A stretch of 64,000 nt of DNA from contig OZ038378.1 of the NCBI GenBank assembly GCA_964036045.1, positions 57,325,408 to 57,389,407 of the forward strand, read 5' to 3'. Positions 1 through 64,000 of this stretch are shown here, one piece after another; the stretch's first letter is position 1, and the number at the start of each line of letters is the position of its first letter. This DNA is from Eutreptiella sp. 'Long Island Sound 2002'. Taxonomy: Eukaryota; Euglenozoa; Euglenophyceae; Eutreptiales; Eutreptiaceae. The translations under genes and the position numbers were made by a program. The notes under the pieces were generated by a model. It was given only the letters and a program-made list of their open reading frames with translations. It was not told the origin of the DNA and did no database searches.

Positions 1-730
1 AGTACTCACAACCACAACACAAAAAGACAGAATCAAAATCAGGTAAACAATTCACCTGTGCAGAACACGCGGAGTGCATGGGCTGGGGAAAGGGGGGGAA
101 CTCAAGCCCGGGGTCAATTCAGGGGATCTCGGTTTCAGTGCAGTGAGTGTAGTGCAGTGTGGTGCGGTACAGTGCAGGGGCTATTCCTAACTAAAGCACC
201 AGGGCACATCACAGAAAATTGTATTGTCTGCAACATCCCTAACCGGTTAAAGTCCTTAAAAATGTGTGGAAGCCGAAGCCAGGAGGGGTTGGTCCATGTG
301 GACCGCCCAGGCGGGGAGGGTGGAGAGGAACTTACAGGTTTTTATTTTTAGATCCCACCCTGCTCTCTCTGACCCCTTGGGTGCCCGGGCGTCCTCTCCT
401 CCCCCCCCCTGTAGGGCAGTGAAGGCAAGCCTGCCTGGCCAGGCACTCCGCCATCAGACAGCACCGTTTAACAGGCAAGAAACTGTTCTCCAAAAATGAA
501 AAAAAAAATTCCGAAAGTGGTGCTGTCAGTGGCCCCCTTGTGTTTAACTGACTTTTGTTTGTGCTGGTTGTTTAACAGAGGGTCGGGGAAGGGGTCGAGA
601 GCAGAGGGGAGGGGTTTCAGGGGTATAGCTGCCCAGCCGATGAGTCCCCCCTTGCAGGGGGACCCAGAGCAAACATACAGACACCCACACATGCCCGCAC
701 ATACACACATACACACACATTAAAAACAAC

Positions 731-764
731 AATTCACGGAGGTGTCAAATAATTCACGGAGGGG
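731..764. repeat. Two orphan units of the 20-bp minisatellite
   Basis: Two adjacent units of the form AATTCACGGAGG plus a short linker. They match the unit of the 2.9-kb array at 19.75-22.66 kb, 19 kb away. This shows the unit is dispersed and not confined to the large element. Confidence 0.8.
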
Positions 765-997
765 AGACGCCCTTGCGGCCGCTGTCAGGGTGTCCCAGTG
801 CCGTGGGTGGCTTGGGGGGGGGGGGTCGGTCCTAACCCCTTCCTATCTCTTAGCAGCAGCAGGCAAGTAAGCAGGCAGTACCGGGGGTCATAACCCCGGG
901 GTAACAGTAGCCGGGACTCAATGTGAGTCCTCTTAACCATCAACAACCCCAAATTCCGCCGGGGCTTAACTCCCGAACGAAACGGTATTTGGGGCCC

Positions 998-1092
998 CCG
1001 TGGGCCTTATAAGCCCACGGAGTGTGCTGAGGCGTGGCTACCAGCACTTAAAGTCTGGCCTGCCATACCCATTACTGGGCTCGCCTCAGCAC
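998..1092. repeat. Two GC-rich inverted repeats (hairpins)
   Basis: First hairpin: an 8-bp perfect stem CCGTGGGC (998-1005) with GCCCACGG (1013-1020) around a 7-nt loop CTTATAA. Second: an 11-bp perfect inverted repeat, GTGCTGAGGCG (1024-1034) and CGCCTCAGCAC (1082-1092). No gene is adjacent, so a terminator or RNA role is unsupported. Confidence 0.6.
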
Positions 1093-1429
1093 GGCCGGTC
1101 GGGTCCGGCTCTGGGGGGTGCGCACGAAACTAGCCCCGGGAGAAGTGCCTTCTACCCGGTTAAGCATTAATTACAGCAGTAAGCACTATTTATTACGTTA
1201 GATGTTTACTAAGCGCATGTTTTTACCCCGCAGACATGCCCCTTCCAGTGGTGCGCTCACCTTTGGGGCTGCCGTTGGGGGGTCCGGGGCTTTTACCCGG
1301 ACCTCCGGCCCTCCCTGGCTGTTGGCCGGAGGCGTACATTATACAATACTGTGGTTCTTTCAGTAACGTACGTACATTACTTGATACATACACATCTGGG
1401 GCCTGAGGGGGATGGCGCCCCCCCTTGGT

Positions 1430-1900
1430 TCCAAACCCAATCCGTCTCCGGGGGGCCTCCCCTTGATTCACTATCGTCTCGGGACCGTTCCGAGGTCGCC
1501 CTGCATGGCAGAGGCAGGGACGGGGGGGCCACCCCTTATTTCAGAACTGTATCGGTGCATCAATGTCTTTCCACCCTGCCTGGGCGGAAGACCAGGGACC
1601 GGGGGGCCACCCCTTATTTCAAAACTGCATCGGCATATCAAGGTCGTTCCACCCTGCATGGGCGGAGGACCCGGGACCGGGGGGCCGCCCCTTACTTCAT
1701 TCCCGCTCTGGCAGATCAAAATTCCTCCGCCCCTTTGAGGCAGAGGTCCAGGGATCGGGGGGCCTCCCCTTATTTCAGTACAGCCATTCAGGTACGGGTC
1801 TGGGGGGTCTCCCCTTATTTCAAACCACAACTCCAAGTATCGGTTCCTCGCCCCGACGGGCAAATGACCAGGGACGGGGGGCCTCCCCTTTTGTCACAGC
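1430..1900. repeat. Degenerate tandem repeat of about 78 bp
   Basis: The motif GGGGGGCCACCCCTTATTTC recurs near 1522, 1600, 1680, 1757, 1800 and 1876, followed by a degenerate spacer of about 60 bp, giving roughly five to six units. Open frames over it on both strands are products of the repeat and show no domain. Confidence 0.7.
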
Positions 1901-2064
1901 ACTTCCTGGGGAGCCAGACGTCGAGGCTGCAGGCAGGTGCCATTACCCCGGCGCAGTGAGCACCGTATCGGCAGGCGCTGGCCCTTACCTCCGCCCCGGC
2001 GCTGACTCCCCTTTATTCCACCGCCTCCCTATTCCGGTCCCGTCGGATAGGACGAGATCTCCAC

Positions 2065-2535
2065 CCCATGATGTACCTGTGCACAACACAAGGAACAGTG
2101 GGTTGGGGTAGGGGAGCGCACAAGAGCCCTGGAGAGGGCTGGGTCACAGGGGGACCCGGGTTACTCCTGCATACCGCCACCCCCCGGTAGAGCCCGCCTT
2201 GTGCCATCGTGGCTCCCAGTGCTCACTGGGTAAGTGGTTGTAAGGTCTGATGTCACAGTTGTCCCGCATTGCACCGCCGGGCAGGACCGGTAGCCCCCCG
2301 TGACATCAGACCCCTGACCGAAGGCCATTGTGTTGTAACCCCGGACCTGGCCGGGGATTCTCGTATGCGGCCCCCACCCATGACGTACCTGTGCAGGGAC
2401 GCACGGTGTCGTGGGTGGGGGCATTGTGGGGGGGGACACACAAGCCGTGGGAGGGCTGGGCCACAGGGAGACCCGGGGCTCACTTGCTTACCGCCACCCC
2501 CCGGTGGAGCCCGCCCTGTGCCATCGCGGCTGACC
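2065..2535. repeat. Direct duplication of about 150 bp
   Basis: The segments 2065-2215 and 2377-2535 are diverged direct copies. Both start with a CCATGAYGTACCTGTGCA-like stretch, continue through a GAGGGCTGGGYCACAGGG-like stretch, and end in CCGCCACCCCCCGGTRGAGC followed by a TGTGCCATCG-like motif. Non-coding as far as I can see. Confidence 0.7.
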
Positions 2536-2696
2536 CACGGTGGTCGGCGAGGAGTGAGGCGCTGAATCCCGTGACCCGGCCACCGCGGCTGGGCCAGATC
2601 ACCCCCCAGATTGCGTGTTAGCCCGGGGGGGAGAACCCCCCCCGGTTACACCCCCACACCACGGTGAGGTCACGCGCCCCTGGGCAGCAGTGGGGG

Positions 2697-3423
2697 TCAC
2701 ATCACATCACATCACATCACATCACATCACATCACATCACATCACATCACATCACATCACATCACATCACATCAGACCACATCACACCACACCACACCAC
2801 ATCACATCACATCACACCACACCACTCCACACCACACCACACCACACCACACCACACCACACCGCACCACACCACACCACATCACACCACACCACACCAC
2901 ATCACATCACATCACATCACATCACATCACATCACATCACATCACATCACACCACACCACACCACACCACACCACACCAGACCACATCACACCACACCAC
3001 ACCACATCACATCACACCACACCACACCACATCACATCACATCACATCACATCACATCACATCACATCACACCGCACCACACCACACCACATCACATCAC
3101 ATCACATCACATCACATCACATCACATCACATCACATCACATCACATCACATCACATCACATCACATCACATCACACCACACCACACCACACCACATCAC
3201 ATCACACCACATCACATCACATCACATCACATCACATCACATCACATCACATCACATCACATCACATCACATCACATCACATCACAGCACATCACATCAC
3301 ATCGCATCACATCACATCACATCACACCACATCACATCACATCACATCACATCACATCACATCACATCACATCACATCACATCACATCACACCACACCAC
3401 AATACATCACATCATATCACATG
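2697..3423. repeat. Pentanucleotide microsatellite (ATCAC/ACCAC)n
   Basis: About 725 bp of uninterrupted ATCAC and ACCAC pentamers with a few substitutions (GCACC, AGACC, AATAC). Blocks of the two pentamers alternate, pointing to local expansion after point mutation. The His/Thr/Ser/Ile-rich open frames across it come from the repeat. Confidence 0.97.
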
Positions 3424-3454
3424 TGCAAGTTGATGACATGCACATACCAAGCAG

Positions 3455-3905
3455 TTCGAACAGGGGGGGGGGGGTTACTATACCCAGGGTCCCTGACTTT
3501 CCCGCATGTTGAACGTTTACCTAGGTTCCATACTTTCCCATTTTCCACTTGTTCCTAGTAGCATGGCAGTTTCTTGTCCGACCTCGCCCCCCAACAGCAC
3601 TTGGTGGGTGGGTGGGTGGGGGAGAAAAGCCTGATGGGGGGTTTCGGGTTGAGCGTTGGGGTGGCCCACCAGCAAAACTGACTGTGTTGTTATTCACATA
3701 CCTAGTTCATGCCTACGGCCATGGTCAAGGAAGCAAGGTGCAGAATTGGGCAAGAGAAAAGGGGGGGGGGCAAGTCTGATATGGGGGGCAAAGCGCATGT
3801 CTGATATTTTGGGGGGGGGGGGGGGCAAAGGCCTATCATGGGGGGCTTGGGGGGTTGGGGGTTGGGGGTGATGGTCCATAAAAGTCTGAAGTCTGAAGAC
3901 TGATA
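3455..3905. repeat. Left-end G-rich segment of copy 1
   Basis: Shared with copy 2 (32.15-32.40 kb): a TTCGAA plus G-run start, a GGTTCCATA block followed by TTTCCCATTTTCCACTTG, long G runs, then GATGGTCCATAAAAGTCTGA and TTGGGTTACTATACC. Copy 1 keeps about 250 bp in the middle that copy 2 lacks. It lies just downstream of the gene B stop, so it would be gene B 3' UTR or the element end. Confidence 0.65.
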
Positions 3906-3907
3906 GC

Positions 3908-4816
3908 CTATTGGGTTACTATACCCATAGCTGGGGGGCTGGTTGTGCACCTCTGGCCATCGGTATCAAACCGGACTGATTCAACGCCATGCCATGCACC
4001 TTTCACAGTTTGCTCTTTGAATTGAGTCCACCCTGGTCCCTCCTCCCTCGCCACCTTTTCCACCCGTGCCTGTAACGTTTCGGTTGCCTTGGTCAAGTGG
4101 GCACCTGTTGGTGCATGCAACTGTGCAACGTTGTTGAAGCTGCGCGTACCGTGTAGTATGTCCCCATATACCACTGCCCATGACAGCAAACTTGCATCAT
4201 GGCAATCCTCCCACACATCCTCCTCCTTGGTGGCGAGGTGCGTTTTGAAATCCAAATGCCTCGCCACCCATGGCACATTGGCCAAGAACACCTTGTTGCG
4301 ACGGGCATTTGCCTCGGACCACCGGATACGTTGACTAGCAGGGATCAAACGCAACCCGCTGCGCGTATCTGGTCTGGTGTTCTCTTGGACACACCTCTCG
4401 AGGTCCTTCCACTGGCGCGCACCGTTGTACAATGCACGTTGGCGACCCACAGCTGCCAGGTACTCACCATGCACTTGGCCACCTGCCTCCAAGGCAAGGC
4501 CTAGCTTGCGCTGGACCACATGGCATGGCTCACCCAAGGGGGTTAGCAAGGACAGCCACTTCACAAGCATGGCAAACACATTGTGCTCCATTGCCGACAC
4601 ATCAACAGCTTGCCTTGCAGTGGCACCACGCACACCAAGGTTAGAGGCACCATCCACAGCAAAAGCCACAACCTTCTGAGCCCACCCGGCACGGTCAGGC
4701 ATCCAGGACAGCAGCACTGCCTCCACCTGTGCCGTCACCTCTTGTGCCTCCCCTGAAGCCACATCCACCACACCAAGGAACACCTCACACATTCCCCCCG
4801 GCCCAGTGCTTGGAAA
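3908..4816 (-). pseudogene. hAT-like transposase, catalytic second half (gene B, copy 1)
   Basis: This is the 3' part of gene B; the upstream part lies at 13587-14976 beyond the LINE. The frame has the hAT pattern: FAVDGASNLGVRG (second catalytic Asp region) and, about 50 residues on, EPCHVVQRKLGLAL, matching the family's H-C-hydrophobic-H-x-LNLAL-like signature. A conserved segment follows (ANARRNKVFLANVPWVARHL), then EDVWEDCHDASLLSW. Copy 2 has the same protein at 33.2-34.2 kb and continues for about 850 bp into a hATC dimerisation domain; here the frame runs out after WHGVESVRF, so hATC has been deleted. Adding one copy of the 16-bp target duplication makes the frame continuous with the 13.6-kb part. 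In the family this is the DDE-type cut-and-paste enzyme; here it is dead. Confidence 0.7.
4801..4816. repeat. Target-site duplication of the LINE, left copy
   Basis: GCCCAGTGCTTGGAAA, identical to 13571-13586. The first four bases could also belong to the AAAGCCC tail of the LINE, so the true duplication is 12-16 bp. Confidence 0.9.
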
Positions 4817-5002
4817 CTGTCAGCTGGAGCTTGCACCGCTAGGCAGTGCCCTGTCGCCTCTGAGATGGCGTGTCAACCTTGGGGCATCCCACGGGGAAGG
4901 GGTGTACAAACGCAAGCACAGGCCGTGGTGGCCTGTCTTCCCCTGTTCTCCCTCCCAACGGGCAGATCGGCGACCCGGCGGGACATCCCCAGCACTAGGG
5001 CA

Positions 5003-5180
5003 CGGCGGCCGGCGATCCGACGGTGCGACGGTCCCTCCTCTTCCACCCTGCACGTCAGTCGGCGATCCGGCGGTGCTTCTGTCCGCCGCCTGCCCCCGTG
5101 CACGTCAGTCGGCGATCCGGCGGTGCTACTGTCCGCCTCCTACCCCTGTGCACGTCAGTCGGCGATCCGACGGTGCCGCA
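5003..5180 (+). repeat. 50-bp tandem repeats in LINE 5' UTR
   Basis: Units at 5051-5100 and 5101-5150 are near identical (CACGTCAGTCGGCGATCCGG start), with partial units at about 5003-5050 and 5151-5180. Tandem monomers at a LINE 5' end recall promoter monomers of some mammalian L1s; that function here is only an analogy. Confidence 0.8.
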
Positions 5181-5321
5181 CCCCACCCAGCCCCCTCCCC
5201 CCCTGTCCCGTCCCCGTACACGTAGACTGAGGCCTCCCGGCACGCGCAACACGCTTCACAACGCACAGCCCCACCCTCCGGACTGGATTCATAGCCGAGG
5301 GCACCCCTAAGTCACGTAAGA

Positions 5322-5395
5322 GACTCCCGCGGCCCAGTAGTGAGAGCGTCGGTCTTCAATCGTCCAGTGCGGGGGTTCGATCCCGGGCGTTGGTG
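5322..5395 (+). other. tRNA-like patch (A/B-box-like) in LINE 5' UTR
   Basis: A D-arm-like segment GCCCAGTAGTGAGAGC (from 5332) is followed about 30 nt later by GGTTCGATCC (5374-5383), a match to the pol III B-box/T-loop consensus. An anticodon stem GTCGG/TCGTC with loop TCTTCAA can be drawn with one mismatch. No acceptor stem pairs, so this is not a functional tRNA but a tRNA-derived or pol III promoter-like remnant. Confidence 0.35.
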
Positions 5396-5639
5396 CTCCT
5401 GGGATCCCTGCACGTAGAGCTCTCTAGTTGGCGACGTGGGAACCACCCCCCCCTCCAGCAACTCGCGCCACCACCGATACCGGTGGATCGGGTGGAGGTC
5501 TCGTTCATTTTACCCCCCACCCTAGAAAAACAAAACACACGGGAGCCACCCACCCCTGCAGCAGAGCGCACCGTCACCTGTACTCGAACAGGTCGACGGG
5601 AGGCCCCGTCCGGTATTCGAAGGGATCGGTGGGAGACCA

Positions 5640-5712
5640 CCGATCACGGGGTTCGAACCAGCTCCTTCGCAGGGCGCGCCGGGTGCGCTACCTCCAGGGC
5701 GGCTGCCTTCTG
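5640..5712 (-). other. Second tRNA-like patch, opposite strand
   Basis: On the minus strand, GGAGGTAGCGCACCCGG (A-box-like, around 5680-5698) precedes GGTTCGAACCCC (B-box-like, 5648-5659) by tRNA-like spacing. The T-stem has one mismatch and no acceptor or clean anticodon stem forms. Treated as a degraded tRNA-like segment inside the LINE leader. Confidence 0.25.
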
Positions 5713-5820
5713 AGATACACTGGCACCCGGGTCACAGAACAAACGCGCCCGCAACCCCCTCCCCCTGTGCTATGTGTAAGCTTGCAGTAGGGGTGCTCTG
5801 CTGGGCCATGAACCGGAACA

Positions 5821-7905
5821 TTGGTGCACCACTCCAGCCACGGTCACCCCAACCCCCCCTCGCATCCCGCAGGGCGAAGCTCCGTGCGCATCGGGCTCGT
5901 CATGGGAATCCGGCGGACCGACGCCTGGACACCTAGTCGACACCTCTCTCCCCCCCCACCTCTCATGCTCGCAGTCACCATGCCACCGGCTGCAGCCGTT
6001 ATCCCCGATGTCTCAGCGGATGCGTTCCGCGCCCTTTCTCCAGCCGACCGTGTGGCGGCCATCACCCCTAGGGACAGCTTCCCTTGCACGGGGGCCGCCT
6101 CGAACCCTCTTGCGCGCGAGCTGCTGCTCACACTCCACCACCATCCCTCCGGAGTTCTCTGCGCGGGGTGCCCGGCAGACGACGCCTTCCTGGGGTCCGT
6201 GTGCCTCATGTGGGCGGCTGCCACCGACTCGCTGGCACACCTTGACATGGAGTCGCTGCGCAACCACGCGGGCCAGACATCGTGGCTGACATACGGCATG
6301 GCCATCGACGCCCTGGTGGCCTTCCACGCCCAGGCCACGCCGGCCCAGATGACCGACCTCCACTCCGAGGCCTCACTCTTCACCGCCCGCTACGGCGACC
6401 AGACCCTCCGCACGCTCAGCCACGACGAGTTCCTGATGGTCCTGTCCGGAGAACACGACCTGAAACCCCCGGTGATGCGCCTCCCCGTGATATACTGGTT
6501 GCTCAGCTGGGCGGCCAAGCAGGCTGGATCCGCGCTGGCGTGCCCCGACCTCCTGCCCACAGACCCTCCGACGCCCTTGCCCACCAATAGCGTCCTCACA
6601 ACCGCCCAGTGGGTCAAGGAGCTAAGAGCTCATGGCCCCGATGGGGATGGCAAGCTGTGCCACCCGGGACTCCTCATGCGGCTGTACGCCTCCAAGGAGC
6701 GCTGGCGCAAAGAAACGGCCGACGACACGTCGGATGACCCGTGGCTCCTACAGCTACGGGCACTATCCTCCGCGGACTCCGCGGATTTCCTCACACGCCT
6801 GGACTCCCTCGCCTCCGTGCCCGAGAACAAGGCCGAGGAGCATGCCCAGCCACTGCTAACACTAGCGCGGGCACACCAACTGGGCTCCAAGGCATACGGC
6901 AACATCAACGGTGTACGGACCACGGCGGCGCTGGTGGGTGTGGCCAAGTCCCTGTGGCTGACCTGCCCCGCGTACCGCCAGCCAATGTTGCGGGCGGACC
7001 TGGCCCGCTACGTCGGGATCGTGGAGGAGCGTTACGAGAACAACAACCTGCAGGACCTCAAGACCAAGTCCCTGGAGGAGATAGTCCGGCTGATCGAGCA
7101 GCCTGGGTCCCAAACCCTACCGTATGGGGACGTGGCCCGCAAGCTGGCTATGCACGACGCAGTATCGGACCGAGCCTCCCAAAGCCTCCTAGTGGTCTCC
7201 ACGGAGGACACGTTCCGCCAAGCCCTGGTACAGACGTTCAGGGGCATTGAGACCAAGGCGGGGGTGACGCAGATCACGCAGACCCTCAAGAAGGAGCTCA
7301 CCAGCAAGGCCTCGGACGCGGCCTTCGACTGGGTGCTTCGCCGCGGCTCCACTCCGGCCAGCCCAGCTACTGGGCCCCCCCCAGCGGGTCCGCCACAGCC
7401 AGGGCCCCGCCTCGTCATCCCGGGCCTCCAGGATGCCCAGCTTCCCGCCACTGCCACTACCCCAGTGGACGCGTCCCGCCCCCACCCTCCAGGCCGACGC
7501 CTCATCATGCTCCGGGACCTGGAGTCCATCGGGGACGCGCACCTGATGGCGGCCAGTGTGCAGCTCACCCATCTCCTCCTCACACCCATCACCCTAACGC
7601 CCCAGATGATCCGCCGGCGTGTCGGCATCGCCACGGTGGACGAGTCCGTCTGGGCCTCCCTCTTCACCTCCAGTGCTGACCGCACGTACCTAGACACCAG
7701 CGCAGTGCCGCCCCAGTGGTCGGTCACCCTGGCCAGCACGCGGCGTGATGGCTCCCCAATCGAGAGGTCCAGCGACGTCTGTGACGCCTCGGCGCCCGCC
7801 GTCACCCCCACCCAGACCGCTCCCAGGGACGGGCCCAAGAAGGACGCCAAGCGCCCCCGCCTAGGGGATCACCAGGGGACGCACCGAGCACGCCCCCTCC
7901 CTTGA
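5821..7905 (+). CDS. LINE ORF1 protein, novel type
   Basis: A 694-codon open frame, the longest intact gene in the LINE. The first 55 codons are Pro/His-rich and lie in the leader; an internal ATG near 5965 or 5980 is a plausible alternative start. I recognise no RRM, CCHC or esterase domain. The middle (about residues 60-480) is mixed alpha-helical with scattered Cys (VLCAGCPADD near 135) and a charged block ERYENNNLQDLKTKSLEE. Then come a Pro-rich linker, a second folded segment (LIMLRDLESIGDAHLMAASVQ), and a basic tail GPKKDAKRPRLGD resembling a bipartite nuclear localisation signal. By position it should be the RNA-binding ORF1p of the retrotransposon; that is inferred from place, not from a motif. 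Confidence 0.75.
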   Translation: MVHHSSHGHPNPPSHPAGRSSVRIGLVMGIRRTDAWTPSRHLSPPPPLMLAVTMPPAAAVIPDVSADAFRALSPADRVAAITPRDSFPCTGAASNPLARELLLTLHHHPSGVLCAGCPADDAFLGSVCLMWAAATDSLAHLDMESLRNHAGQTSWLTYGMAIDALVAFHAQATPAQMTDLHSEASLFTARYGDQTLRTLSHDEFLMVLSGEHDLKPPVMRLPVIYWLLSWAAKQAGSALACPDLLPTDPPTPLPTNSVLTTAQWVKELRAHGPDGDGKLCHPGLLMRLYASKERWRKETADDTSDDPWLLQLRALSSADSADFLTRLDSLASVPENKAEEHAQPLLTLARAHQLGSKAYGNINGVRTTAALVGVAKSLWLTCPAYRQPMLRADLARYVGIVEERYENNNLQDLKTKSLEEIVRLIEQPGSQTLPYGDVARKLAMHDAVSDRASQSLLVVSTEDTFRQALVQTFRGIETKAGVTQITQTLKKELTSKASDAAFDWVLRRGSTPASPATGPPPAGPPQPGPRLVIPGLQDAQLPATATTPVDASRPHPPGRRLIMLRDLESIGDAHLMAASVQLTHLLLTPITLTPQMIRRRVGIATVDESVWASLFTSSADRTYLDTSAVPPQWSVTLASTRRDGSPIERSSDVCDASAPAVTPTQTAPRDGPKKDAKRPRLGDHQGTHRARPLP

Positions 7906-7923
7906 GACCCCTCAAGCACGGCG

Positions 7924-8352
7924 GTGATGGTCTCGCGGCCGGGCCAATGGCAACCACAGCTCCCGGCCCCTTGGCCACTGCCCGCCCCCCCGCCGGCCCC
8001 AGGGGGGGCCCGCGGCGCGGACACAGCCCCCTTCGATGGCACCGTACGCCGCTTACTGCACCTCCCCCGTATTCTCCCTCGCACAGTCACCCCCTCCGCC
8101 CCTCTCCTCCGCGTGGCTCAGTCCGTCGCTGAGACCCACACCCTCCGTCACGCAGTTGACCACATCCCCAGCCAGATACACGCTTTCCTGCCCTTCCTCC
8201 CTCTAGAACAGACAGAGCACCCGTCTCAGACAGGATTGTGGATGGCTTGCTGGACCTGTGGCGCCCTCTTTGCACTCCGCACACGCTGCCAACCCCCCCA
8301 GTGCCCACAGTGCTCCACCCATGGTGGCCTAGCCCTCCTATGCCCCCCCCCC
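7924..8352 (+). pseudogene. ORF2 amino-terminal part with Cys-rich zinc finger
   Basis: Same frame as ORF1, just past its stop. It encodes a Pro-rich start, then MACWTCGALFALRTRCQ and CPQC, a CxxC...CxxC zinc-finger-like motif near codons 109-130. The frame runs into an 11-C run (about 8342-8353), beyond which the endonuclease-bearing frame at +2 takes over. It probably is the true N-terminus of ORF2, separated by a homopolymer indel (biological or sequencing). Confidence 0.5.
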
Positions 8353-10571
8353 CTTACACCCTCCACCGAGGCCCAACTTCGGGTTCAGGCGCGCGCGCAC
8401 CTTCCTCCCGCGACTGGCGGCCGCGTCTGCTGTACCCCGCCTCCTTATGGCACATGGTTGCCTCCAGCACCATCCATTGGCTGTCTGGCACGCGCGAACA
8501 CATGCCCCGCCACCACAGTGTTGCACTCGTGACCCCCCCTTTCTTCAACCCCCAGGGTGACATGATATGGTTCTGGGACACGGCACGGCGGCTACCGCCG
8601 GCACCTGCCGGCATTCTCTGCTACACGCGCCGGGGGCATGAGTGGTTCCTAGACTGCAACCTCCACCCCCCTGTCGTGTTCGTCATGGCCCCCCACTGCC
8701 CCCTGTGCGGACGACCAGAGCGCCCGGCAGCGGTCGTCCATGGCCCCCCTGACCACTCCCACTACCCTGGATTCTTCTGCACCTCTCCCCGACCCCTCAG
8801 TGCCACCTGCCGTACGGAGCTGGCGGACCGATCCTCATCCGATGTGACTGGGATACTGGTCCCGAACACAATCCCCGTCTCCCTCACCACCGGTGACCGT
8901 AACTGCTTCTCGTCGGCAGTCGTCCCAGTTGCCCCCCCTCCCCACACGGCAGTTGCACGTTGGTTCCTTGACCCGCCCACCCCACCGCCTGTACCCACCA
9001 TCTTGTATTGCAACAACCTCGGCGGTATAGAAACCAAAACCGAGGACCTGGAGAACCACCTCCTCTCGGTGGACATAGGCTACGGCCTATATCAGGAGAC
9101 CTGGTCGGATCGCAACCTACGCCACAGCATCCCTAGGCGTTATGGCTATGTCATCAGCCACACGCAAGGGGCAGGTACGGGGTTCTTGATACTGTGGGCT
9201 TGGGCTTTGGTTAAGGGACCCTCCACCCCCCACGTAGCCATGGACTGCACTGACTGGTTTGCAGTGGTGATTGAGACCACCCGGTATGGTGCCCTCCTCC
9301 TGGTCTCCATACACCTCGGGCCCCACTACAGCTTCGCTGAAAAGAAAGGCGTTCTCCAGGCGATTAAACAGCTTATCGCCCTGTTGCGCCCCCAGGCCAC
9401 CATCATGGGTGGGGATTTCAATTGTGAAGCGTACGGGGACAACTCCCCACTGTACTACGCGCTGCGCAGCACGACACTTTTTCAAGAGTTTCACTTGGCA
9501 CACCCCCCGGGCACCTTCACCAACTGGACTGTGGTCGATGGGGTGCAGCGATGCACAGGCATTGATCACATCCTCACCTCACCAAACGTCCCCCCCCTCC
9601 ACTCCACCCTCCTTCCCTCTCACAGCACCCACATGGGCCTGGTCACCACCATCGACACCCATAATCCAAACGCACAACCGTTTCCTTGGAAGCGCTTCAA
9701 ATGGCGCTTACTGGCACCAGCCCACGCCACACAGCTCTCGGGCCTGATAGACGCGGTGTGGGCATGGATCACTCTTTACCCCGCCCCCCCGGACCACTAT
9801 GTCCGCGCTCTGTGGCACTATGCGTCATCAATCGTGCCCAGACCCCCCACGGCAGCCACAGTCATTAAACGCCTGCGCACCCTGACCCCCCCCCTGTCCC
9901 AGGCTCGCCTACAAGAGCTGTCCCGAATGCTCCGCGAAACGGTCGCGGAAAGGGGACGCGAGCGCCTAGCGGTCACCTTGGCCAAGGTGGTTGTCACCGG
10001 CGCCACCCGCAGCGCCTTGCGTCTGCCTGCTCAACCCCTCAAACCCCTGTCGCGCATAGCCCCCAACCCCCGCACCACCCTCTCCACCCCGGACGCCCTC
10101 AAGGCAGAGATCGACACCCAGGCTGCAGTGAACGTCCAGCACCGCCATCTGGTGCTGGACGATCACTGGCTCCAGGCGCACACCGACCCACAGTGTTGGG
10201 AACCGTTTTTCAACCCGGTCCTTGACCTACCGGTGCGAGTATTACTGCAGTTCCTCCGGCTGGGGCTCCGACCTCAGGTCCCGGGAGACAGGACAGCCTA
10301 CTGCAACCGTCTCTCGTCTGACCCCGTGCTCTCGGATCACCTCATGCAACCCTCCATATCCGGCCCTGGCTCCTGGGCCACAGCTGTGGACAACATGCCT
10401 CGTCGGCTCCTCCAGCCGGGGGGGTTCGGCCTCAGTGCAGGCGTGCTGGCCTCGCGCAGACAAGCCTGGCTCGGCGTCCCCTCCCTCTCCACCATGCCAG
10501 TGCAGTATGGCATCTACAAGGGCAAAACCCCCAACGATAAAAAGAAACCCCCCAATCTGATGACGTCCTAG
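8238..10571 (+). pseudogene. LINE ORF2: APE endonuclease and start of RT
   Basis: A 777-codon frame. After a Pro-rich region and a possible knuckle (HCPLCGRPE), an endonuclease/exonuclease/phosphatase fold begins near residue 255: ILYCNNLGG, then LYQETW (metal-binding Glu), VSIHLGPH, MGGDFNCEAYGD (Asp/Asn pair), GIDHILTSP and a terminal SHSTHMGL (catalytic His position). This is the target-nicking domain of APE-type LINEs. An alpha-helical linker follows, then the first RT block VQYGIYKGKTPND. The frame ends in TAG (10569-10571) directly before RPVV, where RTs carry the conserved RP motif, so the stop interrupts the RT domain. The downstream frame is the same, so a single C-to-T change (CAG to TAG) would explain it. 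Confidence 0.85.
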
Positions 10572-10580
10572 CGGCCGGTA

Positions 10581-12041
10581 GTGGCCGAGAGCCCGGTCAC
10601 AGGCGCCGAGGCGCACGCGGCCAGGTCCAAATTGGACCGCACGCTTGAAGCGTCCGCTTTGTACCCCCCCGACTATTTCGCGTACCGGGACGAACTAAGG
10701 GCAGCCGAGTTAGCGCTAGTCAGTCGCGCAGCCTGCACCTCCTCCTTGGAAGTGTACGGGTCCGTGGCACGCTGTGGGTGGGATGAGTCCGATGCATGCC
10801 TACGGAAGCAGCGTGACCATGTGCAGCGCCTATGCTCCAGGCTCAGCCCGGCATGGAACTACGGGGAATGGGCAGCGGGATTCTACTCCCAGCTCTGCAT
10901 CAGGGTGGTGTCGGCGGACGGCCTCACGCCAGGCTACACCCCCGAGGAGGGATACTCCCAGGGCAACCCCTTCTCTGCCAACGGATATCAAGGCGCATCC
11001 GTCCTCGCCTCCTCTTCCCTCCCCTTCCCGAAGCACATACACATCCCCCCCTGGCCGTCCCCCACGACCCTGCCCGTCAATAGAGTTTGCTACAGCGATG
11101 ACCGCGCCTTCTTTGAACCCACCATAGCGCAGGTGTCCGTCATCGCGGGAGAGTGTGTGCGCGCGACGCTCCACACCAACGGGGTGCCCAACATGGACAA
11201 GTTGGAGTTTAGTTTCCACACACTCGATGTAGAGGGCCTCCCGCATCCGGCGGTGGTGGAAGTGCCCAGATTCAAGACGCGCACCCTCCCAGCCCCACCC
11301 CTCATCGTAGGCGTGCCAATTTTCCACACCCTCAAACCTACGGCCAAGCTCAGCGACCTGCTGCGCGCGTTCCGGTCAGTGTATCACTCCACCCGTGACA
11401 AACCCATGTCTCCCCTGCTGATGGTACGGTCCTTTGTAGCGTTTGCCCTATCCCGCTGGGACTTTGTGTTTTCTGGCGTGCTAGCCCCTCCGAGCTGGCA
11501 CCATGACCTACAGGTATACGCCCACAAGGCGTACCGGGCGGCCTTCGCCCTCCCACCATGGACGTGCAACGCGTTCCTGCACCTCCCGCTGCACGCTGGC
11601 GGCGTCGGATGCCCCTCCCTCCCCCTACGCAACCTCAGCCTTCTGACGATGACCTACCTGCATGCTTCGGTCAGCCGCAACCCCCTGTCCCGTGTGTCCG
11701 CGGTATACCTCCTGGACACTATGGCCCCTTTTTCGGAGGGCATGGCCTTGCCCACGGCCCTGGCCACCCTGCGCACGCGCGTCCACACCCACCCGTTCCC
11801 CCACCTGCGAGACATGCACGTGCACGCACACGTTACCTCCGACCACCCTCTGCCTAACGTCCTGTGGGTCGTCACGGACGGTGCCCTGACGGGACATCGA
11901 GTTGGCGGTGGAATAGTGTTCTACAGTCCCCGGCTCGGAGTCCTCCGGTCGTACAGTTTTGGCGTGTCGGTGGTCGTTGCCACGTCCGCGGATGCGGAGT
12001 GGCTGGCTAAGCTAGTCGCCCGGTCCCTCCTCCAGGGCTGA
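10581..12041 (+). pseudogene. LINE ORF2: reverse transcriptase and start of RNase H
   Basis: Same frame as the preceding segment. Contains RT motifs: GYTPEEGYSQGNPFSANGY (motif B, QG-x-P) and VNRVCYSDDRAFF (catalytic YSDD box). The thumb region follows, then an RNase H start: VLWVVTDGALTGHRVGGGI (first Asp) and TSADAEWLAKL (Glu). The frame closes at TGA (12039-12041), inside RNase H and in frame with the next segment, again explicable by one C-to-T change (CGA to TGA). The enzyme would reverse-transcribe the element RNA at the nicked target. Confidence 0.85.
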
Positions 12042-12080
12042 GAAGGCCAAGCCAGCTTCCTTGCGGATGCCACCGCGTCC

Positions 12081-13136
12081 ATGCACTGCGGATACACCAA
12101 AGCCCCCCCCCCTGCTTCCATCCTCAACCACCTCTTCAGGCAACTGGTCTCCGCCTCGGTGGGGGCCCAAGAGTCTTGGGTACGGGCGCAACATGACACG
12201 GGTCACACTCACACGGTGGCGGTGCTCCAGCGAGAAGCTCACCTGCTGGCCGCACATGGCGCCTCCCGAGCACTACCCTTCACTGCCCCACTCCTTCCCC
12301 TATTGCGCGGAGCCGCACTGGCTACCAGCGAAGGGCGCCTCCTCCTCAATGCACCACACAGTGTAACTCGCCTGCACGACCAGACCCTCATCCGAGAAGC
12401 GGCGCCCTTAGCAGCGTGGGATACTGCTGTCTGGAACGCCACAGCGTTCTCGGCCCTCCTCCTGAACTCCGCCCTCCCCCGGGCACCCCTAGTACTCGCC
12501 TTACGCTTGAGAGCGATACTGTTTCGCCCCCCCCCCACCTCCGTGCATTACTACACATGCGACTACTGCGATGCACACGTGGACCACCCCTGGTCCCACG
12601 TGGCCCACTCCTGCCCCACGTTTCTCGTGCGCAGCCAGTGGGCATTTGTGCGCCTCCTCACCACGGTACCCAAGGTGGCTGGGTCATACCTGCCTGACGG
12701 CACGACCGTCGTGCAACCAGACAACAACACCTCCATCACGGTGGCGCTTGAAACGGACCTACACACACCGTCCCCCCTCCCACCCCACAGGTGGTCTGTC
12801 TATTCCCCCTCTGGCCTAGTCAGGTCCCCGCACCCCTCCTCAGCAGCTCGGGACGGCACGGGCGACCGTGTTCGTGTGGTCCTGGAGGCGATGGCTGACG
12901 GATCCCCCCGACTCACAGGCCTACTGATGGTCCTGGACACCCTGGAGTGGCCCACTCGGCCCAGCTCAACCCTCAACCCGCATGTGGCGGAGCTCCGCAC
13001 CCATGTCCTACCACTGTCGGTAGCGTTCCTCGCCCGATGGACCACGTGCCACCTACAACACTGGCGAATGGTAGCGGGGGGTCGGCTACCCATGCGCATG
13101 CCCCCCCCCCCACTGCGCGGTGGGCCCCCACAGTGA
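12081..13136 (+). pseudogene. LINE ORF2: RNase H end and CCHC knuckle
   Basis: Continues the ORF2 frame after the TGA. It starts within RNase H: FLADATASMHCGY just upstream (third Asp), then VRAQHDTGHTHTVAVLQREAH, the C-terminal His/Asp block. After an alpha-helical region comes YYTCDYCDAHVDHPWSHVAHSC, the CCHC zinc knuckle typical of LINE ORF2 C-termini. The tail meets an 11-C run (about 13099-13110), after which another frame continues. Confidence 0.8.
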
Positions 13137-13351
13137 CATTTCTGGTACACCCCAATCTACAGGACCCGTCCATAGCGCACCTTGTGCAGGTACACCCAGG
13201 GCCCCTGATGGTCCTAACCATTGCCACCGCCTTACAACCCTTGCTCCTCATTCTACCTGGACCCATGAACACTCTGGCCGTCCGGCAGCACGTGCTCCTG
13301 TGGGACGCAGCGGTAGTTCACACACTACCGACACAAGAACGCTTCCAGTAA
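13105..13351 (+). pseudogene. LINE ORF2 carboxy-terminus after C-run frameshift
   Basis: Frame +2 beyond the C run encodes TVTFLVHPNLQDPSIAHLV and a Leu-rich stretch to a TAA at 13349-13351. Composition and codon use match ORF2, while the original frame stops at once. I read it as the real ORF2 end displaced by a homopolymer length change. Confidence 0.5.
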
Positions 13352-13570
13352 AGAGTCTCGACCCACTTTCTGTTCCTTGCATGTCCCGTGCCCCGAGCCC
13401 CATGCACTTGCCAGCACAAGCACGTCCGCACTAGGAGGTGTATACCCCGCTCTCGCACCGCATGGTTCGGGGGTGAGTGCGGTGCGCCTGAGCCTAGCTT
13501 CCCCAATGCGAGGCACTCCGTGGGCCCCTAAGGCCCTCTTCGGATCGGGAAGACAAGCCCAAAGCCCAAA
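13352..13570 (+). other. LINE 3' UTR and AAAGCCC tail
   Basis: About 220 bp of non-coding sequence ends in AAGCCC-AAAGCCC-AAAGCCC directly against the target duplication. A short tandem tail replaces poly(A), as in some non-LTR families. Confidence 0.7.
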
Positions 13571-13586
13571 GCCCAGTGCTTGGAAA
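13571..13586. repeat. Target-site duplication of the LINE, right copy
   Basis: GCCCAGTGCTTGGAAA, identical to 4801-4816. Minus-strand translation across it reads LLFPSTG, which continues as PGGMCEVFLG at the other copy; gene B copy 2 reads IFPGTGPAGMCEVFLG. Confidence 0.9.
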
Positions 13587-13878
13587 GAGGAGCAGGATGG
13601 CATACTCATTGATGCGATGCCGTTGCCGGTCAGATCCATCCAACAACAAGGCGATGAACAATGCCCTTTGCAAGGTCTCTGACACACCATCTTGCATGGC
13701 GCCATGCATTGCGACCATGGCCTTCTCAACTATCCATCGCCGAGAGGCATGATGGCCCGGTTCGGAGGTCAACGCACAATGCAGAAGAATGCGTTCACTG
13801 ATTGCACGGGTGGATGTGCACATGCGGAGGCCAATGTACACCTCCACCAAGCGTGACAAAATGGCTGCCACCGCATCG

Positions 13879-13938
<60 letters not shown>

Positions 13939-14976
13939 TACACCGAGGTCCATGCCCTCACCCCTAATGAACACAGTGCTCCTCTGTGCCACATTGACTG
14001 CACACGCAGATGCACTGGGGCACGGTGCCCGAAAACGTTGTGCACAATGCACCCGGAAACTCTCCTCGGCGGCCAAGTGGTGGCGGCCAAGGTTATCAAT
14101 TTTCTTGCGGCTGCTGGTCGTGCCACGTGACACACCAAGGTGACCCTCCAGGACATCTTTACGCCATCCCTTTGGTGTATCGATCATCATACGCATGCCC
14201 ATGCCATATGTTCCATTCACCAAGGCTGTAGCAGCCTTCGGTGGCCGCTTCACGCCTGGACAATCCGTTTCAGCAGCCCATGAACAACAAATGCACATTA
14301 CACCCCCTTGAACAGTGAACTGCAACTGCCAATGCTCATCCACAAGCCCTTGCAGTGTCTTTGGCCCTGCTGTCTGTTGCTTTGGGGCTGCCCCCATCAT
14401 CACAGAAAAAGCATTGCTCCCCGTTGCTGCCAATGCAGCAGATCGGGCTCTATCCTGTTCTATGGACTCGGAAACAGACCGGTGCGACATGCCCTGACCT
14501 GCATGCCTCTCATCCCACTCCTTCTCATGACGTGCCCGGAGATGAGCCTGGTGGGCTTGCACACGGACCTGCAGATGCTGTTTCACCCGTACCCTTGGCT
14601 TTTGTACAAGTTTTGCCACAGCTTCAATGAACTCGGTGGTGGGCTGCACATCCCCCACATGTGTGGTATATCCGGGGTCACCCGTTGGCAGCGCCATGGC
14701 TGGCAACTGGGTGTTACTTGGCACGCTCGGGGCATGCCTGTTGACAGTTGGTGCTGCAAACTGTGAGGGGTGCGGGTTGTGCGTCCCCAATGTGGTTGGT
14801 AGACTCTGGGTCACCCGTTGCCAGCGCCATGGCTGGCAACGGGGTGTTACGTGGCATGCTCCGGACATGCCTGTCGACAGTTGTTGCTGCAGACTGAGAG
14901 GGGGCATCACGTACACCACGATTGCTTTGTGAACCGCCCTGTGACAGACCCACCATCTCCGTGGGAGTACGCTCAT
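13587..14976 (-). pseudogene. hAT-like transposase, Cys-rich and first catalytic part (gene B, copy 1)
   Basis: Minus-strand frames continue gene B after the USP-like part. They encode a charged helical region (VAKLVQKPRVRVKQHLQVRV), a conserved Cys-rich stretch VQGGVMCICCSWAAETDCPG, LVNGTYGMGMRM, and HLGVSRGTTSSRKK. The transposase core starts with VYIGLRMCTSTRAISERILLH, SRRWIVEKAMVAMHGAMQD and LLLDGSDRQRHRINEYAIL, the first catalytic Asp region of hAT enzymes. A (TA)n run (13882-13936) interrupts the reading between the two halves, and the LINE breaks it at 13586. Copy 2 has the matching protein at 39.9-40.4 and 34.2-34.7 kb. The Cys-rich stretch could be a BED-like or other DNA-binding finger; I cannot settle which. 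Confidence 0.65.
13882..13936. repeat. (TA)n microsatellite inside transposase
   Basis: 55 bp of uninterrupted TA. Copy 2 lacks it at the matching place (between GEAMDIVL and SDVEAAILSRL), so it expanded after the copies diverged. Confidence 0.97.
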
Positions 14977-15391
14977 ACAATAGGAATGTCACCTTTCGTG
15001 AAGTGGCTGGGGGCCTTCCCCTGGTCACTGACGCATCATCACACAACCACCACACATTGCGAACTAAAATGTGAGCAATAAAGTGCCCTTGCTCCCTAGT
15101 TGGTCCAACATGTAGCACCATGGCCCGCAGGGACCAATGGTACCCATTGATATCCACAAACTCATGATCCACCGTCAAGCTATGAAGCTGTTGATTGTGG
15201 ACATGGAGTGGAGCCCACTTGTTGAACACTAGTGACGATAGTACAATGGCCTCCTGGATATCCCCCCCACAGCCACATGGGGGGGCGTTTGAAGGGCGGC
15301 CCAACGAACGGCCCCTCATTCCCTCCCTCATTCGCACCCGCACGCTCTGGCCCTGGTTAGTAACATGCAACACTTCGGCAGACATTCCCAT
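14714..15391 (-). pseudogene. USP-like domain, His-box half (gene B, copy 1)
   Basis: A 225-codon frame. HWSLRAMVLHVGPTREQGHF followed by IAHILVRNVWWLCDDASVT matches the C-terminal box of ubiquitin-specific peptidases (hydrophobic strand, GHF/GHY with catalytic His, then W...DD). It precedes VTFLLYERTPTE, like the final strand of the fold. The Cys-box half lies just upstream in another frame. Copy 2 repeats this at 40410-41006 with EEGHFVVYVVFKDKWWLCD. USPs cleave ubiquitin from proteins; the likely role, protecting transposition proteins or acting on host chromatin, is speculation. The tail is Pro/Ala/Met-rich linker. Confidence 0.6.
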
Positions 15392-15936
15392 GGCTCATGA
15401 GACAAGCAGTCAGACAGAGAACGAACACCAGCACGAACCGGTTTCGGTAGGATGTGCTTCCAACACTCAGCGACCTCGGAATGCTGCATCCACTCAAACT
15501 TGGGAGCCCTCCTGACACATTGACACCGACCACTACACTGGCACATACTAACAGTTGGCTATCCCTCATCCGCCAACAGGCGTGCAACGGCATGTGGACG
15601 GTACACAACACCTGTCATACCTGCCACAATGTCACCCCAACGTGTAGCCCACACCGCCACATCATCTCGGCACTCATCATGGAAGGCCTCCTGTCCACCA
15701 GAGGCTAGCAGGAGGCATTGCAACGTTGTACCAAGCCAACACCAATTGTGACTTGGGGGGTTCGCCATGCCACATGGCCGTTGCCGTGCTCCACCTTGCG
15801 GACCGCCACTAACCTGCAGGCAGGCGGAAGGCATGTTGCTGCAAGAACTTGCGGTGCGAAGGAGGCAAACTCTGCCATTCTCCACGGCCGTAAAGCACCA
15901 CCAATCGCCTATCCCCTTTCCATGGGCAAGTAGCAT
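15328..15936 (-). pseudogene. USP-like domain, Cys-box half (gene B, copy 1)
   Basis: Frames here encode NPPSHNWCWLGTTLQCLLLA, matching the USP Cys box (N-x-C...T/S-x-LQ-x-L; catalytic Cys in NWC). About 90 residues on come CQCSGRCQCV and APKFEWMQHSEVAECWKH, a Cys-rich segment in the position of the USP fingers. Stops and shifts divide the reading near 15559. Copy 2 has NPYGYNWCWWGTTLQCLL at about 41.55 kb followed by CKCQAPAPKFQWMRQ. The retention of Cys box, finger-like Cys and His box in order in both copies is the reason for the call. Confidence 0.55.
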
Positions 15937-16063
15937 GCCATGCCCCAGTGCGGACCACTACAGGTCACCTATCGACAAGGTACCTATGCCCCGGACGGCT
16001 AATGCCATCTGGGCACTGCCTTCTCCCTGGTCTGCCATGCGGACCACTGCCAACGCCTCCCTC

Positions 16064-17488
16064 TTACACCCAGATGTCACCACCCACGGGCCGCCCCGTG
16101 GAGAACACTGCTGACCATGGGGTACTATCAAAACGATGTTGATGGGGAGATGTCGTCTCATTGGATGACAGATGTATTGTAGTCCATGTGAACCACTCTG
16201 GCACCAACTCCCTTGCAATGCGGTTCACCATCATCACAAGGGGGCCATGCTCCTGTGTCCCTTGCACAAGCCGCGACCGGCGACAATCCCCTTTCGCTGT
16301 ATGTCCTTTGCTCCCACCGACACCCAACTGCAACCTTCGCAAGGAGAACTGCCCTAACGTCTCTCTAGTGTACAGCAGTGTCCCCATTATGCCATGCAAG
16401 ACACAAAAAGGTGCTAACTGCAACGAGCGGTCGGAGCTGGCGCCCCGGTAATGTCCTCCCGGCCGGTGCCCATCACGTTCGGCCTCACCAACGACGATCA
16501 CGCATGCTTGTTCACAAGCTTCCTCCATCTCTTGGATTGTATGGTACACTTTGGCTTCTCCCATACCCGGACTCCAAACTGCAGCAGACGTCACGGCAGT
16601 GTCCGGGCCAAACCTTGAATCCAATATTTTGGGTGTGTTTGTACGCAACAACACAACCTTCCCATCGATGTGGTGGGCGAGATGTTGAAAATGGTGGGGC
16701 CTTCCCCCCCAGGGCTTCCCTTCCCAATTATTCTCTTCCAAGGCCCTACAGACACTTAGAGCACTCTCCTTAACCTCTATCCCACACCGTTCCTTGTACA
16801 TTGTTGTTGCCTGGACTCGCAGGTCCACTCCAGTTAAGGGGGTCTGACTGCGGAGCGCATGGAGGCTGAGGGCAGTTGCATAAAAAAAACATGCACCAGC
16901 GACATACTCATCATGTGCCAAACGTAACTTCAGTTGCCGGATGGTAGACAGCTCCCTACCGGCAGGAGCCTTGATTTTATCCACCTCAACCTTCTGGTTA
17001 GGATTGTCACAGTCAATTGTTGCGGCCTCGTCCACCCCTTGCCGCACACGCTTTGCAGCAGGCATGGGGTTGGGATCCCTAGGCATTGCTTTCTTGCCTG
17101 AGGGGGGGCTGTTACATGGCTGTGACCCATCTGTGCTGGTCGGACTAGGTGCCGTGACAGTGCATGCCGTCCCCAAACTGTGCTCCATATTTGGGGATGA
17201 CATTTCACTATCTTGCCCACTCAATGAAACCTGTGGTGGGCGCTGTGCTTGGGGCATAGGGGATCCCTGATCAAAGAGTGACTCGGCACCGCAACCGGGT
17301 TGTGGCGTTAGGCATTCTTCTGCAGCACGTGGCCCTATGTTCTCCATTACCTCTCGGCCCTGGTTCTCATCGTCAGCATGCACACCACCTGCAACTTCGG
17401 GTGCACCTAGGGGTCCACATCGCAGCGCACAGGCTGGGACGTTGGACGCACTTGGATCACCTCTGCGGGGATCCTGGTCAGCAGTCAT
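16064..17488 (-). pseudogene. OTU-like cysteine peptidase region (gene B, copy 1)
   Basis: A 474-codon frame. The first 170 residues are Pro/Ser-rich linker with KKAMPRDPNPMPAAKRVRQG, a possible nuclear signal. Then comes an OTU-like fold: YVAGACFFYATALSLHALR (catalytic Cys in ACF), VDLRVQATTMYKE, KPWGGRPHHFQHLAHHIDGK (OTU WGG..E/H..ALA-like block), and RPGGHYRG (catalytic His). Further conserved blocks are QLAPFCVLHGIMGTLL, GHTAKGDCRRSRLVQ and LVNRIARELVPEWFTWTTI, with STPWSAVFSTGRP at the end. OTU enzymes are deubiquitinases. OTU domains are known in some Helitrons; here it is joined to a hAT-like transposase. Annotation as OTU rests on motif order and needs a profile search. Confidence 0.55.
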
Positions 17489-17493
17489 AGGAG

Positions 17494-18915
17494 TTAAGGC
17501 GGGGGGGGGTGGGGGGGGGGTTCCTGTGCTTCACCAAGGGTGCCAGCTGTGCCTATGGCCTCCTTTGTGCCCCCTTCCAGGTGCATAGCACATGCATCGT
17601 TGGGTGTACCGTTGTCATCAAGGACACCGACAGATGCATCTTGGGATCCGAGTCGCAGCGCACAGGGTGGGACGTTGGACTGGCTTGGGGCACCTCCGGG
17701 GGGATCCTGGTCAGGTGCCGGGGGTCCTGGGGGGGGGGGGGGTTGCACCCCAGCCTCTGCCATGGCTTCCAATAAAAGCTCCATGGCCTCCTCCCCTGCA
17801 TCATCTGTCCATGCATTGTTCACCACACGGACACCAGCATGGAGGTATCCCAAGTGGTTGTGGGGTACCTCGGGGCTGAAAGGGGTGCACCTCAGTATCA
17901 CATCGCTACTCTCTTGCATGGGAATCTGCATGGACTCTGCAAAGTGGCGTCCCACCGTATAGGTAGCCACCAGGCTCTCCTCTGACAGGGGCTCGCGCCG
18001 TTGCTCCCCCAAGCCTTGCATCGCAATGCGGACACACCGGGCAATGCCATGGCACGTTGTCATCACGGCTTGGTCGAACTGTTGCTGTCTGGTCAGCTGC
18101 ACCGTCATAGGTGCTGGATTGGGTGGGACGCTGGGTTGAGGTCCGGGACTGCAAGTGGACGTTGAGCTTTCGGGCAACAGGGAGCTCCGTCGACTACCCC
18201 AAGATCCAGGGTTCCCCTGTCCAGTGGGACCCGTGCCACCGGCTGGCGCGGACACTCTCTGTCGACCACCCCCGGATCCTGGGGTCCCCTGTTCTTTCGA
18301 TCCCTTCCCGTTGGCCGGCAACAGTGAGTTCCGGCGGCTCGGAGGTGCCACCAAATCACTTGTGAATGGCCGTGTTGCACTTGCTGCATGTGGCCAAAAG
18401 TACTGCATTGTGCCCAAGGGTACTCTCCGTACAAAAACCACATACATCCTCTCCACAGCGGGTGTGGGGCACTTGGTCTCCCCTCTCCAGAAAGGCCATG
18501 AGTCCACAAGTGGCAAGGCATACACAATGTCATTCCATGCCTCTAGCCAAGCAACTTTGCTAACGCTCAAGGGGTGTCCAGCAATGGCCCCTCGTCGACT
18601 CCCCACTTTCCCACGGTCTTGCTCATACTTTTTTATCCGGTCCCAGAGGTCTGAGGCTGCCTTATGGTACTCCACAACAGCACCTCCATCCTCCCACGTG
18701 CAATTTGGACTGCCCTCTTGGCTGTACATCAGGGGGCACAGTGCTGCAAGTCCATGGGTAGGGACGACATCAAGGGCACATGTTGCCATGTGCATTGCCA
18801 ACTTCCTGTAGTAGATGGCCTCCCGTTCTGGTGGGGCATGCCACCCTGCTCGCCAAGGGCTAGACGGAATCCCATTTTCATCTGGGCAGCTTCCATGGTG
18901 TCCCTTGGGGGCCAT
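17494..18915 (-). pseudogene. Conserved N-terminal domain of gene B, copy 1
   Basis: A 473-codon frame upstream of the OTU part, separated from it by a G/C-run frameshift near 17500. The conserved core, also in copy 2, includes SDLWDRIKKYEQDRGKVGSR, DIVYALPLVDSWPF, then QQQFDQAVMTTCHGIARCV, SLVATYTVGRHFAESMQIP and CTPFSPEVPHNHLGYLHAGV with VVNNAWTDD. I recognise no family; the pattern is helical and it is probably a folded domain with Pro/Gly-rich linkers on both sides. Strong conservation with 43879-44178 and 43.2-43.85 kb argues for a real protein. There is no signal peptide or membrane segment. Confidence 0.6.
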
Positions 18916-19149
18916 TCAGGTTGCTGGGCCATTTGTAGGAGGCTGCCTCACAACGGTTAAAGGTTGTGGCCTCTTGCGTGGTCCACAAGGTGCAGTTCGA
19001 TGGGCACTTGTTGGTGACCACAACTCAGGAGGACAATCTGGTCCCGGACCCCGATACTCGAAGTGGTAGGCTGCTTCCTCCTTGGGTTCTTGCGCGGGCC
19101 CACTTGATGCCATTGCGTGGTATGAACGTAGACCCTGGTTGAGGCGCAA
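18916..19149 (-). pseudogene. Extreme N-terminal block of gene B, copy 1
   Basis: Encodes YHFEYRGPGPDCPPELW, then PCGPRKRPQPLTVV. Copy 2 reads WHFKYHVPALDCPPELWEP and PCKARRPPKPLTVV on the minus strand at 45.79-45.93 kb. The conserved DCPPELW...PC...RP.PLTVV block has two Cys and may bind a metal; unknown family. A stop after PTNGPAT ends this frame before the 17.5-18.9 kb domain. Confidence 0.55.
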
Positions 19150-19640
19150 CGGCCGGGGACCAAGGGCAAACTTCTGCGCCTCAAGGGCTAGCAGTAGCTG
19201 GGTACGGGTGCGGGATGGACGATGACCGAGGTCGAGGCGCGGCGGCCAGGGACCAAGGGCGAACTCCTGCGGCTCGGCAGCCTGCAGTGGTTATGGACGA
19301 GGACCGAGGTCGAGGCGCGGCGGCCAAGGACCAAGGGCGAACTCCTGCGGCTCGGCGGCCTGCAGTGGATGTGGTGGGGTATGGACGACAACAGAGGTAG
19401 AGGCGCGGCGGCCAAGGACCAATGGCCAGCTCCTGCGGCTCGGTGGCCTGCAGTGTGTGGGTAGGGGGACGGCTAATGACCGTGGTCGCGGCGCTGTGGC
19501 CAGGGACCAAGGGCCAACTTCTGTGGCTCAAGGGCCAGCAGTAGGTGGGTTGGGGGATGCGGGATGCCCCTGGTCGAGGCGCTGCGGCCACAGACCAAGG
19601 GGCAACTCCTGCAGCTCAGAGGCTAGCACAGGTGAGGTAC
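19150..19640 (-). repeat. 80-bp coding-type repeats at gene B start, copy 1
   Basis: About six units of roughly 80 bp with core GGGCGAACTCCTGCGGCTCG. On the minus strand one frame gives a recurring LQATEPQELAIGPWP-type peptide. The same repeat type, 88 bp long, occupies the start of gene A (27240-27770), and a related one starts gene A of copy 2 (54.7-55.33 kb). Confidence 0.7.
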
Positions 19641-19722
19641 AGGTATCTGGGTCGTAGACGCTATGGTCAAGACCACAGACAACTTCTTCACCTCACTGGT
19701 GAAGTTAGTGGCAGAAAAGGCG
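19640..19722 (-). promoter_or_regulatory. Shared 5' module upstream of gene B
   Basis: On the plus strand, CAGGTATCTGGGTCGTAGACG followed by TTCTTCACCTCACTGGTGAAG. It is a diverged copy of the modules at 27775-27890 and 28858-28985. In all three places it lies directly upstream of the coding start of an element gene, so it is probably a common promoter or 5' UTR. No TATA box or start site can be assigned by eye. Confidence 0.45.
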
Positions 19723-19747
19723 CAACAAAGTCTGCACGAAGAGGCAC

Positions 19748-22660
19748 GAAGAGGGGCATGAATAATTCACGGAGGGGTGATATAATTCACGGAGGGGCAT
19801 AAATAATTCACGGAGGCATCAAATGATTCACGGAGGGGCAGAAATAATTCACGGAGGCATCAAATAATTCACGGAGGGGCATAAATAATTCACGGAGGCA
19901 TCAAATAATTCAAGGAGGGGCAGAAATAATTCACGGAGGGGTGAAAAAATTCATGCAGGGGCATAAATAATTCACGGAGGGGTGAAATGATTCACGGAGG
20001 GGCATAAATAATTCACGGAGGGGTGAAACAATTGACGGAGGGGCAGAACAAATTCAAGGAGGGGCATAAATGATTCACGGAGGCGTGAAATAATTCACGG
20101 AGGGGCAAAACTAATTCACGGAGGCATCAAATAATTCACGGAGGGGCAGAAATAATTCACGCAGGGGTGAGATAATTCACGGAGGCATCAAATAATTCAC
20201 GGAGGGGCATAAATAATTCACCGAGGCATCAAATAATTCACGGAGGGGCAGAAATAATTCACGGAGGGGTGAAATAATTCACGGAGGGGCAGAAATAATT
20301 CACGGAGGGGCATAAATAATTCACGGAGGGGTAAAATAATTCACGAAGGGGCAGAAATAATTGGGGGAAGGCATCAAATAATCCACGGAGGGGAAGAAAG
20401 AATTCACGGAGGGGTGAAAGAATTCACGGAGGCATCAAATAATTCACGGAAGGGCATAAATAATTCACGGAGGCATCAAATAATTCACGGAGGGGCATAA
20501 ATAATTAAGGGAGGCATCGAATAATTCACGGAGGGGCATAAATAATTCACGGAGGGGCATAAATAATTCACGGAGGGGTGAAATAATTCACGGAGGGGCA
20601 TAAATAATTCACGGAGGGGTGAAATATTTCAGTGAGGGGCATAAATAATTCACGGAGGGGTGAAATAATTCACGGAGGGGCATACATAATTCACGGAGGG
20701 GTGAAATAATTCACGGAGGGGCATAAAAAATTCACCGAGGCATCAAATAATTCACGGAGGGGCAGAAATAATTCACGGAGGGGTGAAATAATTCACGGAG
20801 GGGCAGAAATGACTCACAGAGGGGCATAAATAATTCACTGAGGGGTGAAATACTTCACGGAGGGGCATAAATAATTCACGGAGGGGTGAAATAATTCATG
20901 GAGGGGCATAAATAATTCACGGAGGGGTGAAATAATTCACGGAGGGGCATAAATAATTCACGGAGGGGTGAAATAATTCAGGGAGGGGCATAGAAAATTC
21001 ACGGAGGGGTGAAAGAATTTACGGAGGGGTATAAATAATTCACGGAGGGGTGAAATAATTCACGGAGGGGCATAAATAATTCACCGAGGCATCAAATAAT
21101 TCACGGAGGGGCAAAAAAAATTCACGGAGGGGTGAAATAATTCACGGAGGGGCAGAAATCATTCACGGAGGGGCATAAATAATTCACAGAGGGGTGAAAT
21201 AATTCATGGAGGGGCAGAAATAATTCACGGAGGCATCAAATAATTCACGCAGGGGCATAAATATTTCATGGGGGTATCAAATCATTGACGGAGGGGCAGA
21301 AATAATTCACGGAGGGGTGAAATAATTCATGGAGAGGCATAAATAATTCACGGAGGGGTGAAATAATTCACGGAGGGGCATGAATAATTCACGGAGGCAT
21401 CAAAAAATTCACGGAGGGGCAGAAACAATTCACGGAGGGGTGAAATAATTCACGGAGGCATCAAATAATTCACGGAAGGGCATAAATAATTCACGGATGC
21501 ATCAAATAATTGACGGAGGGGCAGAAATAATTCACAGAGGGGTGAAATAATTCACGGAGGGGCATAAAGAATTCACGGAGGAGTGAAATAATTCACGGAG
21601 GGGCATAAATAATTCACGGATGCATCAAATAATTCACGAAGGGGCAGAAATAATTCACAGAGGGGTGAAATAATTCATGGAGGGGCATAAATAATTCAGG
21701 GAGGAGTGAAATAATTCACGGAGGGGCAGAAATAATTCACGGAGGGGTGAAAAAATTCACGGAGGGGCAGAAATAATTCACGGAGAGGCATAAATAATTC
21801 ACGGAGGGGTGAAATAATTCACGGAGGGGCAGAAATAATTCACGGAGGCATCAAATAATTCACGGAGGGGCAAAAATAATTCACGGAGGGGTGAAATAAT
21901 TCACGGAGGCATCAAATAATTCACGGAGGAGCATAAATAATTCACGCAGGCATCAAATAATTCACGGAGGGGCATAAATAATTCACAAAGGCAGAAACAA
22001 TTCAAGGAGGCATCAAATAATTCACGGAGGGGCAGAAATAATTCGCGAAGGGGCAGAAATAATTCACGGAGGGGCAGAAATAATTCACGGAGGGGTGAAA
22101 TAATTCACGGAGGGGCATAAATAATTCACGGAGGAGTGAAATAATTCACGGAGGGGCAGAAATAATTCACGGAGTGGTGAAATAATTCACGGAGGGGCAG
22201 AAATAATTCACGGAGGGGCATAAATAATTCACGGAGGGGTGAAATAATTCACGGAGGGGCAGAAATAATTCACGGAGGCATCAAATAATTCACGGAGGGG
22301 CAGAAATAATTCACGGAGGGGTGAAATAATTCACGGAGGCATCAAATAATTCACGGAGGAGCATAAAGAATTCACGCAGGCATCAAATAATTCACGGAGG
22401 GGCATAAATAATTCACAGAGGGGCAGAAACAATTCACGGAGGCATCAAATAATTCACGGAGGAGCAGAAATAATTCGCGGAGGGGCAGAAAGAATTCACG
22501 GAGGGGCAGAAATAATTCACGGAGGCATCAAATAATTCACGGAGGGGCAGAAATAATTCACGGAGGGGTGAAAAAAATCATGGAGGGGCATAAATAATTC
22601 ACGGAGGCATCAAATAATATTCATGGAGTGATCAAATAACGTTCATGGAGGTGCAAATTA
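19748..22660. repeat. Minisatellite of 20-21-bp units, 2.9 kb
   Basis: About 140 units of ATAATTCACGGAGG plus one of four linkers (GGCATAA, GGCAGAA, GGTGAA, CATCAA). Linker types alternate in short blocks such as GGTGAA/GGCATAA pairs, suggesting a 41-bp higher-order unit that has been reshuffled. There is no open frame of note across it. It fills the spacer between gene A and gene B of copy 1. Confidence 0.97.
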
Positions 22661-22846
22661 TTCCATGGCGACACCTTGTTGTTCCCTGCAGTGCCAAAAT
22701 GTCCCACACAGTTTGTCATACATTCTAGGGGTGCAAGTCATTGCGCCAAGGCAAGGACATCACACCAACTTGGATCACCTCATGGGGATCATGGGTACGT
22801 CAGGAATCGGGGGAGGGGGGGGTTTCTGTAGAACCCCTGATTTGGT

Positions 22847-23377
22847 TCATGACACCCCGAAGCACGGAAGCAAACACTGCACATACACGAGAGGCGGACA
22901 ATAGAGACCCTCAGATTGTGGCCGGCAACCCATGACGTTCCATGCAGACATAGTACCATCCATTCTCAACGTCCGATGTCCCACGCACACCTCCACATGC
23001 GCCACACTGGTTGCTGTCCAATGTTCCACAGAGCCACGGTCATGTCATGATTTTTGCGGTCCGAACCGAATACCAATTGATCCTGTAGGCTTCTCTACCG
23101 GTACGACCATGCCTAGGACATACCTCTTCACAGGATCCGGCAATGGCTTCCAACCACAGTGCTGGGCATGTCCACGGTGAACAGCATGTGGGGCACACAC
23201 ATCGCGCCCCCCCTCACACTCCCTCACCCCATGGAGCAAAGACGCCACATACACCCCTAAGGGTGTGCAGAAGTCATCGCCCAGGAAGCCTACCGTGTCC
23301 ACGTGCCTGTAGGCATCCTGCCAAACAGGCAGAGACACGGTGCGGTAGCCAGCTGACCGGGGGGGGGGGGTTGTCAT
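22847..23377 (-). pseudogene. Helicase C-terminal region (gene A, copy 1)
   Basis: Encodes VSLPVWQDAYRHVDTVGFLG, then DDFCTPLGVYVASLLHGVRE, HAQHCGWKPLPDPVKRYVLG, and after a frame change VEVCVGHRTLRMDGTMSAW. The plus-strand segment at 46.94-47.50 kb encodes the same (DFCTPVGVYVASLLHGVDR, VQCGWRKLPHGVKHYILG). It lies beyond the helicase motor and I recognise no domain. The frame is shifted at a 10-G run (about 23362) and again near 23450 relative to the upstream motor. Confidence 0.55.
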
Positions 23378-23404
23378 AGGTTGGGGCGTCGCGGAAGGGC
23401 TTGG

Positions 23405-24861
23405 TCAGCAGAAACTGCACCGGCCTTTGCTCGTGGTCCGCCAAATCTTGGTGTGGCACACTCTCTCCAACCCCTCAATGTCATGCCACCCTGCCCAAGC
23501 TGTGTCCTCATCCCTGATGAGGATGTAGGGCAATGCCCACTCCGTGAAATCGGGGAGGGACACCCCGAGGTGATTTGGTTCTACTTCCCCCGTTTCCAGG
23601 CGCAGCCGCATCTCCAATGTCCCAACCCTCTTGTTGGCCATGATCCGCTCCCAGTCCAACAGTTGGTCACTCTGGGGGGGGGGAGAATCCCCAAGGGTCA
23701 AGGGCTTCTGCATGCTTCCTCCACGGTTTCCAAAGCCACTGCCCCACCATCCCCAACCCCCCCGCCCTTGAACTTGTAAATGACGCCCACCTCTGGTTTG
23801 GCAAGGGTAGGCTGTTGGTACAGAACCCCTGGAAGCCGCACCTTCTGTACGTCCTCTTGGGAAGGGTAATCCCGCAGTGCGGCAGCCATCACCCTCAGCC
23901 CACTCAACCAACCCGCAGTAAGGGGGGAGTCCTCCCAACCGAGAAAGGCCCCGAACAGATGCAGCTCGGATTGGGCCCTGCTGGTTACTGTGTTTGCCCG
24001 CACCACGTCCCTCATGATCCCCGGCTCCGAGGAGACCAAGGAGGCAAGGACAACCGGAGCCTGCAAACCCTGGTACCGGTCCAAGGTGGCGATTGTCTGC
24101 ACGCACTCATATGCCTGGTCCCCATGCAGCCCGCGCCCTGCCTCCCACACACAGTGCTGCAGCCATAGCATCTGCGCATAGTGTGTGGTGACGATTGCCA
24201 CTGACTTGGGGGGGTACACATTTGCACTCTGTGCATGCTCCAGAAAGTGCAGCACCAGCCAGGCCTCCCGCTTGCTCGTGTTCCCCTGATTGCGCATGGC
24301 CTCGTCCATGACAAGGCACGCCCATGCTTTGCCAACCTCCCTTCTCAGTAAGTCCACCCGGCCGTGCGACATCCCGTACCGTGTCAGCTCTGATCTCGAC
24401 TCAGGATCGTCTACGCTGACTATGCGGATGTGTTGCCCTCCCAACACCGGGGGGGGGGGGGGTAATGCTGGGGAGGAGGCGAGGTACCAGCCCAGGGACC
24501 CCCCCGTGAACAGCCCACGCACCACCGTTGCCAAAGGTAGGTCCATGCGGAACTGCTGGGTTAGGACACACGCAGTACACCTTGTACGGTACAGGACAAA
24601 CTGCAACACACTACTTGTGGCGAAGCGCTGCGAGTCACCATATTGCATCCCTGGTCCCTGGTCGAGGTGCACATTGAGGTTAGCAAAATGCTCGGACTGC
24701 GGCCATGCAATTTGTTGAGCCGTCACCTTGCCCCCTTTCTCCCCTTTCTCCCCTTTCTGCGCTGTAGATGCAAGAAGAGTGATGGCACTGTATGGGCGCA
24801 GATGACCGGCATCCCCACAAAACATGCACTGTGCCCCAAAAGCTGCCAAGTCCAGACCCAC
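23405..24861 (-). pseudogene. SF1 helicase motor, motifs III-VI (gene A, copy 1)
   Basis: Two overlapping frames. The first 387 codons hold GLDLAAFGAQCMFCGDAGHL (motif III-like GD..xL), VLTQQFRMDLPLATVV (Q-FRM box), VAIVTTHYAQMLWLQHCV, ATLDRYQGLQAPVVLASLV (motif V, D-R-x-QG) and VRANTVTSRAQSELHLFG (motif VI with SRA). This is the UPF1/DNA2-like group of superfamily 1. An accessory block (LLDWERIMANKRV, VSLPDFTEWALPYILI) follows. The P-loop half lies at 25.6-26.2 kb beyond a small insertion. Motors of this group unwind DNA or RNA 5' to 3'; a role in element replication or RNA handling is inferred. Confidence 0.8.
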
Positions 24862-24865
24862 TGGG

Positions 24866-25560
24866 CATATATCGCACGAAGTCGCCCCCCCCTACCTTGG
24901 AGGTAGGGGGGGGGTAGGGGGGGGAGGTAGGGGGGGGGTCGAGAAGGTAGGGGGGGGTATGGGGGGGGAAGGCGGTGCACACAGAAGGCGGAACACACAA
25001 AAGGCGGCCTGTGGCCACCGCAGGAGTCTTGTTATTTAAGGGGCCACAGGCAAGGCAGTGCACACAGAAGGCGGTGCACACACAAGGCGGAACACACAAA
25101 AGGCGGTGTGTGGCCACCGCAGGAGTCTTGTTATTTAAGGGGCCACAGGCAAGGCGGTACACACACAAGGCGGTGCACACACAAGGCGGAACACACAAAA
25201 GGCGGAACACACAAAAGGCGGTCTGTAGCCACCGCAGGAGTCTTGTTATTTAAGGGGCCACAGGAAAGGCGGTACACACAAAAGGCGGTGCACACACAAG
25301 GCGGTCTGTGGCAACCGCAGGAGTCATGCTATTTAAGGGGGGTGCGGGGGCTGGCCCCCGCGTCGAGCGAAGCGAGCCGTCTGTCGAGCGAAGCGAGCCG
25401 TCTGTGGAGCGAAGCGAGCCGAAGGTAGGGGGGGGAGGTAGGGGGGGGAGGTAGGGGGGGGGTAGGGGGGGGTAGGGGTGGGTAAGGGGGGGGGGTAGGG
25501 GGGGGTAGGGGGGGGTAGGTAGGGGGAGGAGGTAGGGGGGGGCGACTTCGTGCATACTAG
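24866..25560. mobile_element. MITE-like insertion with 8-bp TSD in helicase
   Basis: A 695-bp insertion flanked by CCACTGGG on both sides (24858-24865 and 25561-25568). The ends form inverted repeats sharing GCACGAAGTCGCC followed by a C run and TACC (24874 on; complement near 25531-25553). Removing it with one repeat restores RRSIPVGLDLAA, as in copy 2. The 8-bp duplication fits hAT-type elements. Inside are about three units of 110 bp (CCACCGCAGGAGTCTTG, TTATTTAAGGGGCCACAGG), three 21-bp units of GAGCGAAGCGAGCCG type (about 25363-25423) and long G runs. It has no coding capacity. Confidence 0.8.
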
Positions 25561-27202
25561 CCACTGGGATGCTACGCCTCGAGGACTCATCCACGAAGCT
25601 GAATGCGAAACGAGTTTGTGGGTCACCCGCAAGCAACAACTTCCGCCGTGTGGCGACCATACCAGCTGTTGCAAAGAGAACCCGGCAGCTGTTGAGGGCA
25701 CACTGCAATGTGCCATTGCAGTCCGGATGATTGGCCAGCGTCTGTTGGACTGTTGTTTGGTTGTACGGCTGCAAACCTGGGGGGGTCCAGCCCCTTGCAG
25801 CTCGGAGCCGCATCCAGGGCATGGGGTTGTCCTTCAGGACCGCCTCTGAGAAGACAAGATCCTGTTCTGCCGATTGGATCACCCGCAGCATCAGGTTGTC
25901 GACCTGTGCGTTTGTTGGGGCGGTGACCAAGATGCATGCCCGAGGGGGTTTGTCGGTTGTTGCCCCCCCCCCCCCCCCTTTCGTGCCAGTGTGTATCGAA
26001 TCTGGCGCCTTGGGATTCGGGATCCATGGGTCGAAGTACCCCTGCTGCCACATCACTGCCTTGATGCACGCCACCATGGTCTCCGACTTCCCCGTGCCGG
26101 CCCCCCCAGTCATGGAGGAGATAACAACACCCTCATCCAGACATTGCCGGACAGCCAAGGCTTGGGAGGGGTTCAGGTTATGATGCTCCACAAGGTGACG
26201 CAGGATCTGCTGGTCCTCGTCACGGAGGCTGTTAGACAGCTGTGGTTCTTGCCGGGTGGCATTGAGCGACGCATTCCAGGCCTCCCCCGTCTGTATCTCC
26301 TCACGCAACGACCGGAACGCTGCCTCGTCAGGCAGGACACAGCACCACCACCTGCGGATGTGCAAGATGGGCGGTTTGTTCGCACAAACAATGGTCACCA
26401 TGTCACCGGAGGTGCCATCACCTTGCACCTTGCCAATCCATTCCGGGTTTGGTGCCAAGTCAAGGGTGTCGACATCTGCCCGCCTCATGTCCCATCCATG
26501 GATGAGATCCCCATCGGCCAGCTCGTAGTTGCCCCAAACTTCGATCTCAACAGCCCATTCTATTACCTTGACCATGTTGCCATGCTTGTCGTCCTTCAGC
26601 CCCTCGACCCTCTCAAAGTACAGCTCCCTCTGGGCACCTTGCTCCCATGCCCACCTCCGGCCAGCGGCAATCTGATGCACGGTGTGCACCAAGGATGCCT
26701 TGTGGACATACACATCGCGATCAGCCCAACGGGTGGTGAATCCCTCGGTTGGGTTTGTGTCGATGTCATAGTCCACGTGGGAAGGGGTTTCCGCAAGGGT
26801 CCGGGCCTTGTCTTTGGCTTGCGGCGGGCCTTGGCCTGTGCCTTGTGGGGGGGGCTGACCTTTGCCTTGCGGCGGGCCTTGGCCTGTGCCTTGTGGGGGG
26901 GCCTGACCTTTGCCTCGTGGGGGCCATGGCCTTTGCCTTGTGGATGGGCTTGGCCTTTGCCTGTGCCTTGCCGGGGGCCTTTGCCTTGCGCAGGGCCATG
27001 CCCTTTGCCTTGCTGAGCGCCTTTGCCTTGCGTAGGGCCATGCCCTTTGCCTTGCTGTGGGCCTGTGCCTTGCTGAGGGCCATGGCCTTTGCCTTGCTGA
27101 GGGCCTTTGCCTTGCGCAAGGCCATACCCTTTGCCATGCTGTGGGCCTTTGCCTTGGTGCGGGCCTTTGCCTTTGCCGTGATGAGGGCCTTTGCATTGCC
27201 AA
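25561..27202 (-). pseudogene. SF1 helicase, N-domain and P-loop half (gene A, copy 1)
   Basis: Encodes a low-complexity start, then a conserved accessory domain (EGFTTRWADRDVYVHKASLV, VWGNYELADGDLIHGW, KVQGDGTSGDMVTIVCANKP) and the motor start: NPSQALAVRQ (Q motif-like), MTGGAGTGKSETMVACIKAV (Walker A), CILVTAPTNAQVDNLML (Ia), VLFATAGMVATRR, and FSFVDESSRRSIP (Walker B, DES where copy 2 has DEA). The MITE-like insertion interrupts right after motif II. Copy 2 has the whole at 52.6-54.7 kb. The accessory domain ahead of the motor resembles a 1B-like or RNA-binding module only by position. Frame changes at G runs near 26850 separate it from the repeat-coded N-terminus. Confidence 0.8.
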
Positions 27203-27235
27203 TGACCATGGGGCTGTGTTTGCCCTCCGTTTGGC
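26800..27235 (-). repeat. Gly-Lys-Gln-Pro coding repeats in gene A, copy 1
   Basis: Tandem 24-30-bp units reading GPQQGKGHGPQQGTG-like peptides in one minus frame (GKGP, GKGHG, QGTG). Other frames give Arg/Ala-rich peptides. Probably a flexible basic linker between the EPQ-type repeats and the helicase accessory domain; copy 2 has PKPKPKPQATPQPPPGG at its own N-terminus. Confidence 0.6.
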
Positions 27236-27239
27236 ATGT

Positions 27240-27770
27240 TGTCTGGGTCCGGGCGCTGTGACCGGGGACCGAGAGCGAACTCGTGCGGCTCAGAGTCCTG
27301 CAGTATGTGAGTTGGGGGTTGAAAGACGACCCTGGTCGAGGCGCTGTGGCCGGGGAGCGAGGGCGAACTGCTGCGGCTCGGCGGCCTGCAGTAGGTGAGT
27401 TGGGGGTTGAAAGACGACCCCGGTCGGGGCGCTGTGGCCGGGGACGGAGGGCGAACTCCTGCGGCTCGGCGGCTTGCAGTAGGTGAGTTGGGGGTTGAAA
27501 GACGACCCTGGTCGGGGGGGGCGCCGTGGCCGGGGACCGAGAGCGAACTCCTGCGGCTCGGCGGCCCGCAGTGGGTGGGTACGGAGAGGAACAACGACCC
27601 TGGTCGGGGCGCGGTGGCCGGGGACCGAGGGCGAACTCCTGCGGCTCAGCGGCCCGCACTGGGTGGGTACGGAGAGGAACGACGACCCTGGTCGGGGCGC
27701 TGTGGCTGGGGACCGAGGGCGAACTCCTGCGGCTCAGCGGCCCGCAGTGGGTGAGAGATGAACGCGTGGG
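27240..27770 (-). repeat. 88-bp coding-type repeats at gene A start, copy 1
   Basis: Six units with core GAGGGCGAACTCCTGCGGCT and spacer GGTGAGTTGGGGGTTGAAAG or a variant. In one minus frame they read LLQAAEPQEFALRPRPQRP-type peptides, alike to the gene B repeats and to APEPQQSA...GAPQGAQPS in copy 2. Recent units are nearly identical, a sign of ongoing homogenisation. Confidence 0.75.
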
Positions 27771-27774
27771 TGTT

Positions 27775-27890
27775 GGGGCAGGCCCAACTCAGATGTCTGG
27801 GTCAGAGTCGCGACGGTCTAGACCCAAGACGCACTTCCTCGCCTCAAGGGGGAGGTTGGAAATAAAAGAGTGCCCTATGTGTAAGAGACG
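27775..27890 (-). promoter_or_regulatory. Shared 5' module upstream of gene A
   Basis: About 85 percent similar by eye to 28858-28985 over GGGGCAGGCCCAACTC, GTCTGGGTCAGAG, GGTCTAGACCCAAGAC, CACTTCCTCGCCTCAAGGGG and AAAGAGTGCCCTAT. It lies immediately upstream of the gene A repeats and overlaps the last codons of gene C. Probably a common promoter or leader. Confidence 0.5.
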
Positions 27891-28877
27891 CCCGGTGCAA
27901 ACTTGCCGAACAGCTGGAAATGGGAACGTTTCGCCGAAGTCTGTGGACGTTGCGGGGGGGCCTGCGCAGGCAGCAATGACCCAAACTGCGGCCTATCCGG
28001 CGGGGGGGCGGACTGAGAGGCACGGCGCTGGAGCAATGAACCGTACTGCGGGGTGGGGCACGGCCGCTTCGGGGCGGGAACCAATGGAAGGAGTGAGGAG
28101 CGGCGGTGCCTGCTATACTGGGTCACTGTCACCTGATCACTTGCTGGAGGGGGCAGTGGCCGACGAGGCACAGGTTGTGGGGCCGGCTTGGGGATACGAG
28201 GGGGTTTTGGGGTAGCACACAGGATTTCAAGCACCATTGCTGCATGCTCCTCGTCCCTTGAAAGGAAATGCGAACGGCTAATTCGTATGCCCTCCTGCCA
28301 CACCCGCAAGGGGTTTTTCTTGGGCTGCTGAACCGCAAACTGGTACATCGCACGGCGGTTCAGCACCCCGTCCACGAAATACTGAACCCCACCCCCGTGA
28401 TTCTCCCGGATGAGCTGCAATGTTTTGGCACTGTAGGGCCCGTGAACACTGGGTTTGGGGGGGGGTGGGGGGGTCCTTGGGTACATACTTGGGGGGTTGT
28501 GGGGGGGATGGCGGTGGAATGGCAGTGCACATCAGGGCCTCCTCCACGGCTTCCAGGGCTACCAGGTATGGGGTTGAGGTAACGTGGGGTCTCGGTGGAG
28601 GACTTACTGGCGTTGGAGAGGTTGCTGGTGAAGGAGGGGAGGGAGGCGGTGTTGGCAATGGAGGCTGGGGCGAGGCCAGTTCGCTGAGACACTTCTCAGC
28701 GTCAGAGTCCCACGGTGGCGAGGGGGGTTGGTCTCCAAACCGCAATAGCTCCGGCAGACCCCCCCAACCACATTCCGGGAACGAAGGGCTGGAGGGGACG
28801 GAAGAGGCCACGCTAAGGGGGCTTGACGACATGGCAAACTGCAGACGCAGCGGGTGGTGGGGCAGGCCCAACTCCAA
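27875..28877 (-). CDS. Gene C: unknown Pro-rich protein, copy 1 only
   Basis: Two minus frames join at the G runs near 28456-28470 to give roughly 310 residues. A likely start is the ATG of MSSSPLSVASSVPSSP (about 28832); the longer frame to 28877 would need TTG. The N-half is Pro/Ser-rich (TPPPSPPSPATSPTPVSPPP) around ELLRFGDQPPSPPWDSDAEK; the second half has a folded-looking segment: YSAKTLQLIRENHGGGVQYF, VDGVLNRRAMYQFAVQQ, PLRVWQEGIRISRSHF, DEEHAAMVLEIL, then a Pro/Arg tail with two QYGSLL/QFGSLL repeats. No family recognised. It has the shared 5' module upstream, so it is probably an element gene. I found no counterpart in copy 2. Confidence 0.5.
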
Positions 28878-28985
28878 TGTCTGGGTCAGAGACGCAGTGG
28901 TCTAGACCCAAGACACACTTCCTCGCCTCAAGGGGGAGGTAGGTAACAAAAGAGTGCCCTATTTGTAGAAGAGGCTGAGTGCACG
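28858..28985 (-). promoter_or_regulatory. Shared 5' module upstream of gene C
   Basis: Third member of the module family (with 19640-19722 and 27775-27890). On the minus strand it ends about 25 bp before the proposed ATG of gene C. It contains GGTCTAGACC, a perfect palindrome. Confidence 0.5.
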
Positions 28986-29039
28986 CGCTTCTCCTATGCA
29001 ATACACGCATTTCCCTTTGTCTCAGTAAGAGGCACAACA

Positions 29040-30800
29040 TGGAACAATTACAAATACCAAGAGATCAGGACCAAATGAAATCAAAACAAATTACCTCCAA
29101 GTTGTCAACCACCAATACACACATAGCAGAGCCCCTTCTCAGGTTTTTTTTTGGATGACAGTGGGACTTCTGCATCACCCAACTCAAATGCATTCCGCCA
29201 CATTGGACAGTACCGCGCCCAGCAAGGCACAATGAAAAAGAAACCTTGGGGCCGGAATCGGCGCAATGACCCTGACAAGCTGTCAAGGTAGGGGCTCGCA
29301 TATGTTGTGCAGCAGTAGGGTACAGGAGGGCTGAGTGCAGTGGTTTTCGGCAGGTTTGACAAACATGCAGATCCGTTGCAGTATGAGGAGATGCCTAGCT
29401 CCATCCAACAAAATAGGGCCTAAAACAGTAGGTCCCCGGACGGATTGTTCCCACGTGGCTGTCACATCATCGAAGGGGATGCATACATACAAAGCACAAC
29501 CTGGGTACACATGTGCATGCAGATACCTAGAAATCGGGACCATCAAATAAAATAAAAACAAATCAAAACACCAAGCATCAACAAAGCAGACCATCAAATA
29601 AAAAAAAACCAACCAAAACACAAACATCAGCAAAGCAGACCCCCGTCTCAGTATTAGCAAAGTAACCGAAAAAGCCAAGCAGAGCCCCTTCTCATTACAT
29701 TGTTTTTGGCGGAAGCGCCAGCCTCCCTGCGCCATACGTGGGGATGTTTCAAACGTGTCTCTGGGGCTCCTTAGGGATGCTGCTGCTGCGAAGCTGGATC
29801 CCTTCCTGGTGGAACGTAGAGTTGGATGGTACTAATTTTCTCAGGCTTAGGCAAATGCTCTTTCACGCCCAACTTTCTCAACAGCTCTGCCAACCCAAAC
29901 AGGGCCTAAGAAAAAAGGTCCCTGCGGGAGTCTGTGCCTCTGCTATGGGGGAAGCACAGACCCGATGTCGGCGGAGCATCCCCCTGCGTTTGCGCCCTTG
30001 GTAACAAAAAATCATCGAAGGGGATGCATAACACCTGTAACACACACTTGGCGACACAACAACAGAGAAGAGCCCCTTCTCAGCTATACCCCTGCATGTG
30101 CACAAAGGACCTTGCATTGGATTCATGGTTTTTTGGGGAGCGGCGACCACAGCATTGTACCACAGTGTTACATGCTAAGCATGTCAACAGTTTGCTTGGG
30201 GACCCACATCAGGTGTGGTATTGGCTGTACTAGGATGAGGACTTGGGCAGTGGCACTGGCAGTGGCATTTTGAAAAATCCGTGGGACACAAAACAGGGCC
30301 TAAGAAAAAGGTCCCTGCAGGGGTCTGCGCATGGCTCCCTGCTGCAGCCCAGACCCAAGTTCCACGGAGCAGGCCCGTGCACACACAATGTCGCCATCAC
30401 CAAAGGGGCTGAAAACGGTTCGAAACTGCACAACCCAAATCTACTAACAACAAATCGGGACGGGCTCGCAATACATGGATGCAAATACCAGGAAATCAGA
30501 ACCCCTTGTGAGTTGTTGTCGATTGTTGTCATTCTTCATCGAAGGGGTCTGTGGTCGTAGGCGCCAGGGCCTAGACCACACACAGCTAAAACAGCTCAAG
30601 GATTTTCTGCATAATGAAATTGTAAGCACATTCTGATCGGATGCAGAAACAAACATGTCAAAACCCCTTCTCAGCCGTTGTCAGCCTCATCACTGAAGGG
30701 GTATATGGTCGTAGGCGCCAAGGCTTAGACCACACACAACCTGAACACCTCTAGGGTGTTCTACATAATCACATTGAAAGAACAGCAAAATGTCTGTGTG
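29040..30800. repeat. Right terminal zone of copy 1: repeated modules
   Basis: Non-coding. Recurring blocks: CCCCTTCTCAG (29132, 29685, 30073, 30664; variant 30502), GGGCCTAAGAAAAAGGTCCC (29416 variant, 29902, 30296), CATCGAAGGGG (about 29468, 30012, 30537; variant 30692), and GTCGTAGGCGCCARGGCYTA followed by GACCACACAC (30553, 30713). The same blocks in the same order recur at 55.82-57.40 kb. Each CCCCTTCTCAG resembles a 3' splice site, but no exon reading follows. Function unknown; this could be the element end. Confidence 0.65.
29546..29645. repeat. Two 48-bp A-rich tandem units
   Basis: Two units beginning ACCATCAAATAAAA and ending AACAAAGCAG or AGCAAAGCAG, inside the terminal zone. Non-coding. 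Confidence 0.7.
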
Positions 30801-31201
30801 AGTGTGCTAGCCTGAGGTCTTGGAGCAAATTGCAGAAATGGTGTCCTAATTATACCCAAGTCTGCACCCTTGCTGAACCCGGCGGACGTCTTACCGTTGC
30901 CACGGGGTACGCCCCGGGTCTCTCCGCCCCTAGGTGCCCAATTTATGTGCTGGCACCAAAAATCCTCGGGGGAATACCCAGCGATAACGCCAAGGTATTG
31001 GTTTTTCCTACCTGCCTGCCTACTACAGGGGAGGGGTGGCCAAAAGCTATGAGGCATGAAAACCCCAGTTTGCTATGTGGCCAAAACCTAGGCTACCACT
31101 GCCACTGCCCACCGAAAACCCTGTTAAAATTCCAGAAAACTGGCAGGAAAGTGACACACACACTGTAGGTCCTACACACCCTACTGTGGACCCAGCCTTC
31201 G

Positions 31202-31492
31202 AAGGATGATGTCATCCGGGCCTTCCACTCCTACACGCACACGCTACTTGGTGCAGCTGTCAACCAGGTCGTAGGCCCTACTGGCCTTCCTGTGAGAGAA
31301 GCAAGACAAAACACAGCGCTGCTAAGCTGCGGTGGCCTGACAGGGACGCCATTACGCGTACCCCTGCCAGGGCTTGGAGGGAAGGAGTGCACTGCGGCGC
31401 AGCGTGAGTACTTGTCGTTCATGGCGGAGTCGTTCAGCATCTTCTTCGGTGCTTCCCCATTTCTTTGGTGTGATCTGCGCCCTTTTTGCTAG
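31202..31492 (+). other. Possible coding remnant, unknown
   Basis: Open on the plus strand for 96 codons to a TAG, with coding-like composition: KDDVIRAFHSYTHTLLGAAV at the start and CTAAQREYLSFMAESFSIFF near the end. No ATG begins it, and no family is recognised. It could be an exon or a fragment of another mobile element. Confidence 0.25.
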
Positions 31493-31680
31493 GCAAAAAA
31501 TTGCGCTGTTGAAGACAGCAAGGGCACCTATCACCCTCACCTACACCACCTGAGAGGTTCACATGCAGGCACTGTTTTGGGCTGAGGAACCTAACCACCC
31601 TCGCCGTATTATACGGGTCCTCGAGTGGAAAATCATACGCTGTCCCAAAACAGGTTCTTCCAAGAAAGCCAGCTTAAGGA

Positions 31681-31716
31681 ACTCCGCCCGTTCTCTTATA
31701 GAACGTAGGGCGGAGC
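31681..31716. repeat. Strong hairpin
   Basis: CTCCGCCC and GGGCGGAG form an 8-bp stem, extended inside by GTTC/GAAC around a TCTTATA loop with a small bulge. No adjacent gene gives it a role. Confidence 0.6.
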
Positions 31717-31805
31717 CCCTGGGTAACCTAAACAAGGGTTTACCGAGCGCACCACGCGTGGCCTACCCTTTAATGCGTCATGTGCATGCACAGGACACAC
31801 AGTCG

Positions 31806-31995
31806 CAATGACTCTACCAGGGGGTGGCCCCTCTTGGGCTTACTCACCTTACCTACCGCAATGTCAAGCTCAATGACTCTACCAGGGGGTGGCCCCACCC
31901 GGGCTTACTCACCTTACCTACCGCAATGTCAAGCTCAATGACTCTACCAGGGGGTGGCCCCTCCTGGGCTTACTCATCTTACCTACCGCTGCAAG
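31806..31995. repeat. Three 65-bp tandem units
   Basis: Units start at 31806, 31871 and 31936 with CAATGACTCTACCAGGGGGT; the third is followed by unrelated sequence. They are nearly identical, hence recent. Confidence 0.9.
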
Positions 31996-32149
31996 CGAAA
32001 GGAGAGCAAACAACATGACATGCACACATACAGGCATATTTTCCCCAACCCACCATTTTCTTGAAGTGAAGTTCCCGTGTCTCTGTGGGGGTGGGGGGGG
32101 GGTACTGCCCTTTTATCCCCATTTTTCTGAAGTGAAGTTCCTATGTGTC

Positions 32150-32400
32150 TGGTGTGGGGGGGGGGGGGGGGGCTGCACTTTTATGATTCGAAACCGGGGG
32201 GGGTACCATGCTTTGCCCCATGTTGAGAGTTTTCCGAGGTTCCATATTTTCCCATTTTCCACTTGTCCACTAGTCTTATATTGGGGGGGGGGGGGGGAGG
32301 TCTATCACGGGGGGCTTGGGTGTTGGGGGTGGGGGGGATGGTGCATAAAAGTCTGAAGTCTAAAGGTTGATAGCCCATTGGGTTACTATACCTATAGATG
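32150..32400. repeat. Left-end G-rich segment of copy 2
   Basis: Matches 3455-3905: TTCGAA plus G run, GGTTCCATATTTTCCC and CATTTTCCACTTG, a long G run, then ATGGTGCATAAAAGTCTGAAG and TTGGGTTACTATACC. Just upstream (32.05-32.15 kb), TTTCTGAAGTGAAGTTCC-type units occur twice. Confidence 0.65.
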
Positions 32401-32617
32401 ATGTGGCACACTCTGTACCTCTGCGAAAATAGATGAAGTCATGGTTGCCAGCATGCGAGTCAGGGGTCCCATGTGGTGCAACAGTGCCGACCACATCCGC
32501 GTGGTGGCGTTCTGTACCCTTTCTTGAGGGTGCCGTTGAGCTGAGTGGTGTACCTGGCCCTCCAAAGAAGGGCAGGATGTCGGCATCATGAACCGCTGCT
32601 TCATTACCTTGCAGACA

Positions 32618-33190
32618 CTAAAGCATTGCAGCCTCCACAGACTCTCTGTCCCCTACCTTCCTTGAAACCCTCTGTCTTGGGCGCCGATCGAAGCGTGCAC
32701 GGGCAGCCAGGTGGTGTGCCACGGCAACGCCTTGTCCCTTTGCCCATTGCTGTAAAAGGGGCAAGTTGGAATGCAATGCCATGCTCATGCTGAGGACATG
32801 TGTGTCAACAATGTCATGCATACTACTGCTGAACCTCCCGCGCAAAGAGATGGCACGCTCTACTGCAGCTGCAGCAAGGCAATATGTTCGCAATAATGCG
32901 AGAACGCGCCACATATTCACCCACTGCGCATGTGCCCTTTCAGGTGCCAATGCCTCCCACATCTTGGACATTTGCACAGTTGCAAAGTGCTGCACCATGT
33001 GCTCCTTAAGGCCTTCCCACTCTACCCAGACACGGTCATAGTTCACATGTGCTGCGCGCACTTCTTCTTGGTGTGAAGCCATGAACTGACGCAACTGCTT
33101 TACCCCATATGGAGCACGCTCATTGACCGGGAGAGCAAGAAAACGGCCATGGTCGAACAATACTGCGCACTCCAACACCCCCCGGGGTCA
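32618..33190 (-). pseudogene. hATC dimerisation domain (gene B, copy 2)
   Basis: A 186-codon frame reading VNERAPYGVKQLRQFMASHQ, WVNMWRVLALLRTYCLAAAA, VERAISLRGRFSSSMHDIVD and THVLSMSMALHSNLPLL. The block A-x-VERA-x-S-x-x-GR-x-x-S followed about 10 residues on by a Leu-rich HSNL is the signature of the hAT C-terminal dimerisation region. This is the strongest family evidence for the transposase, and it is absent from copy 1. Stops between 33190 and 33360 separate it from the catalytic part. Confidence 0.65.
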
Positions 33191-34703
33191 ATGGTTGTCT
33201 GCCCCTCCTTGATGCCTGCAAGCAACACATCAGAAACTGCACGTGCCTAAACGCCTGGAGAAGGAGGGGTTGTTGCACACTTTTGCCCACCCGAATCAAA
33301 CTGGACCAACTGCACACCGTGCCACGCACCGGTCACAGTTTGCGCCTTGAACTGCAACTACCCTGGACCCTCCTCGCAAGCCACCTTTTGCAACCGGGCT
33401 TGTAGCATATGTGTGGCAGTGGCTAAGTGTGCACCAGTGGGCGCACGCAGTTGTGCCACACTGTTAAAACACCCAATACCATGCAGGGTTTCCCCATAAA
33501 GCACCCCCCATGCAAGCAAATTGGCATCATGGCAGTCCTCCCACACATCCTCCTCCTTGGTAGAATGCTGCACCTTGGAATCCAAGTATCGTGCCACCCA
33601 AGGAACATTGGCCAAAAAGCAATGTTGCGCCGCGCATGTGCCTGTAACCACCTGATGCGATGACTTGTGGGGATGAGTTGCAAGGCACTACGTTTATCCT
33701 GCACATGCTTTTGCACACACTTTTGCAACTCCTTCCACTGCCGTGCCCCATTGTACAAGCCTCGTTGGCGGTCAACGGCCGCCATTTAATCAACATGGGT
33801 CGGGCCAGCAGCCTCCAATGCAAGACCGAACTTGCGCTGCCACACATGGCACGGCTCACGCAAGGGTGTCATCAAGACCAACCACCTCCCAATCAAGGCA
33901 AACACATTGCTCTCAATGATAGAGACATCAACAACTTGCCGCGCACTGGCACCCCGCACACCAAGGTTAGAAGCCCTCCCACTGCAAAGGTCACTACCCT
34001 CTTTGCCCACCGATCACGGTCAAGAATCCAGGACAGCAGGACGCATTCTAGCTGCGTTGCAATCTCATGCGCATCACCACAGGCCACGTACACCACACCA
34101 AGGAACACCTCACACATGCCCGCAGGGCCAGTCCCCGGGAAAATAACCAGAATGGCGTACTCATTGATGCGATGCCTGTGCCCATCCGAGCCGTTAACCA
34201 ACACTGCAAACGAACGTTGCCGGGAATAGGGTGTGTGTTACCTCATCTTGCATGGCATCATGCATTGCTGCAATAGCCTCCTCAACTATCCACCGCCGTG
34301 ATGCATGGTGCCCAAGGGCAAACGTCAAAGAGCAGTGTAGAAGAATGCGCTCATTTATAGCACGGATGGACGTGCACATGCGTAACCCAATATACACGTC
34401 AACCAACCGTGACAAAATGGCTGCCTCAACATCCGACACTGCCAAAACAATGTCCATGGCTTCCCCCTTGAAGAACACAATGTTCCCTGCCACCACGTTA
34501 GATGTGGCAGCAGTGGGGCACAATGCGCGATGTCGCTCTGCACAATGCAGCTTGAAACTGTCCTCGGCCAGTCGGTGGTGGTGCCCTGGCCTACGCAGAT
34601 TCTTTCGCGGTGATGTTGTGCCACGTGATAGCCCCAAGTCTCTTTCCAACACCTCCCTCCACCACCTTTTTGGACTAGAGGTCTTCATGCGAATCCCTTC
34701 AAC
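33190..34703 (-). pseudogene. hAT-like transposase catalytic part (gene B, copy 2)
   Basis: Overlapping minus frames encode the same protein as 13587-14200 plus 3908-4816: LGLSRGTTSPRKN, VYIGLRMCTSIRAINERILL, SRRWIVEEAIAAMHDAMQD, LVNGSDGHRHRINEYAIL (first Asp region), FPGTGPAGMCEVFLGV, then ASNLGVRGASARQVVDVS, EPCHVWQRKFGLALEA, and FLANVPWVARYLDSKVQHS. Several frameshifts and stops break it. The FPGTGPAGMCEV junction is intact here, which proves that the LINE in copy 1 split a continuous gene. The protein continues upstream at 39.92 kb beyond the piggyBac-like insertion. Confidence 0.7.
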
Positions 34704-34739
34704 ATATTCCTTTGTCTACGGAGGGGACGTTATTGTCCG

Positions 34740-34945
34740 GAAGCGGTCTGCGCGGCACAATACGTGCTGCGCGTGTTGCTTCAAAACGCGCAGCACGCGC
34801 AGCACGTGCAGAACGCAAACAACACACGCATCACGCGCAGAACGCGCAGAACGCGCAGCACGGAGTTCTAGAGGCAGACTTAGAAGCAGACTTCCGGCAC
34901 GCGCAAAACGCGTAGCACGCGTAGCACGTCACTATTGCACACGCG
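34740..34945. repeat. Introner-like sequence near the element 3' end
   Basis: Contains runs of CGCGCAGAACGCGCAGCACG type plus a short CTAGAGGC block, the same vocabulary as the introns of the upstream gene, and an inverted GCAACACGCGCAGCACG segment. It lies between the transposase stop and the terminal repeat; it could be a 3' UTR intron or a template for the intron repeats. Confidence 0.5.
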
Positions 34946-35101
34946 CGCACTTTTGGGGGGCCGCGTCCTCACAGTTTGGGTATCCAGCCTACGCGGTTGT
35001 CCCCCAGGGTTCGCACTGGTCCCATGGGTAGGGATGGCAGAGGCTTGGCGGCCATGAAGTTCACGATTCCACCACGTCCGCCCTCCACCACCTTCTCCTT
35101 C

Positions 35102-38100
35102 CTAATCTTCGTCAACCTCCATGTCCTCGTCCTCTTCCCCGTCACTCTCCTCCTCCTCCTCACTCTCTTCCTCCTCATCCTCCTCCCCCTCCTCCTCACT
35201 CTCCTCCTCCGTGTCATCCTCACTCTCCTCCCTCTCGCTGCCATCCACCTCGGCCTCGTCGCCCTCCTCCTCCACATCTGCCTCTACCACCCCGGTCACC
35301 CCATGCGCCACGGCAAAGCACCCCACATGGTACCACTTGCCGCACCCACAACAAACGTAGTGGGTCTTGCCCCGGTTGCAATGGGCGCACACCCGGCGGC
35401 CCGGCATCCGCACCGGCACGTGGATGGGCTTGGCCACCGCCACTGTACAAAAGCGGCGCCGGATAAGGTCCAACTGCCAGTCAAACATGGTACCCGTTCG
35501 GACCCCCCCGAGGGACCGGCAGGTCGCGTATGCGTTGACCACGGCATACCGGAGGACGAACGCACGCACCGCATGCGACCACGTCATCTGACGTCCCATC
35601 TGGCGCATCTGGAGCGCCATCTGGTTGACGCCATCTACCCCACGCGATAGCTGGCGGTAGCTGGCGACCACCGGGTTCACCTCATTCCCGCTGCGGCGAT
35701 GCACGGGTCCGGCTTGTGGGAAGTGGACGTTGGTGAGCATCGGCACTACGCGGGGCGGCTTGTGACCCACCTTTGGGTTCTTGAAGACCACCATGGCGTA
35801 CCTCGCGTCGTCCACAGTGCACGTGGCGGTTTGTCCTTCTCCTAGAAGCTCTCCTGCCCTGTCCACCCCGTACGTGGAGCGCTTCGTCATCATCAAGAAT
35901 GCTTTCTCCTCCGCAGCGAGGTCACGCGCTAGCTCGTGGGATCCAAAAAAGGAATCCGCACAGAGGATGGTCCCGGAAGGGAGGAGACCTGCCCACATGG
36001 TCATGATCTGCTTGGCATTGTAGTTGCCCGCGCTGTTGCCGAACCGCCGCAGGTGCCCGCGTCTACCCGTGTACAGGTACATGTCCACCACGTACCCACT
36101 GGTGGCATCGGCAAGGCAATAGAGCTTGATGCCGGTGGAGTGGGGCTTGCGGGCGATGAAGGGATGCCCGCTGTAATTCCTCGATGGGAGCCAACATGTG
36201 GTCCCACACCTCATCCTCGGTGTACCCGACTAATTCAGTTTGGCCTGGCCGGACTCCATGCATGATATTTGCTGCACAGTCCTCCACGGGGAGTGAACCC
36301 GCCCAAAGATTCGTGGGAAATGGCATTTTTGAAGAGCGGTGTGTCTGCACAACACGGAACACGTACTTTTAGGCTCCAGAGGCAGAACCGGAGGCAACGC
36401 CGATAACGCGCAACACGCGCAGAACGCGCCACACGCAGTCCAGAGGCACAGTCAGAGGCAACACGCAGCACACGTAGCACAGGGCACTGTGGGTGTTTTT
36501 TTCATGGGGGGGGTGGTTTGAGCCTCAATTCCCCTACCACACAGCAACCTGCAGCGGAGGGGGGGGGTTTCAACCTCGATTCCCCGACCGCAGAGCAATA
36601 GGCAACAGGTGTGGTATCTTTTTTTACGGGACACCACCAGTTCGCTTGTGCTGGGCGCCGGGCACTACATGTCCGATCGCCATAATACTCCGTTATCGTA
36701 CAGCCAAGAAACCGGGTATAGCTACCACATATTACGACGCCACCAGTCCGGCGCCTGTTGAGAAAAAGCGCCTGTCTGCGCCGAAACTTCCCAAGGGGGG
36801 ACCCGCAAAGCGGGCTGCGAACTCTGCCGCCCCCGGGACTCGTCGGGGTCCGGCCATCCCGGACTCGGTTCCCCAAGCGGGGAGAAAAACCCCTGGAACC
36901 CCTCCCCCTCCCACCCGTCCTCCCCCTCCCAGCCCTCCCAACCCTCTACACTTCTTGGATTTCGCCGTCCGTCATCTTGCCCTCGGCTGCCGTCTCCGGT
37001 TCGGCATGGCGTTCCGGGGAGTCGGGGGGCTCCTCCTTCACTCGCACAGGCGTACGATCGGGTTGGTTCCGCAGCCGCCCACGCACCTTCTTGCTCTGTG
37101 CCACATCGGCGAATGGGCCGAGCAGCGCCTTCGGACGAAGCTCCGGCGGCTCGCCCGATGCGCCGGGGGGCGCGCCATAGGGCAGGGGAGGCGGGGAACC
37201 CCGCGGCGGCGCGCCATACGGCAGGGGAGGGGGGTGGCCCCGCGGCGGCGCACCATAGGGCAAGGGAGGCGGGTGGCCCCGCGGCGGCTGGCCATGCGGC
37301 GGCGGGCCCCGCGGCAGTGGCGGATAGCTGGGCCACTGCGGGTCTTCGTCGTACGACTGCTGGTACTGCGGTGGCGGGCCTGGCAGGTGCGGGTACCCGC
37401 TCATGTGCGGGGGCGCCCAATCCCAAGCGGCAGTCTGCACAACGTGTAACACGGCAAGTCCTCCTCCAGAAGCGTGCAAGGAATCATGCGTGTAACACGC
37501 GTAGAACGCGCATCACGCTACCATGGGCCTCCAGAGGCGGCGCGGAGGCACCAGCGCGCACACCACCGAGACCACAAAGCACACAGATACCCGCGGTTTC
37601 TTCGCCGCCAGCTCTCGGGTGCGCACCAACGACCATGCTCCAGACGCCGGAAGTTCGAGTTGCCGTTCCTCTTCCAATTCGTACGCCATCAGGCCGGCCA
37701 TCCGGACAAACCGGACAAACTTCTCCTGCAGAACGCGGAAAACACGATCGGTCCTCCAGAGGCACAGTAGAAGCAAACACGCAGAACGCGCAGAACGCGC
37801 ATGACGCGCGGAGCGACTACGTAGAAACACAACAGAGGACGCGCGCAACACCTGCAAAACATCCGTGTCCATGTCAACGATGTCTTCGATGCCCATTGCG
37901 CTCACCCGATCGCTGACCCCACCTCCACGACCACCTCGCAGGCCCTCCATTTTCAGCTTGCCCAAACTCAGGCCCTCTGCCGGCGGGCTGAGGTCCACCG
38001 GCCATTGCGGCGCGGCGGCGCAACCCGTACAAACCGAAAGGCCCTTCAAAATCCCCTCCGCCACTTGTCTCGGGCTGCTCGATGGGTAGCGCTTCTCGAA

Positions 38101-39815
38101 GTGCTCACGGGCTGCTGCAGCCGACTGGGCGTTCTTGGTCCCGCATCTCAGCACGCTTTGCACGCTCAGGGCCCGCACACTGGTGTGCAGCAGCAGGGCC
38201 AACCCGAGCTCTTGCTTGGACCTGGGTTCCTCCGACAGGCACTCCTTGTAGTGCATCACCAGGCGACCCACGGTCGCATTGAAGTCCGTCTCCAAGATTC
38301 TCTGCATTGTGTCCAGATCACGGTCGTACCCGCCTTCATGCTGGAACTTCTCTGCTCTTGTCGGTGCGGCGCTGATGCTCTTCTGCGGGCCCTTCCCGCT
38401 AATCGCAAAGGACACGTTCCCACGGGCCGGCTTGTCCTTGTCCTTCTTTTTCTTGGGCATCTCGGCCTCGGACTTCTTCGGTGGCACCTTGGGCGGGCTC
38501 CGCTCCTCTGCCTTCCGCTTCTTCTTCTCTGCCATTGTCTGCGGCTCCTGCTTGACCTCCAGCATGGTGGACCGTGCTGCCTTTCCAGAAGCCTTTGCAG
38601 CAGAAGAGGAGTGTTTCTCCGGCACATCATCTGGCTCGTCCTCTGAATGCTCCCTCTTCACTGTGCCTCGGGCCTGCTTCTTGCCATGGGGTGTCAATGG
38701 CACGTCGTCGTCTTCCTCCTCTTCCTCCTCTTCCTCCTCCTCGTCTCCATCGTCCGCTGCCTCCTCCTCCTCCTCCTCCTCCTCCTCACTCTCTTCTGCC
38801 TCGCCCTCCAACCAGGTCCACAACCGGTTCGCTTGGATCTGCAGAACGCGCAGCACGCGTAACACGGTGGTGGTGCCCCCAGAGGCGGAGCGAGAGGCAC
38901 ACCGGCGGAACGTGCAGAACGCGCAACACGCGCAACACACGTAGAACAGGGGGCAGAATCACATACAGATGCAACACGCAGCACGCCCAGAACAACCTTT
39001 GTGTACTCGAACCATCCATCCGGCTTAGCGCGGCAATCTTGGACTTTTGCGGGATCCCGGGGCTTGCTTGGCTTCGTCTTGATCTGCAGGCAGTTGGTGG
39101 GGTAAGCAGCTTATCGAAAATGGAGACTAGGGACCGGCACGGTGCGACGAAACGGAACATAATGGCACTTGTCATGCATGCATACTTGATATGCGGTGAC
39201 GTTGGTGAGGTACATCTCATCTTCTCGGCGATCCTTGCTGCCGGGCTTCTTGCGGTTGACCCAGGCTGCGTGCCACCCAGCTGTGCAGAAATGTGTGGCA
39301 CGGCCCAGAAACAGAAAAAAAAAATGTGAAACGAACCACATCGACGTGGGGGACATCGAAAGGCACAACACCCGTACTCCACCCCATTGAACAATCACAT
39401 ACATGTCTGTTGTTTGATCTGGAACACGATGAACGCGTTGTGCTTCAGCGTGGCCGCGCTCCCCCAACTGCCCAGGTGGCCCCCCTTGGCGAGCCACTGC
39501 TTGTGGCTATCCGGGAAAAGCGGTGCGGGCATAAAGAAAGGGCTGAGGTACAGGAGGACGCGTAGCTCGCGCAAAACGTGGGTTCCGGCCTCCAGAAGCG
39601 TGATGTCGGTTACGTGCGGAACGCGGAACACGCCTTGCACGGATATGCGACACGAGTTATTCGAGTTCCAGAGGCACACCTAGAAGCGAACGCTTAGAAC
39701 ACGTAACACGCGTAACACGCGCGGCACACGGAGCACGAAAGCCAAGGTAGAGGCAACGGCACGATACGCTTCTCACATGGAAAACGGTGGAAATGAACAA
39801 AACGGATGCTTCCAT
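35102..39815 (-). CDS. piggyBac-like transposase, spliced gene with at least eight exons
   Basis: Exons inferred from GT-AG sites that keep one frame: 39777-39815 (ATG), 39403-39565, 39186-39280, 38997-39083, 37852-38838, 37591-37725, 36952-37434 and 35102-36344; one further exon may hide between 36952 and 36344. All junctions but one are phase 0. The protein would be about 1,070 residues: a novel N-terminal part (DGWFEYTK), an acidic run, a basic KKKKDKD region, a Pro-rich part with three PPRGHPPPLPYGA-type 13-residue repeats, then the DDE_Tnp_1_7 core: RKPHSTGIKLYCLADATSGY, ILCADSFFGSHELARDL, RGVDGVNQMALQMRQMGRQM (three catalytic Asp positions). It ends in a Cys-rich finger (CAHC...CCGCGKWYHVGC) and an acidic tail. 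One frameshift near 36180 breaks the core, so this copy is probably inactive. Confidence 0.75.
36345..36951 (-). other. Intron 7 of piggyBac-like gene, may hide an exon
   Basis: Long for this gene (607 bp). The last 140 bp are introner-like (TGTGCCTCTGGACTGCG, GTTCTGCGCGTGTTGCGCG, TTCTGCCTCTGGAGCC, GTGTTCCGTGTTGTGCAG). The 5' part has a coding-like Trp/Gly/Glu-rich frame and a 3'-site-like TTTTTCTCAACAG near 36770, so it may be two introns with an exon between. Confidence 0.45.
37435..37590 (-). other. Intron 6 of piggyBac-like gene, introner-like
   Basis: GTATCTGT...GTGCAG. Contains GCCTCTGGAGGCCC, TGATGCGCGTTCTACGCG, CTTCTGGAGGAGG and the 3' end CGTGTTACACGTTGTGCAG. Phase 0. Confidence 0.65.
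37726..37851 (-). other. Intron 5 of piggyBac-like gene, introner-like
   Basis: GTGTTGCG...CTGCAG. Contains CATGCGCGTTCTGCGCG, TGTGCCTCTGGAGGACC and the 3' end TTTTCCGCGTTCTGCAG. Phase 0. Confidence 0.65.
38839..38996 (-). other. Intron 4 of piggyBac-like gene, introner-like
   Basis: GTTGTTCT...CTGCAG. Contains GTGTTGCGCGTGTTGCGCG, GTGCCTCTCGCTCC, GCCTCTGGGGGC and a 3' end CGTGCTGCGCGTTCTGCAG. Exons on both sides join in phase 0. Confidence 0.65.
39566..39776 (-). other. Intron 1 of piggyBac-like gene, introner-like
   Basis: Starts GTGAGAAG and ends TTTTGCGCGAG. Contains GTGTTACGCGTGTTACGTG, TGTGCCTCTGGAAC and a second CTTCTGGAGGC block. Shares these with introns 4-7 of the gene. Confidence 0.55.
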
Positions 39816-39923
39816 GACGTCCGGCACGTTCGAAAACCCCCCGGAACAACAAAACTTTATGGATTCATTTTTGACGAACAAAAAACATTGATTCCGTTCT
39901 GCGCGTGGTAGACAAAGGAATAT

Positions 39924-40413
39924 GTTCCCAATACCAAGGCTTCGATGGCCCGAGGGGGACGCGCCACCCCAGGAATGCCACACGGATTAGCCCATGCACA
40001 ACATACACACTCAACACCCCCACTTGTCGTAACTGATATTGCCAAAGAGCGTCTACAAACGTTTGTAGTGTCTTCGGACCACTGTCCAGTTCCATGGGAG
40101 TAGCCTGCATCAGCACGCACAATGCATCCTTCCCTGATGCGGCCAATGCAACGGACCTCAACTTGTCGTGCTCCACTGACTGTGCCACTGACGTTTGTGA
40201 CATGCAATGCTCTACATGCAGCTCATCCCACTCTTTTGCATGCCGTGCTCTAAAATTGCATGTGACAACACGCACTTGCAAATGCCTTGCCACTCGCACT
40301 TTGCGCTTCTGTAGCAATTGTGCCACTGCCTCAACAAATTCTGAGGACGTCTGTAGCGGTGCCGCGGCAGCCACACACATCTCATCAGGCATGCTCTGGG
40401 CATGCATACTCAT
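39924..40413 (-). pseudogene. Gene B Cys-rich region before the transposase, copy 2
   Basis: Frames encode SSEFVEAVAQLLQKRKVRVA, ARHAKEWDELHVEHCMSQTS, GPKTLQTFVDALWQYQLRQ and TTSGGVECVCCAWANPCGIP, ending VLGTYSFVY. They match TTEFIEAVAKLVQKPRVRV, GGVMCICCSWAAE and LVNGTYGM of copy 1. The piggyBac-like insertion cuts in after VLGTY. Confidence 0.65.
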
Positions 40414-41006
40414 GTTCCGGTCCCTACCCTTGACGAACTTTGTGTTGCAGTTGAGGAAGGGGCGTGTGCACCTCGTGCCAGCGCCATGGCTGGTACAGAG
40501 GAGTTAATAGGCATGGTCTGGGCGTGCATAGTCCTGTTGTTGTCCCCAACCCTTGATGCACCTTGTGTTGCAGGAGGGGTGGGGGGGGGCGCACCCGGTG
40601 CGAGCGCCATGGCTGGCACCGAGGTGTCAATAGGTATGCTCTGGGCATCCCGTGTCTGGCCAAGGGCTGAAGGCCCTGTGCGTTGGGAGGCAGACTGCGA
40701 CATGTCTCGTACAACCAAGTCGGTTTTTTTGCGCTTGTACAACAGAAAAGTTGCTTTTTGTGGGTTGGGGGGTGGGTTTATGGCCTTCACCGTGGTGTTA
40801 TCACATAGCCACCACTTGTCTTTGAAAACAACATACACCACAAAGTGACCCTCCTCCCTTGTTGATCCAATGTGCACCACCATGGCATGCAAGGACCATT
40901 GCCATCCCAAGACATCGAGAAACTCATGGTCCACCACCAACTCGTACTCTTGTTGGTTGTGGACATGTAACCCCACAACTTCATTGAACATCAAAGATGC
41001 ATACAT
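40410..41006 (-). pseudogene. USP-like domain, His-box half (gene B, copy 2)
   Basis: A 198-codon frame reading DVLGWQWSLHAMVVHIGSTR, EEGHFVVYVVFKDKWWLCDN and KATFLLYKRKK. The GHF (His box) and WWLCDN (copy 1 has CDD) positions match the USP C-terminal signature. Then comes a linker with three diverged repeats of about 37 residues (SVPAMALA.GA.. type); the same MALATGD linker repeat exists in copy 1. Confidence 0.6.
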
Positions 41007-41186
41007 GGGTGCCTCTCTCAGGTCAGCCCCACACGGACAGGGGGGGGGGTATCAGGTACGCCAACCGGTCGCCCCTTCATTCCCTCCTTCAGGCGTTGTC
41101 TCACACTGCGCCCCTGATTCGTCACATGCAGTACCTGTGCTAGCATGCCTGTCTCCCCCCCCTCCCGCAGAGCCTTCACCCTACAC

Positions 41187-42035
41187 TCACCACAATGTTG
41201 CGAGAACTGCTCGTAGGAAAGACAACATCACAAATCGACCAACGCAGCGGCCGTGAGCTTCGGCCACATGTAGTTCCAACATTCGGCCATCTCTGCCTGC
41301 CGCATCCATTGGAATTTTGGTGCTGGGGCTTGGCACTTGCACAGGCCCGCTGCATCGGCACACCGTTTCACACATGGCACCCTCCAGAGCCAGCCTCTCA
41401 ACAATGTCCGCACGATTGTACGCACTACCTCCCACATGTGCCACAACATTCTGCCACAATGTCCCCTAGACACCCTCCTCATCAAGGCATTCTGGGTGCT
41501 GTCCTCCATGTCCACCAGACGCCACCAACAGGCACTGCAGCGTGGTACCCCACCAACACCAGTTGTAGCCATATGGATTCTCCATTCCCCATGGTCGCCG
41601 CGGTGCTCCACCAAGTGGCCCACTATGCACCTGCATGTAAGCGGAATGCGGCCTCATTGAGGAATGCACCATCCCATGGTGGGAGTGTTCGCCCGTCACC
41701 ACGGGAGTATAACACCACCGACCTCCTCTCCCCGTGCCAAGAACAAGTGCCATGCCATGCGCCCGTACATACCAGAACCTGTTGTTGGCATACATCGTAC
41801 ATGGCGCCGTCCCGCGTAACACCATCCAAGCACTGCATACTACATCTCCGTCCACCCGGACCATTACATACACCACCCACCTCAACCCATAAGTGTCCCC
41901 GCGTGTGTTGTCCGGTGGAAAACACTGCCGACCAAGGGGATGTGTCATGCATATGCTGATGTGACTTTGTGAGGACATTGCAACACAATTGCACGGTAGT
42001 CCATGTGAACCATTCACGCAACATCTCCCTTGCAA
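41187..42035 (-). pseudogene. USP-like domain, Cys-box and finger part (gene B, copy 2)
   Basis: In several frames: NPYGYNWCWWGTTLQCLLVA (Cys box; about 41.54-41.58 kb), then VKRCADAAGLCKCQAPAPKF, QWMRQAEMAECWNYMWPKL. Order and spacing match copy 1. Frames shift at least twice. The catalytic Cys is kept. Confidence 0.55.
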
Positions 42036-43848
42036 TTCTGTTCACCAAGGTTGCCAGTGGCTTGTAGTTGCGCGTTTGCTGCACTAGACGAGTGCGGCGG
42101 CAGTCTCTTGCATTGGCGTGGCCCTTCATACCGCCAACCCGTAGGTGCAAATGCCACGCTCTAACCCCCCAAACCGGCCCCCGTTTCCATGGCAACATGC
42201 TCATCGTCCCATGCAACCTGCAAAAGGGGGCTACCTGCAGCGAATGATCAAAGACTGCACCCCGGAAATGACCACCTCCTTTGACACCATCTCGTTCCGC
42301 CTCGGCAATAACCACCACCGTTGCCCGGTGGCACTGCTCCCCAATATCTCCACAGCCACGGACGTGGAGAGGAACGTCCCGTCTAGGCACCCAAAAAGTA
42401 GCAGATGTCAATTCGCTGTCCATCCCAAAAGCTGACGTCACAATGCTGAACCTGTTTGATCGCAACAACACCGCACTACCATCCACATGCTTTGCCAAGC
42501 TAGCAAAGTGCTCAGGCATTCCGCCTTGGAGCCGGCCATTCCATGTGTCCTTCTCAAGATCCCGGTTCCCAAATAGTGCAGACTCCTGAATTGAAAGCCC
42601 ACACATTTCACGATACACGGCAATGGCTTTTGCCCGCAGCGATGCGTCGTGCAAGGGGACGTAGCTGCTGATAGCATGCAGGCTTTGGGCCATGGCATAG
42701 TCCAATGAACTGGGGTATTCAACTGGGGTGGAGTCAGAATCAGAACTGGACTGACTGCATGCCTTCACTGTCGCCACAGTGCCTGTGCTACAAGGACTAC
42801 AGCCCACGGCAGCTGGCTCCTTGGGTTTCTTTGCAAGTGGTATAGGGGACTCCTCCAAGGAACTCGCCACCCCTTCATCACTAACCGCCGGTGTCAAACA
42901 TGCAGAGTCCACCACTGCAAGGGGGGCAGGCAACTGTGGCGTGACAACCCCTGTAGGGTCCGCTATGGATGCAATGCGAGGTGACTCACCGGTGGGGCAG
43001 ACTTGGGGCACACGGTCTAGTGTTCCATGTTCCTGTGTTGCAATACATGCCAGGGAGTCAGTTACACCACCTGTGGGGGGGTCGGGTGGACTGAACACGC
43101 CGCCATGGCTATCCACACTTTGTGCACCAGCTGGGGGACCACGCCCCTGTGCCAAAGAGGACGAAGTGGGATTCACAGACTCATTGCTTGGGGGGTCTCT
43201 TGCAACGAGGACCGCCGCTTCATGCCCCTGCGCTATGGCACAGGATGTGGAGTCATTTGGGTCACCTCGAGGATGCCCAATGGGACTTAATCGTTGGGTG
43301 TATGCCGGGCGCACACCGGCCTCCTCCATCTCCTCCACTAGTTGCTGCAACATCTCCAGACCTCCATCATCCCTCCATGCGTTGTCCACAACCCGTACGG
43401 CCGCATGCAGACGGCCGGGGTGACTATCTGGCACCTCTGGGCTGAAGGGGCTGCAACGCATCAACAGCTCACTGGAGTCTTGCACGGGCACCCGCATGCT
43501 ATTCGCAAAGTGGCGGCCCAGCGTGTATGCTGCCACCAGGCTGGCCTCGCTGAATGGTTCTTTGCGCTGCTCCTGCAGCCCCTGGCAGGCAATCGTGAGG
43601 CAGCGGGCAACACCACGGGCGGCCTGCATCAACGCTTGGTCAAAGCGCTCTTGCCGTGTTTGGGTGACAATGACACACGCACGTGGGGTCACAGCCTCAG
43701 GCAGCAACGAGTTGCGCCGACGGGCATCAGGCGGCCTAGGGCCTGGTAACAGGTCGCCTACCACTGGTTTGGGCCCACTTGTAGCTTGGGGCCACATATA
43801 CGGGCCAGGCTGAACTTTGCGAATAGCCTTGTCATAGAACAAACCCAT
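41623..43848 (-). CDS. Gene B central protein: N-domain and OTU-like region, copy 2
   Basis: A 741-codon frame, the longest intact piece of gene B. It carries the conserved N-domain (QERFDQALMQAARGVARCL, SLVAAYTLGRHFANSMRVP, CSPFSPEVPDSHPGRLHAAV), a Pro/Ser linker, then the OTU-like region: YAMAQSLHAISSYVPLHDAS, RAKAIAVYREMCG, GGMPEHFASLAKHVDGSA, ATVVVIAEAERDGVKGGGHF (His kept). The block holding the catalytic Cys in copy 1 (GACFFYATALSLHA) reads SSLDYAMAQSLHA here, without Cys, so this OTU is probably inactive. Downstream blocks VNRIAREMLREWFTWTTVQL and SPWSAVFSTGQH are shared. The frame ends as the USP Cys-box region begins in another frame. As it lacks its own promoter and ends, it is best seen as a pseudogene fragment that happens to stay open. 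Confidence 0.6.
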   Translation of the reverse strand: MGLFYDKAIRKVQPGPYMWPQATSGPKPVVGDLLPGPRPPDARRRNSLLPEAVTPRACVIVTQTRQERFDQALMQAARGVARCLTIACQGLQEQRKEPFSEASLVAAYTLGRHFANSMRVPVQDSSELLMRCSPFSPEVPDSHPGRLHAAVRVVDNAWRDDGGLEMLQQLVEEMEEAGVRPAYTQRLSPIGHPRGDPNDSTSCAIAQGHEAAVLVARDPPSNESVNPTSSSLAQGRGPPAGAQSVDSHGGVFSPPDPPTGGVTDSLACIATQEHGTLDRVPQVCPTGESPRIASIADPTGVVTPQLPAPLAVVDSACLTPAVSDEGVASSLEESPIPLAKKPKEPAAVGCSPCSTGTVATVKACSQSSSDSDSTPVEYPSSLDYAMAQSLHAISSYVPLHDASLRAKAIAVYREMCGLSIQESALFGNRDLEKDTWNGRLQGGMPEHFASLAKHVDGSAVLLRSNRFSIVTSAFGMDSELTSATFWVPRRDVPLHVRGCGDIGEQCHRATVVVIAEAERDGVKGGGHFRGAVFDHSLQVAPFCRLHGTMSMLPWKRGPVWGVRAWHLHLRVGGMKGHANARDCRRTRLVQQTRNYKPLATLVNRIAREMLREWFTWTTVQLCCNVLTKSHQHMHDTSPWSAVFSTGQHTRGHLWVEVGGVCNGPGGRRCSMQCLDGVTRDGAMYDVCQQQVLVCTGAWHGTCSWHGERRSVVLYSRGDGRTLPPWDGAFLNEAAFRLHAGA

Positions 43849-43878
43849 AGCACGGGTGGGATAGGGCTTGCCCCCAGT

Positions 43879-44178
43879 CTAGAACGGCCACTCGTCAACC
43901 AGAGGTAGGGCACGCACCAATTCACACCAAATCGCCCTTTGCTCTTTCGCCTTCACAGTTGCTGGCCGGCCGGAGATAGCACCGGCCTGACGACGACCTG
44001 GCCGACCAGTGTGTCGTTTTGCGAGCCGTTCCCAGAGGTCTTTTGCAACTTGCCGGAAGTGCACGTGGCTGCCCTCATCATGCATGGTGGGCATGGCAAA
44101 CCCATGCTCGGTGTACATGAACCAGCACAATGCCTTGGCACCATGCTGTTTCACCACTTCAAGGTCACATGATGCCAT
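43879..44178 (-). pseudogene. Gene B N-domain, first part, copy 2
   Basis: MASCDLEVVKQHGAKALCWF, HFRQVAKDLWERLAKRHTGR, ELVRALPLVDEWPF, matching MATCALDVVPTHGLAALCPL, KAASDLWDRIKKYEQD and DIVYALPLVDSWPF of copy 1. A stop directly after WPF separates it from the 741-codon frame. Confidence 0.6.
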
Positions 44179-44295
44179 GCGGGCCCTTAACCGTCCTCAT
44201 AAGTGTCCTGCCACCTGGGGGTTGCATTCCCACCCCAATTGTCTTGTGGCCAGCAATAGGCCATACTTCTTTCTTGCGGGCTCCGCGTGTAGGCT

Positions 44296-45703
44296 AAAAC
44301 TGCTCGCCTCGTTATACGAGGCGCAAATCAAGCTCGGCGCGCGCCTCGTTAGCGCCAACCCCCCCCCCCCCCCCGTGCGCCTCGTTAGCGCCAAACCCCC
44401 CCCTCCCCCCGTGCGCCTCGTTAGCGCCAACCCCCCCCTCCGTGGGCCTCGTTAGCGCCAAACCCCCCCCCCCCCGTGCGCCTCGTTAGCGCCAAACTCC
44501 CGCCCCCCCGTGCGCCTCGTTAGCGCCAAACCCCCCCGTGCGCCTAATTCACGCCAACCCCCCCCCCTGGCACCTCGTTAGCGCGCCAACCCCCCCCCCC
44601 CCCTTGTGCACCGCCTTTTGTGTGCACCGCCTTGTGTGTGTGCCGCCTTGCCTGTGGCCCCTTAAAAGACAAGACTCCTGCGGTGGCTACAGACCGCCTT
44701 TTGTGTGCACCGCCTTGTGTATGTACCGCCTTGCACGCGGCCCATAAATTAACAAGACTCCCGCGGTGGCTACAGACCGCCTTTTGTGTGCACCGCCTTG
44801 TGTATGTACCGCCTTGCACGCGGCCCATAAATTAACAAGACTCCTGCGGTGGCTACAGACCGCCTTTTGTGTGCACCGCCTTGTGTGTGTACCGCCTTGC
44901 TTCTGGCCCCTTAAATAACAAGACTCCTGCGGAGGCTACAGACCGCCTTTTGTGTGCACCGTCTTGTGTGTGCACCGCCTTTTGTGTGTACCGCCTTGCC
45001 TATGGACCCTTAAGTAACAAGACTCCTGCGGTGGCTACAGACCGCCTTTTGTGTGCACCGCCTTGTGTGTGTACCGCCTTGCCTGTGGCCCCTTAAATAA
45101 CAAGAGTCCTGCGGTGGCTACAGACCGCCTTTTGCGTGCACCGCCTTGTGTGTGTACCGCCTTCTATGTGTACCGCCTTCTATGTGTACCGCCGTGCTTG
45201 TGGCCCCTTAAATAACAAGACTCCTGCGGTGGCTACAGTCCGCCTTTTGTGTGCACCGCCTTGTGTATGCACCGCCTTGTATGTGCACCGCCTTGTGTAT
45301 GCACGGACTTGTATGTGGACTACCCCCCCCCCCCGTGCGCCTCGTCAGCGCACCTATCCCCCCCCCGCGCGCCTCGTTAGCGCCAACCCCCCCCCCGCGC
45401 CTCGTTAGCGCCAAACCGCCCTCCTCGTTGGCAACCCCCCCCCCCCCGTGCGCCTCGTTAGCGCCAACCCCCCCCCCCCCCCCCGTGCGCCTCGTTGGCG
45501 CCAAACTCCCCCCCCCGTGCGCCTCGTTAGCGCCAAAATCTCCCCCCCCCCCGTGTGCCTCGTTAGCGCCAAACTCCCCCCCCCCCGTCCGTGCGCCTCG
45601 TTAGCGCCAAACTCCCCCCCCGGTGCGTCTCGTTAGCGCCAACCCCCCCCCCCCCCCACCACGCGCGCCTCGTTAAACGACGCGCGCGGTCTCGTTCAAA
45701 CTA
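44296..45703. mobile_element. Repeat-rich insertion in gene B, copy 2
   Basis: A 1.4-kb block that divides the gene B N-terminus. It holds, at both ends, C-run units with TGCGCCTCGTTAGCGCCAA (about 35 bp each, at 44.33-44.60 and 45.33-45.66 kb) and, in the centre, about seven units of 80-130 bp with ACAAGACTCCTGCGGTGGCT and CCGCCTTTTGTGTGCACCG. The central unit is the reverse complement of the one inside the MITE at 24866-25560. A candidate 8-bp direct repeat, TGTAGGCT (44288-44295) and TGCAGGCT (45704-45711), has one mismatch. Terminal inverted repeats are unclear. Confidence 0.5.
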
Positions 45704-46150
45704 TGCAGGCTCTTGTAAGTGCTCCGTTGGCCACTCCGGAGTCTAGTCCATTGCTTGGCGCGTGCACCACGACTGTAAGCGGTTTGGGTGGCCTTCGTGC
45801 CTTGCAGGGTCCACAACCGTGACCACTATGGGGCTCCCACAACTCTGGTGGGCAATCAAGCGCAGGTACGTGGTACTTAAAGTGCCAAACAGGCTGGTCC
45901 TCAGGCTCACCAGCTAGTCCAGGAGACGCCGTTGTGGGTGAGTTTGTGTCAAGAGCGCTACGGCTATGACAACAAACGAAGTGCTGCGCCTTAGTGGCAC
46001 GCAGTAGTTAGGACAAGGTTTGGTCGCGAAGCGCAAGGGTTTGGACCAAAACCGAATGCTGTGGCGCAAAGGCGCACACTATTGCAGGCTGGTGAATTGA
46101 AGAATCGTGAACCTACACCCCAAAGGGTGTAGTGAGGCTAAACAAAATAC
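45704..46150 (-). pseudogene. Gene B extreme N-terminus and leader, copy 2
   Basis: On the minus strand a frame reads ASPGLAGEPEDQPVWHFKYH then VPALDCPPELWEP, PCKARRPPKPLTVV, aligned with ASSGPAQEPKEEAAYHFEYR, DCPPELW and PLTVV of copy 1. Upstream (about 45.97-46.09 kb), traces of the EPQ-type repeats remain (CTGCGCCTTAGTGGCACGCAGTAG-like). Homology stops at about 46.19 kb, where plus-strand helicase sequence begins. Confidence 0.55.
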
Positions 46151-46198
46151 AAGGAGAAATGGCATGGATGAAACCACAGAAGGGGGACTCACCTGCCA

Positions 46199-47510
46199 CA
46201 CTTGTCCAGACACGATCGGTTCCAAGGGCTGCAAGCCCTAGTCATCTCGGCCTCCTTGGTGTCTGCCACACCATGGAACTTGCATGACATCTGGAGGTCA
46301 AACACCCTGACCAGCAGGGCTCAGTCGGAGCTGCACGTGTTTGGGCGATTTACACACTGGAACCACCACCCCACCCCTGCTGTATGGATGGATGCATGGC
46401 ACGCTGTGCAATGGGAAGCAGGCTTTGGGACTGTGAGCGACACCCTTGAGCTGGCAGGGGTTCTGAGGGAGGCCGCAGTTGTTGAAAAGGTTATGCATGG
46501 CACAATCTACCGGTTGGCGAGGGGGGTGGTGGGGCACTGGCTGTGGAAGCCATGGAAGAGGCACAAGAGGGCACGTGACCCCTAGGGGTATTCACCAGGC
46601 GGTGCTGATCAGTTGCTTGACTTTGAGCGCACCATGGCCAACACTCGGAAGGATATGGTGGCAGTGCGTGTGAAGGATCCACTGGGATGCGTTGTGGAAC
46701 CCCGCCTTTTGGGGGTCATCCTCCCTAACTTCACCGAGTGGGCGCTGCCGTACGGCCTGGTTGAGGACGATGGACAGTTTGTGGGGGATTGCGGGGCGCT
46801 GATGAGGGTAACCCACACAACTAACCTTGACCCGTGGGAGCAGTGACTCATCCAACACTTGGCGGGAAAGCCCCTCTTCAACAAGCGATAGTACCAACTT
46901 AAGGACACAGTAGGGACGTATCGCACGATCGACCTGCCGTTGTGGCACGACGGGTACAGCTGCCTGGATTCGATGCGGTTCTGCTGTGGGGACTTCTGCA
47001 CCCCTGTTGGGGTGTACGTGGCATCCCTGCTCCATGGGGTTGACCGCTGCCCTGGGACCCTTGGGGTGTGTGCAACAGTGCAGGTGCATGGAGAGGAAGC
47101 CGTCCAATGTGGGTGGCGCAAGCTGCCCCATGGGGTGAAACATTACATTCTGGGGCGCCACTAAGCTCACCCTCTGAGGCAGCATGCTTTCCATGCAGTC
47201 TTGGCCATGGCGCCACGCCTGCATGTTGCCTAACCCTGTGTGCAAGAACATGCATTGACCTAGGGCCTCTGACCATCCATGTCACGTCACAACACTACCA
47301 CTCACAGCACCAGCCGGAAAGGGTACACACACGTGACCACCACCATTTTTGCTTTTCTGTGGATTGACTATGTTTGTCTGCAATGGGATATGCTTGGTTG
47401 CAAGGTAAGAGTGTGCGCATGGCTGCACTTCCAACGCAATGGATCTGACGACTGCAACATGCACGTTCGCTTGCCCAAGAGTCAAGGAAGTCTCTAGGGT
47501 CTTCAAACAA
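46199..47510 (+). pseudogene. SF1 helicase motifs V-VI and C-terminus (gene A, copy 2)
   Basis: Plus-strand frames encode DRFQGLQALVISASLVSAT (motif V), RSNTLTSRAQSELHVFGRF (motif VI), then LLDFERTMANTRKDMVAVRV, LGVILPNFTEWALPYGLV, and, after two stops at about 46.84-46.89 kb, LPLWHDGYSCLDSMRFCCGD, FCTPVGVYVASLLHGVD and VQCGWRKLPHGVKHYILG. A last shared block ends near 47.50 kb. It is the 3' third of gene A, opposite in strand to its 5' part at 52.6-55.4 kb. Confidence 0.7.
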
Positions 47511-47559
47511 AGTGGAGGAGGGGTGGCTTGAGAAGGAGGGTGAAGACGCGCCAATTATT

Positions 47560-50500
47560 TGGGGGGTCTAGACCCCCCTAGGAATTGACGCATCCACATG
47601 CGTCAACTTTTTTGGGGGTCTAGACCCCCCTAAGAAAGGACGCATGTGGATGCGTCAATTATTTGGGGGGTGTACCCCCCCCAAATAATTGACGCATGGT
47701 TATGCGTCAATTATTTTGGGGGGTCTACACCCCCCCAAAAAAATGACGCATGTGGATGCGTCAATTATTTGGGGGGTCTACACCCCCCTAATAATTGACG
47801 CATGTGGCTGCGTCAATTATTTTGGGAGTCTACGCCCCCCAAATAATTGATGCATGGGTATGCGTCAATTATTTCGGGGGTGTACACCCCCCTAGGAATT
47901 GACGCATGTGGATGCGTCGAGTATTTTGGGGGTCTAGACCCCCCAAATAATTGACCCATGTGGATGCCTCAACTATTCTGGCCGTGTACACCCCCCAAAA
48001 TGATTGACACATCGGTATGCGTCAATGATTTTGGGTGTCTACACCCCCCAAACAATGGACGCATGGGTATGCGTCAATTATTCGGGGGTCTAGACCCCCC
48101 AAATAATTGACGCATGTGGATGCGTCAATTATTTGGGGGGTCTACACCCCCCACCTGATCGAAACATGTGGATGCGTCAATTATTTGGGGGGTCTACACC
48201 CCCCTAGGAATTGACGCATGTGGATGCGTGAATTATTTTGGGGGTCTACACCCCCCAAATAATTGACGCATGGGTATGCGTCAATTATTCCGGGGGTCTA
48301 CACCCCCCAAATAATTGACGCATGGGTATGCGTCAATTATTTCCGGGGTGGAGACCCCCCCAGGAATTGACGCATGTGGATGCGTCAATTATTTTGGGGG
48401 TTTACAGCCCCCCAATAATTGACGCATGGGTATGCGTCAATTATCCTTGGGTTTTGACCCCCCAACTGATTGACACATGTGGATGCGTCAATTATTTCGG
48501 CGGTCTACACCCCCCAAATAATTAACGCATGTGGATGCGTCAATTATTTGGGGGGTCTACACCCCCCAAATAATTGACGAATGGGTATGCGTCAATTATT
48601 TCGGGGGTCTACACCCTCCAAATAATTGACGCATGGGTATGCGTCAATTATTTTGGGAGTCTACGCCCCCCAAATACTTGACGCATGGGTATGCGTCAAT
48701 TATTTTGGGGGTCTACACCCCTTTAGGAATTGACGCATGTGGATGCGTTCATTATTTGGGGGGTCTACACCCCCCAAATAATTGACGCATGGGTATGCGT
48801 CAATTATTCCGGGGGTCTAGACCCCCCAAATAATTGACGCATGTGGATGCGTCAATTCTTTTGGGGGGTCTAGACCCCCCAAATAATTGACCCATGTGGA
48901 TGCGTCAACTTTTCTGGGGGTCTACACCCCCAAAGGATTGACGCATCGGTATGCGTCAATTATTTTGGGGGTCCACACCCCCCAAACAATGGACGCATTT
49001 GGATGCGTCAATTATTTTTGGGGTCTACACCCTCCAAATGATTGACACATGGGGATGCGTCAATTACTTGGGGGGTCTACACCCCTCTAGGAATTGACGC
49101 ATGTGGATGCGTCAATTATTTCGGGGTTCTACACCCCCCAAATAATTGACGCATGGGTATGCGTCAATTGCTCGGGGGGTCCACGTGCGTCAATCAGTTG
49201 GGGGGTCTAGACCCCCCAAATAATTGACGCATGGGTATGTGTCAATTATTTTGGGGCTCTTGACGCCCCTAGCAATTGACGCATGTGGATGCCTCAATTA
49301 TTTTTGGGGTGTAGACCCCCCTAGGAATTGACGCCTTTCGACGCGTCAATTATTTTGGGGGTCTACACACCCCTAGGAATTGACGCATGTGGATGCGTCA
49401 ATTATTTTGGGGGTCTACACCCTTCAAATAATTGACGCATGGGTATGCGTCAATTAGACCCCCCTAATAATTGACCCATGTGGATGCGTCAGCTCTTCTC
49501 GTGGTCTACACCCCCGAAATGATTGACGCATCGGTATGCGTCAATCATTTCGGGGGTCTCGATTCCCCAAATGATTGACGCATACCCATGCGTCAAATAT
49601 TATTGGGGTCTACACCCCCCAAACAATGGACGCATGGGTATGCGTCAAATATACGGGGGTCTAGACCCCCCAAATAATTGACGCATGTGGATGCGTCAAT
49701 CATTTAGGGGGTCTACACCCCCCACCTGATTGAAACGTGTGGATGCGTCAATTATTTGGGGGGTCTACACCCCCCTAGGAATTGACGCATGTGGATGCGT
49801 CAATTTTTTGGGGGGTCTACACCCCCCAAATAATTGACGCATGGGTATGCGTCAATTATTTCGGGGGTGTAGACCCCCCCAGGAATTGACGCATGTGGAT
49901 GCGTCAATTATTTTGGGGGTTTACACCCCCCCCATAATTGACGCATGGGTATGCCTCAATTATCCTTGGGTTTTGACCCCCCAAATAATTGACGCATGTG
50001 GATGCGTCAATTATTTGGGGGGTCTACACCCCCCAAATGATTGACGAATGGGTGTGCGTCAATTATTTTGGGGGTCTAGACCCCCCTAGGAAATGACGCA
50101 TGTGGATACGTCAATTATTTCGGGGGTCTACACCCTCCAAATAATTGACGCATGGGTATGCGTCAATTATTTTGGGAGTCTACGCCCCTTTAGGAACTGA
50201 CCAATGTGGATGCGTCAATTTTTTGGGGGGTCTACACCCCCCAAATAATTGACGCATGGGTATGCGTCAATTATTCCGGGGGTCTACACCCCTTTAGGAA
50301 TTGACGCATGTGGATGCGTCAATTATTTGGGGGGTCTACACCCCCCAAATAATTGACCCATGTGGATGCGTTCATTATTTGGGGGTTCTACACCCCCCAA
50401 ATAATTGACGCATGGGTATGCGTCAATTATTCCGGGGGTCTAGACCCCCCTAGGAATTGACGCATATGGATGCGTCAATTCCTTTGAGGGGTCTAGACCC

Positions 50501-52608
50501 CCCAAATAATTGACCCATGTGGATGCGTCAACTATTCTGGGGGTCTACACCCCCAAAGGATTGACGCATGGGTATGCGTCAATTATTTTGGGGGTCTACA
50601 CCCCCCAAACAATGGACGCATGGGTATGCGTCAATTATTCTGGGGTCTAGACCCACCAAATAATTGACGCATGTGGATGCGTCAATTATTTTGGGGGGCT
50701 ACACCCTCCAAATGATTGACACATGGGGATGCGTCAATTACTTGGGGGGTCTACACCCCTCTAGGAATTGACGCATGTGGATGCGTCAATTATTTCGGGG
50801 TTCTACACCCCCCAAATAATTGACGCATGGGTATGCGTCAATTATCTTTGGGTTTTGACCCCCCAACTGATTGACGCATGTGGCTGCGTCAATTATTTTG
50901 GGGGTCTTCAACCCCCAAATAATTAACGCATGTGGATGCGTCAATTATTTTGGGGGTCTAGAACCCCCTAGGAAATGACGCATGTGGATACGTCAATTAT
51001 TTCGGGGGTCTACACCCTCCAAATAATTGACGCATGGGTATGCGTCAATTATTTTGGAGGTCTACACCCCTTTAGGAATTGACGCATGTGGATGCGTCAA
51101 TTATTTGGGGGGTCTACACCCCCCAAATAATTGACGCATGTGGATGCGTTCATTATTTGGGGGGTCTACACCCCCCAAATAATTGAGGCATGGGTATGCG
51201 TCAATTATTCCGGGGGTCTAGACCCCCCTAGGAATTGACGCATGTGGATGCGTCAATTCTTTTGGGGGGTCTAGACCCCCCAAATAATTGACCCATGTGG
51301 ATGCGTCAACTATTCTGGGGCTCTACACCCCCAAAGGATTGACGCATCGGTATGCGTCAATTATTTGGGGGGTCTACACCCCCCAAACAATGGACGCATG
51401 GGTATGCGTCAATTATTCCGGGGATCTAGACCCACCAAATAATTGACGCATGTGGATGCGTCAATTTTTTTGGGGGTCTACACCCTCCAAATGATTGACA
51501 CATGGGGATGCGTCAATTACTTGGGGGGTCTACACCCCTATAGGAATTGACGCATGTGGATGCGTCAATTATTTCGGGGTTCTACACCCCCCAAATAATT
51601 GACGCATGGGTATGCGTCAATTACTCGGGGGGTCCACATGCGTCAATCAGTTGGGGGGTCTAGACCCCCCAAATAATTAACGCATGGGTATGTGTCAATT
51701 TTTTATGGGGTCTTGACGCCCCTAGCAATTGACGCATGTGGATGCGTCAATTATTTTTGGGGTGTAGACCCCCCTAGGAATTGACGCCTTTCGACGCGTC
51801 AATTATTTTGGGGGTCTACACACCCCTAGGAATTGACGCATGTGGATGCGTCAATTATTTTGGGGGTCTACGGCCCCAAAATTATTGACACATGTGGATG
51901 CGTTCCCTATTTGGGGGGTCTACACCCCCCAAATAATTGACGCATGGGTATGCGTCAATTGTTTGGGGGGTCTAGACCCCCCAAATAATTGACCCATGTG
52001 GATGCGTCAGCTATTCTCGGGGTCTACACCCCCGAAATGATTGACGCATCGGTATGCGTCAATTATTTCGGGGGTCTTGATCCCCCAAATGATTTACGCA
52101 TACCCATGCGTCAAATATTTTTGGGGTCTACACCCCCCAAACAATGGACGCATGGGTATGCGTCAATTACTCGGGGTCTAGACCCCCCGAACAATTGACG
52201 CATGTGGATGCGTCAATTATTTTGGGGGTGTACACCCTCCAAATGATTGACGCATGTGGATGCGTGAATTATTTGGGGGGTCTACACCCCCCTAGGAACC
52301 GACGCATGTGGATCCGTCAATTATTTAGGGGGTCTACACCCCCCAAACAATTGCCGCGTGTGAATGCGTCAATTGTTTAGGGGGTCTACACACCCCAAAT
52401 AATTGACGCATGGGTATGCGTCAATTGTTTCGGGGGTCTAGACCCCCCCAGGATTTGACGCATGTGGATGCGTCAATTATTTTTGGGGTGTAGACCCCCC
52501 TAGGAATTGACGCATGTGGATGAGTCAATTACTTTGCGGGTCTAGACCCCCCCCAGCAATTGACCCATGTGGATGCGTCAATTATTCACGGGGTCTACAC
52601 CCCGCAAC
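47560..52608. repeat. Satellite of 52-bp double-hairpin units, 5 kb
   Basis: About 97 units. Each has two inverted repeats: TTGACGCAT-(GTGG or GGGT)-ATGCGTCAA and a G5-6 arm, GTCTACA or GTCTAGA centre, C5-6 arm, joined by ATTATTT and AAATAA. Both loop variants of the first hairpin alternate. Larger repeats are visible: the variant CTCGGGGGGTCCACRTGCGT recurs at 49171 and 51624 (2,453 bp apart), others at about 1,570 and 780 bp. It lies behind the helicase 3' end. Open frames across it are repeat artefacts. Confidence 0.97.
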
Positions 52609-52621
52609 CACCTTGCAGTGA

Positions 52622-53997
52622 ATGGGGCGAGGGTAGCAACCGTTTTCAAATAAGTCACCGGAGTGGCCTGCCACCTGCAACCAACAAACCTCACGCAATA
52701 GTCGAGCCACACCATTTGGGCATAATGTGTCGCCACTACCGCTACCGACTGTGCCGGGCAAGTGCCTCTCCTAAGAGCCAGCTCAAAAAAAATGGCACAC
52801 TAGTAGACCCTCCTCCATGCTCAGGTTCCCCTGTTTAAGCAACAACGGATCCATTTGCATGTTGCTCCATGTGTCCTGTACATCACTGTACATTCTACCC
52901 AGGGCCTCTGGCCCCAAAGTTTCCTCCAACTCCTCCCACCACGTGGTCCCATCGACGTCCACGATGCGGATGGGGTTGTTCAAGATTGGGTCAGGGAGGG
53001 GGTGCACAGATGAGTGGTAGTAACCAAGGCCCCCCCCTATCAACAAGGTGCGCGTGATTGTAGCCAGCGGCTTGGTCATCCGGTACTGTTGTACCAGGAT
53101 ACTGGCCCGGCAACGCGTGCGGTAGAAAAAGAACTGCAAGGTGCTGGTGGTGCAAGACCGATGCGAATCATGCCAATGCACTTGCGGGCCGGGAGATTGC
53201 CTTACAACATTGTTGTATTTGAAGGTTGGATCCGATGGCCATGCCAGTGCTTTGGCGTCTACCTCACCCTCACAAGCACTTGCCAAAAGCCGGACGTGGC
53301 TGTAGGTAGCTGTAGGTAGCTCCAACTGCCCAGGGTCACCACACAACAGACATTGGCTGCCCATGGCTGCCAAGTCCAGGCCCACGGGGATGCTGTGCCT
53401 GGACGCCTCATCCACAAAGCTAAACGCAAACCTGGTTTGTTGCTTCCTTGCTGCAGCCCCAAGCAGCGGCTTGTGCCGGTTAGCAACCATCCGAGCCGTG
53501 GCAAACAACACACGGTAGGAGTTGAGGGCACATGTGAGGGTAGCCTTACATCCCAGGGTGTTCCCCAAGGTCTCCTGCACCTTCAGCTGGTCAAAGGATG
53601 CCAGCCGTGGTGGGGCAGTAGCCCGTTGCGCGCGGAGTTGCAACCAGGATGCTGGATGGTCGCCGAGCACCCTGTCACGAAACGGAGTGTCGCTATAACA
53701 CTCCTCGTGCACGCGTGACCACAATATGTCGACTTGTGCATTGGTTGGTGCAGCCACCAACACACATGCGCGGGGTGGGGTATCTCCCTCAGGCCCCCCC
53801 ATCTTCTTGCCCATATTGACCGTGCTAAGGTTAGCAGGATCGGGGTTCTGGGCGACAAGGTGGCCTTGCTGCCATAGCACGGCTTTGATGCATGCCACGA
53901 GGGTCTCTGACTTCCCTGTGCCAGCCCCTCCATTCAATGTTGTGATGCATGACTCGTCCAGCACCTGTCGCACAGCCAACGCCTGTGAGGGGTTCAA
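52622..53997 (-). pseudogene. SF1 helicase motor, motifs I-IV (gene A, copy 2)
   Basis: Encodes NPSQALAVRQVLDES, LNGGAGTGKSETLVACIKAV (Walker A), CVLVAAPTNAQVDILWSRV (Ia), YRVLFATARMVANRHK, FSFVDEASRHSIPVGLDLAA (Walker B, DEAS), MGSQCLLCGDPGQLELP (III), ILVQQYRMTKPLATIT (Q-YRM), and past a frameshift near 52790, SVAVVATHYAQMVWLDYCV to YLKTVATLA, where the satellite begins. All motor residues seen are intact. UPF1/DNA2-like SF1. Motifs V and VI lie at 46.2 kb on the other strand. Confidence 0.85.
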
Positions 53998-54006
53998 TGT
54001 GTGGCG

Positions 54007-54723
54007 TTACACAAGGTGTGTCAGGATCTCCTGGTCCTCGTTCGACAAAAGAGGCGCGTCCCTTGGTTCGGCCCGGATGTTTGCCAGCAGTTTGGGCCAT
54101 GCTAACCCTTGCTGGATCTCCCTACGCAAGGTGCGAAAGGCAGCCGTGTCAGGGACAACCTTACACCAGTAGGTGCCAGTGAGATTGGCGCGTGGCTTAT
54201 TAGCACAGCTGATCCAAACACGGTCTCCCGAGATGCCATCACCATGCACCCTCGCCTGAAAGTCCGGTTTCGAGGGGTCCCAGTTGCGGTTGGCAGCGAT
54301 CCAGCCATGCACCATGTCATGATCACTGAGCTCATAGTTACGCCATACCTCCATTTGGAAGGCCCATTGTGGCTGTTGAGGAACATTCCAATCCCCATCG
54401 CCGTCATCTTCGGGCCACCATTCCTCAAAAACCAGCTTCCGTTCCGTGCCGTTCTTGTTTGCCCACACCTCAGCAGCCTCCATCTCATGGAGAGTGTACA
54501 CCTCTGATGCTTTGGTCACAAACCTGCCGCGGTCAAGCCACCATTGTGTAAACCCTTCCATGAGCTTGTCATGGGGCCCATAGGCCATGTTGTTCAATGT
54601 GGCAGTAGTGGACAACGGTGTTGGCTGCTGTGGGAGTTGGGAGGATGGCTGTGGCGGAGCGGCACATAGTGGTTGTGATGAGGGTTGAGCTCCTTGTGGC
54701 CTACCCGAGTTGACCGGCGCCAT
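54007..54723 (-). pseudogene. Helicase accessory N-domain (gene A, copy 2)
   Basis: A 238-codon frame reading EGFTQWWLDRGRFVTKASEV, VWRNYELSDHDMVHGWIAAN, ARVHGDGISGDRVWISCANK and LSNEDQEILTHLV, matching copy 1. It ends in TAA (54007-54009) and the motor frame follows in the same frame (RHTLNPSQALAVRQ). Copy 1 has EHHNLNPSQ there, so one nonsense change at a Glu codon is the only break. Confidence 0.75.
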
Positions 54724-55455
54724 GGCCGGGGCAGGGGTGGACTGCTGTGGCTCAGCAGCACACAGTGGTTGTGTTGAGGGTTGACTGAGGCAGCAGTCGG
54801 CACTGCCTTGAAGGTGATGGACTGCTGTGGCTCAACGGCACACGGTGGTAGTGACGAGGGTTGAGCACCCTGTGGCGCGCCCGAGTCGACGGCCGGGACA
54901 TGGACGGACTGGTGCGGCTCAGCGGCACACATTGGTTGTGCAGAGGGTTGAGCACCCTGTGGCGCGCCCGAGTCAACCGGCGCCATGGCCGGGACAGGGG
55001 CGGACTGCTGCGGCTATGGGGCACACATTCACGGGGCAGAGGGTTGAGCACCTTGTGGCGCGCCCGAGTCGACCGGCGCCATGGCCGGGACAAAGGCGGA
55101 CTGCTGCGGCTCTGGGGCACGCATTCGCTGAGCAGTGGGTTGAGCACCCTGTGGCGCGCCCCAGTCGACCGGCGCCATGGCCGAGACAGGGGCGGACTGC
55201 TGCGGCTCTGGGGCACGCATTCGCTGTGCAGAGGGTTGAGCACCCTGTGGCGCGACCGAGTCCACCGGCGCCGTGGCCGGGACACGGGCGGACTGCTGCG
55301 GCTCAGGGGCGCGCAGTGGTGGTGGTTGTGCAGAAGGTTGCGGTGAGACCATAACGAAATCCACACCCCCGGGTGGTGGCTGGGGCGTTGCCTGTGGCTT
55401 TGGCTTTGGCTTTGGACCACCATAATTGCTCTTGGGGAACCATTTTGGAGCCATG
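54594..55455 (-). repeat. 88-96-bp coding repeats at gene A start, copy 2
   Basis: About seven units with core GCGGACTGCTGCGGCTC and GGGTTGAGCACCCTGTGGCG. In the minus frame of 55029-55499 they read RAPEPQQSAPVSAMAPVD-GAPQGAQPSAQ. The likely start is the ATG of MAPKWFPKSNYGGPKPKPKP (about 55453), followed by a Pro/Gln linker. Related to the EPQE-type repeats in copy 1 and in gene B. Confidence 0.75.
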
Positions 55456-55820
55456 GTTTGGAAGTTTGTGATAAGTGGAAGCCAGCGGTTGAGGAGCAAG
55501 GGAAGAGAGCGGTTGGAGAGCGGCTTAGTGGACTATAACGCTAAGGTTGAGGCCACACAACAAAAACTACATCTCGGAGGTTGTAGTGGGCAAACAAAGG
55601 CTGTCAAGTATAGAGGAGCGTGGAAGATTGGGCAGGGGTGTTGGACCATGGGAGCACTAAATGAATGCGCCATGCGACTGTCAAAAGGGGGGGGGGGGCA
55701 GGCTCTGGGATGTGGGCGAAGAATGGGGTGGTGGGGGAGGGCGTTTTCCAACGTGTTTCCCATTGCGTGAAGACGGACGTGGACGGCAACATAAAAGCAA
55801 AACACGGAAGGCACCACACA
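55456..55820. other. Upstream of gene A copy 2, no gene seen
   Basis: No clear counterpart of the shared 5' module or of gene C was found. There is a G run at 55687-55697. Frames here lack motifs. Presumably the leader or promoter region of gene A in this copy. Confidence 0.4.
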
Positions 55821-57400
55821 ACAAAGTTACATTGTGAAGCAAATGTGACACATAGCAGAGCCCCTTCTCAGATGTATTGTTTTTGGATATGAAGGTCGGA
55901 TATACTCTGTGGGGGAGCCCTTTGGAACACGCGGTCGGTGCACGCGGAATTTTGGGGCTGCCACTCTAAGGCACTCAAAGGCCGCAGTGGAGAGTGGACT
56001 TGTCTGCTTGCTGATGACGTGGCACGCCGGTGGACCAGTGGACCAGGCCTTCTCAGCGCGCACAAACGCTGGGCGTCTGCGTGCTGTGCTGTGCATCCAT
56101 GTGTTGAAAAATCCACAAGGGGCGGTTCCTGGTGCACAAAAGCGTGCATTTCTCAACCGCTCTGCCGACACGAAATAGGGCCTAAGAAAAAGGTCCCTGC
56201 ATGGGTTTGTGGCACAGCCCAAACCCAACATCGGCAGACCAGCCCCACAGGGTACTGAAATGAATGAGATCATCACTGAAGGGGTTGCAAACAAGACAAA
56301 ATGCAAACAATGGCAAATGGGAGGGTACGTACGCGGTACACATCACCTGCAGTCACAGCGTCACACCTGAGACTACAGGCGGGTCCTGCTACCTCAAGGG
56401 ACAGCATCATGACCATTGCAATTGGCATCAGTTAAATTCGGATCCACAAATAAATTGGTGATGGTAAGCCAAAGAACATCAAACAACGTAGACACACATA
56501 CATTCTTTGAACACACCATGTGACGCATTGCACTGGAAGAGTGAAAGCAGGCTTTTCCACACGATTCCGCACGGGGAGGGGTGGGGGGTGTTTTCCCTAC
56601 ACTATGGATTTCTCTGGATGATTTTCCATACTTCCTCGAGAAACAACACAAGGCAAAGCACGGCAAGACAGCGCAGGAAGAGGACAACAGGTTTTTTATG
56701 GTCGTCACCAGATAATGGGAATAAACAACAAAGCGTGAGCAGAGCGAAGTGCAGCACATTGCAATGAGCCTTGAGGGCTAGGTAAGATGGTCGGGTTAAA
56801 AGAAAGAAATCAAATTCAAATTCCCTGCAAATCCCCTTCTCAGATGTATGTTGCTTGCACATGACATTGACAAAAAAGGGTTTTCAAAATGCTTGCTGGC
56901 CGTTGGAGGACATGGTGCGCATTCGGTCGGACATGGTAGACTGACTGCTGGTGGCAGCAGTGCAGCGGATGTCTCTTTCCTCGGCCGCAAAGTTTTTTGG
57001 GTTTTCAAAAGCTCGGTCCGCACAAAACAGGTCCTACGAAAAAGGTCCTTGCAGGGGTCCACACCGAAGACCCACGCGTGACGGAGCATTGTGTCGTGCT
57101 GGACAATCGACAGCCCCACAATCGATATCCCATGAAACTTGGTGTGGGCTACGGAGAGGCCTAGGCAGCTCATCTCAACTGTCATGCATCGTCATTGAAG
57201 GCGCTCGCAGTCAGCAAATTGTAATTGGTTGCAGAAGCAAACATGTTAGGACCCCTTCTCGGCTGTTGTCAGCTTGTTCATCAGTGAAGGGCTCTGTGGT
57301 CATAGGCGCAAAGGCCTAGACCGCAAACCGTGAAAACAGCTCAGGGGTGTTCTGCATAAGCAAAGTGTCGGCACAAACAACCAAAGCACTTCAAGGGTGG
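55820..57400. repeat. Right terminal zone of copy 2: repeated modules
   Basis: Blocks shared with 29.04-30.80 kb: ACACATAGCAGAGCCCCTTC and TCAG (55846-55871), CCCCTTCTCAG (56833; variant CCCCTTCTCGG at 57252), GGGCCTAAGAAAAAGGTCCC (56178; variant 57030), and CATAGGCGCAAAGGCCTAGA (57301). No coding supported. Confidence 0.65.
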
Positions 57401-57439
57401 TGTGCATAATCCAATTGAAGTTGTGACATACACTGCTGT

Positions 57440-57710
57440 CAACAACAAGTGTGCAATTGTTTTCCAACTGGGGGGGGGTTTGTGTTTTCCGTGACACCTT
57501 TTTTCCTTGGGGGGGGGGGGGGGCAGCGTGAAAGCAGCCGATAGTGGGGCGAGGGATGGGTGGGTCACCCGGGGGGGGGGTTCCAGTGAAGAATATTGAT
57601 GTGGACAACGGCGGAGGGGGGGGGGGCTCATGTAGTGCATAATCAAGGGGTTTTGGGGGAGGGGGGTTCATGGTTTGGTAATGATGGTCCATAAAAGTCT
57701 GATGTCTGAT
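57440..57710. repeat. G-rich block ending in the dispersed GATGGTCCATAAAAG motif
   Basis: Long G runs, then ATGATGGTCCATAAAAGTCT and GATGTCTGATGTC. The same motif, in the same orientation, closes the G-rich left ends of both element copies (about 3870 and 32338). Here it abuts a host-like exon, so it may be a truncated third copy or a separate dispersed repeat. Confidence 0.55.
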
Positions 57711-57747
57711 GTCTCATTGCCGACTATGTCGCTATAAACATACCTGG

Positions 57748-57845
57748 CGTGGTACAGCAACCGTTGCACGGATTCGGCATTCTCCTTGGGGAGTGCCTCC
57801 AGGCGCGCCTGGACGAAAGCGACCCGAAGGCGGCCGATGGCCATG
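57748..57845 (-). other. Probable host exon, unknown protein
   Basis: On the minus strand AIGRLRVAFVQARLEALPKE then NAESVQRLLYHAR runs into CCAG|GTATGT, a strong 5' splice site. It is helical and charged, with coding-like composition. The following intron would run straight into the GATGGTCCATAAAAG block, so the rest of the gene is missing here or interrupted by the element. Confidence 0.4.
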
Positions 57846-57849
57846 CAAC

Positions 57850-58600
57850 AATGGAGGATGCAAAGGAAAACCCAACAGCGATTAACCACGATGTGAGGTT
57901 TCGCTATGCACCCCCAATTACTAGAGCTCTAACCCGTCACCTGATAATGGCGACAAGCGGCCGCCTCGGTATCCAAAATTAGGCGCACGTCCATCTGCAC
58001 CCTTTTTTGTGGGCAGTAATAACAATTCATGGTGTCAAACTAACAGGAAACATGAGGTAAACATGAACTCTACAATGACCCAAATTAAATGACCCAAATC
58101 AAATGGCGCACATCTCAGAGTATTTGACCCGTTTTGCTCATCTGGTGTACCAGAAACCCCAACAAATTAGCCTACCAATTGGCAAAATCGACAAAAGTCA
58201 GCCGCCGATTGAAGGCGGCGAGTGGGGGGTATCCATTTCCCCCCATTTCCCACCCAGGTTTCCTGCACATAACCCCCCAGCCACCTGACCACCTAGAAAT
58301 AGCTTTCTTGGACGTTTCTCACAGTAATCCCCAATTGTTCCACATAAACAAAAAAAAACAACATTGTCCCTGTTTTCCGCCATTTTCCTCAATTGTTTCA
58401 TGTTTAAACTTCTCCGGTCAGGTTCCGGAAACAGGAGATTCTGCGCCTTGCAGGCACAGTGGCCCCTTTCAGCAATGCGCCCATGGTGGAAAGGCAACCC
58501 CTGCTTTGGAAAGCAGTTGTCTGCGCGTCTGGAGATCCCTCAGATCCCCACTACTCTGCCTCTCTTCATGCATCGACTGCACCATGGAAATCGACAGAGG
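57850..58600. other. No gene recognised
   Basis: AT-richer than the elements. Probably intron or intergenic sequence between the two minus-strand exons at 57.75 and 58.60 kb; no convincing continuation of the histidine-phosphatase exon was found. Confidence 0.3.
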
Positions 58601-58602
58601 CA

Positions 58603-58790
58603 TCACCTGTTATCTGGCACTGTCTCATAGATGGCCTTGTTCACATTTCCCATGGATTCTCCGTGCCGCAGCAGTATGATGCGCTTGGGACGGCGGTCCA
58701 GAATCAGACTCAGCCTTTGTTGATACAGCCACATCCCACTCTTTGCCCCAAGCCAGTGAATAGCCCTACAGGTCCAGGCGTGACAGAGGT
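58603..58790 (-). CDS. Histidine phosphatase (phosphoglycerate-mutase-like), one exon
   Basis: The minus frame reads LSLILDRRPKRIILLRHGES then MGNVNKAIYETVPDN before a splice-like AACAG|GTGATG. RHGES with a following N is the catalytic phosphohistidine motif of the histidine-phosphatase superfamily, and the wider RP.RIIL.RHGES.GN...Y...PD pattern resembles plant and algal phosphoglycerate-mutase-like proteins of the AT74 kind. The family hydrolyses or transfers phosphate through His; the substrate here is unknown. A 3' splice site CCTGTAG near 58770 would begin the exon. The next exon, expected to hold PLT..G..QA, was not found downstream, so the gene may be interrupted by the element. Confidence 0.6.
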
Positions 58791-58986
58791 GCCAACGGCT
58801 CAAGTGTCCCCAAGCAACAGCGCAATGGGTGATGAATTACAAATAATGAAAATACTCTGCACCATCATCACGTGATTGCAGCAGTCTTTCAGGAAACCGA
58901 AACACAATTGGACACAGCTTGCCACACGCAATGGAGACACATTCCGTCTTGGATGTGCACTACTTGCAGATGTGTAGCCATTGGCA

Positions 58987-59493
58987 CTAAGATCGCAACC
59001 ACTCGCGCAGGCAGCAAGAAACAGGGAGGAAGAAATACCGGAACCTCCACAGCAGCACAGCCAGGAGCACTAGAGGCAAGAACGGCTTCAGAAAGGTGAG
59101 TGCATTGGGAACGCTTGGGTGCTTCCACAATGCCATGGCAACAATGAACGTCCCTATGGACAGGACCGCCAACCAAAGCGACGCGCCAGAAGACTGTATC
59201 TGTGAAGTGGTGTCGGGCTGGAGGGAGGGCAGGGATGGAGGGGAGCGGGGCAGGGGTGTAGGGAGAGGAGGCACACAAGAGGCAGGGGGAGGGGTGGGGG
59301 TGAGGAAAATGGGCTGGAGGGCATCAAGCAGAGCCTCTTCCATTGGACACAAGTTCTTCTTCATACCTGCCACAATGACCCCCTTGAGCAGGGCACAAAG
59401 CCAGACACACACACAGACCGGAAGGCTACACTCCCTGCATTGGTGCCAAGTCCGAGAGCCTAAGGACCACAGTGTGAAGCACGGTCGCTGCAC
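58987..59493 (-). CDS. Possible membrane protein frame
   Basis: A 168-codon frame with two clear hydrophobic segments, SLWLAVLSIGTFIVAMALW and FLKPFLPLVLLAVLLWRF, after a Pro-rich loop, and a third weaker one near the start (VCVCVWLCALLKGVIVAG). It contains EEALLDALQPIFLTPTPPPA. GT-AG-like sites inside (GGCAG|GTATGA; CCTCTAG|TG) mean it may be part exon, part intron. No family recognised. Confidence 0.3.
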   Translation of the reverse strand: MQRPCFTLWSLGSRTWHQCRECSLPVCVCVWLCALLKGVIVAGMKKNLCPMEEALLDALQPIFLTPTPPPASCVPPLPTPLPRSPPSLPSLQPDTTSQIQSSGASLWLAVLSIGTFIVAMALWKHPSVPNALTFLKPFLPLVLLAVLLWRFRYFFLPVSCCLREWLRS

Positions 59494-59519
59494 TGACCAC
59501 AGTTGCCATGTAGATCAGT

Positions 59520-60880
59520 GAGAATTCCAACACGACAGTGGTCTGAGATTAGCAGGACCCTTAATCTCATTGGTTGAGCGGAATTTAAACTGCAGGTGGT
59601 TCCATAAAAGCTGGCTAGTTGCCGTGTAGTACGACTGATGTCCAGTACATTGTTTGTTTTGTGTTTTTTTATTTGATCGTCATTTCCCCTGGACTCGTCA
59701 CTACAGACCTCTTTGGCATAGTTCTATTTTCGAATACTTGCGCATGGGGAGGGGGAGCAAAGCGACATTTCATCCGCAAAAGCAGGTTGCACGCCATGTC
59801 TGCTGAATGTCGCCAATCAAGTCATGGGCAGTAGGGACCTCCTGAGGCACAAGGCATACAGGGCACAGGGCACAGGGCATACTGAGTCCCGAAAGCTGTC
59901 CTTGGCATAAACCTTTGGATCGCCCCTTCTCCCCTTCCGCCCACGGAACCATCTGCGGACAGGAAACGCCGGTGAGTGCGTGTGGGGTCAGGGGGTCCTG
60001 CCAACGTTGCTCCTCGACTCCAGCCTCAAACTCTGAAGGCATTGGTCCACGCAGGCCCTCGGCACTGGTAAATAACGTGAACAATGTAGCTTGTGTAACC
60101 CCCCCCCCCCTGCACAAGCACGCTGAAAGCCAGGAAAACAAGCTTTCGGGTCAGCCTGGCCCGCCCACTCGCGATCAGATCTGGTGGGGGGGGGGGTGAT
60201 AGAAAGAACACGTGTACTAGCACACTGGGTGGTACAAGGCTTAAGGTAGGGGTTAAAATTGGACAGTCCTGAAGAACACCACCGAAGTTTCACAAGAAAG
60301 ACACACATAAACACTCTTACTGTGCAATACCAGGGACAGTAATTGCCTAGAGATGTAGATGAGGGCCCACATTAAACCATCATTTGTAGCCAAAACGCTG
60401 TTACAACGTTCAACTACAATATTGAGCAATAATTCCATAATACCGGATTCAATTTCCGTTCTTTGTTGGTCAAGCAACAACACCTAAAAGTGGTAGCGAC
60501 AGTCTGTTGTGGGTAAACACATACTATGTGTCAAATGCAGTCAACACCGCAAAACTGAATAAGTAGGTTGGAAGTGAGCAACTTGAATGACATCAATAAC
60601 ACTCGGCCAACAGACCAAAAATGTGTAAAAATGGGAAAGTAATCAAGAACTCCCTTGGGGTTGGTGATTTGGAAGGCTTGTTGGAATGTTGCCACGCCCC
60701 ATCCCACCAAGCCTACACCGCTCCTGGTAGATAAAGAATACACAAAGGCATTGAAAATATGGCCAAAAGCATGCTAGAAATACGCAAAATTTTACTTCAA
60801 AATGCATACCAAAGTGGCACTTTTGCATAGTTTTTCAAAGGTGATAGTATGAGCTCAATCTTCCCTATAAAGCAGAGGAT
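59520..60880. other. Mostly non-coding; weak exon-like frames
   Basis: A minus frame at 59770-60141 has an exon-like piece SAEGLRGPMPSEFEAGVEEQ between TTTACCAG and a GTTTCCTGTCCGCAG|ATG site. Another at 60253-60483 reads LLDQQRTEIESGIMELLLNI. Neither has a recognisable domain. A C run (60097-60106) and a G run (60184-60195) occur. Confidence 0.25.
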
Positions 60881-61480
60881 GGGACCTTTAAACCGAGCCC
60901 AAGTTGGCCTCTTATCTCTAAATGCCGCCCCCGATACCGTGGACCACAAAAGCGAAACTCCCTGTTTTGGCCATAATGCCAAACCTCCAACCAATGAAAC
61001 TACGGGATAACGTCGTCCCACAAGGCAAACTAGGTATCTTTCCCATGCCTCTAGGTCCAAATGCTTCGGATATAGTTGACTGAACATGCAATAACAGTTG
61101 GGCTTCTCAACCTACTGGCTGGAGGGAGGTACATGTTTGCATAGTTCAAAGAACAGAAGAACTGGTTCTGATTTCACCTAAAAATGGTACCAAACACCTC
61201 ATTTGTGCAAAAAATGAGTTGAGAACAGTCTCTGACAGAGCCTATCATCCTTTTTAGGGCTCCTCCTCAGCTGTAAATCGAGCCTGACGGTTTGTCTTGA
61301 CTCCACGATATGTCGGGGAACAACCTCCGATGAATGGACCCGCAAACCTAAAATCTGCCATTTTTGACCCAAATGCCAAACCCCCGAACTATTTAACTAG
61401 GGGCCAACAGTATGGTTTTGGCAAACTAGCGGCCTTTCCCATCCTTCTAGGACCAAACTACTCGAATATACTTGGTTGAA
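60880..61480. repeat. Diverged direct duplication of about 200 bp
   Basis: The segments 60880-61085 and 61275-61480 share TTTTGRCC.AAATGCCAAAC, CAAACTAG and a TTTCCCATCCTTCTAGG/CCAAA block, then a TATA.TTG end. Spacing is about 395 bp. No coding capacity is conserved between them. Confidence 0.6.
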
Positions 61481-61489
61481 GTCCCACAC

Positions 61490-61939
61490 AAGTCTAGAGA
61501 CAATGGGAACACTCGGGGGGAGACCCATGATTTTGGCAGACTCGTTTTATGAAAGTAACCAAAAACACAGCCTCAAAAACTTGTATCTTTCTCCCTCGTG
61601 TGCTCTCCTTAGACAAGCCCATGCTTGCGCAAGGGGGAGGGGGGTTGTCCATGCATGTATTTCTTGCAGTACATTCGTGTAATTTGTTTTTGCCGCAAAA
61701 TCACAAGGAGGGGGGGGGGGGGGGCAACTCCTCGGTTCTGAACGCCAACTAACCCCCCAAACTAACCTTTGGCCAGAGGCCCCCTTGGGGACGATGGGGG
61801 GGGGGGGGCGGGTGTGGGGGGCTTTTGGCTTGGGGGGGGTGGGGGGGGGGTCCAGTTGGGGCGATTTGGGGTGTACATGCCCCCAAGGCCAAGCATTGGT
61901 CCATCATAGGCTCCCCTTACCTCCCCTTGCCCTCCCTCT
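61490..61939. other. G-rich non-coding interval
   Basis: Several G runs (around 61712-61724, 61797-61809, 61830-61850) and no coding frame with motifs. It precedes the long tandem repeat. Confidence 0.4.
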
Positions 61940-64000
61940 AATCAAGACTGAATATTGGGACCGAGCTGGTGGGGGAGGGAACATTAGATATGAATGGTGA
62001 GGGACATCAAGAATGATTCACACATTGATGGCTCTTGACAAAGTGAAATGCACCTGAACCCCATCACCACGAGGCCCACTTTCAAGGCTTTTTGGACTTC
62101 TCAGGGGCCAAAATGCCCCAAAATGGGCTCAAAATGCGCTCATTTCACCCTTTTGTGCACCCCAAATGGTCGACGATGAGTTTTGGAAAAATGTGTTTGT
62201 GACCCATTTTTGACCCATTTTTGGTCCCAAAACAACCCATTTTCAAGGCATTTTGGGATTTTTGGAGGACCCAAATGGGCCACCACAAGCTCAAAACAGT
62301 CCAAAAACACTTGTTTTAGCGTCGCACATGGTCTAGGATCATTTTTGCGGAAAGTCATATTTTTACCCCTTTCGGACCCTGTTGACCCATTTGGGTACCC
62401 ACCTGTTTGGGCTTGCAGCTTGCCACAACCTAGTGGGCCTAGGTATTGGGGTGTAGGCGTCTGTTTGGGCGATTGTGAGGGGTGGAGACCACAAAACGTG
62501 GGGGGTTGCGGGTGGAGTAGGTGCCCTCGGAATCGCATTTTGAGCCATGTAGCCAAACATATGGCCTATTCTTGGTTTGTGGCTGTCGGCAGTTGGAGCT
62601 TCTGGGGGCCTTTTTGGGCCGCTTCCGCGGCATATCATGGAGTTAGAGGGCCGCAAAGAGCTCGTTGACACGGGGAAGTCAAGCGGCACGTGGAGTGTAC
62701 CCACCGTTTCCCTTTGTTTGGCCGTTTTGAATGTGTTCCAGGGCATTTTTGGCCCAAAAATGGCTGTTTTTGGCCCTAAACTGCACTTTCTGAAACTGAG
62801 GTCCGCCACTTGCGAATCCCGTTCCCGGCCGCCACCGTGGAGTTTCTTGCTCAAACTTTGTGTGATTGTACTTCACACCCATAGGTATCATCCACCTAAA
62901 TTTCATCCGAATTTGAAGCACCACGACGGAAATCTGATTTTTACCCATTTCGCGCGTGCTGCTGCTTGCTGCTTGCTGCTTGCTGCTGCTGCTTCTAAAC
63001 CTGGTAGGTCCACCCTAGACACTAAAAAGGGTTATAAAACCAAGACTGGTTCCACCAACTCGGTGACCATACCATCACCCTAAACCTAACACGAACCTTT
63101 GCAGTGAACTATTTCAGCCATGGCAGCCATGTTGTTCAGGCTGAACAAGATCCCCCAAATTTCATTCATGGCTGCTTTTGCCACATCATTGCTCTCCATT
63201 TTGGACCCTAACAATCAAGACTGAATATTGGGACCGAGCTGGTGGGGGAGGGAACATCAGCTATGACTGGTGAGGGACATCAAGAATGATTCACACATTG
63301 ATGGCTCTTAACAAAGTGAAATTAGCTCGCAAGTGAACCCCATCACCACGAGGCCCACTTTCAAGGTTTTTTGGACTTCTGAGGGGCCAAAATGGGCTCA
63401 AAATAGGCTCAAAATGGGCTCATTTCACCCGTTTATGCACCCCAAATGGTCTAGGATGATTTTTGGAAAAATGCGTTTTTGACCCATTTTTGGCCCATTT
63501 TTGGTCCCAAAACAACCCATTTTCAAGGCATTTTGGGATTTTCAGAGGACCAAAATGGGCCACCACAAGCTCAAAACGGTGCAAAAACACTTGTTTTAGC
63601 GTCGCACATGGTGTAGGATCATTTTTGAGAAAGGTCATCTTTTTGCCCCTACTGGACCCTGGACCCTGTTGACCCATTTGGGCACCCACCTGTTTGGGCT
63701 TGAGCTTGCAGCTTGCCGCAGCCTAGTGGGCCTAGGTATTGGGGTCTAGGCGTCTGTTTGGGCAATTCTGAGGGAGCCAGGGAAACCACAAAAAGTGGGG
63801 GGTTGCGGGTGGAGTAGGTGCCCTCGGAATCGCATTTTGAGCCATGTAGCCAAAGATATGGCCTGTTCTTGGTTTGTGGCTGTTGGCATTTGCACCTTCT
63901 TGGGGGCTTTTTGGGCCATTTCCGGGACATATCATGGAGTTAGAGGGCCGCAAAGAGCTCGTTAACACGGGGAAGTCAAGCCGCACATGGAGTGTACCCA
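61940..64000. repeat. 1,273-bp tandem repeat, two units, second truncated by window end
   Basis: Units begin AATCAAGACTGAATATTGGG at 61940 and 63213. They share GATTCACACATTGATGGCTC, TTTTGGTCCCAAAACAACCC, GGCCTAGGTATTGGGG and TAGAGGGCCGCAAAGAGCTC. Similarity is high over most of the unit, with small indels. Conserved frames exist on both strands through the middle (VFLxRFELVVAHxGPxKIPKC-type on minus), but they are Phe/Asn/Pro-rich and look like low-complexity translation. Likely a satellite that continues beyond 64 kb. Confidence 0.85.

Follow-up and report, generated by a model that had tools for sequence, protein, structure and literature searches.

The window, a stretch of 64,000 nucleotides, contains three elements inserted one into another on the minus strand: E1 contains E2, and E2 contains E3. 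The right ends of all three lie below the window. The first-pass annotation had described two tandem copies. They proved to be nested instead, with a separate duplication at each level and an outer copy that resumes beyond the inner one.

E1, the outermost element, spans 32401..57746. Its left end is at 57746, and it is cut at 32401 by E2. Apart from one inversion it is collinear with positions 1-17465 of an 18,636-bp copy on another chromosome (C16). The last 1.1 kb of E1 occupies -24451 to -25536 in window numbering (C1) and corresponds, with a gap, to C16 element positions 17456-18636. Its target site duplication (TSD), TACCACGC/TACCGCGC, agrees at 7 of 8 positions. E2 lies within the transposase gene of E1 (3934..32400), is cut at 3933 by E3 and has its right end at -24452, with an exact TSD (TGCCACAT, 8/8). 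The rest of its transposase gene (element positions 16597-17941) was located at -22451 to -23808. The missing right ends of E1 and E2 are found 22-25.5 kb below the window. E3 in turn lies within the transposase gene of E2. It fills 1..3933 of the window, continues to about -22447 (26,381 bp in total) and ends in 14-bp perfect terminal inverted repeats (TIRs) flanked by the TSD CAGCCCCC (8/8).

Two foreign elements interrupt the transposase genes further. In E1 this is a piggyBac-type element on the minus strand (about 34702..39925; DDE_Tnp_1_7, E=2.3e-18), delimited by a break in collinearity and an 18-bp perfect TIR. In E2 it is a LINE-like retroelement on the plus strand (about 4811..13570), delimited by a break in collinearity and a 10-bp flanking repeat, GCCCAGTGCT. 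An Exo_endo_phos domain was matched in its ORF 8160-10571 (E=9.5e-9), and ORF 10572-12041 gave no family match.

Satellite arrays lie between the helicase gene and the downstream genes in both segments, as had been noted before. The E1 array (47548..52607; TRF rows 47548-51638 and 51638-52607) has a palindromic 52-bp unit, two of which, when joined, self-pair strongly as RNA. The E2 array (19751..22618, TRF) has a 41-bp unit and is ~83% identical to the array of E3, where the 41-bp satellite fills 20.8 kb. A tblastn comparison of E3 with six ORFs of the C16 element gave no match. Since E3 thus consists mostly of E2-type satellite without genes of the family, the ends apparently carry satellite arrays.

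Genes of the element

All genes lie on one strand in the order proline-rich ORF1, UPF1-like SF1 helicase, N-domain/OTU-like protein, and a protein combining a ubiquitin-specific protease (USP) domain with a transposase-like region. The claim that both segments share this order on the minus strand holds when they are read against the 18.6-kb element from the other chromosome. It fails for 46213-52607 of E1, where the satellite, together with the 3' portion of the helicase gene, is inverted relative to the C16 copy. ORF1 of E2 (27866..28901, minus strand) begins with MSSSPLS and gave no Pfam match at E<=5; its part 27866-28579 is 87% identical in DNA to C16 element positions 2775-3476. A search against Rfam yielded nothing reaching the gathering score.

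The SF1 helicase on the minus strand was confirmed by ORFs with AAA_11 in both segments and AAA_12 in 24891-23698. In E1, the 5' and middle parts (52665..55464, minus strand) share 78% DNA identity over 2.7 kb with the C16 element and contain AAA_11 in 54006-52783 (E=1.3e-13). The inverted 3' part (46213..47381, plus strand) aligns by blastn with C16 element positions 6330-7440 on the opposite strand. The E2 gene (23111..26782, minus strand) is broken by tandem repeats near 24.9-25.5 kb. Its main pieces are 47-52% identical to the C16 helicase ORF (tblastn), with AAA_11 in 27289-25250 (E=7.1e-12) and AAA_12 in 24891-23698 (E=3.7e-10). The C16 helicase matches both families (AAA_11 E=2.7e-16, AAA_12 E=1.5e-11). 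This domain pair, together with the Walker motifs, places the protein among the UPF1-like SF1 helicases; the motifs GGAGTGKS, SFVDEAS, GDPGQLRP and VQQYRM were found. A PDB sequence search returned RNA helicases (E=2e-9), and all NCBIfam matches were below their cut-offs. The open frame comprises 1,110 codons in C17 versus 1,352 in C16.

The first-pass annotation had assigned the N-domain, OTU-like, USP-like and transposase regions to one long gene (gene B). In C17, however, there are two long ORFs in different frames with an overlap of 251 nt. The N-domain/OTU-like part is there a separate, overlapping frame, so that the reading as one gene is not supported. Part of this region is represented in E1 by an ORF at 41623..43878 (minus strand; predicted protein P0001, 741 aa) that gave no Pfam match at E<=1. 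In E2 it was located at 15812..18846 (minus strand) by tblastn with C16 ORFs (43-49%). The OTU-like region gave no Pfam match in the window ORFs, P0002, P0012 and P0017 (E<=1), C16 (E<=5) or C17 (E<=10), and none in NCBIfam for P0002. An AlphaFold2 model was unusable (pLDDT 38). The OTU motif is D-G-x-C, and an Ala occupies the place of its Asp. All 8 ungapped rows share the sequence AGACF, and 6 of 7 have the candidate His, which is replaced by Tyr in P0009 and C16.

The USP-like assignment stands for the C-terminal (His-box) part of the UCH domain (PF00443), which was matched in both segments, at 40410..41051 in E1 (E=1.3e-7) and 14714..15394 in E2 (E=2.1e-6), both on the minus strand. C17 gave E=1.4e-6 within 1,422 tested codons of its 1,578-codon frame. 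These three and a further match (E=3.4e-6) exceed the curated cut-off and cover profile positions 196/197-254; P0032 stays under the cut-off (E=0.0048). A PDB search with the C17 frame gave a weak match to USP5 (E=0.11). Upstream and outside the profile alignment, the C16 stretch NWCWLGTTLQCL resembles a USP Cys box by eye.

The USP domain and the transposase-like region share a single open frame of 1,578 codons in C17. A stop-free frame of 1,555-1,582 codons is present in five of 46 scored matches (C9, C17, C11, C15 and C4), and three more have a 1,578-1,580-codon frame with one internal stop. In E1 the middle and C-terminal parts of the transposase-like region run to the E2 insertion (32401..34707, minus strand; 91% DNA identity to C16 element positions 15154-17465, and 85% protein identity in 32402-33187). 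In E2 the N-terminal part lies at 13572..15013 in three pieces (tblastn, residues 11-486 of the 1219-aa C16 ORF) and the middle part, which ends at the insertion of E3, at 3934..4816 (72%, residues 482-779), both on the minus strand.

Ends, copies and linkage of the genes

Short inverted ends (CAGCTATG...) bracket the helicase, the satellite and the transposase-like gene. An 8-bp TSD was found at all six elements read at both ends; it is exact (8/8) in C16, C17, C3, E2 and E3 and 7/8 in E1. The C16 element is inserted within a 103-bp satellite. The TIRs are perfect over 12 bp in C16 and over 14 bp in C17, C3 and E3; by eye, E1 has a perfect 10-bp TIR and E2 an imperfect one. Uninterrupted complete copies at other places measure 18,636 and 20,692 bp. 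That the helicase, satellite and gene B belong to one mobile unit, as the first-pass annotation had supposed, is borne out by these common ends and 8-bp duplications. It had also suggested that co-occurrence elsewhere would support a single element. At unrelated loci we indeed observed helicase and gene B in unchanged order, within common outer ends and 8-bp duplications.

Copies are dispersed over other chromosomes of the 2.3-Gb genome. For each protein search ~8,000 best-sharing candidates were scored, and all matches are ENA entries or the window itself. With C16 as the query, 27 of 59 helicase rows and all 46 transposase matches (own query place included) reached at least 95% identity. Judged by listed coordinates, 14 of the 46 transposase matches have a listed helicase match on the same strand within 35 kb upstream, compared with an expectation of 0.04; one of the 46 showed a different arrangement within this distance. 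The helicase places used were the best 107 of 1,164 and 1,684 first-look candidates, one of them being the second piece of a listed gene. Judging from equal scores, contig C1865 probably duplicates the 40.0-Mb region of C7, and the 14 may therefore represent 13 independent places.

Six helicase loci were read: E1, E2, C16, C17, C3 and C11, the last four chosen from the best helicase matches. Gene B sequence follows downstream on the same strand at five of them; in the C3 copy the satellite and the N-domain are gone and the OTU-like region is incomplete. At C11 no gene B match of at least 400 bp was found over 24 kb past its satellite.

Classification and proposed mechanism

The element is very large, hAT-like and carries unusual accessory genes. 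The candidate catalytic residues of P0018 are D338 and D410, both conserved in all 11 ungapped rows, and E784, conserved in 9 of 10; their spacing resembles the hAT D-D-E of Hermes. The C-terminal AAVERAIS stretch resembles the hAT dimerisation region (PF05699) by eye. No hAT Pfam match was obtained for the window piece (E<=1), P0018, P0020 and P0028 (E<=5) or C17 (E<=10), under HMMER filters that drop most matches above 0.1. NCBIfam gave no match for P0018, and PDB sequence searches stayed at chance level (P0018 E>=0.26, A2 E=0.51, A1 E>=1.4). The AlphaFold2 model was unusable (pLDDT 33). At the presumed C/DxxH place we read GE-CH (ExxH) by eye, with E in 11 of 11 ungapped rows and H in 10 of 11; according to PMC9587614, C/DxxH between the second D and the E is common to hAT, P, MuDR, Kolobok and Dada. 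The 8-bp TSD at six of six elements and the short TIRs agree with hAT (10-25 bp in PMC3942097). The lengths of 18,636 and 20,692 bp lie outside the 2.5-5 kb given there, a feature that is usual and not defining. We provisionally regard membership in hAT as likely.

Our main reading, to which we assign a probability of about 75%, is that both segments belong to a high-copy family of very large (~18.6-20.7 kb uninterrupted) hAT-like cut-and-paste transposons, nested here, with a third, satellite-filled derivative in the second. Alternatively, the transposase of this mobile unit could come from a DDE group other than hAT that also makes 8-bp duplications (Zisupton/KDZ-like, P or MuDR-like). The unmatched hAT family and the deviating C/DxxH point in that direction, as does the Zisupton arrangement, in which the transposase is paired with a ubiquitin-like-protein protease. 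Against this stand the Hermes-like spacing of D338, D410 and E784 and the fact that neither Ulp1 nor another transposase family was matched: KDZ transposase and Ulp1 Pfam profiles found nothing in P0018, P0020, P0028, P0032, P0034 and the C17 ORFs, a result compatible with remote similarity. The 12-14 bp TIRs with 8-bp TSD also fit hAT as given in PMC3942097, and we regard another group as rather unlikely.

The remaining explanations question the unit itself. Helicase and gene B might be separate elements that often adjoin. C11, with helicase and satellite and no gene B nearby, would fit this, as would the 32 of 46 transposase matches without a helicase within 35 kb among the matches listed. 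That helicase set comprised only the best-scoring places, however, and in C16, C17, C3, E1 and E2 one pair of ends and one duplication surround both genes, which makes separate elements very improbable. An integrated virus or virus-derived element is about equally improbable: helicase and ubiquitin peptidases are found together in large viruses too, but IMG/VR single-protein scans with the helicase and P0018, which detect close relatives only, returned none, and no capsid or polymerase was noticed among the ORFs listed for C17 and part of those of C16. Least credible is that a host region containing helicase and deubiquitinase genes underwent segmental tandem duplication and was invaded by many transposons afterwards. 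This would explain two head-to-tail segments 29 kb apart, but ends and an 8-bp duplication are present separately for each segment, the missing 3' part of the outer copy resumes past the inner one, and the unit recurs on other chromosomes. We rejected this duplication because of the nesting of E1, E2 and E3 with a duplication at each level, and a host-gene reading because of the dispersed copies with ends.

The large hAT-like transposon of our main reading differs from known systems in several respects. Helitrons are rolling-circle elements without TSD, whereas here TIRs and 8-bp TSDs are present. Zisupton/KDZ elements combine a transposase with an Ulp1 peptidase and make 8-bp TSDs; here the peptidase is a USP and Ulp1 is unmatched, and we know of no helicase in that group. 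Ordinary hAT elements encode one transposase only. Like Ac/Ds, Tam3, hobo, Hermes and Tol2, the present family has short TIRs, 8-bp TSDs and dispersed copies with and without genes and, by eye, a candidate D/D/E and a C-terminal stretch like the dimerisation region. In contrast to them it measures 18.6-20.7 kb and, besides a helicase, an OTU-like protein and an internal satellite, has a USP that shares its frame with the transposase. Some Helitron/Helentron elements share an OTU-like domain besides the helicase (PMC5148889, PMC4067079), and KolobokH pairs a cut-and-paste transposase with a RecQ helicase and TTAA duplications (PMC9587614), compared with a UPF1-like SF1 helicase and 8-bp duplications here. 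Rust-fungal hAT7 likewise carries an accessory chromatin/epigenetic enzyme gene, but this is a TET/JBP dioxygenase and the TSD has 7 bp (PMC12730594). The available text of that paper contains no OTU, ubiquitin or Ulp1 and mentions helicase once, concerning Helitrons. Teratorn is also a very large composite DNA transposon; it joins a piggyBac-like transposon to a herpesvirus genome (~180 kb; PMC10175614). Our literature search, covering titles and abstract beginnings with few subscription journals, found no hAT element with helicase and deubiquitinase among the papers listed.

Tentatively, we propose an undescribed giant cut-and-paste lineage with a USP-fused transposase, an OTU-type peptidase and a UPF1-like helicase, whose gene-less derivatives spread expanding satellites through the 2.3-Gb genome. 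The element is ~4 times the size of an ordinary hAT, with young dispersed copies. On our main reading, the transposase-like part would be a hAT-type DDE enzyme responsible for end binding, excision and reinsertion of the element. Its USP domain, like the OTU-like part, would most likely deubiquitinate the transposase complex or the donor or target chromatin, and ubiquitin removal could prolong the lifetime of the transposase or improve access. The helicase would most likely assist unwinding or repair of the long, hairpin-rich element while excision gaps are repaired or the element is replicated. An element that brings a helicase and encodes a deubiquitinase domain in frame with its transposase would point to a dependence of transposition on the ubiquitin system of the host, which is testable. 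Gene-less elements with fitting ends, such as E3, may be moved in trans and bring satellite arrays to new places. If so, the transposon would be a vehicle of satellite spread, and gene-less, satellite-filled members such as E3 could directly distribute satellites over the genome.

Reference copies of the element

A search with the helicase led to a locus, C16, at which we inspected the gene order over 36 kb around the match. The order comprises ORF1, the helicase, a 52-bp palindromic satellite, the N-domain, the OTU-like region, the USP domain and the transposase-like frame, and is the same as in the segments of the window. The helicase open frame spans 1,352 codons and the transposase-like part lies within a frame of 1,219 codons. 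Since the element is embedded in an array of a 103-bp satellite, its borders could be read. It is 18,636 bp long, carries CAGCTATGTGT at each end and is flanked by an 8-bp target duplication, ATGCCCCG. Beside the 103-bp satellite lie approximately 14 kb of a 49-bp satellite (L034 1–9998, L033 1–4329), which continue to the edge of the stretch examined.

Three further loci were chosen from ranks 2, 5 and 6 of a helicase match list (C17, C3 and C11). The C17 copy is complete (20,692 bp, GTGAGCGC on both sides). C3 holds a deletion copy of 14,136 bp, flanked on each side by ATGACCGC; it lacks positions of about 7900–12341 of the C16 element, so that the satellite and the N-domain are missing and the OTU-like region is incomplete. 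At C11 the left end, the helicase and the satellite are present, and no match of at least 400 bp to gene B (the N-domain, OTU-like, USP and transposase-like regions) was found in the 24 kb after the satellite. The first-pass annotation had inferred a single mobile unit. This is borne out by the occurrence of the helicase and gene B in the same order at unrelated loci, with shared ends and 8-bp duplications (C16, C17 and C3). As read from these ends and duplications, the insertion is of the cut-and-paste type.

Nested elements in the window

Both segments of the window (C1:57325408–57389407) contain, as originally described, an SF1 helicase, a satellite and then a region with a USP/UCH domain and a long protein. 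This protein has no family match, yet it is found repeatedly across the 2.28-Gb genome. The copies are nested rather than arranged in tandem as had been proposed, and each level has its own target duplication. To delimit the nest, we used the C16 element as the reference in an alignment of the window plus 30 kb below it (negative coordinates). The outer element E1 runs from 57746 to 32401 and continues from −24451 to −25536 (target duplication TACCACGC/TACCGCGC, 7/8 match). E2 extends from 32400 to 3934 and continues from about −22449 to −24452 (TGCCACAT), and E3 from 3933 to −22447 (CAGCCCCC). E2 splits the transposase gene of E1, and E3 splits that of E2. The insertion site of E2 is uninterrupted in the C16 copy, where TGCCACAT occurs once; at the E3 site C16 is too diverged for this comparison. 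In E1 the satellite and the 3' part of the helicase are inverted.

E3 is 26,381 bp long, its ends are perfect over 14 bp, and it gave no match to six C16 ORFs (tblastn). It holds 20.8 kb of a 41-bp satellite, the best stretches of which are 82.5–83.6% identical to the internal array of E2. A 52-bp satellite that shares about 78% identity with that of E1 takes up another 0.6 kb. Both kinds of satellite thus occur in gene-bearing elements and in one gene-less element. Satellite-filled elements are likely mobilised in trans, as suggested by the intact ends and exact duplication of this one element. A TCACA pentamer array of 726 bp (2697–3422) is also located inside E3.

The nest is further interrupted by two foreign elements. 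A LINE-like retroelement on the plus strand (4811–13570) encodes an endonuclease domain and is flanked by a 10-bp repeat; the one ORF tested gave no reverse-transcriptase family match. A piggyBac-type element (34702–39925) has 18-bp perfect terminal inverted repeats (ACATATTCCTTTGTCTAC) and an acidic tail, and no TTAA was found near its junctions. A PHD-finger match in this element is weak (E = 0.14). Outside the elements, at 62104–64000, two direct-repeat pairs lie ~1.28–1.30 kb apart (89% and 92% identical).

Gene products and possible mechanism

Gene B had been taken as one long gene. The C17 copy instead has two open frames, one of 1,073 codons for the N-domain and OTU-like region and one of 1,578 codons for the USP and transposase-like parts, which differ in phase and overlap by 251 nt. 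The latter contains both a UCH domain (E = 1.4e-6, 1,422 of the 1,578 codons tested) and a 991-residue transposase match (98%). Stop-free frames of 1,555–1,582 codons are present at 5 of the 46 scored genome matches of the transposase part, and 3 further places among these have frames of 1,578–1,580 codons with one internal stop. UCH and the N-part of the transposase are likewise joined in P0034, a predicted protein from ENA.

In P0018, the predicted protein of the transposase-like part, the candidate catalytic residues Asp338 and Asp410 are kept in 11/11 ungapped rows and Glu784 in 9/10; going by known motifs, we read these as the putative DDE triad. Its C-terminal helices (residues 993–1058), the best part of a poor predicted model (block pLDDT 53–85), resemble by eye a SAP-like DNA-binding motif. 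The candidate OTU histidine is replaced by tyrosine in C16 and in the predicted protein P0009. The helicase has AAA_11 and AAA_12 domains, and its C17 frame (1,110 codons) is shorter than that of C16.

Pfam profiles and low-confidence predicted models gave no family or fold evidence for hAT in the transposase-like region or for OTU in the OTU-like region. Duplications of 8 bp are also produced by other DDE groups. The element ends and target duplications fit hAT as set out in PMC3942097. In full-text literature searches, no title or abstract beginning among the matches listed describes a hAT element that carries these accessory genes. Among the closest described systems in those matches are hAT7 with TET/JBP accessory genes (PMC12730594) and KolobokH with a RecQ helicase (PMC9587614).

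The USP-linked protein is likely the transposase. Conceivably, deubiquitination would protect the transposition complex or open chromatin, and the helicase might help to process a long, hairpin-rich element.

Copy number and pairing in the genome

A first look at the genome yielded 1,164 and 1,684 helicase candidates (two queries) and 1,874 for the transposase part, of which 102, 58 and 46 were scored (102, 59 and 46 matches listed). The 46 transposase places were checked for a nearby helicase against 107 listed places: 102 from the first query and 5 from the second that do not overlap them, one of these 5 being the second piece of a gene already counted. Among the matches listed, a same-strand upstream helicase lies within 20 kb at no fewer than 11/46, within 35 kb at no fewer than 14/46 and within 50 kb at no fewer than 15/46; other arrangements account for 0, 1 and 1 of 46, respectively. 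Uniform scatter would give 0.04 within 35 kb, compared with the at least 14 observed. The small contigs C1865 and C545 have helicase scores equal to those at C7:40.02 Mb and C10:12.90 Mb and are probably duplicate (haplotype) contigs. Some helicase and gene B proteins in ENA are on contigs of equal size (168,340; 529,119; 439,009; 4,093,535), a pattern compatible with their being neighbours on a single contig.
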